Origin: Ochrobactrum sp. CM-21-5 | GTDB lineage: Bacteria > Pseudomonadota > Alphaproteobacteria > Rhizobiales > Rhizobiaceae | Reading direction: 5' to 3' | Assembly: GCF_014253075.1 (NCBI RefSeq) | Contig: NZ_JACLZJ010000001.1 | Coordinates: forward strand, 558,001 to 622,000 | Length of the DNA stretch: 64,000 nucleotides | In this document: positions 1 to 64,000 of the stretch, in pieces | Position numbering within the stretch: position 1 is the first letter of the stretch | Layout: every line of letters begins with the position of its first letter | Notes under the pieces: model-generated | The model's database searches: none | Told to the model about the DNA's origin: nothing | Seen by the model: only the letters and a program-made list of their open reading frames with translations | Position numbers and translations under genes: made by a program

Positions 1-128
1 AATGTCGTTTTGCCAGAGCCCGACGTGCCGACAATGGCTGTGATGCTGTGTGGCTCGACCGTGAAACTGACTGCGTCGACGGCCGCGCGCCCATTATAAT
101 TCTTGGTGATATGGTCGAACTCTATCAT
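1..128 (-). CDS. Osmoprotectant (betaine-type) ABC transporter ATP-binding protein, N-terminal part only
   Basis: Only the first 42 codons lie in the window; the gene runs off the left edge. The start ATG at 128 overlaps the stop of the upstream permease gene by four bases (ATGA), so the two are translationally coupled. The visible protein begins MIEFDHITKNY and reaches a Walker A motif GTSGSGKT near residue 34, typical of the nucleotide-binding subunit of an ABC importer. The neighbouring permease and OsmF-like binding protein identify it by context as the energy subunit of a compatible-solute uptake system of the YehX/OsmV type; the sequence seen does not itself prove the substrate. Confidence 0.85.
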   Translation of the reverse strand, partial: MIEFDHITKNYNGRAAVDAVSFTVEPHSITAIVGTSGSGKTT

Positions 129-1342
129 GACGTTTTGCTCCGGTCGGAGATTTCAATTGCAGCGTCGAGGATGACGGCGGCAGCAAAGGCAAGCAAAACA
201 GTCGGGAGTGCCCCCAGCAGCACGAGATCCATTGCAGTCTGGCCGATGCCTTGAAAGACGAATGTGCCGAAACCGCCGCCGCCGATGAGCGCGGCAATGG
301 TGGTCAGGCCGATATTCTGCACCATGACAATGCGAATGCCAGTCAGGATGACCGGGAACGCTAGCGGAAATTCCGTCTTGACGAGGCGTTGCAGCCGCGT
401 CATGCCCATGCCGCGGGCAGCGTCGGTTACAGGATCCGGCACATTCGCAAGTCCCGCAACGGTATTGGCGACAATCGGCAGAAGCGAATAGAGAAACAGC
501 GCAACGAACGCGGGCGCAGCACCGATCCCGCGTATTCCGAGGCTCGCCGCCCATGGAAATTGTGTGGTCAGCCAGCTGAGCGGTGCAATCAGTATGCCGA
601 ACAGCGCCATGGACGGGATGGTCTGGACGATGTTGAGGCTGTTGAGCACGAATGCACGCAGGCGTGGCAAGCGATGGCAGACAAGGCCAAGTGGAATTGC
701 GGCGATGGTCGCTGCTGCCAGCGATCCTAGCGCAAGCTCCACATGACGTTGGGCTTCATTCCAGAAACTGCCGGAGCGGCTTTGATATTCCTTCATGAAG
801 GAAATGCTGTCCCATAGCCCGGAAGTGAGCAGCAATGCGAGGAGCAGCGCTGCCACAATGAGCAATCCCACCCGCACCAGCGGGCGCACATGCATGCGCA
901 CCAGACCGTCTGCCACATAAAGACTGACCGCGAAAAGCAGCAGCCAGAAGCCCGAAGCGGGCGAAATGCGAGCGTAAGAGTTTCCGTCCGGTGAAAGATG
1001 TGATGCGGCAAGCCCGATCGCCACCATAAGCACGGCCAGACCGGCCAGACTGGCCAGAAGGCGCAGGAACCGCCCGTTACCGAACAAAGCTATCAGCAGG
1101 CTCACTGCCATGACAATAACGAACGCCGTTGCAGGAGCGATCGGCAGCGCCTCGAAGAGAAAGCGCGGCTCGCCCTGCACGATACGGTTGGCTCGGAACG
1201 TGGCAAACGGCAATAACAGGCCGATGAGCCCCAGAACCGTTATCGCAAAACCCAGCTTGTCAATGCGATGGAGCAAGACTCCCAAACCGTTTGGCAATGC
1301 CTTTTGCGTCGCGGGTCTATGTGCTGCGATTATATCCGGCAA
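125..1342 (-). CDS. Osmoprotectant ABC transporter permease (YehY-like, with extra N-terminal membrane region)
   Basis: A 405-residue membrane protein. The N-terminal half (about residues 25-185) has several hydrophobic segments, and the C-terminal half (about 200-395) is a binding-protein-dependent transport permease domain with the cytoplasmic loop TDAARGMGMTRLQR. Single-domain OpuBB-type permeases are roughly half this length, so this long form fits the E. coli YehY type. It lies between the osmF-like gene (16 bp upstream) and the ATPase (4-base overlap), forming one operon read leftward. The start is TTG with a purine-rich GGAAGG about eight bases before it. Likely function is the inner-membrane channel for glycine betaine or a related solute; the exact substrate is inferred. 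Confidence 0.85.
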   Translation of the reverse strand: MPDIIAAHRPATQKALPNGLGVLLHRIDKLGFAITVLGLIGLLLPFATFRANRIVQGEPRFLFEALPIAPATAFVIVMAVSLLIALFGNGRFLRLLASLAGLAVLMVAIGLAASHLSPDGNSYARISPASGFWLLLFAVSLYVADGLVRMHVRPLVRVGLLIVAALLLALLLTSGLWDSISFMKEYQSRSGSFWNEAQRHVELALGSLAAATIAAIPLGLVCHRLPRLRAFVLNSLNIVQTIPSMALFGILIAPLSWLTTQFPWAASLGIRGIGAAPAFVALFLYSLLPIVANTVAGLANVPDPVTDAARGMGMTRLQRLVKTEFPLAFPVILTGIRIVMVQNIGLTTIAALIGGGGFGTFVFQGIGQTAMDLVLLGALPTVLLAFAAAVILDAAIEISDRSKTS

Positions 1343-1358
1343 GAATCCGCCTTCCGGG

Positions 1359-2288
1359 TTACTTGAGGAAGCCGTTCTTTTTCAGGAAATCTTCCGCGAC
1401 TGCCTTGGCAGGTTCGCCGCCCAGCTGCACGCGACCGTTCAGATCCTGCAATGTCGTGAGGTCGAGCTTCTCAAAGACGGGTTTCAGCAGCTCTTCGATG
1501 CGCGGATTCTGCTTCAGCACGTCTTCGCGGATGATCGGTGCGGGCTGATAGACCGGCTGCACATGCTTGTCATCTTCAAGCACGACCAGGCCGGACGGGG
1601 CAATGCCGCCATCCGTTCCATAGACCATGGCGGCATTGGCGCCATTGGTCTGGTTGGCTGCGGCTGCGATGGTCGCCGCCGTATCGCCGCCCGAAAGCGT
1701 GATGAGCTGGTCCTGCTTCAGCGTGAAGCCATAGGTGGTCTGGAACGCGGGGAGGGCGGCTGCAGAATTCACGAATTCCGACGAAGCGGCCAGAACCACC
1801 GTGCCGCCGCCGGAAACATATTTGCCGAAATCGCTTAACGTCGCCAGCTTGTTTTCGTCAGTGACATCCTTGCGCACGGCAATGCCCCAGGTGTTGTTGG
1901 CGGGCGAAGGCGAAAGCCAGACGATCTTGTTGGCGTCGTAATCGAGCTTCTTGGCCATTTCATAGGCCTTGGCCGGATCTTTCCAGAGCGGGTCTTCGGC
2001 CTTGTTGAAGAAAAAGGCGGCGTTACCCGTGTATTCAGGATAGATGTCGATCTCGCCTACGGTAATCGCTTTGCGAACCACGGGCGTGGCGCCAAGCTGA
2101 ATGCGATCTGTGGTCTTGATGCCGTTGGCGTTGAGAACAGAGAGGATGATATTGCCGAGAACGCCGCCTTCAGTGTCGATCTTCGATGAAACGACGACCT
2201 GTGCTTGTGCCGTTGTGGCGAACGGGGTTGCGCCGACAAAAAGTGCAACCGCGACAGCCGTCCCCTTCAGAAGGCTTTTATAAGACAT
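1359..2288 (-). CDS. osmF: Osmoprotectant ABC transporter substrate-binding protein (OsmF/YehZ family)
   Basis: A 309-residue periplasmic binding protein. Residues 1-29 form a signal peptide ending TAQA, followed by the mature start QVVVSSKIDTEGG. The sequence contains the OpuAC/QAT-type features GATPVVRKAITVGEIDIYPEYTG and YGTDGGIAPSGLVVLEDD characteristic of betaine/choline/quaternary amine binding proteins, in which aromatic residues cage the substrate. It is the first gene of the leftward transporter operon. The 228-bp upstream gap contains an imperfect inverted repeat (2371-2396). Membership of the OsmF family is clear; whether the ligand is glycine betaine, choline or another quaternary ammonium compound is inferred. 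Confidence 0.9.
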   Translation of the reverse strand: MSYKSLLKGTAVAVALFVGATPFATTAQAQVVVSSKIDTEGGVLGNIILSVLNANGIKTTDRIQLGATPVVRKAITVGEIDIYPEYTGNAAFFFNKAEDPLWKDPAKAYEMAKKLDYDANKIVWLSPSPANNTWGIAVRKDVTDENKLATLSDFGKYVSGGGTVVLAASSEFVNSAAALPAFQTTYGFTLKQDQLITLSGGDTAATIAAAANQTNGANAAMVYGTDGGIAPSGLVVLEDDKHVQPVYQPAPIIREDVLKQNPRIEELLKPVFEKLDLTTLQDLNGRVQLGGEPAKAVAEDFLKKNGFLK

Positions 2289-2370
2289 GTTTCTTTTCCC
2301 ATTACGCTGGTTTCGCCTTGGAAGAATAAACTATAGCGTGAGCGGGAAAAAGAAACCTTGAATTGACATT

Positions 2371-2396
2371 CCTCCTGACAGCGGGCTGACAGGAGG
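2371..2396. promoter_or_regulatory. Imperfect inverted repeat between gdhA and osmF
   Basis: Arms CCTCCTGACAGC and GCTGACAGGAGG around a 2-base centre pair except at one position. It lies downstream of the glutamate dehydrogenase gene and 83 bp upstream of the osmF start. There is no T-run on either side, so an operator or mRNA stem is as likely as a terminator. Confidence 0.45.
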
Positions 2397-2516
2397 ATGG
2401 CTTTCAGGAAAAATCGGAAAACCTGATATGTTTTTCCGAAATTATCGTGCTTCGGTTGAAGCTGATATGGTCAGTGGATGGCCCCGAAGACGGGATCATC
2501 CATGTCTTTCAGCCTT

Positions 2517-3782
2517 TCAGGCCGCAAAGTCGTTCTGGGTGCCGTGCGCTTCGATGGCCTGTGCAAGGCGCTCCAGCGCATGCACATAGGCGGCGGTACG
2601 CAAGGTGACGCCATGCTCCTTGGCATGATTCCAGATTGCTCGTCCCTCGCGTTCCATGATCGTCTTGAGACGGTCGTGAATTTCTTCCAGCGTCCAGTAA
2701 TAGCCTTGGCGGTTCTGAACCCATTCGAAGTAGGAAACAGTCACGCCGCCAGCATTGGCAAGAATGTCTGGCAGGACTATCGCGCCCTTTTCGGCAAGGA
2801 TCTTGTCTGCTTCCGCCGTGACCGGACCGTTGGCAAGCTCGACGATCAGCTTGGCTTTGATCGAAGCGGCATTGTCTTCATGGATCATGTTTTCCATGGC
2901 GCTTGGCACGAGAACATCGCAATCTGCGGCGACCAGTTCATCAGCTGTAATCGCTTCGTGGCCATTTTGGCCTGCCGTGGAAATAACAGACTTGCCCTGG
3001 CTTTTGGCTTCCAGCAGCAAGTCGAGGTCCAGACCATCGGCACAATGAACGGCGCCGGATGAATCCGATACAGCGACGACCTTATGACCATCGTCTGCCA
3101 TGAGCTTGGCGATGAACTGACCGGCATTGCCAAAGCCCTGAACGGCAACGCGAAGCTGTGCAGCAAGACCGAGATCCCTGGATAGGTGGCACACCAGATA
3201 GAAGCCGCCGCGTGCCGTGGCATCGTTACGTCCGAGCGAACCGCCAAGCGCCAGCGGCTTGCCGGTGATGACGGCAGGCGATGACTGGCCGACGATCTGC
3301 GCATATTCGTCTGCCATCCAGCCCATGATCATGGAGTTGGTGTAGACGTCCGGGGCCGGAATATCGCGGTCAGGGCCGAGAATGCTGGAGAAGGCCTGGA
3401 TGTATGCGCGCGACAGGCGCTCCAGTTCAGCCTTGGAAAGCTGGCGCGGATCGACCTGAATGGCGCCCTTGCCGCCGCCGTAAGGCAGGTTCATCACAGC
3501 ACATTTGAAGGTCATCCAGAAGGCGAGGGTTTCGACTTCTTCCATGGTCGCCTCAGGGTGGTAGCGAATACCGCCCTTTGTCGGTCCACGCGTGTCGTCA
3601 TAACGGCAACGCCAGGCAAGAAAGGATTTACGCGAGCCATCATCCATACGGATCATGAGCCGCACTTTCGTGGTTTCGCGCGCGTATTTCAGCTTTTCAA
3701 TAACATCCGCATCGATATTGATGTGGCTTGCAGCCTCATCAAGACGAACGAGCGCGCTTTCAAGTATGTTCTCCTTGGACAC
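2517..3782 (-). CDS. gdhA: Glutamate dehydrogenase
   Basis: A 421-residue Glu/Leu/Phe/Val dehydrogenase, close to the usual 420-430 residues of the hexameric RocG/GudB-type enzymes. The N-terminal domain contains the substrate-binding stretch TKGGIRYHPEA and the catalytic-lysine motif PYGGGKGAI (about residue 105). The C-terminal Rossmann domain has VQGFGNAGQF (about residue 220). It interconverts glutamate with 2-oxoglutarate plus ammonium. The start is GTG with an AAGGTGA ribosome-binding site six bases upstream. It stands alone and diverges from the sarcosine oxidase operon; nitrogen released from methylated glycines would meet glutamate metabolism here, but this link is inference. NAD or NADP preference cannot be decided by eye. 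Confidence 0.93.
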   Translation of the reverse strand: MSKENILESALVRLDEAASHINIDADVIEKLKYARETTKVRLMIRMDDGSRKSFLAWRCRYDDTRGPTKGGIRYHPEATMEEVETLAFWMTFKCAVMNLPYGGGKGAIQVDPRQLSKAELERLSRAYIQAFSSILGPDRDIPAPDVYTNSMIMGWMADEYAQIVGQSSPAVITGKPLALGGSLGRNDATARGGFYLVCHLSRDLGLAAQLRVAVQGFGNAGQFIAKLMADDGHKVVAVSDSSGAVHCADGLDLDLLLEAKSQGKSVISTAGQNGHEAITADELVAADCDVLVPSAMENMIHEDNAASIKAKLIVELANGPVTAEADKILAEKGAIVLPDILANAGGVTVSYFEWVQNRQGYYWTLEEIHDRLKTIMEREGRAIWNHAKEHGVTLRTAAYVHALERLAQAIEAHGTQNDFAA

Positions 3783-4120
3783 GAAATCACCTTTCTTGCG
3801 TTTATTTTTTTAAAATGGGCTTTTGTGAATGATTTCGTAGTCTGTTACGCAACAAAAGAAAAGAGAAAAGGACAATAATGTTGTCCTATTTATACAGGGA
3901 ATTTAAGAAACCGCTATTGCGTGGTGAAACGGTGACACTGTGTGGGCCGATGGCGAGCCGTGATGTCGCGAAATGGTGGGCATGTCGTATTTGTGGCGTC
4001 TTTTGACGCAAGCCTGCTGTCGAGATTCTGCGGGAGACAATAGAACTACCAATAAAGGCTTCGCACGGGCCGTGACGGCATGTGCAAGCGCGAAACTGGT
4101 GCCCCAACTGGTAGTTGTTC
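3783..4120. other. Divergent intergenic region between gdhA and soxB
   Basis: About 340 bases without a convincing gene; it must hold the promoters of both divergent units. The part next to gdhA is AT-rich. I see no riboswitch, tRNA or strong terminator. Short open frames here have no ribosome-binding site or recognisable product. Confidence 0.5.
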
Positions 4121-5374
4121 ATGTCTCGCTTCTCTCTTGCTTCAGTCGTTAAAAACGCGCTTTCGGGCAATAAAAACTGGGAGCCGCAATGGCCCGACGC
4201 CGAACCGAAAGCCGAATATGATGTCATTATCGTTGGTGCTGGTGGGCATGGCCTCGGCACGGCCTATTATCTTGCCAAGGAACACGGCATCACCAATGTC
4301 GCGGTGATCGAAAAAGGGTGGCTCGGCGGCGGCAATACCGGGCGCAACACAACCATCATCCGCTCCAACTATCTCTATGATGAAAGCGCGCATCTTTACG
4401 ATCACGCCGTCAAGCTCTGGGAAGGGCTGAGCCAGGAACTCAATTACAACGTTATGTTCTCGCAACGCGGCGTGATGATGCTCGCGCATACGCAGCATGA
4501 CAGGCAGAGCTTCCAGCGGCACATTCATGCCAACCGCCTCAACGGTGTTGATAATGAATGGCTGACGAAAGAACAGGCGAAGGAATATTGCCCGCCGCTC
4601 GATATTTCCCCAAATGCCCGTTATCCGGTCATCGGCGCCACCTTGCAGCGGCGCGGCGGCGTTGCCCGTCACGATGCGGTGGCCTGGGGCTATGCGCGCG
4701 GCGCTTCGCAGCGCGGTGTCGACATCATCCAGAACTGCCCGGTGCTGGCGGTCCGCCGGGATGCGTCGGGCCGTGTTTCGGGTGTCGAAACCCCGCGCGG
4801 CTTCATCAAGGCAAAAAAGGTCGCCGTGGTGGCTGCGGGCAATACTTCGGTGATCATGGACACGGCGGGTGTGCGTATGCCGCTCGAAAGTTTTCCGCTT
4901 CAGGCGCTGGTGTCGGAACCTGTCAAGCCGATCTTCCCCTGCGTGGTCATGTCCAACACGGCCCATGCCTATATCAGCCAGTCCGACAAGGGCGAGCTGG
5001 TGATCGGATCGGGCACGGACCAATATGTCTCCTACAGCCAGCGCGGCGGCCTGCCGCTCATTGAGCATACGCTGGCTGCGATCTGCGAAGTCTTTCCGAT
5101 TTTCACCCGTATGAGGATGCTGCGCAAATGGGGCGGCATCGTTGATGTCACGCCTGACCGCTCGCCGATCATCGGCAAGACGCCGGTGCCCGGTCTTTAT
5201 GTCAATTGCGGCTGGGGCACGGGCGGTTTCAAGGCGACGCCGGGCTCGGCCAATGTCTTTGCGCATACGGTTGCGCGCGACGAGCCGCACTGGATCAACG
5301 CGCCGTTTACACTTGAACGTTTCACCACCGGCAGGCTCATAGATGAAGCAGCCGCTGCCGCTGTGGCTCACTAA
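4121..5374 (+). CDS. soxB: Sarcosine oxidase subunit beta
   Basis: A 417-residue FAD-dependent subunit of heterotetrameric sarcosine oxidase, which oxidatively demethylates sarcosine to glycine with transfer of the one-carbon unit to tetrahydrofolate and production of hydrogen peroxide. An N-terminal dinucleotide-binding motif [15 protein letters not shown] sits at about residues 38-52, followed by the family stretch [17 protein letters not shown] histidine in RHDAVAWG (about residue 184) lies where the family binds FMN covalently; that assignment is by analogy. The ATG at 4121 is preferred over the in-frame TTG six bases earlier because it gives the typical family start. It is the first gene of soxBDAG. 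Confidence 0.95.
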
Positions 5375-5391
5375 GGAATAGGGGAAACCTC

Positions 5392-5697
5392 ATGCTTTTG
5401 ATCCGCTGTCCCTATTGCGAAATGGAACGCCCGGAACTGGAATTTTCCTATGCCGGCGAAGCGCATATTGCGCGCCCTTCCGATCCTTCCGCGCTTTCCG
5501 ATGATGAATGGCGCGATTTTCTGTTCACGCGCGCCAATCCGCGCGGCACCCATTATGAACGCTGGCGGCATATCAATGGCTGCGGCCGCTTCTTCAATGC
5601 CGTGCGCGATACGGTGAGCGACAAGTTTGTCAAGACTTACGAGGCGGGGGAACCGCGTCCGGTGCAGGTCGAAACTGCGGCTGCGGAGACGAAATAA
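5392..5697 (+). CDS. soxD: Sarcosine oxidase subunit delta
   Basis: A 101-residue protein of normal length for SoxD. It begins MLLIRCPYCEMERPELEF, with the CPYC pair, and later has HYERWRHINGCGRFFN; these Cys and His residues are the zinc ligands in characterised heterotetrameric sarcosine oxidases. The subunit is structural rather than catalytic. It starts 17 bases after soxB behind a GGGGAA-type ribosome-binding site, and its stop overlaps the soxA start by one base (TAATG), so the order B-D-A is strictly coupled. Confidence 0.95.
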   Translation: MLLIRCPYCEMERPELEFSYAGEAHIARPSDPSALSDDEWRDFLFTRANPRGTHYERWRHINGCGRFFNAVRDTVSDKFVKTYEAGEPRPVQVETAAAETK

Positions 5698-8696
5698 TGA
5701 CCGATATGCGTATTCAGAACAAAGGCCGCGTCAACCGCTCGAAGCCGGTGCGCTTCACTTTCAACGGCCAGAATTATAATGGTTTCGAGGGCGATACGCT
5801 TGCTTCCGCCCTGCTTGGCCATGGCGAGCATCTGGCGGGTCGCTCGTTCAAATATCACCGTCCGCGCGGCATTCTTTCCGCAGGCTCGGAAGAACCAAAT
5901 GCGTTGATGGGCGTCTCGCGCGGGGGCGGACGCTATGAACCGAACACGCGCGCAACCGTGCTTGAGCTTTATGACGGGCTGAAAGCGGAAAGCCAGAACC
6001 ACTGGCCGTCGCTCAAACGTGATGTCGGCGCGGTCAATGATGCGCTCTACATGTTCTTCTCGGCAGGCTTCTACTACAAGACCTTCATGTGGCCCAAGAG
6101 CTTCTGGAACAAGGTCTATGAGCCTTTCATCCGTGGCGCTGCGGGTCTGGGAAAATCGCCCGTCGAACCCGATCCCGATAGCTATGCCAGCCGCTATGCC
6201 CATTGCGACGTGCTGGTGGTGGGGGCGGGGCCTGCCGGTCTTGCGGCAGCACTTGAAGCCGCAAAAAGCGGCGCCAGGGTCATGCTGGTCGATGAGCAGG
6301 CGGAAATGGGCGGCTCGCTGCTTTCCGAGCCGGAGCCGGTCATCAATGGCCGTGCAAGCTGGGACTGGCTGCATGAAACGCTGGCGGCACTCGGCTCCAT
6401 GCCCAATGTCACGCTGCTGCCGCGTACCACGGCCATCGGCTATTATCACCAGAATATGCTGGGCCTTTGCCAGCGCCTGACCGATCACCAGTCGAAACCC
6501 GCGACCAACGCCCCGCGCGAGCGCATGTGGCGTGTGCGCGCAAAGCAGGTGGTGCTGGCGCAGGGTGCCATCGAAAAGCCGCTGGTCTTTGCTGGCAATG
6601 ACCGGCCCGGTGTCATGCTGGCTTCCGCCGCGCGCACCTATCTCAACCGCTATGGCGTCAAGGTCGGCAACAAGGCGGTTGTCGTCACCTCGCATGATTC
6701 CGCATGGCTTGCGGCCTTCGATCTGGCGGTCGCAGGCGTCAGCGTTCCCGCCATCATCGACATACGCGAACAAGTCGCCGATAGCCTTCTCAACCGCGCC
6801 AAGATGCTGGGCATCGAAACGCTGACCGGCTGGACCGTGACCGACACATCGGGCCGTCTTCGCGTCTCGTCGGTGCGCGCTAACCCGGTCAAGGGCGGCG
6901 CGGTCGGGGGCGCGCGCACGATTGCCTGCGATGTGGTGCTGATGTCGGGCGGATGGAATCCGAGCGTGCATCTCTTCTCGCATACCAAGGGCCAGCTTGT
7001 CTGGGATGAGGAGCGCCAGATTTACCTGCCGGGCCAGCGCACCGAAGAAAGCCGCTGTGCGGGTGCGGGAAATGGTAACTTCGATCTTCAGGCGGCATTG
7101 CGCGAAGGCGCGGAAAGCGGCGCTGCCGCTGCGACCGATGCAGGCCGCAAGACGCGGGCTTCCGAATATGCAGTCGCTGGCGATTTCGTCTGCACTGGCG
7201 TCAATTGCCGCGAATTGCCCACCGATCGCGATCCGGGCAAGGCCAAGGCGTTCATCGATTTCCAGAACGATGTGACCGCCAAGGATATCCGGCTGGCCGT
7301 GCGCGAGGGCTTTCGCTCCATCGAACATATCAAGCGCTATACTACCACCGGCATGGCGACCGATCAGGGCAAGACCTCCAATATCAACGGATTGGCGGTT
7401 GCCTCCGATGCGCTCAGCCGTTCTGCTCCGCAGGTGGGCCTGACGACTTTCCGCCCGCCCTATACGCCGACGACTTTCGGCACCTTCTGCGGTTACAATC
7501 GGGGCAAGCTGTTCGATGTGACGCGCAAGACGCCTATCGACGCCTGGGCGGAACAGCATGGCGCGGCCTTCGAGCCGGTCTCGCTGTGGCGTCGCGCCTG
7601 GTATTTCCCCAGGCCCGGCGAGGATATACAGCAGGCGGTTGCGCGCGAATGCAAGGCGACGCGCCAATCACTGGGCATGTTCGATGCCTCGACCCTTGGC
7701 AAGATCGAAGTGGTCGGGCCGGATGCGGCAGAATTCATGAACCGCATGTATACCAATCCGTGGATCAAGCTGGGCGTCGGTCGCTGTCGCTACGGCCTGC
7801 TTCTGGGGGAAGATGGCTATATCCGCGATGACGGCGTGGTGGGCAGGCTCTCGCAGGATCGTTTCCACGTCACCACCACGACCGGCGGTGCGGCCAGCGT
7901 GCTCAATATGATGGAGGATTATCTCCAGACGGAATGGCCGGACCTCAAGGTCTCGCTCACCTCGACCACCGAGCAATGGGCCGTGGTGGCGATCAACGGC
8001 CCGAATGCGCGCAAGCTCATCGAGCCGATGGTCGAGGGCGCCGATATTTCTGATGAAGCCTTCCCGCATATGTCGGTGACAGAATGTAAGTTCCTCGGTG
8101 TGCCCGCGCGTCTGTTCCGCATGAGTTTCACCGGCGAACTGGGCTTTGAAATCAATGTCCCGGCGCGTTACGGGCTGGCGCTGTGGAAAGCTCTTTATGA
8201 AGCCGGCCAGCAATATGACGTCACGCCCTATGGTACCGAAACCATGCACGTTCTGCGCGCTGAAAAGGGCTATATCATCGTCGGTCAGGACACGGATGGC
8301 ACCGTGACGCCCGATGACGCCAGCCTTGGCTGGGCCATTGGCAAGCAGAAAGCTGATTTCGTCGGCAAGCGTTCGCTGTCCCGCCCTGATATTTTGAAGA
8401 AGGACCGCAAGCATCTTGTCGGCCTTCTGACCAAGGACCCGAAAATCGTGCTGGAAGAGGGCGCGCAGATCGTCGCTGATCCGAAGCAGGCGCTGCCGAT
8501 GACCATGCTTGGCCATGTCACCTCGTCCTACTGGAGCGAGGCACTGGACCGATCCATCGCCATAGCACTAGTCGCGGGCGGCAAGGATCGAATGGGTGAG
8601 ACACTCTATATGCCAACGACCGATGGCCGGGTGCTTGAAGCCATCGTCACTGGAACGGTCTTCTATGACCCCGAAGGCAAGAAGCTGAACGGATAA
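5697..8696 (+). CDS. soxA: Sarcosine oxidase subunit alpha
   Basis: A 999-residue subunit, the normal length for SoxA. An N-terminal region (about 15-110) has a ferredoxin-like 2Fe-2S fold relationship in the family. It is followed by a pyridine-nucleotide oxidoreductase domain with VVGAGPAGLAAALEAAKSG near residue 175. From about residue 610 comes a GcvT-like aminomethyltransferase domain that handles the one-carbon unit with tetrahydrofolate (for example EPVSLWRRAWYFPRPGED and ELGFEINVPARYG). In the complex the alpha subunit carries NAD and the folate site while beta carries FAD and FMN. Its ATG shares a base with the soxD stop, and soxG follows after 10 bases. Confidence 0.95.
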   Translation: MTDMRIQNKGRVNRSKPVRFTFNGQNYNGFEGDTLASALLGHGEHLAGRSFKYHRPRGILSAGSEEPNALMGVSRGGGRYEPNTRATVLELYDGLKAESQNHWPSLKRDVGAVNDALYMFFSAGFYYKTFMWPKSFWNKVYEPFIRGAAGLGKSPVEPDPDSYASRYAHCDVLVVGAGPAGLAAALEAAKSGARVMLVDEQAEMGGSLLSEPEPVINGRASWDWLHETLAALGSMPNVTLLPRTTAIGYYHQNMLGLCQRLTDHQSKPATNAPRERMWRVRAKQVVLAQGAIEKPLVFAGNDRPGVMLASAARTYLNRYGVKVGNKAVVVTSHDSAWLAAFDLAVAGVSVPAIIDIREQVADSLLNRAKMLGIETLTGWTVTDTSGRLRVSSVRANPVKGGAVGGARTIACDVVLMSGGWNPSVHLFSHTKGQLVWDEERQIYLPGQRTEESRCAGAGNGNFDLQAALREGAESGAAAATDAGRKTRASEYAVAGDFVCTGVNCRELPTDRDPGKAKAFIDFQNDVTAKDIRLAVREGFRSIEHIKRYTTTGMATDQGKTSNINGLAVASDALSRSAPQVGLTTFRPPYTPTTFGTFCGYNRGKLFDVTRKTPIDAWAEQHGAAFEPVSLWRRAWYFPRPGEDIQQAVARECKATRQSLGMFDASTLGKIEVVGPDAAEFMNRMYTNPWIKLGVGRCRYGLLLGEDGYIRDDGVVGRLSQDRFHVTTTTGGAASVLNMMEDYLQTEWPDLKVSLTSTTEQWAVVAINGPNARKLIEPMVEGADISDEAFPHMSVTECKFLGVPARLFRMSFTGELGFEINVPARYGLALWKALYEAGQQYDVTPYGTETMHVLRAEKGYIIVGQDTDGTVTPDDASLGWAIGKQKADFVGKRSLSRPDILKKDRKHLVGLLTKDPKIVLEEGAQIVADPKQALPMTMLGHVTSSYWSEALDRSIAIALVAGGKDRMGETLYMPTTDGRVLEAIVTGTVFYDPEGKKLNG

Positions 8697-8706
8697 GGAT
8701 TACATC

Positions 8707-9261
8707 ATGCTCGAACAGACCAACCCTTATTCGAACCGGCGTATCGTCATTTCCGGTCGTCTTGAAGTGCACTCGGCACCGGATGCAGCGCGTTTTATCC
8801 TGCGTATTGCGCCGGAAAAGCTTGCGCTGGCTGAAAAAGCGCTTGGCGCAAAAATTCCGGCGAAGATCGGTGATCTGGTGAAAACCGGCGAAACGGCGGT
8901 CGCCTGTATCGGCCCCGATGAGTGGTATATCTGGGCCGGGGAAGCGGAAGCGGGCGCAGTTGTCGAAGCTTTCGGCAAGCTTTATGAGAGCGAGCCGCAT
9001 AGTCTGGTTGAGGTCAGCCATCGTGAGACGGGCATAGACCTTACCGGGCCGCAGGCGGAATGGCTGCTTAATGCCGCTTCTCCGCTCGAACTGGCGCAGA
9101 TGAAAGCGCCGGGTGCTGCGCGCACGATCTTTGATCACGCGCAGATCATCCTCCTCAAGTGGGATGCCGCGCATTACCGGATCGAGGTGTGGAATTCTTT
9201 CGCCGATCACGTCTGGACCCTGCTGGAAGCCGCAAGCCACGAGGTCGAACTTTCTGTTTGA
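8707..9261 (+). CDS. soxG: Sarcosine oxidase subunit gamma
   Basis: A 184-residue protein in the position and size range of SoxG, the last subunit gene of heterotetrameric sarcosine oxidases. It contains GPDEWYIW and HRETGIDLTGPQAEWLLNAASPLEL, typical of the gamma subunit, which is distantly related to the GcvT fold but lacks the full active site. It starts 10 bases after soxA and is followed by a clear rho-independent terminator at 9282-9312, so the operon ends here. Confidence 0.93.
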   Translation: MLEQTNPYSNRRIVISGRLEVHSAPDAARFILRIAPEKLALAEKALGAKIPAKIGDLVKTGETAVACIGPDEWYIWAGEAEAGAVVEAFGKLYESEPHSLVEVSHRETGIDLTGPQAEWLLNAASPLELAQMKAPGAARTIFDHAQIILLKWDAAHYRIEVWNSFADHVWTLLEAASHEVELSV

Positions 9262-9281
9262 TCGTGCTTCGATAGTTCAAC

Positions 9282-9312
9282 AAAAACGCCGCTCATTCAG
9301 GGCGGCGTTTTT
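9282..9312 (+). terminator. Rho-independent terminator of soxBDAG
   Basis: A GC-rich stem (AAAAACGCCGC pairing with GCGGCGTTTTT) with an 8-9 base loop, running into further T-rich sequence, 20 bases after the soxG stop. Confidence 0.9.
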
Positions 9313-9324
9313 GTTTTTGCATCT

Positions 9325-9418
9325 TAGAGCGATTCCTGCATCAGAACCGTTCTAAGTCTTTGTTTCGTTGCATTATCTTCCACGAAACCCGCTATGCACT
9401 TTTTCTGGAAATGCTCTA
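9325..9418 (-). repeat. Palindromic intergenic repeat, copy 1 (Bru-RS/RIME-like)
   Basis: Begins TAGAGCGATTCC and ends GAAATGCTCTA. Its reverse complement aligns with the copies at 57138-57240 and 60994-61090: a TAGAGC end, a block around GAAAAGTG...CGGTTT, then an A/T-rich centre and a TCTGAT...CGCTCTA end. It follows the soxBDAG terminator. Such about 100-bp elements are known from Brucella (Bru-RS1/2) and rhizobia (RIME); exact family membership was not checked. Confidence 0.65.
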
Positions 9419-9502
9419 GTAGTGCAATTTCCGCCTTGTCTTGATTGAATCCATATGTGAAGACTATATTCAGATAAGAAATTCAAGGAGGAGAGTTTCC
9501 CT

Positions 9503-10660
9503 ATGTCGGAAAACGGACTGCCGCTGAGCGGGCTCGTGGTCGTTGATATGAGCCAGTTTCTGTCAGGGCCCTATTGTTCCTTGCGCCTGATGGATCTGGG
9601 CGCGCGTGTTATCAAGATCGAGCGACCTGACGGTGGTGACCTTTCGCGTCGGCTTTATCTGAGCGATACGGAAATTGGCGGCGATTCTACAATTTTCCAT
9701 GCCATCAACCGGTCAAAGGAGAGCCTTGCGCTCGATCTGAAAAATCCGGATGACCTCGCTGCGCTGAAGAAACTTGTCGCCAAGGCGGACGTACTGATCC
9801 AGAACTTTCGTCCCGGTGTTATTTCGCGGCTTGGCCTCGACTATGAGGCAGCGAAGCAGCTCAATCCGGGGCTCGTCTATGCATCGATCAGTGGTTACGG
9901 CGAAGAGGGGCCATGGGTCGCACGACCGGGGCAGGATTTGCTGGCCCAGGCACGCTCTGGTCTGATGTGGCTCAACGGTGACGAGGGGCAGGGGCCGGTG
10001 CCGTTTGGCTTGGCCGTGGCCGACATGCTGGCAGGTGCTGCTGCGGCGCAGGGCATTCTCGCTGCGCTGGTCCGGCGCGGCATTTCCGGCAAGGGCGCGC
10101 ATGTGGAAACCAGTCTCCTCGAAGCGCTGGTCGATTTTCAGTTCGAAGTGCTGACAACCCATCTCAACGATGGCCGCCGCTTGCCGAAGCGTTCGGAATT
10201 CCGCAGCGCGCACGCTTATCTCTCAGCGCCTTACGGTGTTTATCAGGCAAGCGACGGCTATCTGGCAATTGCCATGATGCCGATTCCGAAACTGGCTGCG
10301 CATCTGGAGACCGATACGCTTGCGCCTTATGCCGACGATCCATCGAGCTGGTTTACGAAGCGCGACGAGATCAAGCGCCTGATCGCGGCCCGCATTGCCG
10401 AAAAGACGGTCGATGAGTGGCTGGCCATTCTTGAGCCCGCCGACATCTGGTGTTCAAGAGTGCTGAACTGGGAAGAGCTGCTCGCAAGCGATGGCTTCTC
10501 GGTGCTTGATATGCTGCAGACTGTGACGCGTGAGGACGCTGTTTCGATTACCACGACACGCTCGCCGCTGCGTATCGACGGCATTCGCGCCAAGGCCGAC
10601 CGTGCGGCGCCGCGCATCGGTGAAAACAGTCAGAAAATTCGGGAGGAGTTTGGCTTATGA
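9503..10660 (+). CDS. CaiB/BaiF (family III) CoA-transferase
   Basis: A 385-residue family III CoA-transferase. The N-terminal GLVVVDMSQFLSGPYCSLRLMDLGARVIKIERPDGGD is the family's Rossmann-like opening. The stretch GQDLLAQARSG (about residue 144) includes the aspartate expected to form the acyl-anhydride intermediate. These enzymes move CoA from a thioester donor to a carboxylic acid. An AGGAGGAG ribosome-binding site precedes the ATG. The gene overlaps the next one by four bases and heads a two-gene unit beside the sugar-acid cluster. A role activating an acid made by that cluster, perhaps together with the MaoC protein at 20583, is inference. Confidence 0.88.
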   Translation: MSENGLPLSGLVVVDMSQFLSGPYCSLRLMDLGARVIKIERPDGGDLSRRLYLSDTEIGGDSTIFHAINRSKESLALDLKNPDDLAALKKLVAKADVLIQNFRPGVISRLGLDYEAAKQLNPGLVYASISGYGEEGPWVARPGQDLLAQARSGLMWLNGDEGQGPVPFGLAVADMLAGAAAAQGILAALVRRGISGKGAHVETSLLEALVDFQFEVLTTHLNDGRRLPKRSEFRSAHAYLSAPYGVYQASDGYLAIAMMPIPKLAAHLETDTLAPYADDPSSWFTKRDEIKRLIAARIAEKTVDEWLAILEPADIWCSRVLNWEELLASDGFSVLDMLQTVTREDAVSITTTRSPLRIDGIRAKADRAAPRIGENSQKIREEFGL

Positions 10661-11784
10661 GCAGCATCAAGCTGAAAGGCATGACCTGGAGTCATCCGCG
10701 CGGTTACGATCCTATGGTTGCCTGTGCGCAGGTTTGGGCGAAGGAAAAGGACGTTTCCATCGAATGGGAAAAGCGTTCGCTTCAGGATTTCGAGACTTTT
10801 CCCGTCGAGGAACTGGCGCGCAGCTTTGATATGATCGTCATCGACCATCCGCATGTCGGCCAGATCACCAAGGAGGGCTGTCTGCTGCCACTGGATGTGG
10901 CGAGTCGTGAAGAGGAGCTGAAAGCGCTTGCCGATGGCTCCGTCGGACAATCTTTCCCAAGCTATAACTGGCAGGGGCGGCAATGGGCCTTTCCGCTCGA
11001 CGCGGCGACGCAGGTTCAGGCATGGCGGCCTGACCTGATGCCGGATGCGGCAACATCCTGGGTGGACGTGCTGCGTCTGGCGCGCGACGGCAATGTGCTG
11101 GTGCCATTGCGCTCCCCGCATTCGTTGATGAGTTTCTACACACTTGCCGCCAATGCAGGAACGCCATGCGCGGTCGAAGGCGAGCTGATCGGACTGGAAG
11201 CAGGCGTCAGGGCGTTTGAACAATTGCGTGAGCTTGCGGCGCTGGTGAAGCCGGAATGTTTCGACATGGATCCGATTGCCGTTTTTGAAGAAATGGCGAA
11301 GCGGGATTCGCAGATTGCCTGTTCGCCCCTGATCTATGGCTATGTCAACTATGCGATGCCTGACTTCCGCGAAAACCTTGTTCGCTTTGCCGACATTCCG
11401 TCTGGTGCGGCGGGCGTTGCCGGTTCCGCTCTGGGCGGCACAGGCATTGCGGTTTCCGCTTTCACGAAACACCCAGATGCGGCCATCGATTTCGCTTACT
11501 GGGTGGCCAGCGGGAATGTGCAGAAGGGGCTTTATGCGGCTTCCAACGGCCAGCCGGGTCACTCTGCGGCATGGGAAGATAATGTGGTAAACAATGCCGC
11601 GTCCGACTTTTATCGCGACACCCGCCCAACGCTGGAAGGCGCATGGGTGCGCCCGCGCCATGACGGCTACATGCCCTTTCAGGAAGCGGCCTCGGAACGC
11701 ATCAACAAGGGCTTGCGGAGAAATGAAGCGGCGCAACAGGTTGTTGCCGATCTCAACCGGCTTTTCCGCGCAAGCTTCTCTTAA
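10657..11784 (+). CDS. ABC substrate-binding-protein-like protein without a signal peptide
   Basis: A 375-residue protein resembling family 1 extracellular solute-binding proteins of sugar transporters: two-lobe pattern with FDMIVIDHPHVGQ, QGRQWAFPLDAATQV and ALGGTGIAVSAFTKHPDAA. It begins MSSIKLKGMTWSHPRGYDP, which is not a signal peptide. The start is fixed by the ATGA overlap with the CoA-transferase gene, so a longer secreted form is unlikely. It could be a cytoplasmic ligand-binding or enzyme-associated protein derived from a binding protein. The cluster has a second, normally secreted binding protein at 13791. Confidence 0.75.
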   Translation: MSSIKLKGMTWSHPRGYDPMVACAQVWAKEKDVSIEWEKRSLQDFETFPVEELARSFDMIVIDHPHVGQITKEGCLLPLDVASREEELKALADGSVGQSFPSYNWQGRQWAFPLDAATQVQAWRPDLMPDAATSWVDVLRLARDGNVLVPLRSPHSLMSFYTLAANAGTPCAVEGELIGLEAGVRAFEQLRELAALVKPECFDMDPIAVFEEMAKRDSQIACSPLIYGYVNYAMPDFRENLVRFADIPSGAAGVAGSALGGTGIAVSAFTKHPDAAIDFAYWVASGNVQKGLYAASNGQPGHSAAWEDNVVNNAASDFYRDTRPTLEGAWVRPRHDGYMPFQEAASERINKGLRRNEAAQQVVADLNRLFRASFS

Positions 11785-11893
11785 CACGACAGTTGCAAAT
11801 TCGTAGGGCCTTGGTGAAAAGAGTAATTTTGAGCACCGGAGCGCAGAAAATCGCTTTTTGCAGACCGGCATCACGAAGAGTGCAACTGTCGTG
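11785..11893. repeat. 109-bp element with perfect 13-bp terminal inverted repeats
   Basis: CACGACAGTTGCA at 11785-11797 and its exact complement TGCAACTGTCGTG at 11881-11893 flank about 83 bases of unrelated sequence. It abuts the stop codon of the preceding gene and lies between convergent genes. The form suggests a small MITE-like element or a large palindromic repeat; no flanking target duplication is evident. Confidence 0.6.
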
Positions 11894-11904
11894 CTAAACG
11901 ACGA

Positions 11905-11930
11905 GCTGGCGGTTCCCTCGCCAGCCTGTT
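11905..11930. terminator. Hairpin between convergent genes
   Basis: Stem GCTGGCG / CGCCAGC with a 7-base loop followed by CTGTTT on the plus strand. It lies just beyond the end of the amidohydrolase gene and probably serves both convergent units. Confidence 0.6.
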
Positions 11931-11933
11931 TCG

Positions 11934-12782
11934 TCACAGCTTCCAGATGCGGCGCGCATTTTCGGACAGAAGACGCGCTTTGTCGTCATTGCTGCATCCT
12001 TCAAGCAGCGCATGGGTTGCAGCAACCCACGTTGCCAGCCCGGCATCAATTGAGCTGGCTAGGGTGCAGACAGGCCAGTCGCTGCCCCAGATGACGCGAT
12101 TCCAGCCGAAAGACCGAATGACATACTCCACATAGGGACGCAGCGTTGTGACAGTCCAGCTCTCCGCGCTTGCATAAGCGACAACGCCTGAAATCTTGGC
12201 GACGACATTATCGCGCTGCGAAATCTCTGCAATCCCCTGTTGCCAGCTCTCCAGCGCACCGGATTTGATGTCAGGCACACCGCAATGATCCAGTATGAAC
12301 TGTGTCCCCGGCACCAGATCGACAAGCGCTATGGCCTTATCGATCTGGTGCGGCAGCACGCAAAGATCGAAGGTGAGGTCGGTGCCTTCAAGGCGCTTGA
12401 TGTTTTCGCGGAATAGTGCGCCAGCCGACAGGTCGTCCGGCATGACATGCAGCACGCGCCGGAAACCCTTCACAAAAGGATTGACCTGCTGTTGCTCCAG
12501 ATAGCTGGCAAAACCGCACTCCTCCGGGCGGCACGAGACGATCGCGCCCTTGATAAAACCATCGGATTGAGACGAAATTTCCTTGATGTGGTCGGTTTCA
12601 GCCTGAATCGCCTCAGGTGCTACATCCACCTCCATGTGCAACGCTGCCGCGATCCCGCACCGCTCTGCCTGCTGCCGATAGGCCGCAAACAAAAAGTCGC
12701 GGTCCAACGCCGGAACATCCGCAAGCCATGGATAGCTGAGCGCGTCTTTGTCGATGAGATGCAGATGGGTATCGATAATCAT
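11934..12782 (-). CDS. Amidohydrolase-2 family lactonase, probable L-fuconolactonase
   Basis: A 282-residue TIM-barrel hydrolase of the amidohydrolase-2 family. The metal-binding start MIIDTHLHLID and the C-terminal VIWGSDWPVCTL (with the catalytic aspartate) are both present. Members acting on sugar lactones, such as L-fucono-1,5-lactonase and L-rhamnono-lactonase, share this size and architecture. Here it lies 58 bp downstream of an IclR regulator and close to an L-fuconate dehydratase gene, which makes hydrolysis of L-fuconolactone to L-fuconate the best guess. A CTCC-rich complement gives a strong ribosome-binding site (GGAGG) before the start. Confidence 0.82.
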   Translation of the reverse strand: MIIDTHLHLIDKDALSYPWLADVPALDRDFLFAAYRQQAERCGIAAALHMEVDVAPEAIQAETDHIKEISSQSDGFIKGAIVSCRPEECGFASYLEQQQVNPFVKGFRRVLHVMPDDLSAGALFRENIKRLEGTDLTFDLCVLPHQIDKAIALVDLVPGTQFILDHCGVPDIKSGALESWQQGIAEISQRDNVVAKISGVVAYASAESWTVTTLRPYVEYVIRSFGWNRVIWGSDWPVCTLASSIDAGLATWVAATHALLEGCSNDDKARLLSENARRIWKL

Positions 12783-12840
12783 GAAAACTCCTCCGTGGTG
12801 TCAATCTTTCAAAAAAGAAGAGAGTTTTCAAATAAGAATT

Positions 12841-13635
12841 TCAGCTGTTGCCCCCGACATCGGCCCCGACCAGCTTGGAGAGGTCTTGTACGGTCTTCTG
12901 GAGCAGGGTGATCGTCTGGGTGATGTCCGGCGCGGACGATGGATTGACGAGCGTGACATAGGGGCATGTCAGTGCGGCAATGCAGGTTCCGTCGGGGCCG
13001 AGAATAGGCGCGGAAAGATTGTAGACGCCCGCCATCTGGGCACTTGGCATCATTTCATAGCCGCGCTCGCGAATCTGGTCGAGACGTTGGTAGAAATCTG
13101 CGTCGAGTTTCACTTGGTCTCGGTTTTTCACATGCGCCGCAATCATCATCTCCCGCTCTTCTTCCGAGCGGAAGGCGAGCAGAACGTGGCCCGATCCCGT
13201 ATCGAACAGGCTGATGTGCGAGCCAACGCGAATTGAGATACCCCAATAATCAGGCGCTTCCTGCTGTGCGATCACCACCACCGATCCGCGGTCGAAGACG
13301 GCCAGCTGATTGGCCTGTTTGGAACGATCGGCAAGTTCGCGCATGAAGGGGGTGGCGAAGGATGCGAGGCGGCGAACGGGCGCATGAAGATGAGCAAGGC
13401 CGAACAGCTTCAACGTCAGCGAATAACGGTCGCCATCAAGCTTGGTGACGTAACCGCGCTTCACCAGGCGGTCGAGCATGCGGTAGAATTCGTTGGGGCT
13501 GCGGTCGAGATGCTTGGCAATCTCGGCCTGTGTCAACCCGCCATCGACGCTTGCCAGAAGTTCCAGAATATCCAGCCCCTTGTCGAGCGCGGGCGCGCGG
13601 TAGCGATCATCCGTTTCCAAATCTGTCCCCTTCAT
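12841..13635 (-). CDS. IclR-family transcriptional regulator
   Basis: A 264-residue regulator with an N-terminal winged helix-turn-helix (about residues 14-75, LDKGLDILELLASVDGGLTQAEIAKHLDRSPNEFYRMLDRL broken by helices) and a C-terminal IclR effector-binding domain (about 90-255). It is divergent from the transporter operon starting at 13791 and cotranscribed with the lactonase gene. The 155-bp divergent region has a 26-bp dyad (13715-13740), a plausible binding site. It most likely responds to a sugar-acid intermediate of the pathway; the effector is unknown. Confidence 0.9.
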   Translation of the reverse strand: MKGTDLETDDRYRAPALDKGLDILELLASVDGGLTQAEIAKHLDRSPNEFYRMLDRLVKRGYVTKLDGDRYSLTLKLFGLAHLHAPVRRLASFATPFMRELADRSKQANQLAVFDRGSVVVIAQQEAPDYWGISIRVGSHISLFDTGSGHVLLAFRSEEEREMMIAAHVKNRDQVKLDADFYQRLDQIRERGYEMMPSAQMAGVYNLSAPILGPDGTCIAALTCPYVTLVNPSSAPDITQTITLLQKTVQDLSKLVGADVGGNS

Positions 13636-13714
13636 GAATATCCTTCTTCATATGCGAGTAATTCATTTCGCGAAAGTGGGAATGCATCGGAAACCGCCTT
13701 GACCGTGTTTGAAT

Positions 13715-13740
13715 ATTATGTTTGCATATAAATACATAAT
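13715..13740. promoter_or_regulatory. Dyad in the iclR/transporter divergent promoter region
   Basis: Arms ATTATGT and ACATAAT separated by 12 AT-rich bases, midway between the divergent starts at 13635 and 13791. The symmetry and position suit an IclR-type operator; this is inference. Confidence 0.5.
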
Positions 13741-13790
13741 TCGCAATTGGGGTCGCGAACGGGGGAGCGTTCGCCATAAGGAGGAGAAGC

Positions 13791-15110
13791 ATGCAGCATT
13801 TTAAATCTCGCATTCTGGCGGGCGTTGCCCTGCTGGGTATGGGCGTCGTCTCTGCCGGGGCGGCTGATCTGCCGGGCAAGTTCGAAGGTGTCACGGTCAA
13901 TGCCAAGCTCATCGGCGGTCAGCAATATGAAGCGCTTTATTCGCGCATCGCCGATTGGGAAAAGGCCACGGGCGCCAAGGTCAACATTCTTTCCAAGAAG
14001 AACCATTTCGAACTCGACAAGGAAATCAAGTCGGATATCGCCTCAGGTTCGATCAACTGGTGCGTCGGTTCCAATCATTCGTCCTTTGCGCCGCAATATC
14101 CTACCCTTTATGCCGATCTGAACGGCTTGCTTCCAAAGGAAGAAATCGAAGGCTTCGTGTCGTCGGTCATCAAGGCTTCCACGCTCAACGACAAGCTGAT
14201 CATGCTGCCGCGTGCACAGTTCGATGTCTCGGCGCTTTACTATCAGAAGAGCCTCTACGAGGATGACGCCAAGAAGACGGCATTCAAGGAGAAATACGGC
14301 TACGATCTGGCACCGCCGAAGACATGGAAAGAAGTTTCTGATCAGGCTGTGTTCTTCGCCGACCCGCCGAACTTCTACGGCACGCAATTCGCTGGCAAGG
14401 AAGAGGCGATCAATGGTCGCTTCTATGAAATGCTGGTCGCTGAAGGTGGCGAATATCTCGATGGTGAAGGCAAGCCTGCTTTCAATTCCGAGGCCGGTGT
14501 CCGCGCCCTTGACTGGTTCGTTAATCTCTACAAGGCCAAGGCCGTTCCGGTCGGAACCACCAACTATCTCTGGGACGAGCTTGGTGCGGGGTTTGCGTCC
14601 GGCACTATTGCTCTCAATCTGGACTGGCCGGGCTGGGCGACCTATTTCAACGATCCAAAGTCGTCGAAAGTCGCAGGCAATGTCGGTATCGTTCCTCCAC
14701 CTGCAGGTTCATCGGGCAAGCGCACTGGCTGGTCGGGTCATCATGGCTTCTCGGTCACCGAATCCTGCGCCACCAAGGAAGCCGCCGCTTCGCTCGTCTG
14801 GTTCCTGACGAACGAAGATTCGCAAAAGCTTGAATCTGCTGCCGGCACTTTGCCAACGCGCACAGCTGTCTGGGATTACGTCATCGAACAGGCTGCTTCC
14901 GATCCATACAAGAAGGAAGTGCTCTCGGTATTCCAGGAAACGGCAAAGACTGCATTCCCGGTTCCGCAGACACCATCCTGGATCGAAATTTCAAACGCTG
15001 TCTATCCTGAGCTTCAGGCCGCCATCCTCGGCGACAAGACCTCCAAGGAGGCGCTTGACGCTGCTGCTGAAAAGGCGACCCGGATTCTCGAAGACGCTGG
15101 CGAACTCTGA
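13791..15110 (+). CDS. Sugar ABC transporter substrate-binding protein
   Basis: A 439-residue family 1 extracellular solute-binding protein. A signal peptide of about 24 residues ends SAGAA before DLPGKFEGVTVNAKLIGG. The body has the usual features, including a tryptophan-rich ligand region (NLDWPGWATYF) and GWSGHHGFSVTESC. An AAGGAGGAG ribosome-binding site lies just before the ATG. It is the first gene of a long rightward operon carrying two permeases, an ATPase and sugar-acid catabolic enzymes, so the ligand is likely L-fucose or a related sugar or sugar acid (inferred from the enzymes). Confidence 0.9.
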   Translation: MQHFKSRILAGVALLGMGVVSAGAADLPGKFEGVTVNAKLIGGQQYEALYSRIADWEKATGAKVNILSKKNHFELDKEIKSDIASGSINWCVGSNHSSFAPQYPTLYADLNGLLPKEEIEGFVSSVIKASTLNDKLIMLPRAQFDVSALYYQKSLYEDDAKKTAFKEKYGYDLAPPKTWKEVSDQAVFFADPPNFYGTQFAGKEEAINGRFYEMLVAEGGEYLDGEGKPAFNSEAGVRALDWFVNLYKAKAVPVGTTNYLWDELGAGFASGTIALNLDWPGWATYFNDPKSSKVAGNVGIVPPPAGSSGKRTGWSGHHGFSVTESCATKEAAASLVWFLTNEDSQKLESAAGTLPTRTAVWDYVIEQAASDPYKKEVLSVFQETAKTAFPVPQTPSWIEISNAVYPELQAAILGDKTSKEALDAAAEKATRILEDAGEL

Positions 15111-15130
15111 CCGGCACGGCTCTTAACGTC

Positions 15131-15156
15131 GATCCGCACCCTTTTGGGTGCGGGTC
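15131..15156 (+). terminator. Intercistronic hairpin after the binding-protein gene
   Basis: Stem GATCCGCACCC / GGGTGCGGGTC with a TTTT loop and only a weak T-rich tail, between the binding-protein gene and the first permease gene. Stems at this point commonly leave binding-protein mRNA more abundant than permease mRNA; it is likely a partial terminator or 3'-end stabiliser. Confidence 0.6.
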
Positions 15157-15186
15157 ATTCTTTCAGCCCATCCGCATGGACCGATA

Positions 15187-16080
15187 ATGTTCAAGAGACT
15201 TTCCCCGCCGGTTCTATTGTTGTTGCCGGCCTTCATCATCCTCGCGGCGGTGGTGCTTTTTCCTCTCGCGCTTTCGCTTTATTCAAGCTTCACGCCATTC
15301 CGCCTGACGCGCCCCGACACCTTGTTCCGGTTTGTCGGCTTCCGCAATTACGAGCGCATCCTGACCGACTGGGTCTTCTGGGCGGCATTCATCCGCACGG
15401 TGATTTTCCTTACCATCGCACTCAATCTGGAAATGCTTTTGGGGCTTGGGCTGGCACTGCTCATCAACAAGGCCACTTATGGCAAGCGCACGCTGCGTAC
15501 GCTCATGATGTTCCCGATGATGTTTTCACCGGTGCTTGTGGGCTTCCAGTTCAAATTCATGTTCAACGACAATATTGGTCTTGTGAACAATGCCCTTCAG
15601 TCGCTTGGATTGACCGATACGGCTATTCCCTGGCTCATCGATGGAAATTTGGCGCTCATTGCCATTCTCTCGGCTGAAGTTTGGTCGTCCACCGCTGTCT
15701 TTGCGATCCTCATTCTGGCCGGTCTTCTGGCCATGCCGCAGGATCCAGTCGAAGCAGCGCGGGTTGACGGGTGTACGCCATGGCAGACCTTCCGCTATGT
15801 CATCTGGCCCTATCTGATGCCATTCGCCTTTATCGCTATGACCATCCGCTCGCTCGATGTCGCGCGAGCCTATGACATTGTGAAGATCATGACCGATGGC
15901 GGTCCGGCGCGGCGCACCGAGCTTATCTGGACGCTGGTGGGGCGAACTGCCTATTCGGACGCACAGATGGGTATGGCCAATGCAATGGCCTATGTGGCGA
16001 TCCTGCTGTCGATCGTCTTCACCGTCATTTTCTTCCGTAAGCTCGCTGCCGCGCGCACGCAGATCGGAGCGGAGTGGTAA
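15187..16080 (+). CDS. Sugar ABC transporter permease (MalF/UgpA type)
   Basis: A 297-residue inner-membrane permease with about six transmembrane segments and the ATPase-contact loop EAARVDGCTPWQTFRYVIWP (about residues 190-209). The start ATG at 15187 is chosen because the in-frame GTG 39 bases earlier lies within the hairpin tail region and would add a non-hydrophobic leader. It pairs with the permease that starts 2 bases after its stop, forming the transmembrane heterodimer of a carbohydrate uptake class 1 transporter. Confidence 0.92.
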   Translation: MFKRLSPPVLLLLPAFIILAAVVLFPLALSLYSSFTPFRLTRPDTLFRFVGFRNYERILTDWVFWAAFIRTVIFLTIALNLEMLLGLGLALLINKATYGKRTLRTLMMFPMMFSPVLVGFQFKFMFNDNIGLVNNALQSLGLTDTAIPWLIDGNLALIAILSAEVWSSTAVFAILILAGLLAMPQDPVEAARVDGCTPWQTFRYVIWPYLMPFAFIAMTIRSLDVARAYDIVKIMTDGGPARRTELIWTLVGRTAYSDAQMGMANAMAYVAILLSIVFTVIFFRKLAAARTQIGAEW

Positions 16081-16082
16081 TC

Positions 16083-16958
16083 ATGGCTCAACCTCTTAGC
16101 AACGCTCAACACAGATTGCGCCGCCGCATTAACAAGGTTGCCTATCTGGTCGGCCTGTTTCTGGCGATGATGCTCATCTGTCTGCCGGGTTTCTGGATTG
16201 TGCTCTCGTCGCTGCGTCCGCCGGTTGAGATCATGGCCAAACCGCCTGTCTGGATACCGCAGGAATTGTCGCTTGATGCCTATCGCGCCATGTTCTCCGG
16301 TGCGGGTGCGGGCGGCGTTCCGGTATGGGACTATTTCCGCAACTCGCTGATCATCTCGATCACCTCCACGGTGATCGCACTCATCATCGGCATGTCCGGC
16401 GGTTATGCTTTCGCGCGTTTCCGGTTTCGCGGAAAGTCGGCGACTTTCCTCGGCTTCATGCTGACGCGTTCGGTGCCGGGCATCGCGCTGTCGCTGCCGC
16501 TTTTCATGGTCTATTCGCGCATCGGCATCATCGATACGCATTTCGGCCTGATCCTGACCTATGTGGCGCTGAACATCCCGTTCACGATCTGGCTGATCGA
16601 CAGCTTCTTCCGGCAGGTGCCGAAGGATCTGGCCGAAGCGGCCCAGATCGACGGCTGCACGCGCTGGCAGGCCTTCTGGCAGGTGGAATTTCCGCTGGCC
16701 GGTCCTGGCATTGCGTCGGCTGGCATCTTCGCCTTTCTCACCTGCTGGAATGAGTATGCGCTGGCTTCCCAGCTTACCCGCTCCGTCAATTCCAAGACAT
16801 TGCCGGTCGGTCTTCTCGATTACACCGCCGAGTTCACCATCGACTGGCGCGGCATGTGCGCGCTCGCAGTGGTGATGATTGTCCCGGCACTGGCGCTTAC
16901 CTTCGTCATCCAGAAACACCTTGTCTCCGGCCTGACGTTCGGCGCTGTTAAAGGTTGA
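16083..16958 (+). CDS. Sugar ABC transporter permease (MalG/UgpE type)
   Basis: A 291-residue inner-membrane permease with about six membrane segments and the loop EAAQIDGCTRWQAFWQVEFP (about residues 190-209). It begins 2 bases after the first permease gene, behind an in-frame GTG that is less likely because the ATG follows a GGAGTGG ribosome-binding site. With the previous gene it makes the transport channel; its C-terminus is the QKHLVSGLTFGAVKG pattern usual for MalG-type partners. Confidence 0.92.
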   Translation: MAQPLSNAQHRLRRRINKVAYLVGLFLAMMLICLPGFWIVLSSLRPPVEIMAKPPVWIPQELSLDAYRAMFSGAGAGGVPVWDYFRNSLIISITSTVIALIIGMSGGYAFARFRFRGKSATFLGFMLTRSVPGIALSLPLFMVYSRIGIIDTHFGLILTYVALNIPFTIWLIDSFFRQVPKDLAEAAQIDGCTRWQAFWQVEFPLAGPGIASAGIFAFLTCWNEYALASQLTRSVNSKTLPVGLLDYTAEFTIDWRGMCALAVVMIVPALALTFVIQKHLVSGLTFGAVKG

Positions 16959-16966
16959 AATTTAAA

Positions 16967-18058
16967 ATGGCACAGCTTTCCATCAAAAATCTCGTCAAGC
17001 GTTACGGTAACGTCGAAGTGGTGCATGGCATCAACCTCGAAATCGCCGACAAGGAATTTGTTGCGCTCGTAGGCCCATCGGGCTGCGGAAAATCCACTAC
17101 GCTGCGCATGGTCGCCGGTCTGGAAACCATCTCCGGCGGCGCACTCGAGATTGGCGGAAAAATCGTCAACGACTTGCCCCCGCGTGACCGCAACATCTCG
17201 ATGGTATTCCAGTCCTATGCGCTTTATCCGCATATGTCGGTGCGTGAGAACATGGGCTTTTCGCTGAAAATCGCCAAGCAGCCGCGAGCGGAAATCGACC
17301 GCCGCGTCAATGAAGCGTCAGCCATTCTTGGTCTTGAAGCACTGATGGAACGCCGTCCGGCACAGCTTTCTGGCGGTCAGCGCCAGCGCGTCGCCATGGG
17401 TCGTGCTATCGTGCGCAATCCGGAAGTGTTCCTGTTCGACGAACCGCTTTCCAATCTCGACGCCAAGCTGCGCACGCAGATGCGTACCGAGATCAAGAAG
17501 CTTCATGCCAAGGTGCAGTCGACGGTCGTTTACGTAACGCATGATCAGGTCGAGGCCATGACGCTGGCTGATCGTATTGTCATCATGCGCGACGGTCATA
17601 TCGAGCAGGTCGGAACGCCTGATGAAGTGTTCAAGCGTCCGGCAACCCAGTTCGTAGCGGGCTTCATCGGTTCACCGCCAATGAATATGGCGGAGGCGAC
17701 AGTACAGGGGGCGGAACTGGTCTTCGCTAATGGTGACCGTCTGCCTTTGCCGCAGCAATTCAAGGCGCAGGTGAGTGAAGGAACAAAAGTCACGTTTGGC
17801 CTGCGCCCCGATGATCTTTTCCCGAAAGGGCACGGACTTTTCTCCGGCAATGCCATTCACGAAAGCGATTTGCGCGTTTCGATCACCGAGCCGCTCGGCA
17901 ATGAAACTTTGGTTTTCACAGAGTTTGCAGGCAAGGAGTGGGTCGCGCGTATGCTCAACCCACGTCAATTGCAATCCGGCGAAACCATTCCAGTACAGTT
18001 CGATCTGTCGCAGGCGCATCTTTTCGATGCGGCAAGCGGCAAGACGCTGGCGGTGTAA
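16967..18058 (+). CDS. Sugar ABC transporter ATP-binding protein (UgpC/MalK type)
   Basis: A 363-residue ATPase with Walker A GPSGCGKST (about residue 36), signature LSGGQRQRVAMG (about residue 132), Walker B VFLFDEPLSNLDAKL and switch histidine THDQ. A C-terminal TOBE/regulatory region occupies about residues 235-363, as in the MalK/UgpC subfamily. It energises the two permeases upstream. The ATG at 16967 is 8 bases after the previous stop; an in-frame TTG overlapping that stop is less likely. The next gene starts 2 bases after its stop. Confidence 0.93.
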   Translation: MAQLSIKNLVKRYGNVEVVHGINLEIADKEFVALVGPSGCGKSTTLRMVAGLETISGGALEIGGKIVNDLPPRDRNISMVFQSYALYPHMSVRENMGFSLKIAKQPRAEIDRRVNEASAILGLEALMERRPAQLSGGQRQRVAMGRAIVRNPEVFLFDEPLSNLDAKLRTQMRTEIKKLHAKVQSTVVYVTHDQVEAMTLADRIVIMRDGHIEQVGTPDEVFKRPATQFVAGFIGSPPMNMAEATVQGAELVFANGDRLPLPQQFKAQVSEGTKVTFGLRPDDLFPKGHGLFSGNAIHESDLRVSITEPLGNETLVFTEFAGKEWVARMLNPRQLQSGETIPVQFDLSQAHLFDAASGKTLAV

Positions 18059-18060
18059 TC

Positions 18061-19179
18061 ATGGCACGTATTGAAAAAGTCGAGCTGCGCATGGTTGACC
18101 TTAAGCCGAAGGTCAAGCGTACCGATGCGATCCAGAGCTTTGTCAGTCAGGAAACGCCCATCGTAACCATCACCGACAGCGATGGGGCTGTTGGCACCGG
18201 CTATAGCTATACGATCGGAACCGGCGGTTCGTCGGTGATGCGGCTGCTGAACGATCATCTGGTGCCATTGATCATCGGGGATGATGCGGATTGCATCGAA
18301 GCGATCTGGCGCAAGCTCGAATTTGCAACCCATGCCACAACCATCGGCGCGATTACGGCGCTTGCGCTTGCTGCCATCGATACGGCTCTTTGGGACTTGC
18401 GTGCGAAAAAGCAGAAGCTGCCACTTTGGAAACTCGCAGGCGGTGCCAAGGATCGTTGTCCGCTTTACACGACCGAAGGCGGCTGGCTGCATATCGAAAA
18501 AGAAGCACTCGTTGAGGACGCACTGCAAGCCAAGGCCAAAGGTTTCTCCGGCTCCAAGGTGAAGATCGGCAAGCCGCATGGCTCGGAAGATTATGCGCGT
18601 CTTTCGGCTGTTCGTGCAGCCGTTGGTGACGGCTTTGAGATCATGACTGATTGCAATCAGGGCTTTACGGTGGATGAAGCGATCCGCCGTGCGGAGCGTC
18701 TGAAAGAGCTTGATCTGGCATGGATCGAAGAACCGCTTCCGGCTGATGATCTTGACGGTCATATACGCCTGACGCGCTCGACCGCGACGCCAATTGCAGT
18801 GGGTGAATCGATCTATTCGATCCGTCATTTCCGTGAATATATGCAGAAGGGCGCATGCTCGATCGTGCAGGTCGATGTGGCGCGCATCGGCGGCATCACG
18901 CCATGGCTGAAAGTGGCACATGCAGCGGAAGCCTTCGATATTCCGGTTTGCCCGCACTTCCTGATGGAACTGCATGTGAGCCTCACCTGCGCGGTGCAGA
19001 ATGGCCGTTATGTCGAATATATCCCGCAGCTCGATGAGCTGACCACCAAGGGCATGGAAATCCGTGATGGCCATGCCATCGCGCCGTCCGAGCCGGGCAT
19101 TGGTATCGAGTGGGATTGGGATGCCGTCCGCAGCCGTTCTGTTGCTGAGTTCACCCGTGAGATCGTGAGCGCGACATGA
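18061..19179 (+). CDS. Mandelate racemase/muconate lactonizing enzyme family protein
   Basis: A 372-residue enolase-superfamily enzyme. The Lys pair is in SKVKIGKP, metal ligands lie in MTDCNQGF, WIEEPLP and VGESIYS, and the other catalytic face has QVDVARIGG and CPHFLMELH. The Lys-and-His arrangement is that of the mandelate racemase subgroup, which abstracts a proton next to a carboxylate; most members are sugar-acid dehydratases. It sits within the transporter/catabolic operon, starting 2 bases after the ATPase gene. Because a separate L-fuconate dehydratase is encoded at 22662, this one probably acts on a different acid sugar or on an epimer. Substrate unknown. Confidence 0.88.
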   Translation: MARIEKVELRMVDLKPKVKRTDAIQSFVSQETPIVTITDSDGAVGTGYSYTIGTGGSSVMRLLNDHLVPLIIGDDADCIEAIWRKLEFATHATTIGAITALALAAIDTALWDLRAKKQKLPLWKLAGGAKDRCPLYTTEGGWLHIEKEALVEDALQAKAKGFSGSKVKIGKPHGSEDYARLSAVRAAVGDGFEIMTDCNQGFTVDEAIRRAERLKELDLAWIEEPLPADDLDGHIRLTRSTATPIAVGESIYSIRHFREYMQKGACSIVQVDVARIGGITPWLKVAHAAEAFDIPVCPHFLMELHVSLTCAVQNGRYVEYIPQLDELTTKGMEIRDGHAIAPSEPGIGIEWDWDAVRSRSVAEFTREIVSAT

Positions 19180-19508
19180 GTACACGTATGGGCATGATGA
19201 TCGGGCTCAAGCCTGAAAAGATCGCAGAATATAAGAAGCTGCATGCGAGCGTATGGCCGGAAATTCTGGCACTCATTTCCGAGTGCAACATCACCAATTA
19301 TACGATCTTTCTCAAAGAGCCCGAGAACCTGTTGTTCGGCACATGGGAATATGTCGGCACCGACTTTGAGGCCGACATGAAGAAGATGGCCGATAACCCG
19401 AAAAATCAGGAATGGTGGTCGGTCTGTATGCCATGCCAGAAGCCGCTTGAAACCCGCAAGGAGGGCGAGTGGTGGGCAATGATGGAGGAGGTTTTCCATC
19501 ATGACTGA
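19176..19508 (+). CDS. L-rhamnose/L-fucose mutarotase family protein
   Basis: A 110-residue protein of the L-rhamnose mutarotase (RhaM/DUF718) family, beginning MSTRMGMMIGLKPEKIAEYKKLHASVWPEI. The early His and the C-terminal half with WEYVGTDFEADMKKMADNP and the Trp pair near EWWSVCMPCQ are typical. These proteins speed interconversion of sugar anomers. The start overlaps the previous stop (ATGA) and the next gene overlaps its end by 8 bases, so it is tightly embedded in the sugar operon. The enzymes around it favour L-fucose or a similar 6-deoxyhexose. Confidence 0.88.
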   Translation: MSTRMGMMIGLKPEKIAEYKKLHASVWPEILALISECNITNYTIFLKEPENLLFGTWEYVGTDFEADMKKMADNPKNQEWWSVCMPCQKPLETRKEGEWWAMMEEVFHHD

Positions 19509-20580
19509 GATCTTCGATCCCAAAACCCTGCGCCAATGGTGGGCCAAGCCGTCTCAACCAAAGCCTATCGTGATTTTCGGTGCAGGCAGCATTGTCGGCG
19601 ACGCGCATCTGCCCGCCTACAAGAAGGGCGGCTTTCCTGTCGCGGGAATTTTCGACCCCAATCTGGATAAGGCCAAAACTTTGGCCGACACATGGGGCGT
19701 GAAGGTCTTTGCGAGCATTGAAGAAGCATTGGCTATCGAAGGCGCGATCTTCGATCTGGCGACGCCGCCTTCAGCCCATGCCTCGATCCTTTCGCAATTG
19801 CCGGAAGGCGCAGCCGTTCTGATCCAGAAGCCGATGGGTAGTGATCTTGATGCAGCCACAGAAATTCTGAAGGTCTGCCGCGCGCGCAATCTCAAAGCGG
19901 CAGTGAATTTCCAACTGCGTTTTGCGCCAATGATGTTGGCACTTTACGATGCCGTCGATAAGGGTTTGCTTGGCGAAGTCGTGGATTTCGACGCATGGCT
20001 GGCGCTTGCCACCCCTTGGGGTCTGTGGCCTTTCCTCAAAGGCCTGCCGCGTATCGAGATCGCTATGCATTCGATCCATTATCTGGATTTTGTGCGCGGT
20101 CTGCTTGGCAATCCGCTAGGTGTTCACGCCAAGACCATCGGCCATCCGAACCACGACGTTGCCCAGACGCGCACGGCTGCGATCCTTGATTATGGCGACC
20201 GCGTGCGTTGCGCGCTGTCGATCAATCACGATCATGATTTTGGTCGCAAGTTTCAGGCCTGCGAGTTCCGCATCTGCGGGACTGAAGGTGCCGCCTATGT
20301 GAAACTCGGCGTCAATCTCGACTATCCGCGCGGCGAGCCGGACGAGCTTTGGATCAGGCCGAAGGGCGGTGACGACTGGGTGCAGGTCGCGCTTGAAGGC
20401 GCGTGGTTCCCGGATGCATTTCTCAATCGCATGGCGCAGTTGCAGCGCTTCGCGACGGGCGAGGATGCTGAACTGGTCGGCTCGGTCGAGGATGCCTGGC
20501 ACACCATGGCGCTGGTCGAGGCTGCCTATCAGTCGAGCGCTGCGCCCGCTACGCCGCTTGCTGCCAAACCGGAGTTTTGA
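19501..20580 (+). CDS. Gfo/Idh/MocA family NAD(P)-dependent dehydrogenase, candidate sugar 1-dehydrogenase
   Basis: A 359-residue oxidoreductase. The Rossmann motif [17 protein letters not shown] is at about residues 24-40, and a Gfo/Idh/MocA C-terminal domain follows, with [14 protein letters not shown]. The catalytic-lysine motif reads QKPMG where most relatives have EKP. In this operon a sugar 1-dehydrogenase is the only missing entry step of the non-phosphorylating L-fucose pathway, so oxidation of the sugar to its lactone is the proposed role. The ATG overlaps the mutarotase gene by 8 bases. Confidence 0.82.
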
Positions 20581-20582
20581 CC

Positions 20583-21029
20583 ATGGCCGAACAGAAAATC
20601 TATTACGAAGATTATGAGCTTGGGTCTGAGCGCATGACCTATGGCCGCTCGATCACCGAAACCGATTTCGTGGTTCACGCCGGACATACGGGCGATTTTT
20701 TCCCGCACCATATGGATGCAGAGTTCGCAAAAACTTTGCCGGGCGGTCAGCGCATTGCCCATGGCACGATGATCTTTGCTATCGGCGTTGGATTGACTGC
20801 GACGCTTATTAACCCGGTTGCATTTTCTTATGGGTATGACCGGCTGCGTTTCGTGCGCCCCGTGCACATCGGCGATACGATCCGCACGCGTGTGACGATC
20901 AGCGCCAAAGACGATGACCCAAAACGCGCGCATTTGGGCCGCGTGACTGAACGGTGTGAAGTGCTTAATCAGCGGGAAGAAGTGGTGCTTGTATGCGACC
21001 ATATCCTGCTTGTCGAACGGAAGGCTTGA
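20583..21029 (+). CDS. MaoC-family (R)-hydratase-like protein
   Basis: A 148-residue hot-dog-fold protein. The hydratase motif is present: [13 protein letters not shown] supplies the Asp/His pair and [12 protein letters not shown] the following conserved glycine-rich turn, as in MaoC/FadR2-type enoyl-CoA hydratases. It starts 2 bases after the dehydrogenase gene, and the SDR gene begins 2 bases after its end. Such enzymes normally act on CoA thioesters, which are not part of the classical L-fuconate route; with the CoA-transferase at 9503 it hints at a CoA-linked branch. Alternatively it may have been recruited for non-CoA dehydration. Confidence 0.85.
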
Positions 21030-21031
21030 AG

Positions 21032-21766
21032 ATGACGATACGATTTGATGGAAAAACCGCTCTGGTGACAGCTGCAGCGCAAGGTATTGGCCGTGCCAGC
21101 GCGCTGGCTTTCGCAGAGGCCGGTGCAAAGGTTTTCGCGACCGACATCAATATGGACGCCTTGAAGGAAATTGAAGGCGTATCCGGCATTGTCATCCGCA
21201 AGCTGAACGTTCTTGACGATGCGGAAGTGAAGGCGCTCGTCGCCGAAATTGGTCAGGTGGACATTCTGTTCAACTGCGCTGGTGTCGTCCATGGCGGTTC
21301 CATCCTTGAGATGAAGGATGAAGACCTCGACTTCGCAATCAATCTCAACGTCAAGGCGATGATCCGCACCATTCAGGCTGTGCTGCCCGGTATGCTGGAA
21401 CGCAAGGACGGCGCTATCGTCAACATGGCGTCGGTTGCTTCCAGCGTGAAGGGCGTGCCCAATCGCTTCGCCTATGGTGTCACCAAGGCCGCCGTCATCG
21501 GCCTCACCAAAGCCGTCGCTGCCGATTATGTCGCCAAGGGCGTCCGTTGCAACGCGATTTGTCCCGGTACGGTGGAAAGCCCGTCATTGCAGGACCGCCT
21601 GCGCGCGCAGGGCGATTATGAAGAGCAGCGCGCCGCCTTCATCGCCCGCCAGCCGATTGGCCGCATCGGTCAACCCGAAGAGATTGCCGATCTCGCCGTG
21701 TATCTCGCCGGCGCCACCTACACGACCGGCCAAGCCTACAACATCGATGGCGGTTGGACGATCTAA
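21032..21766 (+). CDS. Short-chain dehydrogenase, probable 2-keto-3-deoxy-L-fuconate dehydrogenase
   Basis: A 244-residue classical SDR. The nucleotide-binding motif is TAAAQGIGRASA (residues 11-22), NAG is replaced by NCAG, and catalytic Ser, Tyr and Lys lie in MASVAS and YGVTKAA. It matches the pattern of the FabG-like enzymes that oxidise 2-keto-3-deoxy-L-fuconate at C4 to 2,4-diketo-3-deoxy-L-fuconate. The flanking FAH-family hydrolase and L-fuconate dehydratase genes supply exactly the following and preceding steps. The ATG at 21032 follows GGCTTGAAG and is preferred over an upstream in-frame start inside maoC. Confidence 0.86.
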   Translation: MTIRFDGKTALVTAAAQGIGRASALAFAEAGAKVFATDINMDALKEIEGVSGIVIRKLNVLDDAEVKALVAEIGQVDILFNCAGVVHGGSILEMKDEDLDFAINLNVKAMIRTIQAVLPGMLERKDGAIVNMASVASSVKGVPNRFAYGVTKAAVIGLTKAVAADYVAKGVRCNAICPGTVESPSLQDRLRAQGDYEEQRAAFIARQPIGRIGQPEEIADLAVYLAGATYTTGQAYNIDGGWTI

Positions 21767-21802
21767 ACCCTACCCATTCCCTTCCCAAGCAGGAGTAGTA
21801 CA

Positions 21803-22648
21803 ATGAAATTTCTTCGTTATGGCGAAGCCGGTCAGGAAAAGCCCGGCCTTCTCGATGCCGATGGCAATATCCGCGATCTTTCCGCCCATGTGAGCGATCT
21901 TTCCGGCGCAGCACTCACCCCCGAAGCGCTGGCAAAGCTTGGCGCGCTTGATGTGAATGCGCTGCCCAAGGTTGAAGGCAATCCGCGCCTTGGTGCTTGC
22001 GTTGCCGGCACCGGCAAGTTCATCTGCATCGGCCTCAACTATTCCGACCATGCCGCCGAAACCGGCGCGACCGTTCCGTCCGAGCCGATCATCTTCATGA
22101 AGGCCACCTCGGCCATCGTCGGCCCGAATGACGATCTTCTCATTCCGCGCGGCTCCGAAAAGACCGATTGGGAAGTCGAGCTTGGCATCGTGATCGGCAA
22201 GACCGCAAAATATGTCAGCGAAGAAGACGCGCTTGATTATGTCGCCGGTTACTGCACCATTCATGATGTGTCCGAACGCGCATTCCAGATCGAGCGTCAG
22301 GGTCAGTGGACCAAGGGCAAGTCCTGCGACACATTCGGCCCGACCGGCCCATGGCTGGTGACGAAAGACGAAATCGCAGACCCGGAAAACCTTGCCATGT
22401 GGCTCAAGGTCAATGGCGAAACCATGCAGGACGGCTCGTCGAAGACCATGGTCTATGGCGTCCGCCATCTCGTTTCCTACCTGTCGCAGTTCATGTCGCT
22501 TCAGCCGGGTGATATCATCTCCACCGGCACGCCTCCCGGCGTAGGCATGGGCATGAAACCGCCGCGCTATCTAAAGGCTGGCGATGTCGTCGAACTCGGC
22601 ATCGAAGGGCTGGGCACGCAGAAGCAGAACGTGCGCGCCGACATCTGA
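21803..22648 (+). CDS. Fumarylacetoacetate hydrolase family protein, probable 2,4-diketo-3-deoxy-L-fuconate hydrolase
   Basis: A 281-residue FAH-family hydrolase. It has GLNYSDHAAETG (about residue 74), metal-binding acids in EPIIFMKATSAIVGP and DWEVELGIVIGK, and the C-terminal GDIISTGTPPGVGMGM. In the non-phosphorylating L-fucose route this enzyme splits 2,4-diketo-3-deoxy-L-fuconate to pyruvate and L-lactate. It is preceded by CAGGAGTAG as ribosome-binding site and followed 13 bases later by the L-fuconate dehydratase gene. Confidence 0.9.
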   Translation: MKFLRYGEAGQEKPGLLDADGNIRDLSAHVSDLSGAALTPEALAKLGALDVNALPKVEGNPRLGACVAGTGKFICIGLNYSDHAAETGATVPSEPIIFMKATSAIVGPNDDLLIPRGSEKTDWEVELGIVIGKTAKYVSEEDALDYVAGYCTIHDVSERAFQIERQGQWTKGKSCDTFGPTGPWLVTKDEIADPENLAMWLKVNGETMQDGSSKTMVYGVRHLVSYLSQFMSLQPGDIISTGTPPGVGMGMKPPRYLKAGDVVELGIEGLGTQKQNVRADI

Positions 22649-22661
22649 TTACGGACAGAAA

Positions 22662-23939
22662 ATGACAAAAATTACTGATCTGCGCGTCTTTGACCTGCGC
22701 TTTCCCACGTCGCAAAGTCTGGACGGCTCGGATGCGATGAATCCCGACCCGGATTATTCGGCAGCCTACGTCATCCTTGATACGGATGACGAGGCGCTGA
22801 AGGGCCACGGTCTGACCTTCACCATCGGGCGCGGCAATGATATTTGCTGTCAGGCGATCCTCGCCATGCGCCATCTGGTGGTGGGCAGCTCGCTCGATGA
22901 AATCCGCGAACATCCCGGCAAATACTGGCGTCATCTGACGAGCGACAGCCAGTTGCGCTGGATCGGCCCTGAAAAGGGCGCGATGCATCTGGCGACCGGT
23001 GCGGTCGTCAATGCGATCTGGGACCTGCTGGCGAAACAGTCCGGCAAGCCGGTCTGGCGTCTGGTATCGGAAATGTCTGCGGAAGAAATCGCCGATATCG
23101 TCGATTACCGCTATCTGACCGATGTGCTGACACGCGACGAAGCCGTTGAAATCCTGCGTAAGGCGGAAAACGGCAAGGCCGAACGTATCGCTGAACTCGA
23201 AAGCAATGGCTATCCCTGCTACACCACTTCGGCAGGCTGGCTTGGCTATGACGACGACAAGCTGCGCCGTCTTTGCCAGGAAGCCATCGATGAAGGCTTC
23301 AACCACGTCAAGATGAAGGTCGGGCGCGATCTGGAAGATGACATTCGCCGTCTCACCATCGCGCGCGAGGTAATCGGCCCGGATCGTTATCTGATGATCG
23401 ATGCCAATCAGGTCTGGGAGGTCGATCAGGCGATTGAATGGGTCAACAAGCTGGCCTTCTCCAAGCCGTTCTTCATCGAAGAGCCGACCAGCCCGGACGA
23501 TGTGGCTGGCCATCGCAAGATCCGCGAAGCCATCGGCGATGTGAAGGTTGCGACCGGCGAAATGTGCCAGAACCGCATCATGTTCAAGCAGTTCATCGCT
23601 GAAGGCGCGATTGATATCGTGCAGATCGATAGCTGCCGCATGGGCGGGCTGAATGAAGTTCTGGCCGTGCTGCTGATTGCTGCGAAATACGAAAAGCCGG
23701 TCTGGCCCCATGCGGGCGGCGTCGGCCTGTGTGAATATGTGCAGCATCTGTCGATGATCGACTATGTTGCCGTTTCAGGCACCAAGGAAGGCCGTGTGAT
23801 CGAATATGTTGATCATCTGCACGAACACTTCCTCGATCCGTGTCTGATCAGGGACGCGGCCTATATGCCGCCATCGCTGCCGGGCTTCTCGATTGAGATG
23901 AAACCCCAATCGATTACGGAATATACTTTCAAGGGTTGA
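22662..23939 (+). CDS. L-fuconate dehydratase
   Basis: A 425-residue enolase-superfamily enzyme, length and opening (MTKITDLRVFDLRFPTSQ) typical of L-fuconate dehydratase. Key residues are visible: KMKVG (Lys base), MIDANQVW, FIEEPTSPD and ATGEMCQ (metal ligands), QIDSCRMGG and WPHAGGVG (Asp-His dyad). It converts L-fuconate to 2-keto-3-deoxy-L-fuconate. It is the last gene of the operon and is followed directly by a strong terminator. The start is chosen from the family opening; in-frame codons further upstream lie inside the FAH gene. Confidence 0.93.
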   Translation: MTKITDLRVFDLRFPTSQSLDGSDAMNPDPDYSAAYVILDTDDEALKGHGLTFTIGRGNDICCQAILAMRHLVVGSSLDEIREHPGKYWRHLTSDSQLRWIGPEKGAMHLATGAVVNAIWDLLAKQSGKPVWRLVSEMSAEEIADIVDYRYLTDVLTRDEAVEILRKAENGKAERIAELESNGYPCYTTSAGWLGYDDDKLRRLCQEAIDEGFNHVKMKVGRDLEDDIRRLTIAREVIGPDRYLMIDANQVWEVDQAIEWVNKLAFSKPFFIEEPTSPDDVAGHRKIREAIGDVKVATGEMCQNRIMFKQFIAEGAIDIVQIDSCRMGGLNEVLAVLLIAAKYEKPVWPHAGGVGLCEYVQHLSMIDYVAVSGTKEGRVIEYVDHLHEHFLDPCLIRDAAYMPPSLPGFSIEMKPQSITEYTFKG

Positions 23940-23945
23940 AACTAG

Positions 23946-23976
23946 AAAAGCCGCGTTTTAAACGCGGCTTTTTTTT
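23946..23976 (+). terminator. Rho-independent terminator of the sugar-acid operon
   Basis: Stem AAAAGCCGCGTT / AACGCGGCTTTT with a TTA-type loop and a long T-run, 6 bases after the fuconate dehydratase stop. Confidence 0.95.
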
Positions 23977-24053
23977 CAAAGGAATTTGTTTATCAGCGCG
24001 GTGTCTGACCGACGTCGCGATGTGAAAATACAAAACCCGCGACCGGGCATGCT

Positions 24054-24677
24054 CTATATTTTCTTCCAACGGCGAATCGTATTCTCTTGCCATCCGTTCT
24101 CATGCAGCAGGGGCATGTCGCTGTTGAAGCAAGGCCAGCCGATACACAGATAGAAACTGAAACGCCAATCCATCGGCACCTGGAACAACTGCTTCATCGC
24201 ATCCGGTTCGAGAATCGAAACCATACCTACGCCAAGGCCGAGAGAACGAGCTGCCAGATTGAGGTTCTGCACAGCCATTGCAGTGCTTTGCTCAAGGGTG
24301 GAGGCCATAGTCTGCCGACCAAGTCCATGGCCTTCTACTGGATCGGTTTCAGTAAAAATGGCAAGTTGCACAGGGGCGGTCTGAATAGCTTCGAGCTTCA
24401 GCTTTTTGTATTCACTGGCGCGGGCCTGGTCATAAACTCGTGCTGCCTGCCGGTTTGATGTTTCAAATATGCAGTGTACCGCTTCTCGCTTCTCAGCGCT
24501 TTGAACCTCGAAGATTCGCCATGGCCGCGAATTTCCAACTGACGGTGCATATTCCATTGCCTCGTGCAGCTTTTCGAGCCATTTGTCCGGCACGGGCGCT
24601 GTCTGGAAATGCCTTGTGTCCCGCCGCCATCGCAAAATGCTGAAGAGGGCGTCTTGATCGGTCGGAGAGAATTTCAT
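24054..24677 (-). CDS. bluB: BluB-like nitroreductase-fold protein, 5,6-dimethylbenzimidazole synthase
   Basis: A 207-residue protein of the BluB branch of the nitroreductase fold. It has the FMN-binding RWRRDTRHF start, APSVGNSRPWRIF, LKLEAIQTAPVQLAIF and the diagnostic TAMAVQNLNLAARSLGLGVGMVSI. BluB breaks down reduced FMN to 5,6-dimethylbenzimidazole, the lower ligand of cobalamin. The gene stands alone between the sugar operon terminator and the left end of the integrated element. Its 5' flank is only 80 bp from the attL repeat. No other cobalamin genes are nearby, so the assignment rests on sequence pattern. Confidence 0.82.
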   Translation of the reverse strand: MKFSPTDQDALFSILRWRRDTRHFQTAPVPDKWLEKLHEAMEYAPSVGNSRPWRIFEVQSAEKREAVHCIFETSNRQAARVYDQARASEYKKLKLEAIQTAPVQLAIFTETDPVEGHGLGRQTMASTLEQSTAMAVQNLNLAARSLGLGVGMVSILEPDAMKQLFQVPMDWRFSFYLCIGWPCFNSDMPLLHENGWQENTIRRWKKI

Positions 24678-24757
24678 AAGATCTCGGAACGCGATCCGTT
24701 AACTACGAATTTAATCAAAGCAGAACACGCAGTTGAGAATAGCCTTTGGAAGAAGAG

Positions 24758-24805
24758 TGGTGCCCGGAGGCGGATTCGAACCACCGACACGCGGATTTTC
24801 AATCC
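24758..24805. repeat. attL, 48-bp direct repeat of the tRNA-Phe 3' end
   Basis: Identical to 42338-42385. It starts TGGTGCCCGGAGG and ends TTTTCAATCC, covering the CCA end, T arm, variable region and anticodon 3' side of tRNA-Phe. Sequence diverges straight afterwards (TACTT here, GCTGC at the right end). It lies 46 bases from the integrase stop. Confidence 0.95.
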
Positions 24806-24851
24806 TACTTTTTATGTTGAAAATACGCAAGAAAACGCCGAATATGTTCCA

Positions 24852-26057
24852 TTATGTTGCAGGTGCTGGCGTTCCAAGTAAGGCGTGTTGCGCCGCAGCA
24901 AGTTCGTCCGATGTGTCCGCGCCGGGGAAAAGATGGCCGTAAACGTCTGCCGTGATGCTAATAGTCGCATGCCCCATACGTGACTGAACCATCTTTAATG
25001 GCAGCCCGAGGCCGCCGTCTTCTTTGCGGTTAATCATCCAAGACGCATAGAAGTGCCTGGCGCTGTGAAGGCCGGAATACTTCGCATCTAAGATGGCTTT
25101 GCCGTCATCATCCTTCTTGCCGGTATCGACGACCACACCGGCCCTGATCTGGGCAGCCATCCAACCACGACGGCGCATGTTTGCGAGACCTTCTACCGAT
25201 CCAGCACCGGTGGGAAAGCAAAGGTTCAGCTTCCCCTTTGGACACACGTGCCGCCAGTCCTTCAAGGCATCAATGACAATTGGCGGAATCGGGATTGTAC
25301 GTTCACCGGCTTCGGACTTCGGCGCTCCGATTTCATTAAATCTGTCGGCTCGCTGACTGACGTTCACTTCGCCTTTTTTCAGGTCTACATCATCCCATCG
25401 AAGACCGCGCAGTTCCGATGCGCGTAGGCCGGCGAAGATGGCGACAAGGAACAACGGGCGCCAACGCCCTTCAAGCGCACCGATAATCGACCGAATTTCG
25501 CCCGTCGTCGGAATATCGACGCCTACCTTCAATTTGCCCTTCTGACGCTTCTCTACACGCCTATCCGCTCCGCGCGTTCTGGTCTTGGACTTTTCACGCA
25601 CCACATTGCGCACGACGAGTCCGCGGTCCTGCGCGTCGGCAAGAAGGGAGCCGAGGCTAACTAGAACCTTGCGCACCATTGCAGGCGACCGGCCTTCTTC
25701 CCGTAGCTTGTCTTCAAAAGCGCGGATGGATGCAATGTTGAGCTTGGAGAGCTTCGTTGCGCCGATGAATGGAACTATGTGCAAGTCGACGTGCTGCCGA
25801 TATTGATTAGCTGTCGTGCGCTCAAGGCCGCGGGCGTCAACCGCCGCCAGCCATAGCTCGCCCGCCTTCTTGACGGTAACGCTTTCCGATTCCGCGACAT
25901 GCACGCCTTGTCGAACTTCACCGCGTGCGGTCAGCAGAAAGTCGTCAGCGTCCTTCTTGCGTACGAATTGTTTGAAGCGGCGCTTGCCATCGCCATCCCG
26001 GTATTCGGCAAGCCACGCGATTTTTCCCGAAGGCAGGGTGCGTTTTCTAATAGCCAT
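24852..26057 (-). CDS. int: Tyrosine-type site-specific integrase
   Basis: A 401-residue phage integrase. An N-terminal AP2-like arm-binding region (MAIRKRTLPSGKIAWLAEYR) is followed by a SAM-like core-binding domain (about 65-170) and the catalytic domain (about 185-385). The catalytic Arg is in AGLRASELRG, the His-X-X-Arg is in LHSARHFYAS and the nucleophilic Tyr is in ITADVYGHLFP. It reads outward toward attL and would recombine the tRNA-Phe site. Upstream lies a short palindrome and the divergent AlpA-like gene, the usual integration/excision control arrangement. Confidence 0.95.
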   Translation of the reverse strand: MAIRKRTLPSGKIAWLAEYRDGDGKRRFKQFVRKKDADDFLLTARGEVRQGVHVAESESVTVKKAGELWLAAVDARGLERTTANQYRQHVDLHIVPFIGATKLSKLNIASIRAFEDKLREEGRSPAMVRKVLVSLGSLLADAQDRGLVVRNVVREKSKTRTRGADRRVEKRQKGKLKVGVDIPTTGEIRSIIGALEGRWRPLFLVAIFAGLRASELRGLRWDDVDLKKGEVNVSQRADRFNEIGAPKSEAGERTIPIPPIVIDALKDWRHVCPKGKLNLCFPTGAGSVEGLANMRRRGWMAAQIRAGVVVDTGKKDDDGKAILDAKYSGLHSARHFYASWMINRKEDGGLGLPLKMVQSRMGHATISITADVYGHLFPGADTSDELAAAQHALLGTPAPAT

Positions 26058-26122
26058 ATGTGTTGCATACTCGACACGCGGAATATTTGCAACATATGAA
26101 AATGGTCAAACAAAAATGAAAT

Positions 26123-26138
26123 CCATTAACGCTAATGG
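26123..26138. promoter_or_regulatory. Palindrome between int and the AlpA-like gene
   Basis: CCATTA and TAATGG arms around a 4-base centre, 66 bases upstream of the integrase start. Likely an operator or excisionase binding site. The remaining bases to 26332 contain GC-rich small hairpins (around 26185-26235) and no convincing gene. Confidence 0.45.
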
Positions 26139-26332
26139 AGCAGACAACAGTTATAGTGGGCAGAAATTTCCGACAGACTCACGTCTGGTCCGAAGGACCG
26201 CAAAGCGGTCGAAGCCGGTCCTTGGGACCAACGCCCAACGAAAAGCCGCCACCGAACCCCGCGGCACCTTTCACACCAAACCACTACCACGCCAGACGTG
26301 CGCCTTCGCGCGCTGGTCAACACGAGGACATT

Positions 26333-26536
26333 ATGCACGCTTCGAATGACAATTCGCTGGCGTCCGACCTTCTGGTGGGCGCAAAGGCAATATCAGAATT
26401 CTCGGGCTTCCCGGCCCGCACCATCTATCACCTCTGCGAAAAGGGCGTCTTCCCTCATTTTCGCGCTGGCGATCTTCTGTGCGCTCGCAAGTCGACAATC
26501 CTGCGCTGGGTATCTGATCAGGAAGGCGCGGCATGA
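26333..26536 (+). CDS. AlpA/excisionase-like MerR-type helix-turn-helix protein
   Basis: A 67-residue protein with LLVGAKAISEFSGFPARTIYHLCEKGVFPHFRAG (helices broken here for length), the pattern of HTH_17/AlpA DNA-binding proteins, followed by LCARKSTILRWV. The ATG at 26333 follows a CGAGGA ribosome-binding site. An upstream in-frame extension of 66 codons is basic, proline-rich and probably untranslated. AlpA proteins switch on excision or replication genes in phages and satellites. It overlaps the next gene by four bases. Confidence 0.8.
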   Translation: MHASNDNSLASDLLVGAKAISEFSGFPARTIYHLCEKGVFPHFRAGDLLCARKSTILRWVSDQEGAA

Positions 26537-26739
26537 AAATCACCGATTACAAACAGAACAAGGCGCGTGAAATCATCGAGGATGCCATGAGCCAGCTTAT
26601 GACTTTGGGCATGAACAACGACAACGCTGCCGGGCTATTAGTCATTCAAGGCATTATCCGCGTTGAATCGATGGAAAAGCGCAAGTCATTTTCAGAAACG
26701 GTTGCTTCATTTGCAGAAGACGCTGAGGACGATGAATGA
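26533..26739 (+). CDS. Small element protein, unknown function
   Basis: A 68-residue acidic-ended protein (MKITDYKQNKAREIIEDAMSQ..., ending AEDAEDDE). No domain recognised; mainly helical by composition. It overlaps the genes on both sides by ATGA, so it belongs to the early operon between the AlpA-like gene and the replication ATPase. Confidence 0.7.
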   Translation: MKITDYKQNKAREIIEDAMSQLMTLGMNNDNAAGLLVIQGIIRVESMEKRKSFSETVASFAEDAEDDE

Positions 26740-26996
26740 AAATAAGAAATATCCGCCTTATAGGCGAGCGCGACAGGCGAGAATTTCTCGTTCTCGCGCA
26801 GTTCAATATTGAGATTGTGCCGGGCGCTTTGCTGTACGATTTGCAGCTACATGAGGCCCCCGATGGCGGTTACTTCCTTTACACGCCGAAGAACGGTCGC
26901 GCGCCGACATCCAGTTTCTCACCTGAAGTCCGTAATCAAATCATCACGATAGCACGGGACGCCATTGAACATGCCAAATTCCGCAGCGCAGCCTGA
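26736..26996 (+). CDS. Small SpoVG-like element protein (copy 1), unknown function
   Basis: An 86-residue protein with the pattern LVLAQFNIEIVPGALLYDL ... DGGYFLYTPKNG ... FSPEVRNQIITIARDAIEH. This beta-rich arrangement followed by a C-terminal helix recalls SpoVG-type small nucleic-acid-binding proteins, and the 84-residue protein at 35738 shares the same spacing. The resemblance is by eye only. ATGA overlap with the preceding gene; its end overlaps the start of the RepA-like gene by 26 bases. Confidence 0.7.
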   Translation: MKIRNIRLIGERDRREFLVLAQFNIEIVPGALLYDLQLHEAPDGGYFLYTPKNGRAPTSSFSPEVRNQIITIARDAIEHAKFRSAA

Positions 26997-28326
26997 AGAG
27001 AACGAAGGTCTGGAAGCCGCGATTGATCGGGCTTTCATGCCTTTTGCCGATAATGACAATGGCCGACATCCCCCGCTGCTGGTTGCGTATCGCCAACAAG
27101 AACTCGACAGTAACAACAATGGCATATGGTCACCGGATGGCTCTATGCTGCGTGGTGTCCGCATCGATGACAAGACCGGCGATCTCTATGTCCACACGAA
27201 CGGCCAGATACTCTTCAAGTCGGCAGGGCAAATATACAATATTAAATGGGACCCGCTGCCGGTCATATGTCCTTGGATATGGCAGGGTGTTCCTGTGCCG
27301 CCACGACAATGGTTCATTCCTGATCTGGTTCCGATGAACACCGTTACCATCCTGAATGGTGACGGTGGCGTCGGCAAATCCCTATTGGCGCTTCAGCTTG
27401 CCGCCGCAGCGGCCATGTCCGTTGACACGCTCAATCTGGAACCGTGGGAAGGAAACGCCATTTATGTCGGTGCGGAAGATGATGACGGTGAATTTCACCG
27501 ACGGTTGGCAGACATCGCCGTGAGCCTGGGCGGTGATATGTCGGACCTATACCGGCTTCGGGTTGTCCCGCTGGCGGATCGGGATGCGCTTCTTTGCACT
27601 TTCGACAAAGAAGGAAGGCTCAAGGAAACCGATCTATGGAAGCAAATCAAGCGGTTGGCCTACCACCGTCTTCCACGCCTTATCGTTTTAGATACGGCGG
27701 CTGATTTGTATGGCGGGGACGAAATAAAGCGCGGTCAGGTCCGGCAGTTCATAGCCATGCTGCGGAAAGTGGCAATAGAACTTGAATGCGCAATCATTTT
27801 GCTTGCCCATCCTTCGGTCCAAGGGATGCAGACAGGTTCCGGCTCCTCGGGTTCGACCGCATGGAATAATTCCGTGCGTAGCCGTCTTTATATGACCAAG
27901 GGCGGCCCTGATGACGATTCCGACCTTCGCATCTTGAAAACCATGAAGGCCAATTACGGCAAGACGGGCGATGAAATCAAGTTGCGCTGGAAGGACGGCG
28001 CATTCGTTCTTGATGACGGCAAGCCTTCTGCCGCGTCAGGGCTGATCCAAGCCCATCACGAGCAGGTGTTCTTGCGCCTGTTGTCCGAAATCAACAGAAG
28101 CGGCAGGCGAGTCGCGGAAACCAAGGGAACAAACTACGCCCCTGTCGTTCTGGAAAAAATGCCGGGTGCCGAGGGCATCAAGAAGAAAGACTTCGAGGCG
28201 GCCATGAACCGGCTTTTCACTGCCGGTGAAATCAAGGTCGAAAAGGTCGGCCCGCCTTCCAATCAGCGGAAGCAGTTGGTCGTCATAGCCGATGAAATCG
28301 CAGCGGGCAGAATGGAGGCGGATTAG
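26971..28326 (+). CDS. RecA-superfamily/RepA-type replication ATPase
   Basis: A 451-residue P-loop ATPase. Walker A GDGGVGKSLLALQLA is at about residue 129 after MNTVTILN, Walker B is LIVLDTAADLYGGD at about residue 230, and the arginine/polar sensor region is AIILLAHPSVQGMQTGSGSSGSTAWNNSVRSR split across two strands. This is the AAA_25/RepA hexameric helicase family used by plasmids, phages and genomic islands. The C-terminal 100 residues may form a winged helix (FDAAMNRLFTAGEIKVEKVGP-like). It is followed immediately by an iteron array, consistent with a replication initiator/helicase acting at that site. Confidence 0.85.
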   Translation: MPNSAAQPEENEGLEAAIDRAFMPFADNDNGRHPPLLVAYRQQELDSNNNGIWSPDGSMLRGVRIDDKTGDLYVHTNGQILFKSAGQIYNIKWDPLPVICPWIWQGVPVPPRQWFIPDLVPMNTVTILNGDGGVGKSLLALQLAAAAAMSVDTLNLEPWEGNAIYVGAEDDDGEFHRRLADIAVSLGGDMSDLYRLRVVPLADRDALLCTFDKEGRLKETDLWKQIKRLAYHRLPRLIVLDTAADLYGGDEIKRGQVRQFIAMLRKVAIELECAIILLAHPSVQGMQTGSGSSGSTAWNNSVRSRLYMTKGGPDDDSDLRILKTMKANYGKTGDEIKLRWKDGAFVLDDGKPSAASGLIQAHHEQVFLRLLSEINRSGRRVAETKGTNYAPVVLEKMPGAEGIKKKDFEAAMNRLFTAGEIKVEKVGPPSNQRKQLVVIADEIAAGRMEAD

Positions 28327-28443
28327 CCTTCCACCATACCTTCGACCATCCTTCGACCATCTTCCACCATGCTCACCTACCACCCCCCCTTATACCCCCC
28401 TGTGGTGGTGGAACCACCCACCATGGTGGAAACATGGTGGAAG
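28327..28443. repeat. Iteron array, candidate replication origin of the element
   Basis: Four direct copies of CCTTCSACCAT begin at 28327, 28339, 28350 and 28360 (about 11-base spacing), followed by inverted copies ATGGTGGAA at 28423 and 28434 and a related GTGGTGGAA at 28402, around a C-rich centre. It begins one base after the RepA-like stop. Satellites and plasmids typically place Rep-binding iterons in this way. Confidence 0.7.
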
Positions 28444-28474
28444 TTCCACACACCAAAACGAGGAGAAGAAAGAA

Positions 28475-28666
28475 ATGTCTGACGTGATCCCACTGACCGA
28501 ACAAATCAAAGCCATCCACCCGATGACAGGCAAGCCGTGCACCGTCGTCGGCGTAGATACAAGTTATGCTATGCCCCGGCTGATCATCATTAATCGTGGT
28601 CCGGGCGGTGTTTCTGCCGAAGTTGTCGATTCCGTCGAGAATGAAGAACCGCGGAGCGCAGCATGA
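28475..28666 (+). CDS. Small element protein, unknown function
   Basis: A 63-residue protein (MSDVIPLTEQIKAIHPMTG ... RGPGGVSAEVVDSVENEEPRSAA). The start ATG follows an AGGAGAAG ribosome-binding site; the longer open frame upstream would run through the iteron array and is unlikely to be coding. It overlaps the following gene by ATGA. No domain recognised. Confidence 0.7.
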   Translation: MSDVIPLTEQIKAIHPMTGKPCTVVGVDTSYAMPRLIIINRGPGGVSAEVVDSVENEEPRSAA

Positions 28667-29691
28667 TGCTCATGCTCGAAATTGAGCCCGGCCGATTTGT
28701 GAACGAAATCGCGATAACGAGGCTGGGATTGAAGCCCATCGGCCGGAGCTATGAAACCGACAGCCAGGCTATGGATGCACCAACGCCACGGAAAAAGAAA
28801 AACGCAGCACCGAAGCCCGAAAAGACTCCGCCAGCGAAAGTTATCATGGACGCGACCTTTGACTTGCCGCGAGAGGAACCGCCTGCACCAAAAACGGCTG
28901 TTCGCGAATGGCTGGCCTCGATGATGAAGGGAGCGACAGTGACGAAAATTCCAACCGTACCGCAGCCAGAACCGCGAGGATGGAAACCGCGCGAAAGGCC
29001 GAAAGCGGCCAATGATAACGAACCGGCTATTCCAGTCTGCGAGGCGCTGATCCGAGACAAGCGCCCGGATGATGCTGCGATGATAAGGCGATACATCATG
29101 CTTGTTGATGTGGCAGGCTTGCCGCAGGAAGACGTTCAAGCTGAAGTTGGTCACCAGGGGATAGACATCGCCCGGCGCAGAAGCTTTGACGACAATGGCC
29201 GGATGCGGGACCATGGGGTGCGGGAGTCGAAGAAAGTTGCGATCTCGCGCGGTGTCCGCAATAGCGTTACAGCCGAAGACGTTCCTACCCGCACACAAGC
29301 CCCCGCAGTGCCGACGATAGGCGAGGATAGTATAATCGCCTATATGGATGCGAAGGCCATCCTAGGGCCGCTACGGGCCGCGCTGGGGCCATTGCTTGAT
29401 GTGTTTGAGCTTGCGGCCCTGAGCGGCCTGACAATGACGCAGATCGGTGAGTATCGCGGGTTCAAGGGTAAGCAGGCAAGCGCCGCTGGAAAGATGGTGG
29501 TTTACATGGCCATCGACCATCTACGCGATGCGTGGAACCGGGATAGCAGGCTGGCAGCGGTGCAGGCCCGGCAAGCCAATGATGCCGTGCTAAAGGCTGG
29601 CGACATGCGTGATGCGGCGAATGTCTTATATTTCGGCAAGGACATAACCAAGAGGCCGGGAACGATCTATGGCAGGTCGAAGGCGGCTTAA
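28663..29691 (+). CDS. Element protein with C-terminal helix-turn-helix-like region, candidate late regulator
   Basis: A 342-residue protein with a low-complexity, Pro/Lys-rich N-terminal half (about 35-130). A C-terminal half contains LDVFELAALSGLTMTQIGEYRG (about 245-266, split here by helices) followed by KGKQASAAGKMVVYMAIDHL, reminiscent of sigma region 4 or a helix-turn-helix that recognises DNA. It is the last gene before a 396-bp gene-free stretch and the structural genes. A role in switching on the head genes is suggested by place only. Its stop codon lies within a 26-base palindrome. Confidence 0.65.
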   Translation: MMLMLEIEPGRFVNEIAITRLGLKPIGRSYETDSQAMDAPTPRKKKNAAPKPEKTPPAKVIMDATFDLPREEPPAPKTAVREWLASMMKGATVTKIPTVPQPEPRGWKPRERPKAANDNEPAIPVCEALIRDKRPDDAAMIRRYIMLVDVAGLPQEDVQAEVGHQGIDIARRRSFDDNGRMRDHGVRESKKVAISRGVRNSVTAEDVPTRTQAPAVPTIGEDSIIAYMDAKAILGPLRAALGPLLDVFELAALSGLTMTQIGEYRGFKGKQASAAGKMVVYMAIDHLRDAWNRDSRLAAVQARQANDAVLKAGDMRDAANVLYFGKDITKRPGTIYGRSKAA

Positions 29692-29715
29692 TAAGTATGG
29701 GTGCCCATACTTATT
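29690..29715. promoter_or_regulatory. Perfect 12-bp-arm palindrome at the boundary of early and late genes
   Basis: AATAAGTATGGG and CCCATACTTATT separated by two bases; the left arm overlaps the last two bases of the preceding stop codon. There is no T-run, and the symmetry suits a dimeric DNA-binding protein. Confidence 0.6.
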
Positions 29716-29854
29716 CCCGTGCAATAAAAAAACATGCCGCGTAGGTAGGTATTCCGCAATCTCGCAACCTATTACAGTGAAGGGGTTCAACCGCATAGCG
29801 GTTGCGGTGCACCCCAAACCGCATTTCGCGGTTATAGATGAAGACACATTTATT

Positions 29855-29881
29855 GGCTCGCTTCGGCGGGCCTTTTTTTTC
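29855..29881 (+). terminator. Terminator-like hairpin before late genes
   Basis: GGCTCGC TTCG GCGGGCC stem-loop (one G-U pair) with a TTTTTTTT tail, ending the early transcript. Confidence 0.8.
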
Positions 29882-30011
29882 GGCGCTGGAATATGCGGCC
29901 GAAATGGCGGGCCTTGCTAGTTCCCCGCCGCTCCATGTCGCGCCCACGGCATGGGGCAACCCATCCGCACTTGGTCGTGCGGTAGCAGCGCGGCAACGCG
30001 CTCGCCTGCCT

Positions 30012-30050
30012 GTCCGTATCCTCCTCGTTACGGGCGGGCGGGTTTTTTTA
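30012..30050 (+). terminator. Second terminator-like hairpin before late genes
   Basis: CTGTCCGTA ... TTACGGGCGGGCGG pairs imperfectly (with G-U pairs) and runs into TTTTTTT. It lies about 40 bases before the first late gene. Confidence 0.55.
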
Positions 30051-30087
30051 TGCCCAAATCGAAAATTTTCATCTGAAAAGGCAGACC

Positions 30088-30483
30088 ATGAACAACTGGA
30101 CTTTGCGGGATATTACCGCTGAGGCGGCTGCGGCTGCCTGTCGAATGCCAGCCGAAACGCTGGCCACTTGGACGCATCGATATAAAGCGCCCAGCGGCAA
30201 GCGCCGGGGGTCTCGTCTTTATTCATTACAAGACCTCACAATCTTGCAGACCGCTCGTCGGCTCTTATCGCCGGGCATTCTGGCAAAGACCGCGCTGGAT
30301 ATAGCCGCGCCCCTTTTGGATGATCCGCCGGGTTATGACGCCACGCTGTTTGTGACCGACGATACGGCTTTCATCAGCAGCCGCGACGATTTTCCTGAGT
30401 GCAACTTCACGGCCATCAACGTCGGCTGGGTTGCGCACGATCTTTCTAAACGATTGGAGGCTGCCAATGGACAGACGGCCTGA
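30088..30483 (+). CDS. Small element protein with MerR-like N-terminus, unknown function
   Basis: A 131-residue protein. Residues 5-55 (LRDITAEAAAAACRMPAETLATW then RRGSRLYSLQDLTILQTARRLL, split here) resemble the winged-helix recognition part of MerR-type proteins; the remainder is unassigned. It opens the structural gene block, behind AAAAGGCAGACC. It could be a DNA-binding regulator or a small packaging protein. Confidence 0.65.
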   Translation: MNNWTLRDITAEAAAAACRMPAETLATWTHRYKAPSGKRRGSRLYSLQDLTILQTARRLLSPGILAKTALDIAAPLLDDPPGYDATLFVTDDTAFISSRDDFPECNFTAINVGWVAHDLSKRLEAANGQTA

Positions 30484-30724
30484 TGACCTGGAGCGTCGCA
30501 TAGATGCCGCGATGGCTCGCTTCGGAATGAACCAGACATGCAAAACCGTCGCACGCCGTAGGCAATGGCACGATCGGGCTTGGCAAGAGGCCACGCGGCA
30601 GCAGCGAGCGACAGGAATGCGCGGTCTCATCGGATTGCTGCATCGATCCAATATAGCGGCTTCGCTGGTCGAAAAATACGAACAGGAATATCAGGAGTCC
30701 GCCAATGTGGCCGTTCTCAACTAA
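30467..30724 (+). CDS. Small basic element protein, unknown function
   Basis: An 85-residue Arg-rich helical protein (MDRRPDDLERRIDAAMARFG ...). ATG chosen at 30467, preceded by GGAGG; it overlaps the previous gene by 17 bases and its end overlaps the portal gene by 20 bases. Position directly before portal would suit a head accessory protein, but nothing in the sequence proves it. Confidence 0.65.
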   Translation: MDRRPDDLERRIDAAMARFGMNQTCKTVARRRQWHDRAWQEATRQQRATGMRGLIGLLHRSNIAASLVEKYEQEYQESANVAVLN

Positions 30725-31925
30725 ATCCGCGCCCGTCGAAGAAACGAAGGCCGAAAGCGGCATTGTCACCCCGGAGACATGGCTTGTAGCGCATTTCGGT
30801 GGCGGACCTGACGACATCGCCGTCACGGCACACGCCGCATTGCAAGTGCCTGCCGTCGCCAGCGCTGTCCGCCTCATAAGCGAAGCTGCGGCCAGTCTGG
30901 ACGTTCGTGTGCAGCGCAAGGTCGGCGGCGTTTGGAAAGACTTGCCGAACCATCCTGCCGTGAAGCTTCTGAATAATGAGGCCAACGATTGGACGTCGGG
31001 TTTCGAACTGACCCGTGGATTACTTATTGAAACGCTCACCAGCGATCCTGGAGGTTTCGCGCTCGTCACGCGGTCAAGCGATAACCGACCTATTGCCATT
31101 CGGAAATACAAACCGGGTATGATCCAGGTCGAGTTTTCCGCGGAAGGTGATGGCCAGCCTCTTTATAAAAAGAACGGAAAGGCACTGCGATCAAGCGATG
31201 TCATTCACATTCGCAACGCCTTTAGCCGTGCGCCGATTAGCCATGCCTGCGAAGCAATCGCCTTCGCTAGAGGGTTGCAGTCGTATGGCAAGAACCTTTT
31301 CCAAAACGGTGCCCGACCGGGCGGACTTCTGAAAACCACGAAGCCGATAGGCGACAAGGGCGTCGAGGCGATGCTTAAAGGCTGGGCGGCGGTTTTTGGA
31401 GGCGGGCAGAACGCCGGCAAGACCCCTGTCTTATGGGATGGCACGGATTATGTGCAACTCGGTCTTTCATCGACTGACGCGCAGTATCTGGAAAATCGCC
31501 GGTTTCAGAATGAGGAAATTGCCCGCGCCTTCCGCGTCCCGCCGACTATGATTTTCGATCTTGAACGGGGCACATGGGGCAACGCTGAACAAATGGGGCG
31601 GGAGTTCCTGACGTATTGCCTTGAGCCGTGGCTGCGCGAACTTGAGGGCGCGTATGGGCGGGCATTACTGACCGATGACGAGCGCCGCAATCATCGAATT
31701 TCTTTCGACCGCGACGACCTTACCCGCGCCGATCTAACGGCACGCGCGACGGCAATTTCAAGCTTCATGCAGGCCAAGGCCATCAGCGCCAATGAGGCTC
31801 GCCAGTGGATTGACCTCCCGCCACGTGAGGGCGGCGACGTCTATGAAAATCCGGCCATCACGGTTCCGGATAAAGCGCCAACGGCAGAAACAAAGCCAGC
31901 GGCAAACTCAAGCAAACCGGAGTAA
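30705..31925 (+). CDS. HK97-family portal protein
   Basis: A 406-residue phage portal, normal length for the HK97 type. Hallmarks are VPAVASAVRLISEAAASLDV (about 45-65), HPAVKLLNNEAN, NPAEQ-like middle region, IARAFRVPPTMIFDL and NAEQMGREFLTYCLEPWLRELE. The portal forms the dodecameric ring at one capsid vertex through which terminase pumps DNA. It starts behind a CAGGAG ribosome-binding site within the previous gene. The C-terminal 35 residues are low complexity. Confidence 0.93.
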   Translation: MWPFSTKSAPVEETKAESGIVTPETWLVAHFGGGPDDIAVTAHAALQVPAVASAVRLISEAAASLDVRVQRKVGGVWKDLPNHPAVKLLNNEANDWTSGFELTRGLLIETLTSDPGGFALVTRSSDNRPIAIRKYKPGMIQVEFSAEGDGQPLYKKNGKALRSSDVIHIRNAFSRAPISHACEAIAFARGLQSYGKNLFQNGARPGGLLKTTKPIGDKGVEAMLKGWAAVFGGGQNAGKTPVLWDGTDYVQLGLSSTDAQYLENRRFQNEEIARAFRVPPTMIFDLERGTWGNAEQMGREFLTYCLEPWLRELEGAYGRALLTDDERRNHRISFDRDDLTRADLTARATAISSFMQAKAISANEARQWIDLPPREGGDVYENPAITVPDKAPTAETKPAANSSKPE

Positions 31926-31931
31926 CCAAAC

Positions 31932-32324
31932 TTGGTTTCACTGAAACGAGAATACAATGGTGAGGAAAAAACCTTTACCGTTGCCGATCCCCTATTGTTC
32001 GAAGTTCTGACGCCTAATCGTTCGACTTATGCATTTCTGCAAAAGTTTACGGCAGGGCTTTGGTCGACTGCTGACGTTGCATTCGTGCTTTCGTATGCCC
32101 TGCATGGCCCGTCGAAACAGATCTTGTCCTATTGGCCCATTTTCCGGCGAGCGGCTATAGAGACCGGGTCGCATGGGATGATGAGCACGCTACGCTACAC
32201 TCCCCATCCTGACGTGGTCGCCACTGTTTCAAAGGCACCGGGCGACTTTGCTCCCATCGCCGTCGATATCCTCACCGAGCTGGTTTTCGGCGAAGGCGCA
32301 TCTATGGAGGCAGACGATGAGTAA
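31932..32324 (+). CDS. Unknown protein between portal and prohead protease
   Basis: A 130-residue protein that begins with TTG (VSLKREYNGEEKTFTVADP follows); no in-frame ATG is near. It has a conserved-looking hydrophobic core (LQKFTAGLWSTADVAFVLSYAL). The composition faintly recalls small tail-assembly-chaperone proteins of gene transfer agents (Phage_TAC_11), but it sits inside the head module. It overlaps the protease gene by 8 bases, so it is coexpressed. Function unassigned. Confidence 0.65.
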   Translation: MVSLKREYNGEEKTFTVADPLLFEVLTPNRSTYAFLQKFTAGLWSTADVAFVLSYALHGPSKQILSYWPIFRRAAIETGSHGMMSTLRYTPHPDVVATVSKAPGDFAPIAVDILTELVFGEGASMEADDE

Positions 32325-32835
32325 CACGCTTGCAGCGGTGGAACTCGACGTCAAGTCGGTGCAGGAGGATGGCACGTTCTCCGGCTACGCGGCTGTCTTT
32401 GGCACTAAGGACTCGGGCGGTGACATCATCCGCAAGGGCGCTTTTGCCGCTTCGCTTGCTGCCGTTCCAGCGGCTCGCGTGAAGCTTCTTTGGCAGCATG
32501 TTCGCGATGAACCTATCGGCGTGTGGACGTCTTTCACCGAAGACGACCACGGGCTCAAAGCCGAGGGCCGCCTGATTCTTGAAACGGCGCGTGGTCGTGA
32601 AGCTCATGCGCTGATGAAGGCCGGGGCACTGGACGGCCTGTCCATCGGCTTTCGCACGGTGAGAGCATCACAGGACAGCACTAAACAGGCCCGCATCCTC
32701 GAAGAAGTTGCGCTCAAGGAAGTGTCGCTGGTGACCTTCCCTATGCACCCAGACGCCACCGTCTCCAACGTTAAATCCGACAACGAAACCATTGCCGCCA
32801 TCCGTGCGGCCACTCAGGCAATTAAGGAAATCTAA
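32317..32835 (+). CDS. HK97-family prohead protease
   Basis: A 172-residue serine protease of the HK97/U35 type that matures the capsid. GYAAVFGTKDSGGDIIRKGAF begins the fold, the catalytic His is in LLWQHVRDEPIG (about residue 65), and the Ser is in DGLSIGFRT (about residue 109). It lies between portal and capsid as in HK97, and its stop shares a base with the capsid start (TAATG). Confidence 0.93.
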   Translation: MSNTLAAVELDVKSVQEDGTFSGYAAVFGTKDSGGDIIRKGAFAASLAAVPAARVKLLWQHVRDEPIGVWTSFTEDDHGLKAEGRLILETARGREAHALMKAGALDGLSIGFRTVRASQDSTKQARILEEVALKEVSLVTFPMHPDATVSNVKSDNETIAAIRAATQAIKEI

Positions 32836-33974
32836 TGACTGCTATTCTCAAACTGGAAACGAAGTCCGAATCCGAAATCGACGTTAAGGCTGCACTGGTT
32901 GACCTCACGAATGAGGTGAAAGCCAAGGCCGAAAACGACAATAAGCTGGTTGATCGTCTCGACAAGCTTGAAGCCAAGTTCGCGCACGCCAACGATAACA
33001 GCGCCACCGACACGAAGTCTGCCGGCGAGCAGCTTGTCGAAACAGACGCATTCAAGGAATGGGCGGTTTCCGGCAAAAAGGGCTCAGCCGACATTGAGCT
33101 CAAGGCGATCACTACCGGCAGTGCGACGGTCGGCACCGGCACTGATGGCAGCACTTCGCTCGTACCAAGCCACCACGTGCCTGGCATTATCGCACCGGCA
33201 ATTCGACCGCTGACCATCCGCGCACTGCTTGCGCAGGGTTCCACGACCAGCGGTGTGATTCAGTATGTCCGCGAAACGGGCTTCACCAACAACGCCGCTC
33301 CGGTTGCGGAAGGCGCTGCCAAGCCTTACAGCGACATCACCTTTGATCAGGAAACCGAAAACGTTCGCGTCATCGCGCACCTGTTCAAAGCGAGCCGTCA
33401 GGTGCTTGAGGACAGCGCGCAGCTTGCCAGTTACATCGATACCCGCGCTCGCGATGGCCTTGCGGACGTTGAGGAAGCCCAGCTTCTCAATGGCAATGCA
33501 ACCGGCCAGAACCTTAACGGTCTGATCCCGAACGCCACCCCGTTCAACGCTGCGCTTGTTGCTGCCGATGACAACAAGGCCGATATCATCCGTCGTGCAA
33601 TCCTACAGGTTCGCCTTGCCGAGTATCGCGCGGACGGAATTGTCATGCACCCCACGGACTGGGCCGATATCGAGGTTCTTAAAGAGACGACCGGTGGCTA
33701 CATTTGGTCGAATCCGACGGTCAATAATGGGCAAAATCTTTGGGGCATCCCGGTCGTCGATACTACGGCCATGCCGGTCGGCAACTTCTTGGTCGGCGCG
33801 TTTGCCCGTGCTGCGCAGATCTTCGACCGCTGGCAGGCCCGCGTTGAAGTGTCGAACTCGAACGCGGACGACTTCGAGAAAAACCTTGTCACCATCCGCG
33901 CAGAGGAACGCCTTGCCCTGGCGATTTATCGCCCGGAAAGCTTCGTCTGCGGCCCGTTCGAAGTAACGCCATAA
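32835..33974 (+). CDS. HK97-family major capsid protein
   Basis: A 379-residue major capsid protein. The N-terminal about 95 residues are charged and coiled-coil-like (KAALVDLTNEVKAKAEND...), matching the cleaved delta/scaffold domain. The HK97 fold follows, with PIRPLTIRALL-like A-domain entry, GAAKPYSDITFD (E-loop start), FKASRQVLEDSAQLASYI spine helix, MHPTDWADIEVLKET and the P-domain end RAEERLALAIYRPESFV. A 17.6-kb genome would need a small shell or headful of concatemers. It is followed by two hairpins that close the unit. Confidence 0.94.
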   Translation: MTAILKLETKSESEIDVKAALVDLTNEVKAKAENDNKLVDRLDKLEAKFAHANDNSATDTKSAGEQLVETDAFKEWAVSGKKGSADIELKAITTGSATVGTGTDGSTSLVPSHHVPGIIAPAIRPLTIRALLAQGSTTSGVIQYVRETGFTNNAAPVAEGAAKPYSDITFDQETENVRVIAHLFKASRQVLEDSAQLASYIDTRARDGLADVEEAQLLNGNATGQNLNGLIPNATPFNAALVAADDNKADIIRRAILQVRLAEYRADGIVMHPTDWADIEVLKETTGGYIWSNPTVNNGQNLWGIPVVDTTAMPVGNFLVGAFARAAQIFDRWQARVEVSNSNADDFEKNLVTIRAEERLALAIYRPESFVCGPFEVTP

Positions 33975-34018
33975 CCAATCAGGCGGGGAAATTGGCGGGT
34001 TAGCTTCGGCCCGTAAGG

Positions 34019-34056
34019 CGTATTGAGGCCCGCCATCCTCCTGAAACCTCAATACG
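34019..34056 (+). terminator. Stem-loop after the capsid gene
   Basis: Perfect 10-base arms CGTATTGAGG and CCTCAATACG separated by 18 bases. No T-run; perhaps an mRNA stabiliser or protein site. Confidence 0.5.
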
Positions 34057-34070
34057 TCATGAGCACAATT

Positions 34071-34107
34071 GGAGGCCGCACGCGTGATGCTGCGGTCTCC
34101 TTTGTTT
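34071..34107 (+). terminator. Terminator after the capsid gene
   Basis: GGAGGCCGCA pairs with TGCGGTCTCC (one G-U), followed by TTTGTTTT. A new ribosome-binding site (AAGGAG) for the next gene follows at once. Confidence 0.75.
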
Positions 34108-34121
34108 TAAGGAGACCCTGA

Positions 34122-34934
34122 ATGGTCAACCGCATAACCTCATGTGGCTGCTCGGTGCCGAAGGGCACTAAGTGTATCCACGAGCGGGCGCGCGTTACGG
34201 CACGGCAGAAGGCGAATGATGAGCAACGCGGTAGTTCTGCCAGTCGTGGTTACACGAAGGAATGGTGGCGAGAATCCCATGCATTCCTGAAGTCTTTGGG
34301 CAGCCCGCTATGTGCGTGCGGTTGCGGCCAGCCCGCTAACATGGTCGATCACATCATAGCGCCGAAAGGAAACATGGCGCTGTTTTGGGACCGCACCAAT
34401 TGGCAGCCATACAATCAGTTGTGCAATCGCCGGAAGAACATCAAACATGAGGGCGGTTTCGGTAGGAAGCCTATATCAGACGAGGCCCTGTCGCGTGCTC
34501 GACCAAAGCTAAGTAAGTCGCGCATCCCCGTGCACATCGTCTGTGGTGCGCCCGGCAGCGGCAAGTCAACCTTCGTTGAGCGCAATGCGGGGCCGGATGA
34601 TATCCGCATAGACCTCGATGTCATCCGCGCCGAACTGGCTGGCACGTCGATCCACCAAGCCAATGCGACATACACCCGTCAGGCGCTTGATAGACGCAAC
34701 GAAATGCTACGCGGCTTGGCAACATCTAATGCCCCAGCAGCATGGTTCATTGTTGCGGCTCCGACGATGGAGGAGCGTCGATGGTGGCAGCAGCAGCTTG
34801 GCGGCACGATCCATCTCATGAACACCGACCTTGACGAATGCAAGAGACGCATCACGGCAGATCATCGCCGTGAAGGTCAGCATAACCGCATGATCCAGCT
34901 CGCCGAGGACTGGTTTGCCAAGGCGAACGGCTAG
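34122..34934 (+). CDS. HNH endonuclease fused to a P-loop kinase-like domain
   Basis: A 270-residue two-domain protein. Residues about 30-115 form an HNH-type nuclease: paired cysteines in CGCSVPKGTKC and CACGCGQPANMVDHI, the catalytic-site VDHIIAPKG, then NWQPYNQLCNRRKN. From residue 138 a P-loop begins (VHIVCGAPGSGKSTFVERN), with IRIDLDVIRAEL and a later MNTDLDECKRRI, the pattern of small AAA_33/polynucleotide-kinase-like ATPases. HNH proteins often assist terminase at cos sites in head modules; the attached kinase domain is unusual. Flanked by terminators on both sides, it may be expressed separately. Confidence 0.85.
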   Translation: MVNRITSCGCSVPKGTKCIHERARVTARQKANDEQRGSSASRGYTKEWWRESHAFLKSLGSPLCACGCGQPANMVDHIIAPKGNMALFWDRTNWQPYNQLCNRRKNIKHEGGFGRKPISDEALSRARPKLSKSRIPVHIVCGAPGSGKSTFVERNAGPDDIRIDLDVIRAELAGTSIHQANATYTRQALDRRNEMLRGLATSNAPAAWFIVAAPTMEERRWWQQQLGGTIHLMNTDLDECKRRITADHRREGQHNRMIQLAEDWFAKANG

Positions 34935-34939
34935 ACCGG

Positions 34940-34979
34940 GGGTGGTTTCGAACTTTCTCCGTTCAGACGGAGACCACCC
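34940..34979 (+). terminator. Nested stem-loop after the HNH gene
   Basis: Outer stem GGGTGGT / ACCACCC and inner stem TCTCCGT / ACGGAGA share one structure. No strong T-run follows. Confidence 0.55.
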
Positions 34980-35044
34980 GCGCCCCACAATTCACATTTC
35001 TCCCTAATTGGGAATTTCATCCTTTCATAATAGGAATAAAAACC

Positions 35045-35356
35045 ATGGCAATTGTCGATTTGGCCGCCATGAAGGCCGAGCTTGGCATCACGGATTCAGT
35101 CGATGATGCCCTTATTTCTTCAAAAATCGCTGCCGCGCAGGCGCATCTCGAAGCGCTTCTCGGATTTGAGATCGAGCCGCAATACCCGGACGGCGCACCC
35201 GCTGACCTTATTGGCGCCGTCAAGATGTTGGCTGCCGGTTGGTATGAAAACCGTGAGTCTACGCTGGTCGGATTGTCCGGAATGGAGACTCCGCATGGCG
35301 TCTGGGAAATCGTCAATAACCGCCGCAATTATTGGGGGGTGAGCAATGGCGCGTAA
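35045..35356 (+). CDS. Head-tail connector protein (HK97 gp6-like)
   Basis: A 103-residue Phage_connect_1-type protein: MAIVDLAAMKAELGITDSVDD, then AAAQAHLEALLGF, DLIGAVKMLAAGWYENRES and a C-terminal WEIVNNRR. These small helical proteins form the ring under the portal. It overlaps the next gene by 11 bases. Confidence 0.88.
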   Translation: MAIVDLAAMKAELGITDSVDDALISSKIAAAQAHLEALLGFEIEPQYPDGAPADLIGAVKMLAAGWYENRESTLVGLSGMETPHGVWEIVNNRRNYWGVSNGA

Positions 35357-35741
35357 ACGTGATTTGCAGGGCCTGATTGATGCCTTGAACTCTATCCCGA
35401 AAGCCGTGCGTGCCAAGATCGATCCCGCCATTGAAAAGGGTGCCGATGAAATGGTTGCGAGAATGCGGCTGCTCGTGCCGGACGATCCTAAAACGAGCGG
35501 CAAAGACCTGAAGGCCAGCATCAAGAAGATTGATTCCGGCGTGCCGATGGCGATCCGTGTTCAGGCCGTTGACGAGAACCCTGACGACGGTTTCGACGTC
35601 GCTTTGGGCCAAGAATACGGAACTGAGAAGATGAATGCGCAGCCCTTCTTTTGGCCGTCCGTCAGCACCACGAAAAAGCGTGTCCGTCGTCGCATCGACC
35701 GGGCGATTTCCAAGGCCGTTGGGGAGGCTTTTAAGAAATGA
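35346..35741 (+). CDS. HK97 gp10-family head-tail/tail completion protein
   Basis: A 131-residue protein with the gp10-family layout: LQGLIDALNSIPKAVRAKIDPA, GADEMVARMRLLVPDDP, then the EYGTEKMNAQPFFWPSV signature at about residue 88. Family members sit at the head-tail interface or finish tails. Start overlaps the connector gene, end overlaps the next gene by four bases. Confidence 0.88.
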   Translation: MARKRDLQGLIDALNSIPKAVRAKIDPAIEKGADEMVARMRLLVPDDPKTSGKDLKASIKKIDSGVPMAIRVQAVDENPDDGFDVALGQEYGTEKMNAQPFFWPSVSTTKKRVRRRIDRAISKAVGEAFKK

Positions 35742-35992
35742 ACATTGAAATTACTCGCATGAATAGCACTCACGTCACATGCGCACGCTCGACGATCGTG
35801 GCTGCATTCGACGCCCGCGTCGGAGATTTTAAAATTCACAATGCGCAGGTGCGCTTGAACCACGACAGCGGTGAATTGTTTGTCACACTACCGGGCAGGC
35901 AAAAAGGTGGGATTTCCTTGAGGTTTGGCGAATTGAGAAGCGCGATTGGTTCCGCTGCTCTCGCCGCATACGGGGAATTGGCCAATGTCTGA
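35738..35992 (+). CDS. Small SpoVG-like element protein (copy 2), unknown function
   Basis: An 84-residue protein with TIVAAFDARVGDFKIHNAQV ... DSGELFVTLPGRQKGG ... FGELRSAIGSAALAAYGE. The spacing of Phe, Gly-Glu/Gly-Tyr, Pro and the final helix matches the protein at 26736. It is not a usual head-module gene. ATGA overlaps with the gene before, 8-base overlap with the gene after. Confidence 0.65.
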   Translation: MNIEITRMNSTHVTCARSTIVAAFDARVGDFKIHNAQVRLNHDSGELFVTLPGRQKGGISLRFGELRSAIGSAALAAYGELANV

Positions 35993-36398
35993 GCCCAGCC
36001 TTTCAGCCCAGAAGCTACTCGTCGACACGCTGCGCGCCCGACCTGGCATCACGGCGCTGGTGCCGGCCGCTAATATCTTCGACCGCAACACGCTGCCCGA
36101 GGCATTCCCTTGCATAATTATTGGCGAGGGACAGACCGTGGAAGACGACGCCGAATGCGTCATCGGAAGCGAAGTTTACATGACGCTGCACGTCTGGACG
36201 ACCGAGCCCGGCATGGCGAATTGTAAGCTGATCGCAGGCGAGATTAGGCGGGCCGTCAAGAACCTGTCGGCTGTGGTCGAGGGTATCGCCTTGGACGCGT
36301 TCTTTCAGGATACCAATTTCATGCGCGGCACGACTGGCGATAACGCCCATGGCGTCGTCACCATCAAGTTTCTGGCAGAAGACACGGTGAACGTATGA
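35985..36398 (+). CDS. DUF3168-family tail completion protein
   Basis: A 137-residue protein of the DUF3168/minor-capsid-completion type: LLVDTLRARPGITALVPAANIFD, PEAFPCIIIGEGQTVEDD and VYMTLHVWTTEPGMANCKLIAGEIRRAV (split across strands). Relatives act at the head-tail junction or cap the tail tube. The ATG at 35985 follows a GGGGAAT ribosome-binding site. Confidence 0.85.
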   Translation: MSEPSLSAQKLLVDTLRARPGITALVPAANIFDRNTLPEAFPCIIIGEGQTVEDDAECVIGSEVYMTLHVWTTEPGMANCKLIAGEIRRAVKNLSAVVEGIALDAFFQDTNFMRGTTGDNAHGVVTIKFLAEDTVNV

Positions 36399-36715
36399 GA
36401 GCGGGCAAGCTTGATAAAGTCATCACCCTGCAGCGCACGACTTACGTGGATGATGGCTATGGCGGGCAGATACCCGTCAACGAGGATTTCGCGACGATGC
36501 GCGCGCAGTTGGTGCAGGCCAATACAGAAGAATTCCTTCGCGCGTGGGGCGCTTCAGCGGAGACGGCCGTCATCTTCCGTACGAGATATCGCGCTGATTT
36601 GAACACGAAAGTGCGCGTCGTCTACGAAGGTGATGGCTATGACATCGTGGAATTGAAGCCCATCGGTCGTAACCGTGGCTGGGAACTGCGCTGCAAAGCA
36701 AGGCCGGGCTCATGA
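36395..36715 (+). CDS. Head-closure/head-tail adaptor protein (Phage_H_T_join)
   Basis: A 106-residue SPP1 gp16-like adaptor: MRAGKLDKVITLQRTTYVDDGYGG and the later RTRYRADLNTKVRVVYEGDGYDIVELKPI with the typical conserved Arg and Gly. It closes the head and receives the tail. ATGA overlaps on both sides. Confidence 0.88.
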   Translation: MRAGKLDKVITLQRTTYVDDGYGGQIPVNEDFATMRAQLVQANTEEFLRAWGASAETAVIFRTRYRADLNTKVRVVYEGDGYDIVELKPIGRNRGWELRCKARPGS

Positions 36716-37116
36716 AGGGACGGAAAGCTGAAGTCAAGGCGGTGGACGGTGCGCTTAGCAAGGTTCCATCTGCCCCTGCCTGGCTGCCTAAGCATGCCAA
36801 GGCCGAGTGGCGGCGGGTTCTGCCGCAGCTTGTTGCTGACCGAAAGATCGCAGCGCATGAGCTTAGCACGGTGGAAGCTTATTGCCTTGCCGTGGCACGA
36901 ACCCGCGAAGCCGAAGAAGCTCTTCAAAAGTACGGCCTGACCTTCGAGTCGGACAGTGGTCCGAAACGGCGGCCTGAAACCACCATTCTCAAAGAAAACA
37001 TTGAAGCGGCCCGACGTCTAGCTGCAGAGTTAGGTCTGACGCCAGCTTCGCGCACCAAGAATAAAGGAGGCGCGCCGGGTGACGGAGAAGCTTCCGAATT
37101 TGGCGTGGATATTTGA
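36712..37116 (+). CDS. Terminase small subunit (P27 family)
   Basis: A 134-residue P27-type small terminase: PAWLPKHAKAEWRRVLPQLVADRKIAAHELS and EAYCLAVARTREAEEALQKYGLTFESD (split), then ILKENIEAARRLAAELGLTPASR. It recognises the packaging site. It overlaps the large terminase gene by 38 bases. The terminase pair lies after the connector genes rather than before the portal. Confidence 0.9.
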   Translation: MKGRKAEVKAVDGALSKVPSAPAWLPKHAKAEWRRVLPQLVADRKIAAHELSTVEAYCLAVARTREAEEALQKYGLTFESDSGPKRRPETTILKENIEAARRLAAELGLTPASRTKNKGGAPGDGEASEFGVDI

Positions 37117-38683
37117 CGACAGCCCGATTCCCGATCCTCACGGCAAGGGCGAAGCTGCCGTCAAATTTATCCGTGCTCTAAAGCATCCAAAATCAGATCT
37201 GCCGGGACGGGCGTTCGTCCTTGATCGGTGGCAAGAGCGCATAGTGCGCAAGGTTTATGGTGATACCGCCGAGGACGGTACGCGGAAAATCCAAGAGCTT
37301 TTCCTGATGGTGGGGCGTGGCAACCGCAAGACAAGTCTTATGGCTGCCTGCCTCATGCTTCATCTGATCGGGCCGGAACGTGTTCCAATGTCTTCGGTCA
37401 GTAGCATTGCCAATGCCCGCGATCAGGCTGGCTTGACGTTTCGCGAAATGGCCGGGATATGCCGAGCAACGCCGCGCATAACGGAAGCGGTGCATATTCA
37501 GGACAGCGCCAAGCGTATCACATACACCAAGCACAACATTGTCTATGAGGCGCTTTCGTCCGACGCCAAGTCTGCACACGGTCGCTCTGACGTCGTGGTG
37601 TTTTGGGATGAAGGTCACTGCGAAACTAAGTTCGACCTTATTGAAGCAGCCGAAACGACGCTCAATAAGGGACAGAATACCCTTCTTCTTTCTGCATCGA
37701 CTGCAGGCATCGGCCAGCTCGGGCCGTTCTATGCGAAATATGATCATGCGCGGAAAATCGTCGATGGCAGAATTCAGGATGAAACATTCCTGCCCATCTT
37801 GTTTGAAGCGCCGCGTGACGTCGATTTCAGAGACGAGGAATGGCTATTCGCCACCAATCCGGGCTTGCGGCACGGGTATCCGAATATCCGGAAGCTGCGG
37901 CGCTATATTGAGAAGTGCGAACATAGCCCGAGCGAACGCGAAAGCTTCAAGCGCCTTCACTTATCGGTATGGCTCGACGGTGCTGCCAATCCTGAATGGG
38001 ATCTGGCGATTTGGGACGAAGGGCACGGCGACGTAGACTTAGAAATACTGCGAGGCCGCAAGGCTTGGATTGCCGCCGACTTGTCCAAGCGTATCGACCT
38101 CACGGCGGTGACGGCAACAATCGAACTGGACGACGACAAATATGCAATCCATTGCATGGGTTTCACCCCTGAGAGCCAGTTGCGCAAGAGGGCCGATAAT
38201 GATTCCGCGCCTTATCCGCTTTGGGTGGAGCAAGGATGGCTGAAGGCTTGTCCAGGCGACATCGTCGACCGGCTCATTGTGGAAGATTACATTCGCTTTC
38301 TTTGTGAAATCTTCGACGTGCAAGAGTGCGTTTTTGACCGGGCACTGGCGCGGGAAATCATGGAGAACTTAGAGGCAAGCGGGTTCCCGGTTTCTGAGTT
38401 TCCTCAAACCCTGATGAACTTCGCCAAGCCGGTAGATACGTTTGAAGACATGTTCCTGAACCGCCGTCTTGTTCACGATTCTCCGCTTCTGCGCTGGGCC
38501 GTTGGCAATACGGTCATGATGCGTGACCAGAGCGACAACCGGCGTCCAGCCAAAAACAAGTCTGCCGACCGCATCGACCCTTGCGTGGCTGCCATCATGA
38601 GTACCGCTAGAGCCGAGCAAGGCGCATCTGGCCGTTCGTCCTATGACGACGCGCCTGAAGATTATGAATTCTTCTCAGCATAG
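37079..38683 (+). CDS. Terminase large subunit
   Basis: A 534-residue terminase ATPase-nuclease of the type paired with P27 small subunits. The Walker A-like [10 protein letters not shown] (about residue 75) and Walker [10 protein letters not shown] (about residue 172) are visible, followed by motif [12 protein letters not shown]. The nuclease half has [16 protein letters not shown] and a C-terminal acid-rich region ([10 protein letters not shown]). The GTG start lies within the small terminase gene. Length is normal, with no frameshift, so the packaging motor looks intact. Confidence 0.92.
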
Positions 38684-38691
38684 GAGGCCAG

Positions 38692-40674
38692 ATGGCCAAT
38701 AACGAATCTCGGAAATTGATGGTCGATGTCGTCGCGCGCATCGACAAACTCGAGAAGGCAATGAAGCGCGGCGCGCAAGTTACTGACCAACAGATGGGCA
38801 AGGTGGAAAAGCGCGCGAAGACGATGGTGGTGCGGCTGGACAAACAGTTTTCCGACCTCGCGGCAAACTTCGGTAAGGGCTTCCTTGCTGGTCTGGGCGC
38901 ACTGGGTGTCGGTGGTATTGCAGGCGCAATCCAGAACGTCGCCCGCAGCTTTGCGGATCTCGGCCGTGAGGCCAAAATGGCCGGTGTGGATGTCGAGGAT
39001 TTCCAGCGGTGGCGGTACGTTGCCGACCAGAACCGCATTGGCATCGACGCCCTGACCGACGGTTTCAAGGAGCTGTCCTTGCGTGCTTCAGAGTATGTAA
39101 CGACCGCAGGTAAGTCAGGCAGCGCCGCCGACGCGTTCCGTCAATTGGGCCTTTCCCCGCAGGAGGTACAGGAGCGTATTAAAGACCCGTCGAAGTTCAT
39201 GCTCGAGCTTATCGACCGCGTGCAGCGGCTAAAGAATACGGCGAAGGGCATTCAGATATTCGACGAACTTTTCGGCGGTCAGGGCGGTGAGCAATTTGTG
39301 CAGCTTATCGAGCAAGGCAGGCAGGGCATTTCTGCCACCCTCAAAGAAGCCGACGCTATGGGTGTTGTTTTCGATAAGGAGTGGATTGAAAAATCCGCGG
39401 AGATCGATCGGTCGTTCAACCGCCTGGCGACCACGATGGGCACGGCGGTCAAAGGCGCTATTGTTGAGGCTGCGACGGCCCTTGAAGGTTTTATTTCGTC
39501 ATGGAACGCTCTGAATGAAAAAAGCGTGTCGGGCCTCAAGGCAGAGCTGGAAATTCTCAAGCAAGGCCGTGAACGATTAGCCACGACACAGCCAGCAGGT
39601 GGTCTTCAGGACACGATTGCCGGTGTCTTCGGCAAGGACCGCGAAAGCCAGCTTGCGGCAATTGCTGCCAAGGAAAAGGTAATCAACGACGAGCTCGAGC
39701 GCCGACAGGCTATTGTCCTTAAAACGGTCGAGATCGAAGGCGCACCCTACAAGCCTTTGGCCGCCCCGACATCTGGCAAATCCGATGCTGAAAAGGCCCG
39801 CGAGAAGGCAGCAAAACAGGCCGAGCGTGAGCGCAAAGCCGTCACCGACTTGATAAAAGAGCTGGAATTTGAAGCCAGCCTTGTAGGCAAGACCGCCGTC
39901 CAAAAAGAACAAATGATAGCCGTGAGGCATGCGGGGGCCGCCGCTACGGCTGTGGAAAAAGCTCAGATCGAGTCGCTGGTCGAAAGCACCTATCGTGCCA
40001 ACGAAGCTCATGAGCGCCAGAAGGAAGCTCTACAGGAGCTCAATGACGCCGGGCGAGACTTCGCCGGTACGCTGGTCGATGGCTTGCTAGAGGGTGCCAA
40101 AGCGTCCGACGTGCTGTCCAACGCGCTGGGCCAACTGGCCGACCGCTTCTTGAACTCCGGCCTCGATGCTCTTTTTGGTGGCGGCGGCATCGGCGGGATA
40201 TTCGGCAGTGTATTCGGCGGCGGGAAATCAGACCCGTGGGCGGGGCTTCGCGGCTTCGACAGCGGCGGCTATACCGGCGCGGGTGGTAAATACCAGCCAG
40301 CGGGCGTCGTTCACAAAGGCGAAGTTGTGTGGTCACAGAATGACGTTCGTCGTGCTGGCGGTGTCGGCACGGTCGAAGCCATGCGTCGCGGCCTTGCTGG
40401 TTACGACCGTGGCGGTGCCGTCAGCATACCTTCACTCTCAGCGCCGCGTATGCCGGACCTTTCGCGCATTACGAATAACAATAATAACACGACGACGAAC
40501 AGCGCACCCGTGATCAACGTGACTGTGAATGGTGCCACCGGCAATGCGGAAGTGTCAGCAATGGTCAATCAGGGGCTGACAAAGGGGCTTGCAGAATGGC
40601 AGCGGACTCCGCAGTTCGCAATGTCAGTCGGGCGGGGCGTGCAAACTGCCCGCCAAAAAGGCTATATTAGGTAA
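38692..40674 (+). CDS. Tail tape measure protein
   Basis: A 660-residue helical protein beginning 8 bases after large terminase. The N-terminal coiled region ([23 protein letters not shown]) is followed by a hydrophobic Gly-rich patch (about 65-85). Then come the TMP-type [14 protein letters not shown] / [14 protein letters not shown] section, a long helical charged segment (about 350-460), and a C-terminal Gly-rich [24 protein letters not shown] repeat typical of lambda-like tape measures. By the 1.5 angstrom per residue rule it would set a tail of roughly 100 nm. No tail tube gene accompanies it. Confidence 0.88.
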
Positions 40675-40675
40675 T

Positions 40676-40697
40676 GAGGCGCCCTTCGGGGCGTCTC
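40676..40697 (+). terminator. Stem-loop closing the structural block
   Basis: GAGGCGCCC TTCG GGGCGTCTC, a stable tetraloop hairpin 2 bases after the tape measure stop. It overlaps the end of the convergent gene at 40696 and may end both transcripts; the T-run is weak. Confidence 0.7.
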
Positions 40698-41010
40698 ACT
40701 TATCCGACTTGAAACAGGCCAGCTCAATGCGATTGCGGAAGGAATCAACCGCACGCGCTTGGTGTGTCTTGGTGCTATAGGCGGGCTGTTCGTATGCCTG
40801 AGTCACGATCTGGCGGCTGATGGAATCTTTCTCACCTTCAGCCGCAATTTCAATAACCCGGCTCATTGGGGTTTCCATCTGGCGCAACTGCATAATTTTA
40901 GCCGCGAGATCGCCCCAGCGTTTGCATACCTTATCGGCATTGGCGGTATTTTCCGCCTGCGCGACGCTGGTCGATAGCAAGACGGCTGCGATGAGAAATG
41001 CGTGCTTCAT
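40696..41010 (-). CDS. Secreted small protein, probable lysogenic-conversion (moron) gene
   Basis: A 104-residue protein with a clear signal peptide (MKHAFLIAAVLLSTSVAQA) and mature part ENTANADKVCKRWGDLAAKI... with two cysteines. It is convergent to the structural genes, so it is likely expressed independently. No family recognised; the periplasmic destination suggests a host-altering role rather than particle assembly. Confidence 0.75.
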   Translation of the reverse strand: MKHAFLIAAVLLSTSVAQAENTANADKVCKRWGDLAAKIMQLRQMETPMSRVIEIAAEGEKDSISRQIVTQAYEQPAYSTKTHQARAVDSFRNRIELACFKSDK

Positions 41011-41066
41011 ATTTACCCCCGAAAACGAGGATAATGTAGGATGGCGCTAAAGCGCGGACAAGTAGG

Positions 41067-41288
41067 TCAGTCCTTTACAATTATTCCGACGGCAGTTTCA
41101 CCGAGAAATTCGATACCGGCCTTTTCAAGGGCGGCGCGGATGGCCTGAAGATTGTTTGCTATCGGGACCCTTCGACCCTTTTCGAAATCTCGCACGGTGG
41201 AAAGGCTTACGTTTGCCGCCTCGGCTAGCTGTGTCTGGGACCAATCTAATAGACCACGGGCGCCGCGAGATTGTTCAGGCGTAAGCAT
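41067..41288 (-). CDS. XRE-family transcriptional repressor
   Basis: A 73-residue helix-turn-helix protein ([41 protein letters not shown], split by helices, then [20 protein letters not shown]). The ATG at 41288 gives the usual short Cro/C1 start; an upstream in-frame extension of 34 codons is possible but crosses operator-like repeats. It diverges from 41434 and probably keeps the element quiescent; it lacks the cleavable C-terminal domain of LexA-sensitive repressors. Confidence 0.85.
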
Positions 41289-41319
41289 GGTGAACGCAAT
41301 CCTAATATTTTTTGCTAAC

Positions 41320-41338
41320 GTCAACGATTTTTGTTGAC
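41320..41338. promoter_or_regulatory. Operator-like inverted repeat between divergent repressor and 41434 gene
   Basis: GTCAAC and GTTGAC separated by 7 bases, with a half-like site (ATCAACG) at about 41364. Position fits repressor control of the divergent promoters. Confidence 0.5.
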
Positions 41339-41433
41339 GGGCGCGTTTTTGATGATTATTCATAACATCAACGAAAAGCACTGACAACAACAGTTGCCAA
41401 TCATAGTTAATACACCGTTACGAGGAGACCACA

Positions 41434-41718
41434 ATGCCACGCAGCAACGCGCCGGCAGCCGGGAGAGGCTTGCCCAGACCTACATATGGAGACCTGGAAA
41501 GTCAGATGTGGGATGCGAAGAACGCGGTTGAAATCGCTGACCTTGCGACCGAAAGACTGCTTCCATCAATTGCGAAAATGTATCCGCAGTTCGCTGACGA
41601 GATCAGGATTGCAAACTATGCGCTGCGCAATGCGACAAACCAGATGAATGCGCTTGCTGAGGAAATTCTCGCGGGCATTCACGCTGAATTTGATGCTGAG
41701 AAGGCAGGTGCGGCATGA
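41434..41718 (+). CDS. Small element protein, unknown function
   Basis: A 94-residue helical protein (MPRSNAPAAGRGLPRPTYGD then LESQMWDAKNAVEIADLATERLL). A CGAGGAGACC ribosome-binding site is excellent. It diverges from the repressor and is therefore likely derepressed on induction. It overlaps the next gene by ATGA. Confidence 0.75.
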   Translation: MPRSNAPAAGRGLPRPTYGDLESQMWDAKNAVEIADLATERLLPSIAKMYPQFADEIRIANYALRNATNQMNALAEEILAGIHAEFDAEKAGAA

Positions 41719-41942
41719 CCACCGATCAGACGATATTCTACGACGTAAGCAACAACGTGTCGGAGGTTAAAGCCCTTGCAGATACGCTGGTCTATCTGGA
41801 CACGGGCGACCGCGAATTATGTGAGCGCGCCTACCCTTATCTGATCCGTATCCTTGCCGACAAAATCCAAGAGCTCGACAAGGCGCATGACCAGTTAGAA
41901 ACAGAGTTCCTCACGCTTCGGCGCAACCAGCGCCCGTCCTAA
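41715..41942 (+). CDS. Small element protein, unknown function
   Basis: A 75-residue acidic helical protein (MTTDQTIFYDVSNNVSEVKA...). Coupled to the preceding gene, ending 7 bases before tRNA-Arg. Similar charge and helical pattern to its neighbour; the pair could act together. No known domain. Confidence 0.7.
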   Translation: MTTDQTIFYDVSNNVSEVKALADTLVYLDTGDRELCERAYPYLIRILADKIQELDKAHDQLETEFLTLRRNQRPS

Positions 41943-41949
41943 CGAATCT

Positions 41950-42026
41950 GGTCCCGTAGCTCAGTTGGATAGAGCGTCAGCCTTCTAAGCTGAATGTCAC
42001 AGGTTCGAATCCTGTCGGGATCGCCA
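41950..42026 (+). tRNA. tRNA-Arg (anticodon TCT), carried by the element
   Basis: A complete 77-base cloverleaf with encoded CCA: acceptor GGTCCCG / CGGGATC, D arm TAGCTCAGTTGGATAGAG, anticodon loop CTTCTAA in a five-pair stem, T arm AGGTTCGAATCCT. The TCT anticodon reads AGA/AGG. It lies inside the element's att limits. Confidence 0.95.
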
Positions 42027-42047
42027 TAAATCCGGCCTAACCAGCCG

Positions 42048-42284
42048 GGAGGTTCGCAAATTTGCGAACCTCCACCAAAACACGAGGAGATAAACCCCTG
42101 CCCAAATCTGGGCAGGGTAGCCCGACCGGCCATGGCGCTGGCGTAAACCATCCGGCGGTCGCCGGTCGGGCAAGAATCAACCGATAACGTGTTGCAACGA
42201 TGTTGCATGGACAACGATGTAACACGTTGAAAAGCCCGGAAAACGTGGGTTTGTGTTGCACGACGTTGCAACATGTTTTCGGGC
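42048..42284. repeat. Cluster of five large inverted repeats between tRNA-Arg and attR
   Basis: In order: a perfect 26-base palindrome (42048-42073, arm GGAGGTTCGCAAA); 9-base arms CCCTGCCCA (42096-42117); 11-base arms GCCCGACCGGC (42120-42171); near-perfect arms AACGTGTTGCAACGATGTT with a later mirrored copy (42186-42228); and GCCCG...CGGGC closing a region rich in GTTGCA motifs (42234-42284). No gene is visible here. Confidence 0.75.
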
Positions 42285-42337
42285 TAAATCATAAGCCTAT
42301 CAGTGGGTTAGTTCTTTGAATTTGTTGGGTAATTTAA

Positions 42338-42385
42338 TGGTGCCCGGAGGCGGATTCGAACCACCGACACGCGGATTTTCAATCC
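42338..42385. repeat. attR, 48-bp direct repeat within tRNA-Phe
   Basis: Identical to attL at 24758-24805; lies inside the tRNA-Phe gene from the CCA end to the anticodon stem. Confidence 0.95.
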
Positions 42386-42413
42386 GCTGCTCTACCAACT
42401 GAGCTATCCGGGC
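42338..42413 (-). tRNA. tRNA-Phe (anticodon GAA), integration target
   Basis: A complete 76-base tRNA on the minus strand with acceptor GCCCGGA / TCCGGGC, anticodon loop TTGAAAA and encoded CCA. Its 3' 48 bases are duplicated at 24758-24805, so the integrated element restored an intact gene. Confidence 0.97.
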
Positions 42414-42589
42414 ATCCTGTCATGACAAGTGCTTATCTCATCATGTGGCGGTGTTGGTTTCCGCCGGAAGTGGGTGGGTTATAGCATTAAATTTCGCGCT
42501 GTCCAGCACCGTATCGCATTTTTTGCAAGCTTTTCTCACAAGCTTGTTAAATAGCCGATTTCGTTCACGAAATCGCGCTCCGTAACGTT

Positions 42590-42805
42590 CTAGTTATCGT
42601 TCTCTTCTTCCTCGTCGATCGGTTTTCCTGGGATAACATAGCTACCCGAAAGCCACCGATTGAGATCAATGCTTTTGCAGCGGGGAGAACAGAACGGATA
42701 GGAGTCGCGCGCCGAGGGTTTGCCGCATTCCGGGCAAGGCCGGGCCGGGCGCAGTGGCGCGACGCGTGCTCCAGATGCAGTCGAGATATCCTTCTTGTCA
42801 CTCAT
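42590..42805 (-). CDS. yacG: DNA gyrase inhibitor YacG
   Basis: A 71-residue zinc protein with CPECGK (Cys-X2-Cys) and [15 protein letters not shown] (Cys-X3-Cys), the YacG signature, plus an acidic tail DEEEENDN. YacG binds GyrB and inhibits gyrase. It starts 7 bases after the maf stop and ends the leftward housekeeping operon. Confidence 0.92.
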
Positions 42806-42812
42806 GGCTAGC

Positions 42813-43439
42813 TTAAACCTTCCCGCTGTTCCAGTTGGCGTAGACGGGATAGTCGCCATCGCCAAGCAAACTCACGGTTTCCTGCAAGGGCAGGCCCACG
42901 ACATTGGTATAGGAGCCCACCAGTTTCACCACGAAGCTGCCGGCCAGCCCCTGAACGGCGTAGCCGCCTGCCTTACCGCGCCATTCGCCGGAAGAAAGAT
43001 AGGCATCCATCTGCTGGCGCGAGAGGCGCTCGAAGCGGAGACGGGTTTCAACCAGCGTCTGGCGCAGGTTGCCGTTGGGCAGCACCAGACAGACGCCTGT
43101 GAACACCTTGTGTGTCCGTCCCGAGAGCAGGCGCAGACATTGCCGCGCTTCGTCCAAGATTTCGGCTTTCGGCAAAATACGCCGGCCCACCGCAACAACC
43201 GTATCGGCAGCAAGCACGAACGAACCGGCGAATTTTTCGTCGTCCTTCAGTTGCTCGTGTGCTTTCTGGGCTTTCTCCCGCGACAGGCGGCGCGCCAGCG
43301 AGCGCGGGTGTTCCGCGCGCTGGGGCGTTTCATCGATATCGGCCGGGTGAATATGATCCGGTTGTATGCCTACTTGCCCCAGAAGCTCGATCCTGCGGGG
43401 GGAGCCGGAGGCAAGAACCAGCTTGTGTTGCGCGCTCAT
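42813..43439 (-). CDS. maf: Maf-family nucleotide pyrophosphatase
   Basis: A 208-residue Maf protein with [12 protein letters not shown] at the N-terminus and the catalytic [10 protein letters not shown] (about residue 75). Maf/Yhde proteins hydrolyse modified or canonical nucleoside triphosphates. The ATG at 43439 is used; an in-frame TTG six bases earlier has slightly better spacing from AGGAA and cannot be excluded. Part of the yacG-maf-infA group. Confidence 0.92.
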
Positions 43440-43473
43440 CGACAAGGCATTTCCTGAAACGGGGCGTGATTGC

Positions 43474-43692
43474 TTACTTGAAGCGATAGGTAATGCGACC
43501 CTTGGTCAGGTCGTAAGGGGTCATTTCAACGAGAACCTTGTCACCGGCGAGAACGCGAATGCGGTTTTTGCGCATGCGGCCTGCTGTGTGAGCGATGATT
43601 TCATGTTCATTTTCGAGCTTTACGCGGAACATTGCGTTAGGCAGCAGTTCCGTAACAACACCCGGAAATTCGAGGACTTCTTCTTTCGCCAT
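43474..43692 (-). CDS. infA: Translation initiation factor IF-1
   Basis: A 72-residue S1-fold protein of exact IF-1 length, [20 protein letters not shown] then [26 protein letters not shown] and a C-terminal TYRFK. IF-1 binds the ribosomal A site during initiation. It lies 29 bases upstream of maf in the same direction. Confidence 0.98.
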
Positions 43693-43803
43693 GCGATACC
43701 TGTTTCTTTCTTTGATAAATATCGCCCTGTAAGGGCTTAGGTCCGAATTTGCGCGGAACCTATATGATTAGGCGGCATTTGTGAACAACGGAATTCCGTC
43801 AAC

Positions 43804-44289
43804 CTATCTGCCGCCGAAACGCTGTGTGATTTGTCGCTTCAACCGGTCGCGTACATCACGATATGCAGTCATTATCTGATCCCGGCTGCCTGTTACAAGC
43901 GTCGGGTCTGGCGTCGGCCAATATTCGACATCCACGGAAAAACCGCGCATTCGCTCCAGCACCGTATGGTGGGCAAGAGGGGTCAGGGTCACGATAAGAT
44001 CGAAATAACCGTCAGCCAACTCCTGAAGGCCACGCGGCTGCCGGTCGTCGAGGGATAGAGCTTCTTCGGCAAGCACCGCGTCGACAAATGGATCACGTTC
44101 GCCCCGCATCACACCTGCCGAAGCTATATAAATATTGGGTGGCAACAGCTTTCTTGCAAGGAGTTCGGCCATCGGAGAACGGATTGCGTTCTTGCCGCAG
44201 ACGAACAGAAGCGAGGTCGGCGTAACCGGCCTGGACCCGTTTTCGTTCTCTGCATCGTCTCGCCGGACTGCTGCATCGCTAGCCACCAT
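43804..44289 (-). CDS. Low-molecular-weight protein-tyrosine-phosphatase-like protein
   Basis: A 161-residue protein of the arsenate reductase/LMW-phosphatase fold. The phosphate-binding loop is present as VCGKNAIRSPMAE (Cys-X5-Arg-Ser), followed by SAGVMRGERDPFVDAVLAEE and the acid region TPDPTLV. The first about 22 residues form a non-conserved tail. In many Rhizobiales this gene follows UPF0262 and hisD, as here. Substrate (phosphotyrosine protein or arsenate) cannot be told. Confidence 0.85.
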   Translation of the reverse strand: MVASDAAVRRDDAENENGSRPVTPTSLLFVCGKNAIRSPMAELLARKLLPPNIYIASAGVMRGERDPFVDAVLAEEALSLDDRQPRGLQELADGYFDLIVTLTPLAHHTVLERMRGFSVDVEYWPTPDPTLVTGSRDQIMTAYRDVRDRLKRQITQRFGGR

Positions 44290-44295
44290 ATAGGA

Positions 44296-44778
44296 TCAGC
44301 CTCGCCAGTGCAGCACGCAAACCAACGTGAAAAGCCGCCGCGCCGTATCGAAATCGACCTCGATCTTGCCTTTCAATCGTGTTTGCAGAGTCTGCGATCC
44401 TTCATTGTGCAGCCCGCGCCGGCCCATGTCGATGGCTTCGATCTTGCTGGGCGTAGCGGAGCGAATTGCCTGATAGTAGCTCTCGCAGATCATGAAATAA
44501 TCGCGCACTACGCGGCGCAGGGGGGTGAGCGAAAGGATGTGGGTTGCGACATCCTCTCCCGTTTCGCGTGCGATTGCGAAGATGAGCCGCGATTCCATCA
44601 ATGAGAGTTTCAGCCGATAAGGCCCGCCAGCATCGTCCCCGACAGGGCAGAAGGAGTTCTCCTCGATCAGATCAAAAATGGCGACCGCGCGTTCATGCTC
44701 GACATCAGGAGTCGAACGGCCGATTGATTCATCAAGCTCGACGTCAACTAGGCGGGCATTGGGAACACCGGCAATCAT
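44296..44778 (-). CDS. UPF0262 family protein
   Basis: A 160-residue conserved alphaproteobacterial protein with [29 protein letters not shown] (split) and [34 protein letters not shown]. Function unknown; its position between hisD and the phosphatase is a conserved rhizobial arrangement. It begins 6 bases after the hisD stop. Confidence 0.9.
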
Positions 44779-44784
44779 GATGCC

Positions 44785-46077
44785 TCATAGATTGAGCCGG
44801 ATGGCCACGGATTGCGCGTGGGCGTCCAGGCCTTCGGCACGGGCGATTTCTATTGCTGCAGGACCGAGCACGCGCAGCTGATCCGGTCCGAGTTTGAGAA
44901 GCGAGGTGCGCTTCATATAATCGAGCACCGAAAGGCCGGATGAAAAACGCGCGGAGCGTGCGGTCGGCAGAACATGATTGCAGCCGCCGACATAATCGCC
45001 GATCACCTCCGGCGTATAGCCGCCGATGAATATCGATCCCGCATTGCGGATTTTAGGAACGAATGCTTCTGCATCCGCAACAGCAATTTCCAGATGTTCG
45101 GCGGCAATGCGATTGGCAAGCGGAATGGCCGCTTCGAAATTCTCGACCAGAATAACCGCGCCAAAATCACGCCAGCTTGCCGCTGCGGTTTCGGCACGCG
45201 GAAGCGTGCGGAGCTGGCGCTCGACGGCTTCTTCGACTGCTTTTGCGAGAGGCTCATCGTTGGTCATGAGAATGGATTGCGCCGCAGCGTCATGCTCGGC
45301 CTGCGCCAAAAGATCGGCTGCAATCCAGTCCGGGTCATTGTCCCCGTCGGCGATCACCAGCACCTCAGATGGTCCGGCGATCATGTCAATGCCGACCGTT
45401 CCGAACACAATGCGCTTTGCGGCTGCCACATAGGCATTACCGGGGCCGACGATCTTGGCGACCGGCTGAATGGTTTCCGTGCCATAGGCGAGAGCTGCAA
45501 TGGCTTGCGCGCCGCCCACGCGATAGATTTCGCAAACGCCTGCAAGGCGGGCTGCAACCAGCACCAACGGATTGAGTACGCCATCGGGCGAGGGGACAAC
45601 CATGACGATACGCTCGACACCTGCAACCTTCGCAGGTACGGCATTCATCAGCACCGAACTTGGATAGCTGGCCGTACCGCCGGGGACATAAAGTCCGACG
45701 GCATCGATTGCGGTCCAGCGCGAGCCAAGCTCCACGCCCAGATCATCCGTGTAGCGGTCATCCTGGGGCAGCTGGCGCGCATGGTGCTTTTCAATGCGCT
45801 CATGGGCCAGCCTCAGCGCTTCAACGGTGGAAGCGGGAGCTGTTTCAAAGGCAGCATCGATTTCCGCCTCGGTAATCGCGATGCCGGTCTTTTCAAGATC
45901 GATGCGGTCGAAGCGGCGCGAATAGTCGATCAGGGCGCTATCGCCTTCGCGGCGCACGCGGTCAATGATTTCCCGCGCGGCCCGATCTACGTCTTCCGAA
46001 ACTTCTCGCTTGCCGGAAAGGAACGCGGAGAAGTTCTTTTCGAAATCGGGATCGGTTTGTCTGAGCGTCGTAACCAC
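44785..46077 (-). CDS. hisD: Histidinol dehydrogenase
   Basis: A 430-residue enzyme catalysing the last two steps of histidine synthesis (histidinol to histidine with NAD). Motifs are GTASYPSSVLMNAVPAKVAG, VGGAQAIAALAYGTETI, IAGPSEVLV, zinc-ligand region AQAEHDAAAQS, EHLEIAV and GGCNHVLPTARSARFSSGLSV. The GTG at 46077 gives the family's usual MVTTLRQ start; in-frame TTG further up is unlikely. First of the run to UPF0262 and the phosphatase. Confidence 0.96.
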   Translation of the reverse strand: MVTTLRQTDPDFEKNFSAFLSGKREVSEDVDRAAREIIDRVRREGDSALIDYSRRFDRIDLEKTGIAITEAEIDAAFETAPASTVEALRLAHERIEKHHARQLPQDDRYTDDLGVELGSRWTAIDAVGLYVPGGTASYPSSVLMNAVPAKVAGVERIVMVVPSPDGVLNPLVLVAARLAGVCEIYRVGGAQAIAALAYGTETIQPVAKIVGPGNAYVAAAKRIVFGTVGIDMIAGPSEVLVIADGDNDPDWIAADLLAQAEHDAAAQSILMTNDEPLAKAVEEAVERQLRTLPRAETAAASWRDFGAVILVENFEAAIPLANRIAAEHLEIAVADAEAFVPKIRNAGSIFIGGYTPEVIGDYVGGCNHVLPTARSARFSSGLSVLDYMKRTSLLKLGPDQLRVLGPAAIEIARAEGLDAHAQSVAIRLNL

Positions 46078-46174
46078 GCTTTTTTCCTTCAAATGGTCTT
46101 GGCGCAGGCGTGCTGCCTGTCCTGTCGATTATGCCGGATTGAAGCCGAACTGAAGCGAGATTTCAGATCAGCGA

Positions 46175-46615
46175 TCAGACGTTGTGACGCGGCAGGGATT
46201 CGGTTTCCCAGGCGGCGCCGAGATCCGCCAACTGCGCTTCAATGCACTCTACATCGAGACGGATAGCCGCATTTGCGGAAAAAGTCAGTTCTATTGTTCC
46301 GGTTGGCGCTTCGCCGGGGATGAAGCGGATTGCCAGAAGCGAAAGAACATCGTCCTGCTTCTGCCGGTCGATGCCTGTGGCCTTTGCGGCGGTGACACGA
46401 TTGAAATGCAGGGTGGTGCGACGGCGCTGATAGGTAGGTTTGCGCAGGAATTTCGGTTTTGCCTCTTCCCAGGCGAAACGGTTCGCCGTCAGAACGAAGC
46501 GCTTTTCCACGCCGAGATATTGAAGGTCGGATACTTTAAGAACCGCATCCTGAAGATGGGCGGACAGGACCTGTAAATCCTCTTCATCCAGCGCCACAAG
46601 CTTCAACATATCCAT
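46175..46615 (-). CDS. DUF2948 family protein
   Basis: A 146-residue protein starting MDMLKLVALDEEDLQVLSAH, with VEKRFVLTANRFAWEE and RRRTTLHFNRV, the DUF2948 pattern seen beside murA and hisD in Rhizobiales. Function unknown. The longer open frame upstream is non-coding; the chosen ATG follows AGGGGAATA-type purines. Confidence 0.88.
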   Translation of the reverse strand: MDMLKLVALDEEDLQVLSAHLQDAVLKVSDLQYLGVEKRFVLTANRFAWEEAKPKFLRKPTYQRRRTTLHFNRVTAAKATGIDRQKQDDVLSLLAIRFIPGEAPTGTIELTFSANAAIRLDVECIEAQLADLGAAWETESLPRHNV

Positions 46616-46784
46616 ATTCCCGCACCAAACTTCCTGTCGTGTTTCAAGATCGCCGCTTCTCGCGGTCTGTAAGACAACTTGACATGCCAGCAAGAAAAAA
46701 TCGACAGGCTTTTCAAGCCTCTTGATCGATGCAGCCGCTGCATGAAAAAAAGCCGGAACCGATGACAGCCCCGGCTCTCGTGGA

Positions 46785-48074
46785 TCAGCCGCTGATGCGT
46801 TCGACATTCGCGCCGCAACGCGACAGCTTTTCCTCCAGCCGCTCGAAACCGCGGTCGAGGTGATACACACGGTTGACGATGGTTTCGCCTTCGGCGGCAA
46901 GACCCGCGATAACCAGCGAAACGGAAGCGCGCAGATCGGTCGCCATAACCTGAGCGCCATTCAGGCGTTCCACGCCTTCAACGGTAGCGGTCTGGCCGGA
47001 GAGCGAGATTTTCGCTCCAAGGCGCGCCAGTTCCTGCACGTGCATGAAGCGGTTTTCGAAAATGGTTTCGGTAATGCGCGAGGTACCCTTGGCCTTGGTC
47101 ATCAGGCCCATGAACTGTGCCTGAAGATCGGTCGGGAAGCCGGGGAAGGGGTCGGTGGTGATGTCAACCGGATGAATGCCGTGTCCGTTGCGCACGACAC
47201 GCAGGCCGCTGTTGGTTTCGGTGATTTCGGCGCCCGTTTGGCGCAATGTTTCGAGGGCGGAGGAAAGCTGGCTTTCCTGTGCACCTTCCAGCAGCACATC
47301 GCCGCCGGTCATCGCGACGGCCATGGCATAGGTGCCTGCTTCGATGCGATCAGGAATGACCCGGAAACGCGCGCCTGAGAGGTTCGTGACGCCTTCAATA
47401 TGGATCGTGCTTGTTCCCGCACCACTGATCTTTGCGCCCATGGCGTTGAGGCAATCGGCCAGATTGACCACTTCCGGTTCGCGCGCGGCATTTTCGATTA
47501 CCGTTTCGCCCTTGGCCAGTGCAGCGGCCATCAGCATCACATGGGTCGCACCGACCGAAACTTTCGGGAATTTATAGCGCGTGCCGACAAGACCGTTTTT
47601 GGCCTTCGCCTTGGCGTAGCCGTTCTCGATTTCGATGTCTGCACCGAGTGCCAGAAGAGCCTCCAGAAGGAGATCGACCGGGCGCGTGCCAATGGCGCAG
47701 CCGCCCGGCAGCGACACATTGGCTTCACCCATGCGGGCAAGAAGCGGCGCGATAACCCAGAAGCTCGCGCGCATCTTCGAAACGAGCTCATAGGGCGCGG
47801 TGGTGGTGGCGATATTGCGGGCGGTGAAATGGATGGTCCGCGAATAAGCACCGTTCTGATGTTCGCGGCGGCCGTTCACCGAATAATCGACACCGTGATT
47901 GCTGAGGATACGGATCAGCTGCTCGACGTCGGCCAGATGCGGTACGTTCTCCAGTGTCAGCGTATCGTCGGTGAGAAGGGAAGCGATCATCAAAGGCAGG
48001 GCGGCATTCTTGGCACCTGAGATGGGGATGATGCCGTTGAGCTTGTTGCCGCCGACGATTTTGATGCGATCCAT
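46785..48074 (-). CDS. murA: UDP-N-acetylglucosamine 1-carboxyvinyltransferase
   Basis: A 429-residue EPSP-synthase-like enzyme, standard MurA length. It transfers enolpyruvate from PEP to UDP-GlcNAc, the first committed step of peptidoglycan synthesis. Visible are [27 protein letters not shown], the catalytic cysteine loop [15 protein letters not shown] (about residue 117; Cys means fosfomycin-sensitive type) and [17 protein letters not shown]. Leftward, 169 bp before the DUF2948 gene. Confidence 0.98.
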
Positions 48075-48292
48075 GCTGTTTCACCTTCTGGGCCGAAGCT
48101 CTTGCCCGGTAATCGATTTGTGCCAAGTCCCACCGCTAACAGCGGTGATGATGCGTCATGAAATTACGAGTCTCACGGCAAAATTACGTCAAACACGAAT
48201 CGTGGTCACGAATCACGATCAGACCGCAATCGCTGCTAAGAACGAAGATGAGCTTTTACCGCAGCAGCTTCCTATCTTCAAGAAAGGCTTTG

Positions 48293-48487
48293 TCACTGCG
48301 CTTGTGGATCATTCGTTCCTTCGCTGGCCGCGTCAATACCGTCGTTTCGTTCGTCGGCTTCGCCCGCGCGGCGTGATCGGGACTGAGCCTTGCGGCGCAT
48401 CAGATTCGCGCGAAGCTGCTCGGCGCGCCGCTTTTCACGCTGGTCCGATGATGTGTGTTTGCCATTTTTGGTCGAATTTTCGTTCAT
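48293..48487 (-). CDS. Small conserved alphaproteobacterial protein (basic, helical)
   Basis: A 64-residue protein with QLRANLMRRKAQSRSRRAGE, a stretch recurrent in small alphaproteobacterial proteins upstream of murA. Highly charged, probably helical or disordered. The ribosome-binding site is weak, so confidence is moderate. Function unknown. Confidence 0.6.
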   Translation of the reverse strand: MNENSTKNGKHTSSDQREKRRAEQLRANLMRRKAQSRSRRAGEADERNDGIDAASEGTNDPQAQ

Positions 48488-48634
48488 GGGATGTGTTTAC
48501 TACGGGAAAAAGCGCGGGAAAAGTGGGTTTGGATGGGGTGCTGCCCGGATTTCCACATTAAGTGAAAAGAAATGCAATTGCTTGCTTGCGATTTGTGTAA
48601 TGATGTGGCAGAAGTCCGCCGCACTCAAGAGAAT

Positions 48635-48709
<75 letters not shown>

Positions 48710-48806
48710 GTTCATCCCATTGAAATTGCTAGATCGCCTTTGCAAGGGCTTGTGTCCATTTTGATGTTACAAACGGACCTTTCTGGGTGGCTGGAAAATC
48801 CTTCAC

Positions 48807-48917
48807 TTGCTCAATCGAAACGGGCGTTATTACGTTCGTTTGGTGATTCCGGCAGACTTGCGCTCATACGTGCAAGGTAAGGATAAAGGCGAAACGGAAT
48901 TGCGCAAGCCTTTAGGG
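48807..48917 (+). pseudogene. Integrase fragment downstream of tRNA-Thr
   Basis: The reading frame gives NRNGRYYVRLVIPADLRSYV ... GETELRKPLG, the N-terminal stretch of phage-type integrases of the DUF6538 class. Similarity ends at about 48917, where an IS3 remnant on the other strand begins. The catalytic domain is absent, so this is a relic of an older element integrated at tRNA-Thr. Confidence 0.7.
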
Positions 48918-49225
48918 TGGTCGAGCTCCGCTTGGCAAATATGCGACGCCTTGCGTAGAATCTCGTTAGCTTGCGAAGCCCGCGGTTCTCCGCGCAAGAC
49001 ACTTCATCTTCCCATCGACATCGCTTGATAGGTCTGCTCGCCCACCACCGTCGACTACCCTCCTTTTCACCCATTCGTGCAGTGTGGCTGGCGAGCAGCC
49101 GATCTTGGCCGTGGTAGATGAAACGGCAGTCCACGGCGACGGATGTTCTGCTTCGTGACCCTGAGCCATACGGATGGGGCGATCATGAACTTCAGGCGAG
49201 AACTTGTTCGTTGTCTTTGCTCATA
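48913..49225 (-). pseudogene. IS3-family transposase OrfA remnant
   Basis: On the minus strand the frames give KFSPEVHDRPIRMAQGHEAE, then AKIGCSPATLHEWVKRR, and after a frameshift AENRGLRKLTRF...RRIFAKRSSTTL. This is the order of IS3-type OrfA (helix-turn-helix then leucine-zipper end). At least one frameshift, probably two, and no OrfB. It abuts the integrase fragment, suggesting the IS once inserted there. Confidence 0.75.
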
Positions 49226-49513
49226 TGGCCCACTTGCTCAGAAGTTGGAGCTTCCGGTAAAACTGGCGCGGTTCAGTCTGATTCTTAAGTTCATCGGGGT
49301 TTTCAATCTTTAGTAGTGGTAGAAAATACGACAATAAGTATTTCGTTTGTTTCCATGGAATATTTACAACTTGTTGTATATATTAGTTTACTCTAAAATT
49401 TATTAAAGAAATTGTAGAATTATTTTTGTAATATTTATACATGCTAGGCAAGAAGCACATTCTTATTAGCGTGCATTTGAATACATCCCCCGACGCAAAG
49501 GACCATCTCGAAT
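49226..49513. other. AT-rich upstream region of the autotransporter gene
   Basis: Nearly 290 bases, strongly AT-rich from about 49320 to 49440, unlike the flanking DNA. No gene is convincing. It should hold the autotransporter promoter and might mark imported DNA. Confidence 0.5.
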
Positions 49514-52498
49514 ATGTCGATATCATTATACCAAAGACACGCAAACGCGACTGTTACTACGGCTCAAAAATTGCGTTCGGGTGTGTCTGTCAGGGCGTTA
49601 CTATGTGCAATTGTCTTTTCAGTTAGTCCGATGAGCGCTGTACATGCCGCCAGTTATGATGTGGCATCAGAAAGTGAGCTGATCGCAGCGATTAATAGCG
49701 CCAATGCTGCCGGTGACGCTAACCCTGTCATCAATCTTCAAAACGACATTTCGATTTCATCCACCCCCCTTCCAGCACTCAGTAAGCACCTGACGGTCAG
49801 CACCAATGGCTTTGTGCTTTCGAGCGTCGATGGAATCAATCCCGGAACTTCGGTCGCATTTGCGACGCCGCTACCCGGCGGCTCGTTGACAATTGCGGTG
49901 GGCAGCGAGATTCAGGGCGGTGATCAAGCGACTGGTTCTGCTGGTGCCCAAGGGGGCGTGGGCTTGGCGCTTCATGACATGACGATCACCAACAACGGAT
50001 CGATCAGCGGCGGCGAACGCGTGAGTGGGCTGGCCCAGGGACAGATATTCGGCGGCGTCGGAGACGGACAGGGACTGACACTGACAAACGGAACGCTCGT
50101 CAACAACGGCACCATAACGGGAGGAAGCGGTCAGGCAGGCGCGCGCGCATCAGGTTATGGGGTCCTGCTGACTGGTGGAACGGGTCACGTCAATAACGGC
50201 CTCATCCAGGGAGGATTGACGGGAACCCCCGACTTTGCCCAAGCTGGTCTGGCGATGGACAGCACGGATCTGGTGAACAACGGCACCATCCGTGGCGGTG
50301 GTAACTTCGGCTCCAATGCCGACGGCGTCTACATGACGGGAACCTCCACCATCACCAATAACGCCAGTGGGCAAATCTATGGGGCGGATGGAAACAGCAC
50401 TTACAGAGGCGGTGATGGATTAAGCGTCGTTGATGACGTCAATGTCACGATTGTAAACCAGGGGCTCATCCGCGGCGCCACGACTTCAAGTGCCAGCCAA
50501 GCAGCCACCAACGGTATTTCGGGCCTGCGTGGCAGTAGTGGCGCCGGATTTCCACCGCCTTCGACCGCCAACGGCACCATCCATGTCATCAACAGCGGAA
50601 CCATCGCAGGCGGCTCTGCGGGAAATGGTGAACTGACCGCAATTCTCATGACCGGCGCTTTCCAGCTTGTCCTGGAACAGCATGCGGGTTCGGTCATCGA
50701 TGGCGCCGTGAAGACAAATGCCAGCAAGACGGATGACATCTTCCGCCTTGGCGGTGAGGAAAACGACACATTCGATGTCTCCACTATCGGCTCCACGAAG
50801 CAATATCGCGGCTTCGATATGTTCGAGAAGACCGGATCGAGCACCTGGACAATCACCGGACAGGGAACCGATCAGGCCGCACCGTGGAGCATCTATGAAG
50901 GCACAATGGCAATGTCTGCCGGCTCCGATCTTGGCGATGGCCCGGTGCATGTACTCGGCGGACGGCTGCAAGGGATCGGCACGGTGGGAACGACAACCCA
51001 TGAAGCAGGCGGCACCATTGCGCCCGGCAATTCCATCGGTACGCTGACTATTGATGGCGATTATGTCGGCAATGGCGGTCTGGTAGAGGTCGAAACCGTT
51101 TTGGGCGACGACGGCTCCTCGACCGATCTTCTGAAGATCACCGGCAACACGTCCGGCACGGCAGACGTCAAGGTTATCAATGTTGATGGCACCGGCGCAC
51201 CAACCACGGAAGGCATCAAGATCATCGAGGTCGGTGGCAGGTCGGATGGCGTTTTCTCCCTCAAGGGTGATTATGCTCTCGATGGTGAGCAGGTCATTGT
51301 CGGCGGCGCTTACGCCTATCGCCTGTACCAGAACGGTGTCAGCACGCCGACCGATGGCGACTGGTATCTGCGCTCGACTTTGAAACCGGTCGATACCGTC
51401 ACAAACCCAAATCCAGCTCCGACACCACCTCTGACGCCCGCGCCGGAACCGGAGCCACAACCACAGCCACTGTATCAGGCTGGTGCTCCGGTCTATGAGG
51501 CCTATCCGCAGACCTTGATGGCGCTGAACGGTCTTCCGACACTCCAGCAGCGTGTTGGCAACCGTTATTGGTCCCATGCCGGAAACCTGACAATTGCGCA
51601 GGGCGCGGATGCCGTTTCTCCTTATGCTCCGGCGGAGGAATCTGGCAGCTTTGTACAGGAAAATGGCGTATGGGGCCGCATTGAAGGTGATCACAACCGG
51701 TTCAAGCCAAACGTCAGCACGACAGATGGCACTTACGATCTTGATACCTTCAAGTTGCAGGCCGGACTCGATGGCATGCTGCATGAAACTGAAAGCGGCA
51801 AACTCATTGGCGGTATCACGGTTCATTATGGTCATGCTTCGGCCGATATATTCTCCCCTCATGGTGACGGCGAGATCTCCACTGATGGTTATGGCTTTGG
51901 CGGAGCCTTGACTTGGTACAGCGACAATGGCTTCTATCTGGACGGTCAGGCCCAAGCGACATGGTACAGGTCTGATTTGTCTTCCAATGAAGGGGGCGTT
52001 GCGCTTGCTGACGGAAACGACGGTTTCGGATATGCTGTGTCGCTTGAAACCGGTAAGAAAATCCAGATCAACGACCAATGGTCATGGACGCCGCAAGGCC
52101 AGCTGATCTATTCCAGCGTGGATTTCGACAGTTTTAGAGATCCATTTGGAGCGAATGTCTCTTTGCATAACGGCGACAGCCTGCAAGGCCGCTTCGGGCT
52201 ATCCTTCGATCGTCAGAATGCATGGCAGAACAGCAAGGGGCTGACGGATCGTATACATGCCTACGGCATAGGCAATCTGTATTATGAATTCCTGGACGGT
52301 GCCTCGGTAGAACTGGCTGGCACGCGCCTCACTTCACGCAACGAACGTTTGTGGGGCGGTGTCGGATTTGGTGGCTCCTACAATTGGGACGACGATAAGT
52401 ACTCGCTCTATGGCGAGGCTTCGCTTAACACCAGCCTGAACAACTTCGGTGACAGTTATAATTACAAGGGAAATGTCGGCTTCCGTGTGAAGTGGTAA
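49514..52498 (+). CDS. Autotransporter (type Va) with beta-helical passenger
   Basis: A 994-residue outer-membrane autotransporter. A long signal region ends near residue 46 (SAVHA), followed by a passenger (about 47-625) built from short repeats such as LVNNGTIRGGG and ITNNGSISGG expected to form a beta-helix. A Pro-rich linker (about 632-655, NPNPAPTPPLTPAPEPEP) follows, and then a C-terminal 12-strand barrel (about 700-994) that ends in the aromatic FRVKW. It exports a surface adhesin-like domain. It is monocistronic with its own terminator. Extracellular binding function is unknown; Brucella-group autotransporters are surface virulence or adhesion proteins. Confidence 0.93.
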   Translation: MSISLYQRHANATVTTAQKLRSGVSVRALLCAIVFSVSPMSAVHAASYDVASESELIAAINSANAAGDANPVINLQNDISISSTPLPALSKHLTVSTNGFVLSSVDGINPGTSVAFATPLPGGSLTIAVGSEIQGGDQATGSAGAQGGVGLALHDMTITNNGSISGGERVSGLAQGQIFGGVGDGQGLTLTNGTLVNNGTITGGSGQAGARASGYGVLLTGGTGHVNNGLIQGGLTGTPDFAQAGLAMDSTDLVNNGTIRGGGNFGSNADGVYMTGTSTITNNASGQIYGADGNSTYRGGDGLSVVDDVNVTIVNQGLIRGATTSSASQAATNGISGLRGSSGAGFPPPSTANGTIHVINSGTIAGGSAGNGELTAILMTGAFQLVLEQHAGSVIDGAVKTNASKTDDIFRLGGEENDTFDVSTIGSTKQYRGFDMFEKTGSSTWTITGQGTDQAAPWSIYEGTMAMSAGSDLGDGPVHVLGGRLQGIGTVGTTTHEAGGTIAPGNSIGTLTIDGDYVGNGGLVEVETVLGDDGSSTDLLKITGNTSGTADVKVINVDGTGAPTTEGIKIIEVGGRSDGVFSLKGDYALDGEQVIVGGAYAYRLYQNGVSTPTDGDWYLRSTLKPVDTVTNPNPAPTPPLTPAPEPEPQPQPLYQAGAPVYEAYPQTLMALNGLPTLQQRVGNRYWSHAGNLTIAQGADAVSPYAPAEESGSFVQENGVWGRIEGDHNRFKPNVSTTDGTYDLDTFKLQAGLDGMLHETESGKLIGGITVHYGHASADIFSPHGDGEISTDGYGFGGALTWYSDNGFYLDGQAQATWYRSDLSSNEGGVALADGNDGFGYAVSLETGKKIQINDQWSWTPQGQLIYSSVDFDSFRDPFGANVSLHNGDSLQGRFGLSFDRQNAWQNSKGLTDRIHAYGIGNLYYEFLDGASVELAGTRLTSRNERLWGGVGFGGSYNWDDDKYSLYGEASLNTSLNNFGDSYNYKGNVGFRVKW

Positions 52499-52516
52499 GC
52501 TGATTACGCCATATCG

Positions 52517-52549
52517 GTTGGAGGTGCTATTCGCACCTCCAACTGTTTT
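52517..52549 (+). terminator. Terminator of the autotransporter gene
   Basis: Stem GTTGGAGGTGC / GCACCTCCAAC with a 5-base loop and TGTTTT tail, 18 bases after the stop. Confidence 0.9.
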
Positions 52550-52673
52550 GCGGCGGAAACTCAGTCAGCCAATGGTTTGCGCCGCCAAAATGGGTGATTC
52601 TCGTCATATTCCTGCGGGACATGTGATTAGACAAGCGGACCTGACGTGTCATTCCTCAAAGTTCAGGCCGTTT

Positions 52674-54038
52674 TCAATGTACTGTTTTCTGGCGCATCAG
52701 ATGTTTTGCAAGTGCCTCGTAGGCAGGCAAGGAGGTTGGGTCATTCGCACTGTTGCCAGCCGTTGGATGGGAAGAAAAACGGGCAATCACCATCCGGGCC
52801 GCGGGATCGATGTAAAGAGCCTGTCCGTGCACGCCACGGGCCATATATGCACCATTCGCATTGTGGGATATCCACCACATGCCGCGATAGCTCCATCCCT
52901 TGAGGAGCGCATAGCCCGCCTTTGCGAACGCTGCCTTGTCGCCGCCGCCGCGAATACTCTCGATTGCCGCCTCGGGGATAAGCCTTACGCCGTTCATGAC
53001 ACCATCATCCAGAAGCAACTGTCCAATGCGCGCCATGTCGCGCAAACCGGCGTTCAACCCGCCGCCAGCAAACGGCGTTCCGATTGAATCGACCGTATAA
53101 TAAGCGTCCTGCTCGGCGCCCATCTTGCTCCAGATTCTTTCTGACAGGAGCGACGCCACCGATTGATCGGTCACCCGCGATATGATCCAGCCAAGGGCAT
53201 CGGAGTTGATCGTTTTGTAACCGAAAGCGACACCGTGCTCGCCTTCCTTGCGGACGGTTTGCAGATATTCGAAATAGCTGCGCGGGCCTTTATAGTCATC
53301 CGGCTTGGGCAACGGATTGCCAGCGGCGGAATAGGTCCAGACATCGGCATTCGGATCCGCGTAGTCTTCGCTGTAGCGAAGCCCGGTTGTCATATCCAGC
53401 ACCTGCCTGACTGTCGCATCGCCAAATGCACTGGTTTTCAGTTCCGGGAGGATGGTTTCGACTTTCGCGTTCGGATCCAATGTACCCTCGGCAACCAGAA
53501 TTTCGCCCAGCAGGCCAGTGATCGATTTGGTGACCGACATGGCGCCATGCTGGCCCAGATCGTTCAGGCAACCGGAATAATACTCATAGACAACCACACC
53601 CTCGTGCAGCACGACGATGCCGTCGGTATAGTTTGCGGCAAGCGATTGCGCCCATGTCATGGGTTCCTGACCGCCCAGAGGTGTAAATGTCAGCTGGTCT
53701 ATCGATGGATCGATGTTGTGTTGCAATGGATGCGGGGCGCCAATGCCGCGGCTGACGTTGACGGTCGGCATAAGTTGCCTGAAGTGGCAAACTGTCCACC
53801 TCAGTTTCGGAAAGCTGAAATAATCCGGATCGGAAAAGCGGATAATCTTGTCGCTGGGAGGCGGAGAGCCGATCATCCAGCCCATCGTTCTGGGGTCCGA
53901 CTGTTCAGCGTTCATTTTGTTTGGCTCCACTGCGTTGGACGGGATTGGATGAAGCGCCGTGATGAGTGTGGCCGTGAATATCGCGTGCCCGACGAAGCGG
54001 ACGCAGGCGCTGGGAAGCTTAGAAGTTGACGACGACAT
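52674..54038 (-). CDS. Exported serine hydrolase (beta-lactamase/esterase class C fold)
   Basis: A 454-residue beta-lactamase-fold hydrolase with a signal-like N-terminus (residues 1-36, ending PSNA). The nucleophile is in SVTKS (Ser-X-X-Lys, about residue 168), a Tyr is in GLRYSEDY, and the C-terminal ARGVHGQALYIDP carries the third motif region. Members include 6-aminohexanoate dimer hydrolases, esterases and DD-peptidase-like enzymes; the substrate is open. The start ATG follows GGAGG with eight-base spacing and overlaps the end of the upstream channel gene by 20 bases, so the two are coexpressed. Confidence 0.88.
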   Translation of the reverse strand: MSSSTSKLPSACVRFVGHAIFTATLITALHPIPSNAVEPNKMNAEQSDPRTMGWMIGSPPPSDKIIRFSDPDYFSFPKLRWTVCHFRQLMPTVNVSRGIGAPHPLQHNIDPSIDQLTFTPLGGQEPMTWAQSLAANYTDGIVVLHEGVVVYEYYSGCLNDLGQHGAMSVTKSITGLLGEILVAEGTLDPNAKVETILPELKTSAFGDATVRQVLDMTTGLRYSEDYADPNADVWTYSAAGNPLPKPDDYKGPRSYFEYLQTVRKEGEHGVAFGYKTINSDALGWIISRVTDQSVASLLSERIWSKMGAEQDAYYTVDSIGTPFAGGGLNAGLRDMARIGQLLLDDGVMNGVRLIPEAAIESIRGGGDKAAFAKAGYALLKGWSYRGMWWISHNANGAYMARGVHGQALYIDPAARMVIARFSSHPTAGNSANDPTSLPAYEALAKHLMRQKTVH

Positions 54039-55506
54039 TGGCGAAACCTCCGGCCCATGTGGGCGCTTTTCCATGCACGACTGAATCAATGCCTGGTCCG
54101 GGAAACGAGACACTCACACCGACGGTAAGGTAGGTATGAGCGTTCAAAATGCGATTATACTCAAGGAATATATCGTCTGACAGGTGGTATCTCGTGACGC
54201 CGGCGACGGGACTGGGGATGTCGCCGGATGTTTCGACACGGGTGCCTTGGCCAAACTGTATGGGACTGCGCAACTGGTTGGCTCTTATATGGGCATAGCG
54301 TAACGTCAGCGTATCACGCTTGGTCGGGCTGACCCGCAGGCTGGCCTGATAGGCGTTCACATTGGAATTGATGAACACCATTGAGGACTTCGAGCCGGTA
54401 GACCACGAACTGGGACTTCCCTCATAGAAAAGCGGGTCGAAGCGTTCCAGTTTTGATGTGTCCGGATTGTCACCTGAAAAGGTTTGATAAGACACGGCGA
54501 AGCTCGGAGACCATGGAAGGTCGACAAAGTTATATCCGACATACACTCGTCCGGCCCATGCGGACATATTTATGCGATCGTTCCATTCGTAGGCCACCTC
54601 GCCGCCAGCGATGACGTTCTCGAAACTGTTCGGAAACGGTTTCCCAATGGCATAGAAATTTATGAAGTTCAGCCCCTCGCGTCCGTCTTCGAGGAAGGCT
54701 GGCGGGCCGATACCGTTTGGAGCGGCTTTAGGGTAGGGAGAGTTCGATTCCAGTACATGCCCGTAGGTGAGACCGGTAAAGCTGTCCTTGTTCAGCCTGT
54801 AGCGTATATCCGTACCCGCAAGTTGGGTATTGCTACTGCTGTCAGGCAACTCGTTCGGTTGGAGATAGAAGGCTGAGGCTTCGATGTTTTCATAGTTGAA
54901 CCGACCGATACCGGCCATCCTCCAGGCTTTGCGCGGCCCGAACTTGAGTGCGCCGCGCTCGAAGCCGCTATTGCCCCCGTTGGCGATCAGCATGCCGGTT
55001 CCGGTTTTGAATTCACGCGGCCCAACCGAGAAGTCGAAAGATGTCGTGGCGTCGATTCTCTTGCGAAAGCCGACATACCCCTCCTCAAGCGTTATCCGCC
55101 CGGTATTGCCGGTGTCATAGGCGTCGACTCCAAGTGTGCCGGAAGCTACGACCGAACCTTTGCCATAAATGCTGAAGCCGCTGTTGAATTCATTGCTGAA
55201 GCTGATGCCCGGCTTTACGTAACCTTCGAGCCACGTTTTATTCGGATTGAAGCCCAGCGCCGGCGAAAAGGCTTCAGCAAAATTCCAGAACAGATTTCGT
55301 TCTGACACGCCATTCAACCCCGCCTGCAAGTGGGCGCGAATTTTCAGCCCGTCCTCATCATAGAGCAGCATTTTGTCTTCGGCATGTGCGTGGATGGATG
55401 GTAGCAGGCTGATTACCAATGCCGAGGTGCTAATGGCGAGCGAACGGCTGAGCGCCCGGTTGATCCATGGCTGTGTTGGTCTATTCGTCATTATTCGACG
55501 CCGCAT
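54019..55506 (-). CDS. Outer-membrane channel-like protein (alginate-export/phenol-MetA-type beta-barrel)
   Basis: A 495-residue exported protein. A signal peptide ends near residue 42 (SIHAHA), followed by many alternating aromatic-hydrophobic beta strands (RITLEEGYVGFRKRI, SFDFSVGPREFKTGTGM, NINMSAWAGRVYVGYNF) and a C-terminal VVVNF. This is the pattern of large barrel porins of the alginate-export or related families; a good family match cannot be verified. The ATG at 55506 has GGAG five bases upstream. The divergent patatin gene begins 161 bp away; the serine hydrolase is downstream. Confidence 0.8.
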   Translation of the reverse strand: MRRRIMTNRPTQPWINRALSRSLAISTSALVISLLPSIHAHAEDKMLLYDEDGLKIRAHLQAGLNGVSERNLFWNFAEAFSPALGFNPNKTWLEGYVKPGISFSNEFNSGFSIYGKGSVVASGTLGVDAYDTGNTGRITLEEGYVGFRKRIDATTSFDFSVGPREFKTGTGMLIANGGNSGFERGALKFGPRKAWRMAGIGRFNYENIEASAFYLQPNELPDSSSNTQLAGTDIRYRLNKDSFTGLTYGHVLESNSPYPKAAPNGIGPPAFLEDGREGLNFINFYAIGKPFPNSFENVIAGGEVAYEWNDRINMSAWAGRVYVGYNFVDLPWSPSFAVSYQTFSGDNPDTSKLERFDPLFYEGSPSSWSTGSKSSMVFINSNVNAYQASLRVSPTKRDTLTLRYAHIRANQLRSPIQFGQGTRVETSGDIPSPVAGVTRYHLSDDIFLEYNRILNAHTYLTVGVSVSFPGPGIDSVVHGKAPTWAGGFANVVVNF

Positions 55507-55667
55507 TTACACTCCAACAACCATTGCACCAAGTTTTGCAGAAACTGCTTCCTGTTAGCGTAGCTTATTGTTGTTCTTCAAATAGGTCCATTAGAATAGT
55601 CTTCAACGACGCGATTGCAATTCTTGGAATGGCGGTGTTATTTGTAAGTTCTTGTGCCGGGGAAGTA

Positions 55668-57140
55668 ATGCGACATCGCTCATTTAAATCATCGTTTTTC
55701 GGATCGATTGCCAGCTTTTTGGTTGCTGGATGCGCCGCCTCCGATGTGGGACCGATCAACGGTTCAACGGCGCAGTTAGCCGCTTTTGAGAATGAATTCA
55801 TTCCCGACCCCGGTGACGACGGTTCAACGGTGATCGGACTGGCCCTGTCGGGCGGCGGAACCCGTGCGGCAGCGTTTGGCTATGGCGTTTTGCGCGGGCT
55901 GGATGACGTTATTATCGATCAGCATCCTTACGAAAGAAGCCTGGTTGACGACATCAGAATGGTTTCCGGCGTGTCGGGCGGTGCGGTCCTGGCAGGTTAT
56001 TTCGGTATGAAAGGCCGCGACGAGTATAAGCATTTTCGCGATGCATTCCTGATCAGGAATGCCGAAGAAAGCATGCGAACCAGCATTTTCTCTCCTGTGA
56101 CCGCCATCAACGCATTGAACGGCGGCGCAAATGACCGGTCGTCTTTCACCCGCTGGCTTGACGACAATATTTTCCATGGCGCCACTTATTCCAGCTTTCG
56201 CTGGCCGAATGCGCCGTCAATCTGGATTTCCGCGTCGGATATTTATCACAGAGTGCCGTTTCACTTCAGTGTCGAAACCTTTGCGGCGCTTTGTAGCAAT
56301 CTGAAGGATGTGAAAATTGCCGATGCCGTGGGGGCCTCCGCGGCAGTGCCTGTTGTTTTCAAGCCGATGACCGTAAAGGCCAATCACGGAGCCTGCGCAT
56401 ATCGTCAGCCTGACTGGCTGAAACAGGCGATGAAAGACCCAGACTCGTCTTTGCGATTGCAGGCTTACGGGCGTGCGCTCGAAAACTACAAGTCTGCCGG
56501 CATCAACTATATCAAGCTGCTCGACGGCGCCCTGACCGACAATTTGGGCGTGACGCCGCTCGCCATGGCCAGAGCCTCGTCGCGCACAGCCCATGGGCCT
56601 TTATCAGCTAGGGAAGCTGTGCGATTGAAGACCTTCATCTACATCGTGGCAGATGCGGGCCGCGAAGCGGAATATCCGTGGGTGAAGGAGCTGCACGGTC
56701 CAGGCATTGCCGAAATTCTCGATGCTGTGGCGGATACAGCGATTTCGTCATCGGTCCGAGAGGGCTTCGATGCGCTGAAACTGGCCATGTCGCAATGGCG
56801 CAGGGACGTCATAGATTATCGCTGCAGTCTGTCCCTTAAAACGGTCGCAAGCTATCGCGGCTCACTCGATGGTTGGAACTGCCGGGACGTTCGCTTTTAC
56901 GTGCAGCGGCTGTCCGTACATGATTTGCCGGCTGCCATGCAGGTAAGTTTCAACAAAATACCCACGCGGCTTTCGCTTCCAGCGGATGAAGTCGATCTGG
57001 CTATCAGCGCGGGGAAAACGGCATTTGAGAGAAATACCACCATCCAGAACGCAATCCGCATCGTTCAATCCGATGCGGATGTGGATAGAATACACTGGAA
57101 GGGAGAACATGACGCCGGAAAAGCCTTGTCGATGCGATAG
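55668..57140 (+). CDS. Patatin-like phospholipase lipoprotein
   Basis: A 490-residue protein with a lipoprotein signal (VAGC at about residue 20). The patatin domain starts at about residue 55: oxyanion loop SGGGTRAAAFGYG, nucleophile elbow GVSGGAVLAG (Ser), and the Asp of the catalytic dyad in LLDGALTDNLG (about residue 290). These enzymes cleave acyl groups from lipids, and the lipoprotein anchor places it at the envelope. A GGGGAAGTA ribosome-binding site fixes the start. The stop codon TAG is supplied by the first bases of a repeat element (57138-57240), so the C-terminus may have changed. Confidence 0.9.
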   Translation: MRHRSFKSSFFGSIASFLVAGCAASDVGPINGSTAQLAAFENEFIPDPGDDGSTVIGLALSGGGTRAAAFGYGVLRGLDDVIIDQHPYERSLVDDIRMVSGVSGGAVLAGYFGMKGRDEYKHFRDAFLIRNAEESMRTSIFSPVTAINALNGGANDRSSFTRWLDDNIFHGATYSSFRWPNAPSIWISASDIYHRVPFHFSVETFAALCSNLKDVKIADAVGASAAVPVVFKPMTVKANHGACAYRQPDWLKQAMKDPDSSLRLQAYGRALENYKSAGINYIKLLDGALTDNLGVTPLAMARASSRTAHGPLSAREAVRLKTFIYIVADAGREAEYPWVKELHGPGIAEILDAVADTAISSSVREGFDALKLAMSQWRRDVIDYRCSLSLKTVASYRGSLDGWNCRDVRFYVQRLSVHDLPAAMQVSFNKIPTRLSLPADEVDLAISAGKTAFERNTTIQNAIRIVQSDADVDRIHWKGEHDAGKALSMR

Positions 57141-57240
57141 AGCGCATTCCGAAAAGTGTGAAACGATTTTCGGAAAAGATGCGCGTTAAAACAAAATTTT
57201 AGACCGCAAATCTGATTCAATCAGATCGAAACGTGCTCTA
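57138..57240 (+). repeat. Palindromic intergenic repeat, copy 2 (103 bp)
   Basis: Begins TAGAGCGCATTCCGAAAAGT and ends GTGCTCTA. Its length equals the 103 bp quoted for Bru-RS1 of Brucella. It overlaps the patatin stop codon and is in the opposite orientation to the copies at 9325 and 60994. Confidence 0.75.
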
Positions 57241-57304
57241 GAAACGAGCGGTTTTTCTTTGATTGCATCGCCTTGAAAATCTCCGGGGAACCATAGCTGA
57301 TACG

Positions 57305-58306
57305 ATGATCAAGACATTGTTTATAATTGCGTGGCTGATGCTGTGCGCAGCCTTTACCACATGGACAGTGCTGGCCATATGGTTTCAATCGCATCTGTCC
57401 CAGACGTTCAGGTTTGGCATCATGATTGCCGTTGCCTGCATATTCTTTGCATATGCGGCAACCTGGTTTCTGTATCGGCAAAACACCTATGCAATGTGGT
57501 CGGCGAACATCATATTTGTCGGCATGTGCGCAATCGTACTGGCATGGTGGGGCACGATGAAGCCATCTCTGAACAGGGATTGGGCTGCCGATGTCGAGCA
57601 TACGGTAACGGCTGATGTTCAAGGCGGCACAATTACGTTCCGGAATGTGCGTGATTTTACTTGGAACGCCGATAATTCCTTTGTTTCCAACTGGAAGTCG
57701 GAAACATACGATCTGAACGAGTTGAATTCCGTCGATGTCCTGCTGTCATACTGGACGCATCCCGCCATCGCGCATACGTTGATTTCGTTTGGATTTTCCG
57801 ACGGTCGTCATCTGGTGTTTTCCGCCGAGATAAGGAAGAAAAAAGGTCAGGAGTTTTCGTCGGTCGGCGGTTTTTTCCGCAGCTTTGAGCTGGCGATGAT
57901 CGCGGCCGAAGAGAGCGATATCGTTTATCTTAGAACCAACGTCAGGAAGGAGCGCGTTTATCGATATGCAATCGATGTCGAGCGCGACCTGATGCAGGCC
58001 ATGCTGCTCCAATATGTTGAGAAGGCGAATGATCTCGCAAAAAATCCGGCATTCTATAATACCATGACATCCAACTGCACGACCGTCGTTTTCGATCTGG
58101 TACGCTTGCTGGAGCCGCAATTTCCTTTCGACTACCGGGTGTTGTTGTCGGGGTATCTGCCAGAATTTCTCTACGACAACGATTTGCTTGAAAACACCGA
58201 GCTTCCATTCAGTGAAATCCACCGCAAGGCTCTGTTATCGCCTGTAGGCGCTGTCGAGCGCGACCGCTTTTCTGGTGCCATTCGCCTGCCCGCCGGCGCT
58301 ATGTAA
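57305..58306 (+). CDS. Membrane protein with DUF4105/Lnb-type periplasmic domain
   Basis: A 333-residue protein. Three membrane segments (about 5-25, 37-57, 67-88) precede a globular domain with HTLISFGFSDGRHLVFSAEIR (about 165-185), RVYRYAIDV and TSNCTTVVFDLVRLLE (about 256). The order His then Asn-Cys with small residues is that of circularly permuted papain-like enzymes, including the DUF4105 proteins involved in lipid or lipoprotein handling in the periplasm. ATG at 57305 follows CATAGCTGATACG without a strong site. It is convergent to the gene at 58319. Confidence 0.78.
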   Translation: MIKTLFIIAWLMLCAAFTTWTVLAIWFQSHLSQTFRFGIMIAVACIFFAYAATWFLYRQNTYAMWSANIIFVGMCAIVLAWWGTMKPSLNRDWAADVEHTVTADVQGGTITFRNVRDFTWNADNSFVSNWKSETYDLNELNSVDVLLSYWTHPAIAHTLISFGFSDGRHLVFSAEIRKKKGQEFSSVGGFFRSFELAMIAAEESDIVYLRTNVRKERVYRYAIDVERDLMQAMLLQYVEKANDLAKNPAFYNTMTSNCTTVVFDLVRLLEPQFPFDYRVLLSGYLPEFLYDNDLLENTELPFSEIHRKALLSPVGAVERDRFSGAIRLPAGAM

Positions 58307-58318
58307 CACTCCGGATTA

Positions 58319-59626
58319 TCAACCTGTGTCGCGCTTCGATGCCGCATATTTTTTCAAAAGGCGGAGCTTGGGTAAGGTGAAGATCGACTTCGGCGGGTCG
58401 ACGATTGCCGACAGTGCCCGCGCATAATCGAGAACAAGCCCAGGCGTCCAGGCCATGGATTCGGCGCGCTTGCGCATCAATCCCGCTGCCCAGAGCTCAG
58501 GATATATGATCGCTCTCAGCGCAGTGATGACGGGCCAGTTATGCTCCCGGTAGACGCCTTCGAGTGCGGCGTCGAGAGCGTCGGCCACCGCGCTGGAACA
58601 ATTCCTGTTCGTGAGATTGTAGGTCTTGTCGGCGCTGTATTGCTTCCAGAAGGCATCTAACCGCGACGCATCGATATTCTTGACAAGCACCTGCACTGTC
58701 GATGGGCACCAGTCCGCAGCCTCTTCCCGATAGCTGGGAAGAAAGCGACCAGGAACATTATTGTCGGCGGTTGCGCGCAAGGTTCGGGTAAATTCGTCCG
58801 GCGATCGATCAATCTCCACTGCGGGGTAATGGCTGATATAGAGGTCCGGCCCCATTTCCAGCGCCGCATGCCCCGTTGATATCACGCCACTTCCATCGAC
58901 GGCTGCGATGTAGCGATTGATGGCCCGCTGGTGCAACGGCGTCATTGCCTGCCCGGTCGGTGTCCAGACATGCACGATCAGTTCACCTCGATTTGCTTTG
59001 GCTTGGGAAGCGGTGAAGGTCGTCCGGCTCCAGAAGTCGTTCCGGTTCAAAATGCTGCTGATGGAAACGCCTTCTTCCAGTCGGCGTATTCGCAGTGCGA
59101 TGCTCAGTATGCCGAGGCTGGTAAGAATCATCACCGCGCCGACATTGAAGCCGACCGTGCCCGCATACCATGTCGGCCACGGCTGGAGAGTTATGATGGC
59201 GATGCAGACCTCAAGCAGGCCGCCCATGAGGCCCAGCCTCCAGCGCGGGTAGCGGACCACCCATGCACTGCCGATACGTACGCTGCCGTCCACGAAGAAG
59301 CAGAAGCCCAGCACCATTGCGAGCGTGAAATTGCTGGCAGGTGTGGCGCTGATGATAAGAAACCCGACGCTAAGCAGGGCGATGCCCTGCACGATGCGCA
59401 TTCGTCTGGCCGTTCCGCGGCTCCAGGCGGCGGCGAAAAGACTGACAACGGCCTCAGGCAGCAGGAAATATCCGAAAAGGCGCGAGGGAATAATGGTCTT
59501 GCCATCCAGCGCATCTATGATGATGAACGTACCGAGGAAGAGCCAGAAAGCGCTGGCGACGAGCAGCACTTTCCAGTGTCGCTGTATGATTTCCCGCCCG
59601 AGCAGGATGAGAAGAATGCGTATCAT
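58319..59626 (-). CDS. Membrane protein: HdeD-like multispan region fused to a His...Asn-Cys domain
   Basis: A 435-residue protein. The N-terminal half (about 10-190) has six or so membrane segments with FFVDGSVRIGSAWVVRYPRW, typical of HdeD/DUF308. The C-terminal half has STGHAALEMGPDLYISHYPAVE (about 250-270) and LTNRNCSSAVADALDAALEG (about 340-360), matching the permuted papain order and similar to the neighbour at 57305. A lipid or peptide hydrolase/acyltransferase role is plausible but unproved. Its ATG overlaps the MFS stop by four bases. Confidence 0.78.
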   Translation of the reverse strand: MIRILLILLGREIIQRHWKVLLVASAFWLFLGTFIIIDALDGKTIIPSRLFGYFLLPEAVVSLFAAAWSRGTARRMRIVQGIALLSVGFLIISATPASNFTLAMVLGFCFFVDGSVRIGSAWVVRYPRWRLGLMGGLLEVCIAIITLQPWPTWYAGTVGFNVGAVMILTSLGILSIALRIRRLEEGVSISSILNRNDFWSRTTFTASQAKANRGELIVHVWTPTGQAMTPLHQRAINRYIAAVDGSGVISTGHAALEMGPDLYISHYPAVEIDRSPDEFTRTLRATADNNVPGRFLPSYREEAADWCPSTVQVLVKNIDASRLDAFWKQYSADKTYNLTNRNCSSAVADALDAALEGVYREHNWPVITALRAIIYPELWAAGLMRKRAESMAWTPGLVLDYARALSAIVDPPKSIFTLPKLRLLKKYAASKRDTG

Positions 59627-60825
59627 GTCTGGGGTTCCCCACCCGTTTTCATTGTGCGCTTGACGAACAGGGCGAACACCAGGAATGCGGCGCAGGCGAT
59701 GCCGACGAAAATCGGCAGGCCATGTTCGAAAACGTCGAGAAAACCTCCGGCCAGCATTGGCCCGAACAAGGCTCCGCCGCCCCAGAACAGGCCCATGGCA
59801 GCATAGACGCTCACCAGATCGGGGCCGCGAAACTGCGTTCCTATGATCGCCAGCATTGTCGTATAGATGCCGACGAAAATTCCACCCCAGATGAACAATG
59901 CCGGATAAGCCAGCCAGTTGACCGACAGAAGCAGCGGCCAGAGAAATGCCGATATCGCAGAAAGCGTCGTCAAGGCGATCAACAGCGTCACTCTGTTGAC
60001 TTTATCGGACAGCCAGCCGATGGGCAGCTGAAGGGCAATTGCCCCCACCATGAGCACCGTGATCAATTGCGTGCCTTCGGTCTCGTTCCAGCCGAGGCGC
60101 ATCGCATAGATTGCGAGGAACGACAGTCCGGCTGTTTCGACCGCTGAATTGATCGCCGTGGTCCCCATTGCGATGGGCGACAGCCGCATCATCCGCAAAA
60201 TGTTGGAGCTCTTGTGCTGCGCCATCTCAAGCGGGCGAAGTCCGGGAGCATTGATGATAACAAAGGCGATGAGGGTAACGACCGAACCTATGGCAAAGGG
60301 GACAAGGCCCTCGAAGCCGGTAAATGACAGGATCAGCGGCCCACCTGCAAAGCCCAATGAAAGCGATGCGGTATATGCGGCCATGACACGACCGCGGTTT
60401 TTATTGGTACTAAGTTCGCTAGCCCAGGTTTCCGTGAGAACAAACAGGATTTCAGCGCAAATTCCCAACATGAAGCGAAGCGGAAACCACAGCCAGAAGC
60501 TTGGCATCATCGGAAACAGGAACAAGAGTGCTGCTGATGCAAGCAGCGCAACCATGATGAGCTGCTTCGGCTGGAAGCGGGTGGAAAGCCCGGAAAGGAA
60601 CGGGGCGATGCAAAGTACGCCAAGCGCATGCATGGCGGCATTTGCGCCGACAAGTGTCTCGGTCAGCCCGTTTTTTATGAGAATCTGCGCCACCAGTGGC
60701 GCGGTCAAGCTGTAGGTCAGGCCAAAAATGGACGCTGTAGCAATGATGATTGCGAGTGAAAAGAACGAGCTTTTCTCGCGCGCGTAATCTGTTTGGAAGC
60801 CGCTGCCCCCTCCATCGAGTTCCAA
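59623..60825 (-). CDS. Major facilitator superfamily transporter
   Basis: A 400-residue MFS protein with about 12 membrane helices. It has an A-motif-like loop LSGLSTRFQPKQLIMVALLAS after TM2 and a second one GWLSDKVNRVTLLIALT after TM8, plus WASELSTNKNRGRVMAAYTA between TM4-5. The resemblance is to YcaD/UMF-type exporters. Start is TTG with a G-rich region upstream; no in-frame ATG is near. Translationally coupled to the HdeD-like gene. A 23-base palindrome (60874-60896) lies just upstream and may bind its regulator. Confidence 0.85.
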   Translation of the reverse strand: MELDGGGSGFQTDYAREKSSFFSLAIIIATASIFGLTYSLTAPLVAQILIKNGLTETLVGANAAMHALGVLCIAPFLSGLSTRFQPKQLIMVALLASAALLFLFPMMPSFWLWFPLRFMLGICAEILFVLTETWASELSTNKNRGRVMAAYTASLSLGFAGGPLILSFTGFEGLVPFAIGSVVTLIAFVIINAPGLRPLEMAQHKSSNILRMMRLSPIAMGTTAINSAVETAGLSFLAIYAMRLGWNETEGTQLITVLMVGAIALQLPIGWLSDKVNRVTLLIALTTLSAISAFLWPLLLSVNWLAYPALFIWGGIFVGIYTTMLAIIGTQFRGPDLVSVYAAMGLFWGGGALFGPMLAGGFLDVFEHGLPIFVGIACAAFLVFALFVKRTMKTGGEPQT

Positions 60826-60873
60826 ATCCTCGCCCCCAGCCCCAAATATGTCTTCTATGCTTGTACTGCATCA

Positions 60874-60896
60874 CTTTTTGTATTCAATACAAAAAG
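60874..60896. promoter_or_regulatory. Perfect palindrome upstream of the MFS gene
   Basis: CTTTTTGTATT and AATACAAAAAG around one base, 49 bases upstream of the MFS start. The core TTGTATTCAATACAA is of GntR-operator type, though the regulator is not in the window. Confidence 0.6.
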
Positions 60897-60993
60897 CATA
60901 GATTATCTTCGACTTTGCGAAAATAACGGCCAGCCCTGGAAACCAGGCTGGCCGGACCGGGTGATTGTCTGTCGTTCAGGCGCGGGATGATAT

Positions 60994-61090
60994 TAGAGCG
61001 CCTTTCGATCAAGTTGAATCAGATCGGCGCTCCAATCATTTTTTGATGCGCATCCCGAAAACCGTTTCACACTTTTCGGGATGCGCTGTA
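60994..61090 (-). repeat. Palindromic intergenic repeat, copy 3
   Basis: Its reverse complement begins TACAGCGCATCCCGAAAAGT and ends AAGGCGCTCTA, aligning along its length with the 57138 copy. It lies between MFS and TRAP genes, 13 bases from the TRAP binding protein stop. Confidence 0.75.
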
Positions 61091-61102
61091 GAATCTAAAC
61101 AC

Positions 61103-62098
61103 TTAGAGTGTCGCGCCTACTTCGCGCAGTTCCTTCAGGATTGGTGCCTTGGGCAGCCAGATCTCGTCATAGGCGGTGATAATGTCTGCCGTATTCTGAA
61201 GGTCGACATCGACGATCTTGATGCCGGCATCCTTGAAGTTTTGTAGAATTTCGGCTTCCTTGGCGACGGTGGCGTCGATCTGCTTGTCGAGTTCCTCACG
61301 GGTGAGGCGGGTGATGAGCTCGCGATCTGCTTCAGGAACGTTTTTCCAAACGCGGCCGGACGCGAGGGCCACGCACGGCATGAAAATCGCGTTCATGCGC
61401 AGCATGGTTTTGGCTACCTTGTCGTAGCGCTGGTTCCAGGAGAGATCGAGATCGGCTTCAAGCCCGTCAACCTGACCGTTGGACATCGCGTCGAAAACCT
61501 GCGGCGTTGGAATCGGCGTCGGTGCAGCACCCAGCAACTGGTAGAAGTCGCGGTAAGCCGGTGTCGTATTGATACGCAGCTTCATTCCCTTGATGTCATC
61601 GATGCTGCTGGTTTCATTTCCGGTGAACACAACACGCAGCGTCGTGATGCCATAGCCAAGACCCACGGTGCCGGTTTCGACGGGCAGCACATCCAAAAGC
61701 TTGGTTGCTACCGGATGGCGAACGAGCTTTGCCACTTTCTCCGTGCTCGTCACGAGCCAGGGAGCATTGATCGCCGCGATCTGGGGAATGCGCGATCCCA
61801 GTTCTGCTGTCATGATCCAGCCCAGATCAAGCGCCCCCGACTGCATTTGCTGAAGCATTGCACCTTCATTGCCAAGTTGGTTTGACGGAAAGACCTGAAT
61901 GGAGAGGCGACCATCGGTTTCTGCCGAAAGCCGTTTGCCAACGGCTTCCGCCGCGACATTCCACGGATGACCGGGAGGTGTTGTGATGCCAAGGCGATAA
62001 ATCTTGGCGGACTGCGCGCGCAGAACCGATGGTGCGGCAACGGTCATGGCAGCGCCCAGCGACAAGGTCTTCATGAAGGAGCGACGAGTGAATGACAT
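61103..62098 (-). CDS. TRAP transporter substrate-binding protein (DctP family)
   Basis: A 331-residue periplasmic binding protein. The N-terminus MSFTRRSFMKTLSLGAAM is a twin-arginine-type signal, with export cleavage after about residue 28 (SVLRA). The DctP fold shows ITTPPGHPWNVAAEAVGKRL, YGITTLRVVFTGN and the carboxylate-binding Arg in MKLRINTTPAYRDFYQLLGA. It is the last gene of the three-gene TRAP operon, reading leftward, and delivers an organic acid (often sialate, dicarboxylate or keto acid); the ligand is not evident. Confidence 0.9.
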   Translation of the reverse strand: MSFTRRSFMKTLSLGAAMTVAAPSVLRAQSAKIYRLGITTPPGHPWNVAAEAVGKRLSAETDGRLSIQVFPSNQLGNEGAMLQQMQSGALDLGWIMTAELGSRIPQIAAINAPWLVTSTEKVAKLVRHPVATKLLDVLPVETGTVGLGYGITTLRVVFTGNETSSIDDIKGMKLRINTTPAYRDFYQLLGAAPTPIPTPQVFDAMSNGQVDGLEADLDLSWNQRYDKVAKTMLRMNAIFMPCVALASGRVWKNVPEADRELITRLTREELDKQIDATVAKEAEILQNFKDAGIKIVDVDLQNTADIITAYDEIWLPKAPILKELREVGATL

Positions 62099-62122
62099 GG
62101 TTGGTTCCCCTGTTTTGAGAGT

Positions 62123-63385
62123 TTAGGCGAAATAAGTCGAAAGAGCTGGAAAGATGGACAGCAGCACCAGAATGATGCAGCAGATGATGAAAAACGGCAG
62201 AGTGACGATGAACATTTTGCCCGGTTTTGCTCCAGTCACGGCGGCCGCAATGAAGAAGTTCAGTCCCACCGGTGGCGACAGGAAGCCGAGAACGAGATTG
62301 ATCACCGCGACCACGCCGAAATGCACGGGATCGATGCCGTAGACTTCGGTTGCGATCGGCAGAAGTATGGGAACGGTCATGATCAGGCCGGGCGCGCCGT
62401 CGATAACGGTTCCGATGACCAGCAGGATCACGTTTACGAGGAGCATGAACGTAACCGGATCTTTGGCGATGGTTTGAATCCATTCGGCAACCCGTTGGGG
62501 GATCATGCCGTAAACGAGAACCCATGAAAATACAGCCGCAGCCGCAATCAGGAAAAGAATCCCCGCCGACAGAACTCCCGCTTTCATGAACATGCCAGGG
62601 AGTTGTTTCAGGCTGAGGTCGCGAGTTACGAGGCACCCTACGAAGATCGCCGCGATAACGCCCATGGCTGCGGCTTCTGTGGGGTTGGCAAGACCCGTAA
62701 CGATCGAGCCTACGATGATCAGCGGGATGGTGAGGGTCGGCAGCGCCTTTAATGTGATGCCGATCCGCTGGCGCATCGGCAAATGTTCGCCGCGCGGATA
62801 ATTGTAGATGTAGCCCATCAGCGCGATCACCACGCAGAAGGCCACGGTAAGCATGAGCCCCGGTATGATGCCCGCCGCCAGCATGGTTCCGACCGGCACC
62901 TGCGCAATGACGCTGTAAACGACGAACATGATCGACGGCGGAATGATCGGGCCGAGCATGCCCGCATAGGCGGTCAGCCCCGCGGCGAAGGTCTTGTCAT
63001 ACCCCTTGCGCTCCATTTCGGGCACGACCATCTGCGACATCAGGGCAACCTGCGCCGCTGCCGAGCCGAGGATCGACGCCACGAACATGTTGGCAAGCAG
63101 GTTGACATAGGCAAGGCCCCCTTTGAGGGTGCCCACGAACGCCATGGCCATGTCGATGATGCGCCGTGTGATGCCGCCGCCGTTCATGATCTCGCCAATC
63201 AGAATGAAAAGCGGAATGGCGATGAGGCCATAGCTATCCAGCCCCGTGAACATCTGCGTGGGAAAGGAGACGAACAGCACCGTATTTCCGCTTTGCCAGA
63301 TATAGGCGGTGGCGGTCAGGCAAAGAACGATGGAGATCGGCAGGCCGATCAGCATGAGAGCGACGAATGCGCCGAAGGTAAACAT
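62123..63385 (-). CDS. TRAP transporter large permease (DctM family)
   Basis: A 420-residue, very hydrophobic protein with about 12 helices, normal DctM length. Sequence marks are FVSFPTQMFTGLDSYGLIAIPLFILIGEIMNGGGITRRIIDMA in successive helices and NPTEAAAMGVIAAIFVG. It moves the ligand with sodium or proton symport together with DctQ. The start overlaps the DctQ stop by one base (TGATG), 24 bases before the binding-protein gene. Confidence 0.93.
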   Translation of the reverse strand: MFTFGAFVALMLIGLPISIVLCLTATAYIWQSGNTVLFVSFPTQMFTGLDSYGLIAIPLFILIGEIMNGGGITRRIIDMAMAFVGTLKGGLAYVNLLANMFVASILGSAAAQVALMSQMVVPEMERKGYDKTFAAGLTAYAGMLGPIIPPSIMFVVYSVIAQVPVGTMLAAGIIPGLMLTVAFCVVIALMGYIYNYPRGEHLPMRQRIGITLKALPTLTIPLIIVGSIVTGLANPTEAAAMGVIAAIFVGCLVTRDLSLKQLPGMFMKAGVLSAGILFLIAAAAVFSWVLVYGMIPQRVAEWIQTIAKDPVTFMLLVNVILLVIGTVIDGAPGLIMTVPILLPIATEVYGIDPVHFGVVAVINLVLGFLSPPVGLNFFIAAAVTGAKPGKMFIVTLPFFIICCIILVLLSIFPALSTYFA

Positions 63386-63999
63386 CAGGCAGCTCCTTCG
63401 GCTGTTGTGAGCGATATCTGAACGCGTTTGCGTGCGAAGCCCAGATCCTCAAGCAGATTGGCCGCGCAATGAATGGTGAGGGTGAGCGCAAAGATTGGCA
63501 GGATGAGATTGACCAGCCAGGTGGGCCATTCCAGCGTCTGCGTCCGCTCGGTGTAGAGAAAATTGAAGGACTCGGCGGCATAGGATTTGGCATCGAATCC
63601 GTAGGATGCGATCCCGAGCGGATCCATCCATGTCCAGCACATCACGATAAAGCCGAGCGCAAAGGTGAGGGAAATTGCCGTGGCAAGAGCACGAAGCCGG
63701 GCGACCCATTTGGCCGAAAGATGATCTGAAAGCAGCGTGACCGCGAAGTCTATGCGCAGTCTCGTCATCACGGAAGCGCCAATGAAACCCAGCCATATCA
63801 TCGAAAAAATCGACGCTTCATCGATCCAGTAGATCGGCACTTTGGCAAAGCGGGTAACGACGTTGATCAGGATCAAGGCCAGAAGAATCGTTATGAAAAC
63901 GCCAGCAAGAAGCTTTTCCACCTTCAGAACAGCCTGTGACAGTCCCGTGATTTTATCCGCCCAGGCGAATCGGCTTGTCGGCTCTTCGGCTGACGCCAT
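63385..63999 (-). CDS. TRAP transporter small permease (DctQ family)
   Basis: A 204-residue membrane protein with four helices and the DctQ pattern DEASIFSMIWLGFIGASVMTRLRIDFAVTLL. It begins with ATG one base inside the window edge; whether this is the true start cannot be checked because upstream sequence is missing. First gene of the operon dctQ-dctM-dctP seen here. Confidence 0.88.
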   Translation of the reverse strand: MASAEEPTSRFAWADKITGLSQAVLKVEKLLAGVFITILLALILINVVTRFAKVPIYWIDEASIFSMIWLGFIGASVMTRLRIDFAVTLLSDHLSAKWVARLRALATAISLTFALGFIVMCWTWMDPLGIASYGFDAKSYAAESFNFLYTERTQTLEWPTWLVNLILPIFALTLTIHCAANLLEDLGFARKRVQISLTTAEGAA

Positions 64000-64000
64000 C

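What the first reader, a model, noticed from the sequence alone, without database searches (positions are those of the whole stretch)
24758..42385. Capsid-encoding phage-satellite-like element that lacks tail and lysis genes
Seen: intact att repeats, integrase, AlpA-like protein, RepA-type ATPase with iterons, and a full HK97 head set (portal, protease, capsid, connectors, both terminases), all with open frames. Not seen: tail tube, baseplate, fibres, holin, endolysin. Known: capsid-forming phage-inducible islands (cf-PICIs) make their own heads and take a helper's tails. Inference: this is such a satellite in a Brucellaceae host, where I am not aware of a described example.
Basis: partly seen in the sequence, partly recalled or inferred. 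Interest (0 to 1): 0.85.

Follow-up and report, generated by a model that had tools for sequence, protein, structure and literature searches.

The report
Phage satellite with own tail ruler
This looks like a 17.6-kb virus parasite in a bacterial chromosome that makes its own virus head and its own tail-length ruler protein but seems to need the rest of the tail from a helper virus; in two related bacteria the far end of that ruler is identical or nearly identical to that of a complete virus in the same cell.

Summary
The island is real: a 48-bp exact att repeat in tRNA-Phe, integrase, AlpA-like protein, RepA-like ATPase with iterons, and a complete HK97-type head and packaging set. "No tail genes" is wrong. 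It encodes a 660-aa tape measure protein (TMP; PHROG 10574, E 3e-139), a tail completion protein (TCP), a tail terminator and a candidate tail chaperone. No tail tube, tip, fibre or lysis gene was recognised.

The portal-to-TMP cassette recurs in six further distinct islands (dN/dS mostly 0.02-0.2), and the tRNA site is empty in at least five relatives, so a fresh deletion derivative is unlikely. It works like a capsid-forming satellite (cf-PICI).

What looks new is the TMP mosaic: residues 1-40 follow the island's own TCP (Mantel r 0.93), the core moves between islands with distantly related heads, and the C-terminus is exchanged. In Limoniibacter the island's last ~133 TMP residues equal those of a complete prophage in the same genome (400 bp, 99.75%); a second genome shows 89%; seven other testable elements show no close match. 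I propose a bridge: N-terminus in the satellite neck, C-terminus in the helper tail tip. No helper was found for this window. Satellite TMP genes are already published (Nature 2026).

The parts
24758..24805 (.). attL, 48-bp copy of the tRNA-Phe 3' end
   Evidence: exact repeat of 42338-42385
24852..26057 (-). tyrosine integrase
   Evidence: PHROG 1 E 1e-62, PF00589; 90% identical to the integrase of the Falsochrobactrum island, which lies between the same flanks
26135..26536 (+). AlpA-like HTH protein
   Evidence: PHROG 18541 E 7e-18, family of unknown function; a protein of the embedded satellite C28a hits the same family plus PHROG 66 excisionase; the name AlpA is by resemblance
26965..28326 (+). 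RepA-like AAA_25 ATPase, replication
   Evidence: PF13481 E 7e-33
28327..28442 (.). iteron-like repeats, candidate replication origin
   Evidence: 4 x 10-11 bp direct repeats plus inverted copies
28663..29691 (+). 342-aa protein of unknown function
   Evidence: no family hit; 73-83% in four related islands
30088..30483 (+). MerR-like regulator
   Evidence: PHROG 2474, PF13411
30705..31925 (+). portal protein
   Evidence: PF04860 E 4e-80
31932..32324 (+). candidate tail assembly chaperone (TAC)
   Evidence: two orthologues hit Phage_TAC_11 at E 0.003 and 0.031, below its cut-off, and the window copy itself does not; profile comparison with seven TACs E 4.5e-4, probability 33%
32248..32835 (+). 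prohead protease S78
   Evidence: PF04586 E 3e-34
32835..33974 (+). HK97-fold major capsid protein
   Evidence: PF05065 E 6e-60; PDB capsid chains E down to 2e-99
34122..34934 (+). HNH endonuclease fused to an AAA_33 kinase-like domain
   Evidence: PHROG 2323 and PF13671
35045..35356 (+). gp6-like head-tail connector
   Evidence: PF05135 E 6e-14
35346..35741 (+). tail completion protein (TCP), HK97 gp10 family
   Evidence: PHROG 5 E 5e-12, PF04883 E 1.7e-4
35946..36398 (+). tail terminator, gp17 type
   Evidence: PF11367 E 6e-20, PHROG 176
36395..36715 (+). head closure/stopper
   Evidence: PF05521 E 2e-21
36712..37116 (+). small terminase
   Evidence: PF05119 E 5e-23
37079..38683 (+). large terminase
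   Evidence: PHROG 9 E 2e-115
38692..40674 (+). tape measure protein (TMP), three-part mosaic
   Evidence: PHROG 10574 E 2.8e-139; aa 487-625 align to residues 693-827 of the tape measure chain of PDB 8iyk, E 1e-9 (that it is lambda gpH is recalled); mosaic profile
40696..41010 (-). small protein, apparent signal peptide by eye, PHROG 2315 (unknown)
41067..41390 (-). HTH regulator, candidate repressor
   Evidence: PF01381 E 4e-9
41950..42026 (+). tRNA-Arg (TCT) carried inside the island
   Evidence: ARAGORN and Rfam
42338..42413 (-). tRNA-Phe (GAA) with attR at its 3' end (42338-42385)

Best explanation
The island is an integrated, helper-dependent capsid-forming phage satellite. Once derepressed it would excise, replicate from RepA and iterons, build its own HK97-type head, package its DNA with its own TerS/TerL/HNH, and cap the head with its own connectors. 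It then directs assembly of a hybrid tail. Its own TMP, with its own TCP and tail terminator and probably its own chaperone, is wrapped in tail tube and mounted on the tail tip supplied by a siphophage helper, which also supplies lysis. The TMP acts as a bridge. Its N-terminus fits the satellite's TCP/neck, its length sets the tail, and its C-terminus must fit the helper's tip, so the C-terminal segment is exchanged by recombination with helper phages. Shown here: gene content, conservation, purifying selection, empty sites, TMP mosaicism, TCP/TMP-N covariation, and two same-genome C-terminal identities in related elements. Inferred: induction, excision, helper dependence, hybrid particles, and the functional reason for the swaps.
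For: Gene families. Portal-to-TMP cassette in 6 further distinct close islands (L063, L064, L070-L073; portal 88-95%, TMP present in 6 of 6). Purifying selection, for example portal dN/dS 0.04-0.07, capsid 0.04-0.06, TCP 0.02-0.12, TMP 0.04-0.11 in the 4 of 6 comparisons not saturated. tRNA-Phe site empty in G008, G033, G034, G026, G031 (flank matches 147-181 bp apart) and probably G032 (194 bp, part of the left flank missing); occupied by the Falsochrobactrum island in G004. TCP identity follows TMP residues 1-40 (Mantel r 0.93, p 0.0002), not residues 80-500 (r 0.18, p 0.13), over 16 elements. The last 130 TMP residues are 100% (Limoniibacter) and 89% (G050) identical to a same-genome prophage with tip genes. 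These are the top two of 525 island-phage pairs; the next is 51%, and 11 of the 525 pairs are same-genome. L071, whose TMP end is closest to C28b-like tip phages (47-50% over 60 aa), also carries a homologue of a C28b tip-region protein right after TMP. Literature passages: the 80alpha TMP N-terminus forms a sheet with TCP (PMC11661146), and the lambda gpH C-terminus lies in the tip (PMC10721106).
Against: No helper for this window was found: its TMP C-terminus is 23% identical to the complete resident prophage C28b and 43% (last 130 aa) or 60% (last 60 aa) to the C23-type element, in which no hub was found. Of the 9 island elements whose genome is known and has another TMP in the set, only 2 show a close same-genome match; direct own-genome searches for 4 of the others gave at best 53% over 33 residues (G032) and 40% over 136 (G083). 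The embedded satellite C28a does not match the prophage in which it sits (23%). C-terminal segments also correlate with TCP, more weakly (r 0.52-0.55). One of the six sister islands (L071) has a tip-region gene, so the line between satellite and phage is not sharp. No excision or packaging data.
Confidence: 0.72

Rival explanations
1. It is a deletion derivative of a complete siphophage prophage that has lost tube, tip and lysis genes and is decaying.
For: Tail terminator, TCP and TMP are genes of complete siphophages; in phage phi2LM21 the tip genes follow TMP, where the island ends. L071 still has one tip-region homologue after TMP.
Against: The portal-to-TMP cassette recurs in 6 further distinct islands, with dN/dS mostly 0.02-0.2 at dS often near 1; no tube, distal tail, hub or lysis homologue was found in them with 19 queries, though little DNA after TMP is held for some (L073 none). 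No phage record in the phages collection matches 31000-40674 in megablast, and no portal hit there reaches 60% identity.
Confidence: 0.07
2. It is an autonomous small phage whose tail tube, tip and lysis proteins are too divergent to recognise.
For: 11 of 28 ORFs have no PHROG match; some related elements (G032, G004:C22, G020) carry tube-like genes.
Against: The unassigned ORFs are 68-342 aa, 7 of 11 lie upstream of the portal, and none is large enough for a hub of several hundred residues. Of ten compared, five (68, 124, 97, 94 and 75 aa) have no match in any of six sister loci, though the last two are present in the fuller L070 contig (L123).
Confidence: 0.1
3. The TMP mosaic is neutral phage recombination: breakpoints in a fast-evolving gene leave a 5' piece linked to terL and a 3' piece that any homologous TMP can replace, without helper matching.
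For: Only 2 of 9 testable elements match a resident phage closely; the TMP 5' end lies next to terL, so linkage alone could keep it with the head genes; C28a does not match its own surrounding prophage.
Against: Both close matches are to same-genome phages with tips and stop within 4 bp of the end of TMP. In L064 the N-terminus (88%) and TCP (77-82%) stayed while tail terminator and head closure changed (54%, 50%). In L121 versus C28a, TCP (90%) and TMP N (87%) agree while the core (23%) does not.
Confidence: 0.3

Closest known systems
Capsid-forming PICIs (cf-PICIs; Alqurainy et al. 2023, not held, known here through other papers and recall)
   Same: Integrase, AlpA-like protein, replication gene, own capsid, protease, portal, connectors, TerS, TerL and HNH; no tail tube, tip or lysis genes recognised.
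   Different: Carries TMP, TCP, tail terminator and a candidate TAC; replication protein is an AAA_25 ATPase without a visible primase part; alphaproteobacterial host; helper unknown.
PLEs of Vibrio cholerae with chimeric tails (PMC12987554; sections 6, 8, 9 and passages read)
   Same: Satellite-encoded TMP and TAC used with a helper's tail; the legend of Extended Data Fig. 10 says that a sampling of cf-PICIs encode putative tmp genes.
   Different: PLEs use ICP1 capsid proteins and contractile ICP1 tails, and the PLE11 TMP is 20% identical to ICP1's. Here the satellite has its own head genes and, in two relatives, the TMP C-terminus is identical or nearly so to a resident siphophage's.
Putative E. 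coli capsid-gene satellites with TMP (PMC10448857, passages)
   Same: Satellite with capsid genes and putative TMP but no full tail.
   Different: Those lack terminases, protease, AlpA and head-tail adapters; this island has them.
Helper-embedded PICIs (PMC10111431, passages)
   Same: Related satellites here (G000:C28, G020:C2) sit in late genes of prophages.
   Different: The window island sits in tRNA-Phe, and its integrase points outward, unlike the inward orientation described there for PICIs.

Membership tests
cf-PICI (features as listed in PMC10690885, PMC13230959 and PMC10448857 passages) | own major capsid protein, head protease, portal | tested here: met
cf-PICI | own head-tail connectors/closure | tested here: met
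   gp6, gp10, gp17 and head-closure families
cf-PICI | own TerS, TerL and HNH endonuclease | tested here: met
   the HNH is fused to a kinase-like domain
cf-PICI | integrase and AlpA homologue at an att site | tested here: met
   AlpA assignment is weak (PHROG 18541, unknown function)
cf-PICI | Pri-Rep replication initiator | tested here: inconclusive
   453-aa AAA_25 ATPase only; PHROG primase/helicase hits start at residue 105 or later
cf-PICI | Stl-like regulator | tested here: inconclusive
   an HTH_3 protein at 41067-41390; Stl homology not tested
cf-PICI | no tail genes; depends on the helper for the whole tail | tested here: not met
   TMP, TCP and tail terminator present. PMC12987554 reports that some cf-PICIs also encode putative tmp, so this feature may be too strict
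cf-PICI | induction by a helper, small capsids, packaging of the island | not testable with these tools
   needs a bench test
cf-PICI | SatelliteFinder call or capsid phylogeny with known cf-PICIs | not tested
   program and reference set not at hand
Gene transfer agent (features recalled) | no integrase or att, fixed chromosomal locus | tested here: not met
   integrase, att repeat and empty sites
Complete temperate siphophage | tail tube, tip hub and lysis genes | tested here: not met
   none recognised among 28 ORFs or with 19 protein queries

The most novel reading that the evidence does not exclude
Satellite tape measure proteins are modular adaptors. The first ~40-60 residues are locked to the satellite's own tail completion protein, the core is a shared satellite module that sets tail length, and the C-terminal ~60-130 residues are repeatedly captured from the helper's tape measure, so that one satellite head-and-neck can be fitted to the tail tip of whichever phage is resident. 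The TMP C-terminus would then be a readable label of a satellite's recent helper.
Probability: 0.45. Interest if true: 0.78.

Novelty: new variant of a known kind. Interest (0 to 1): 0.62.

Why it matters
The PLE study leaves open how a satellite makes the helper's tail accept its own tape measure (PMC12987554, section 9). The mosaic found here offers a concrete answer for capsid-forming satellites and makes helper assignment testable from sequence alone: read the last ~130 residues of the satellite TMP and look for the phage that shares them. It also corrects the view of this island as tail-less and describes a family of such elements in Brucellaceae and related hosts; whether the founding cf-PICI survey already listed them was not checked.

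Tried and rejected
Gene transfer agent: rejected because of integrase, att repeat and empty sites. Resident prophage C28b as this island's helper: TMP C-terminus only 23%. C23-type element as helper: best match for the last 60 residues (60%, rank 1 of 35 TMPs) but only 43% over 130. In the C23 element no hub was found: downstream lie a distal tail protein, a 353-aa unknown, DUF892, a catalase and one 130-residue fibre-like fragment about 15 kb on; in G023, G029 and G003 no same-strand ORF above 272 aa follows TMP in the 7-8 kb read. So it may be a satellite itself. Search for a donor phage of the window's own C-terminus in IMG/VR (18 loci): the seven loci that match over 137-161 of 161 residues at 63% or more are islands already known (L117-L120, L123), the embedded satellite L121, and the island-like L122; the others match short stretches or are weaker, and I annotated 8 of the 18. 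A first BLAST screen with a 60% cut missed the Limoniibacter pair, probably because its HSP was extended; direct alignment showed it. Structure prediction of the candidate chaperone was tried three times (not completed) and dropped. Megablast of the structural half against phages gave nothing.

Choices made: L069 (99-100% in all 27 genes compared with the window) and L074 (same values as L064) were left out of the TMP statistics as duplicates; one search used 18 elements, one search used 16 (L065, L066, L068 dropped, L121 added), and segment pairs with fewer than 20 aligned residues were set to 20%. In some searches non-island TMPs were used: 32 of the 40 loci plus C28b, C23 and phage phi2LM21; the 8 others (G099, G093b, G079, G073, G034, G118, G047, G174) were left out by my judgement. 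At least 4 of the 35 (C23, G023C21, G029C4, G003C11) are C23-type and may not be complete phages; they also figure in 4 of the 6 prophage-prophage control pairs. The 15 island elements in those calls include G028 and G050, whose borders I did not map.
Full report
1. What is there. The window is G000:C1:558001-622000 of a 4.28-Mb genome in 28 contigs. The island is bounded by a 48-bp exact repeat, 24758-24805 and 42338-42385, the second being the 3' end of tRNA-Phe. Families: integrase, AlpA-like protein, AAA_25 ATPase, MerR-like regulator, portal, S78 protease, HK97 capsid, HNH fused to an AAA_33 domain, gp6 connector, gp10-type TCP, gp17-type tail terminator, head closure, TerS, TerL, and an HTH protein. 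Iteron-like repeats follow the ATPase gene (28327-28442). 17 of 28 scanned ORFs have a PHROG hit at E 0.001.

2. Correction. The gene after terL, 38692-40674, is a tape measure protein: PHROG 10574 over residues 8-546 at E 2.8e-139, plus 14 further families, 11 of them annotated as tape measure. Residues 487-625 align with residues 693-827 of the 853-residue tape measure chain in PDB 8iyk (E 1.3e-9); that this is lambda gpH is recalled. The 130-aa protein between portal and protease is a candidate tail assembly chaperone: two orthologues hit Phage_TAC_11 weakly (E 0.003, 0.031), below the curated cut-off, and the window copy does not. A profile comparison of 8 orthologues with 7 TACs gives E 4.5e-4 at probability 33%. 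So the island supplies TMP, TCP, tail terminator and perhaps TAC. 19 tube, distal tail, hub, fibre and lysis proteins from neighbouring phages and satellites gave no tblastn match in it.

3. Probably not a decaying prophage. IMG/VR gave 9 loci, 6 of them close (88-100%). In all of these 8 close loci (6 distinct islands besides the window once two duplicates are removed) the cassette portal to terL to TMP is present, while integration and replication genes vary. The 19 tail and lysis queries found nothing in 5 of the 6; in L071 they found a homologue (about 31%) of a C28b tip-region protein of unknown function just after TMP. The DNA held after TMP ranges from none (L073) to about 10 kb (L123, the L070 contig). 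Nei-Gojobori dN/dS against 6 loci is mostly 0.02-0.2 across the structural genes, 0 for TerS in two, up to 0.26 for the candidate TAC, and undefined where saturated. In 35 genomes of the genus, the own one included, the right flank is found in 35 and the left in 34. The flank matches lie 147-181 bp apart in G008, G033, G034, G026 and G031, and 194 bp apart in G032 with part of the left flank missing; in G004 about 17.9 kb, the Falsochrobactrum island, lies between them. I did not classify the other genomes.

4. The TMP is a mosaic. Identity of the window TMP per 40 residues: the Limoniibacter and Falsochrobactrum islands, whose capsids are 94% and 93% identical, share residues 1-40 at 95% and 88%, but residues 80-360 at 30-61% and 5-25%. 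Five elements with distantly related heads (G032, G004:C22, G020, G083, G028) share residues 1-80 at only 22-48%, but 46 of their 55 blocks between 80 and 520 are at 50-88%. The embedded satellite C28a in the same genome is close only over residues 480-640, at 57, 85, 90 and 58%. L121, an embedded satellite with another TCP, is 88-100% identical over 80-280 and 82-98% over 360-600, yet 26-40% over residues 1-80 and 34-38% over 280-360.

5. The N-terminus follows the TCP. Over 16 elements, TCP identity correlates with TMP residues 1-40 (Mantel r 0.93, p 0.0002; Spearman 0.58) and not with residues 80-500 (r 0.18, p 0.13). The C-terminal segments give r 0.55 and 0.52. Tail terminator identity correlated about as well with residues 1-60 in the earlier set of 18 (Pearson 0.90 against 0.92 for TCP), so the whole neck travels together; the case that separates them is L064, where tail terminator (54%) and head closure (50%) differ from the window while TCP (77-82%) and TMP N-terminus (88%) do not. 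L121 and C28a agree in TCP (90%) and TMP N (87%) but not in the core (23%). In phage 80alpha the TMP N-termini (residues 1-37 modelled) form a sheet with the TCP, which that paper equates with HK97 gp10 (PMC11661146, passages).

6. The C-terminus is exchanged with complete phages. In Limoniibacter the last ~133 TMP residues of the island are identical to the TMP of a prophage in the same genome; 400 bp at 99.75% end within 4 bp of the end of the gene. That prophage has homologues of portal, capsid, tube, TAC, the protein after TMP in phi2LM21, a 1020-aa tip protein (Phage-tail_3, E 5e-19), fibre and endolysin. In G050 the last 130 residues are 89% identical to a resident prophage with portal, capsid, tube, distal tail, a 1003-aa tip protein and fibre (364 bp, 85.7%). 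Outside the last 150 residues both TMP pairs are 25-28% identical. Among 525 island-phage TMP pairs these are the top two (100 and 89; next 51), and 11 of the 525 pairs are same-genome. Six same-genome prophage-prophage pairs give 21-30%. In lambda the gpH C-terminus lies in the tail tip (PMC10721106, passages). L071 adds a hint: its TMP end is closest to phages of the C28b tip kind (47-50% over 60 residues), and it carries a homologue of a C28b tip-region protein after TMP.

7. What does not fit. For the window island no helper was identified. Its last 60 residues are closest to the C23-type TMP of the same genome (60%), which belongs to an element in which no hub was found; the complete prophage C28b is at 18-23%. 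Seven of nine elements with a known genome show no close match to the same-genome phage TMPs in the set; own-genome searches for four of them found at best 53% over 33 residues and 40% over 136. C28a does not match the prophage it sits in. Linkage of the TMP 5' end to terL could explain part of the N-terminal pattern.

8. Literature. PLE satellites carry TMP and TAC, incorporate their TMP into chimeric tails, and lose 96-99.9% of transduction without it; the legend of Extended Data Fig. 10 says that a sampling of cf-PICIs encode putative tmp genes (PMC12987554: sections 6, 8, 9 and passages read). So a TMP in a cf-PICI-like element is not new. I found no report of a satellite TMP whose C-terminus is taken from a resident phage, nor of a cf-PICI in Brucellaceae, in the listings of searches of an open-access library and the passages I opened; the founding cf-PICI paper is not held and was not read.

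9. Verdict. Probably a capsid-forming satellite (works like a cf-PICI; strict membership fails on 'no tail genes' and is open on the replication protein) that carries a bridging tape measure. New variant of a known kind.

Noticed in passing
G000:C28:47474-63519 (L034, L035): A second satellite in the same genome lies between a siphophage prophage's terL and portal, flanked by a 16-bp repeat whose left copy is in the 3' end of terL. It carries its own capsid, TerS, TAC, TCP and TMP; no portal, protease or TerL was recognised among ten of its ORFs scanned or by BLAST with the window's proteins.
   Followed up: partly
G020:C2:773388-789918 (L043): Another satellite seems to interrupt a prophage terL: a 466-aa part on one side matches TerL by BLAST, a 192-aa part on the other resembles the C28 TerL start by eye. 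It has a tube-like gene 63% identical to that of the C23 element.
   Followed up: partly
G000:C23:227849-252826 and like elements in G016, G023, G029, G003: C23-type elements carry a TMP above 1000 aa and a distal tail protein (tube and TAC also seen in G000 and G016) but no hub was found in the stretches read; perhaps satellites with a longer tail set.
   Followed up: partly
L120:10645-12231 (IMG/VR island L071): Just after TMP, a 529-aa frame about 31% identical to a tip-region protein of unknown function of prophage C28b; no Pfam hit.
   Followed up: partly
34122-34934: HNH endonuclease fused to an AAA_33 kinase-like domain; in the other close distinct islands the match covers only 37-42%, the HNH part.
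   Followed up: no
40696-41010: Small protein with an apparent signal peptide (PHROG 2315, unknown function) just after TMP on the other strand; homologues are found near other satellite TMPs such as L121, G020 and G008.
   Followed up: no
41950-42026: tRNA-Arg (TCT) inside the island near attR; L123 (the L070 island) carries one at the same place.
   Followed up: no
L122:8439-10432: In one IMG/VR island the TMP gene reads as two ORFs; described only.
   Followed up: no
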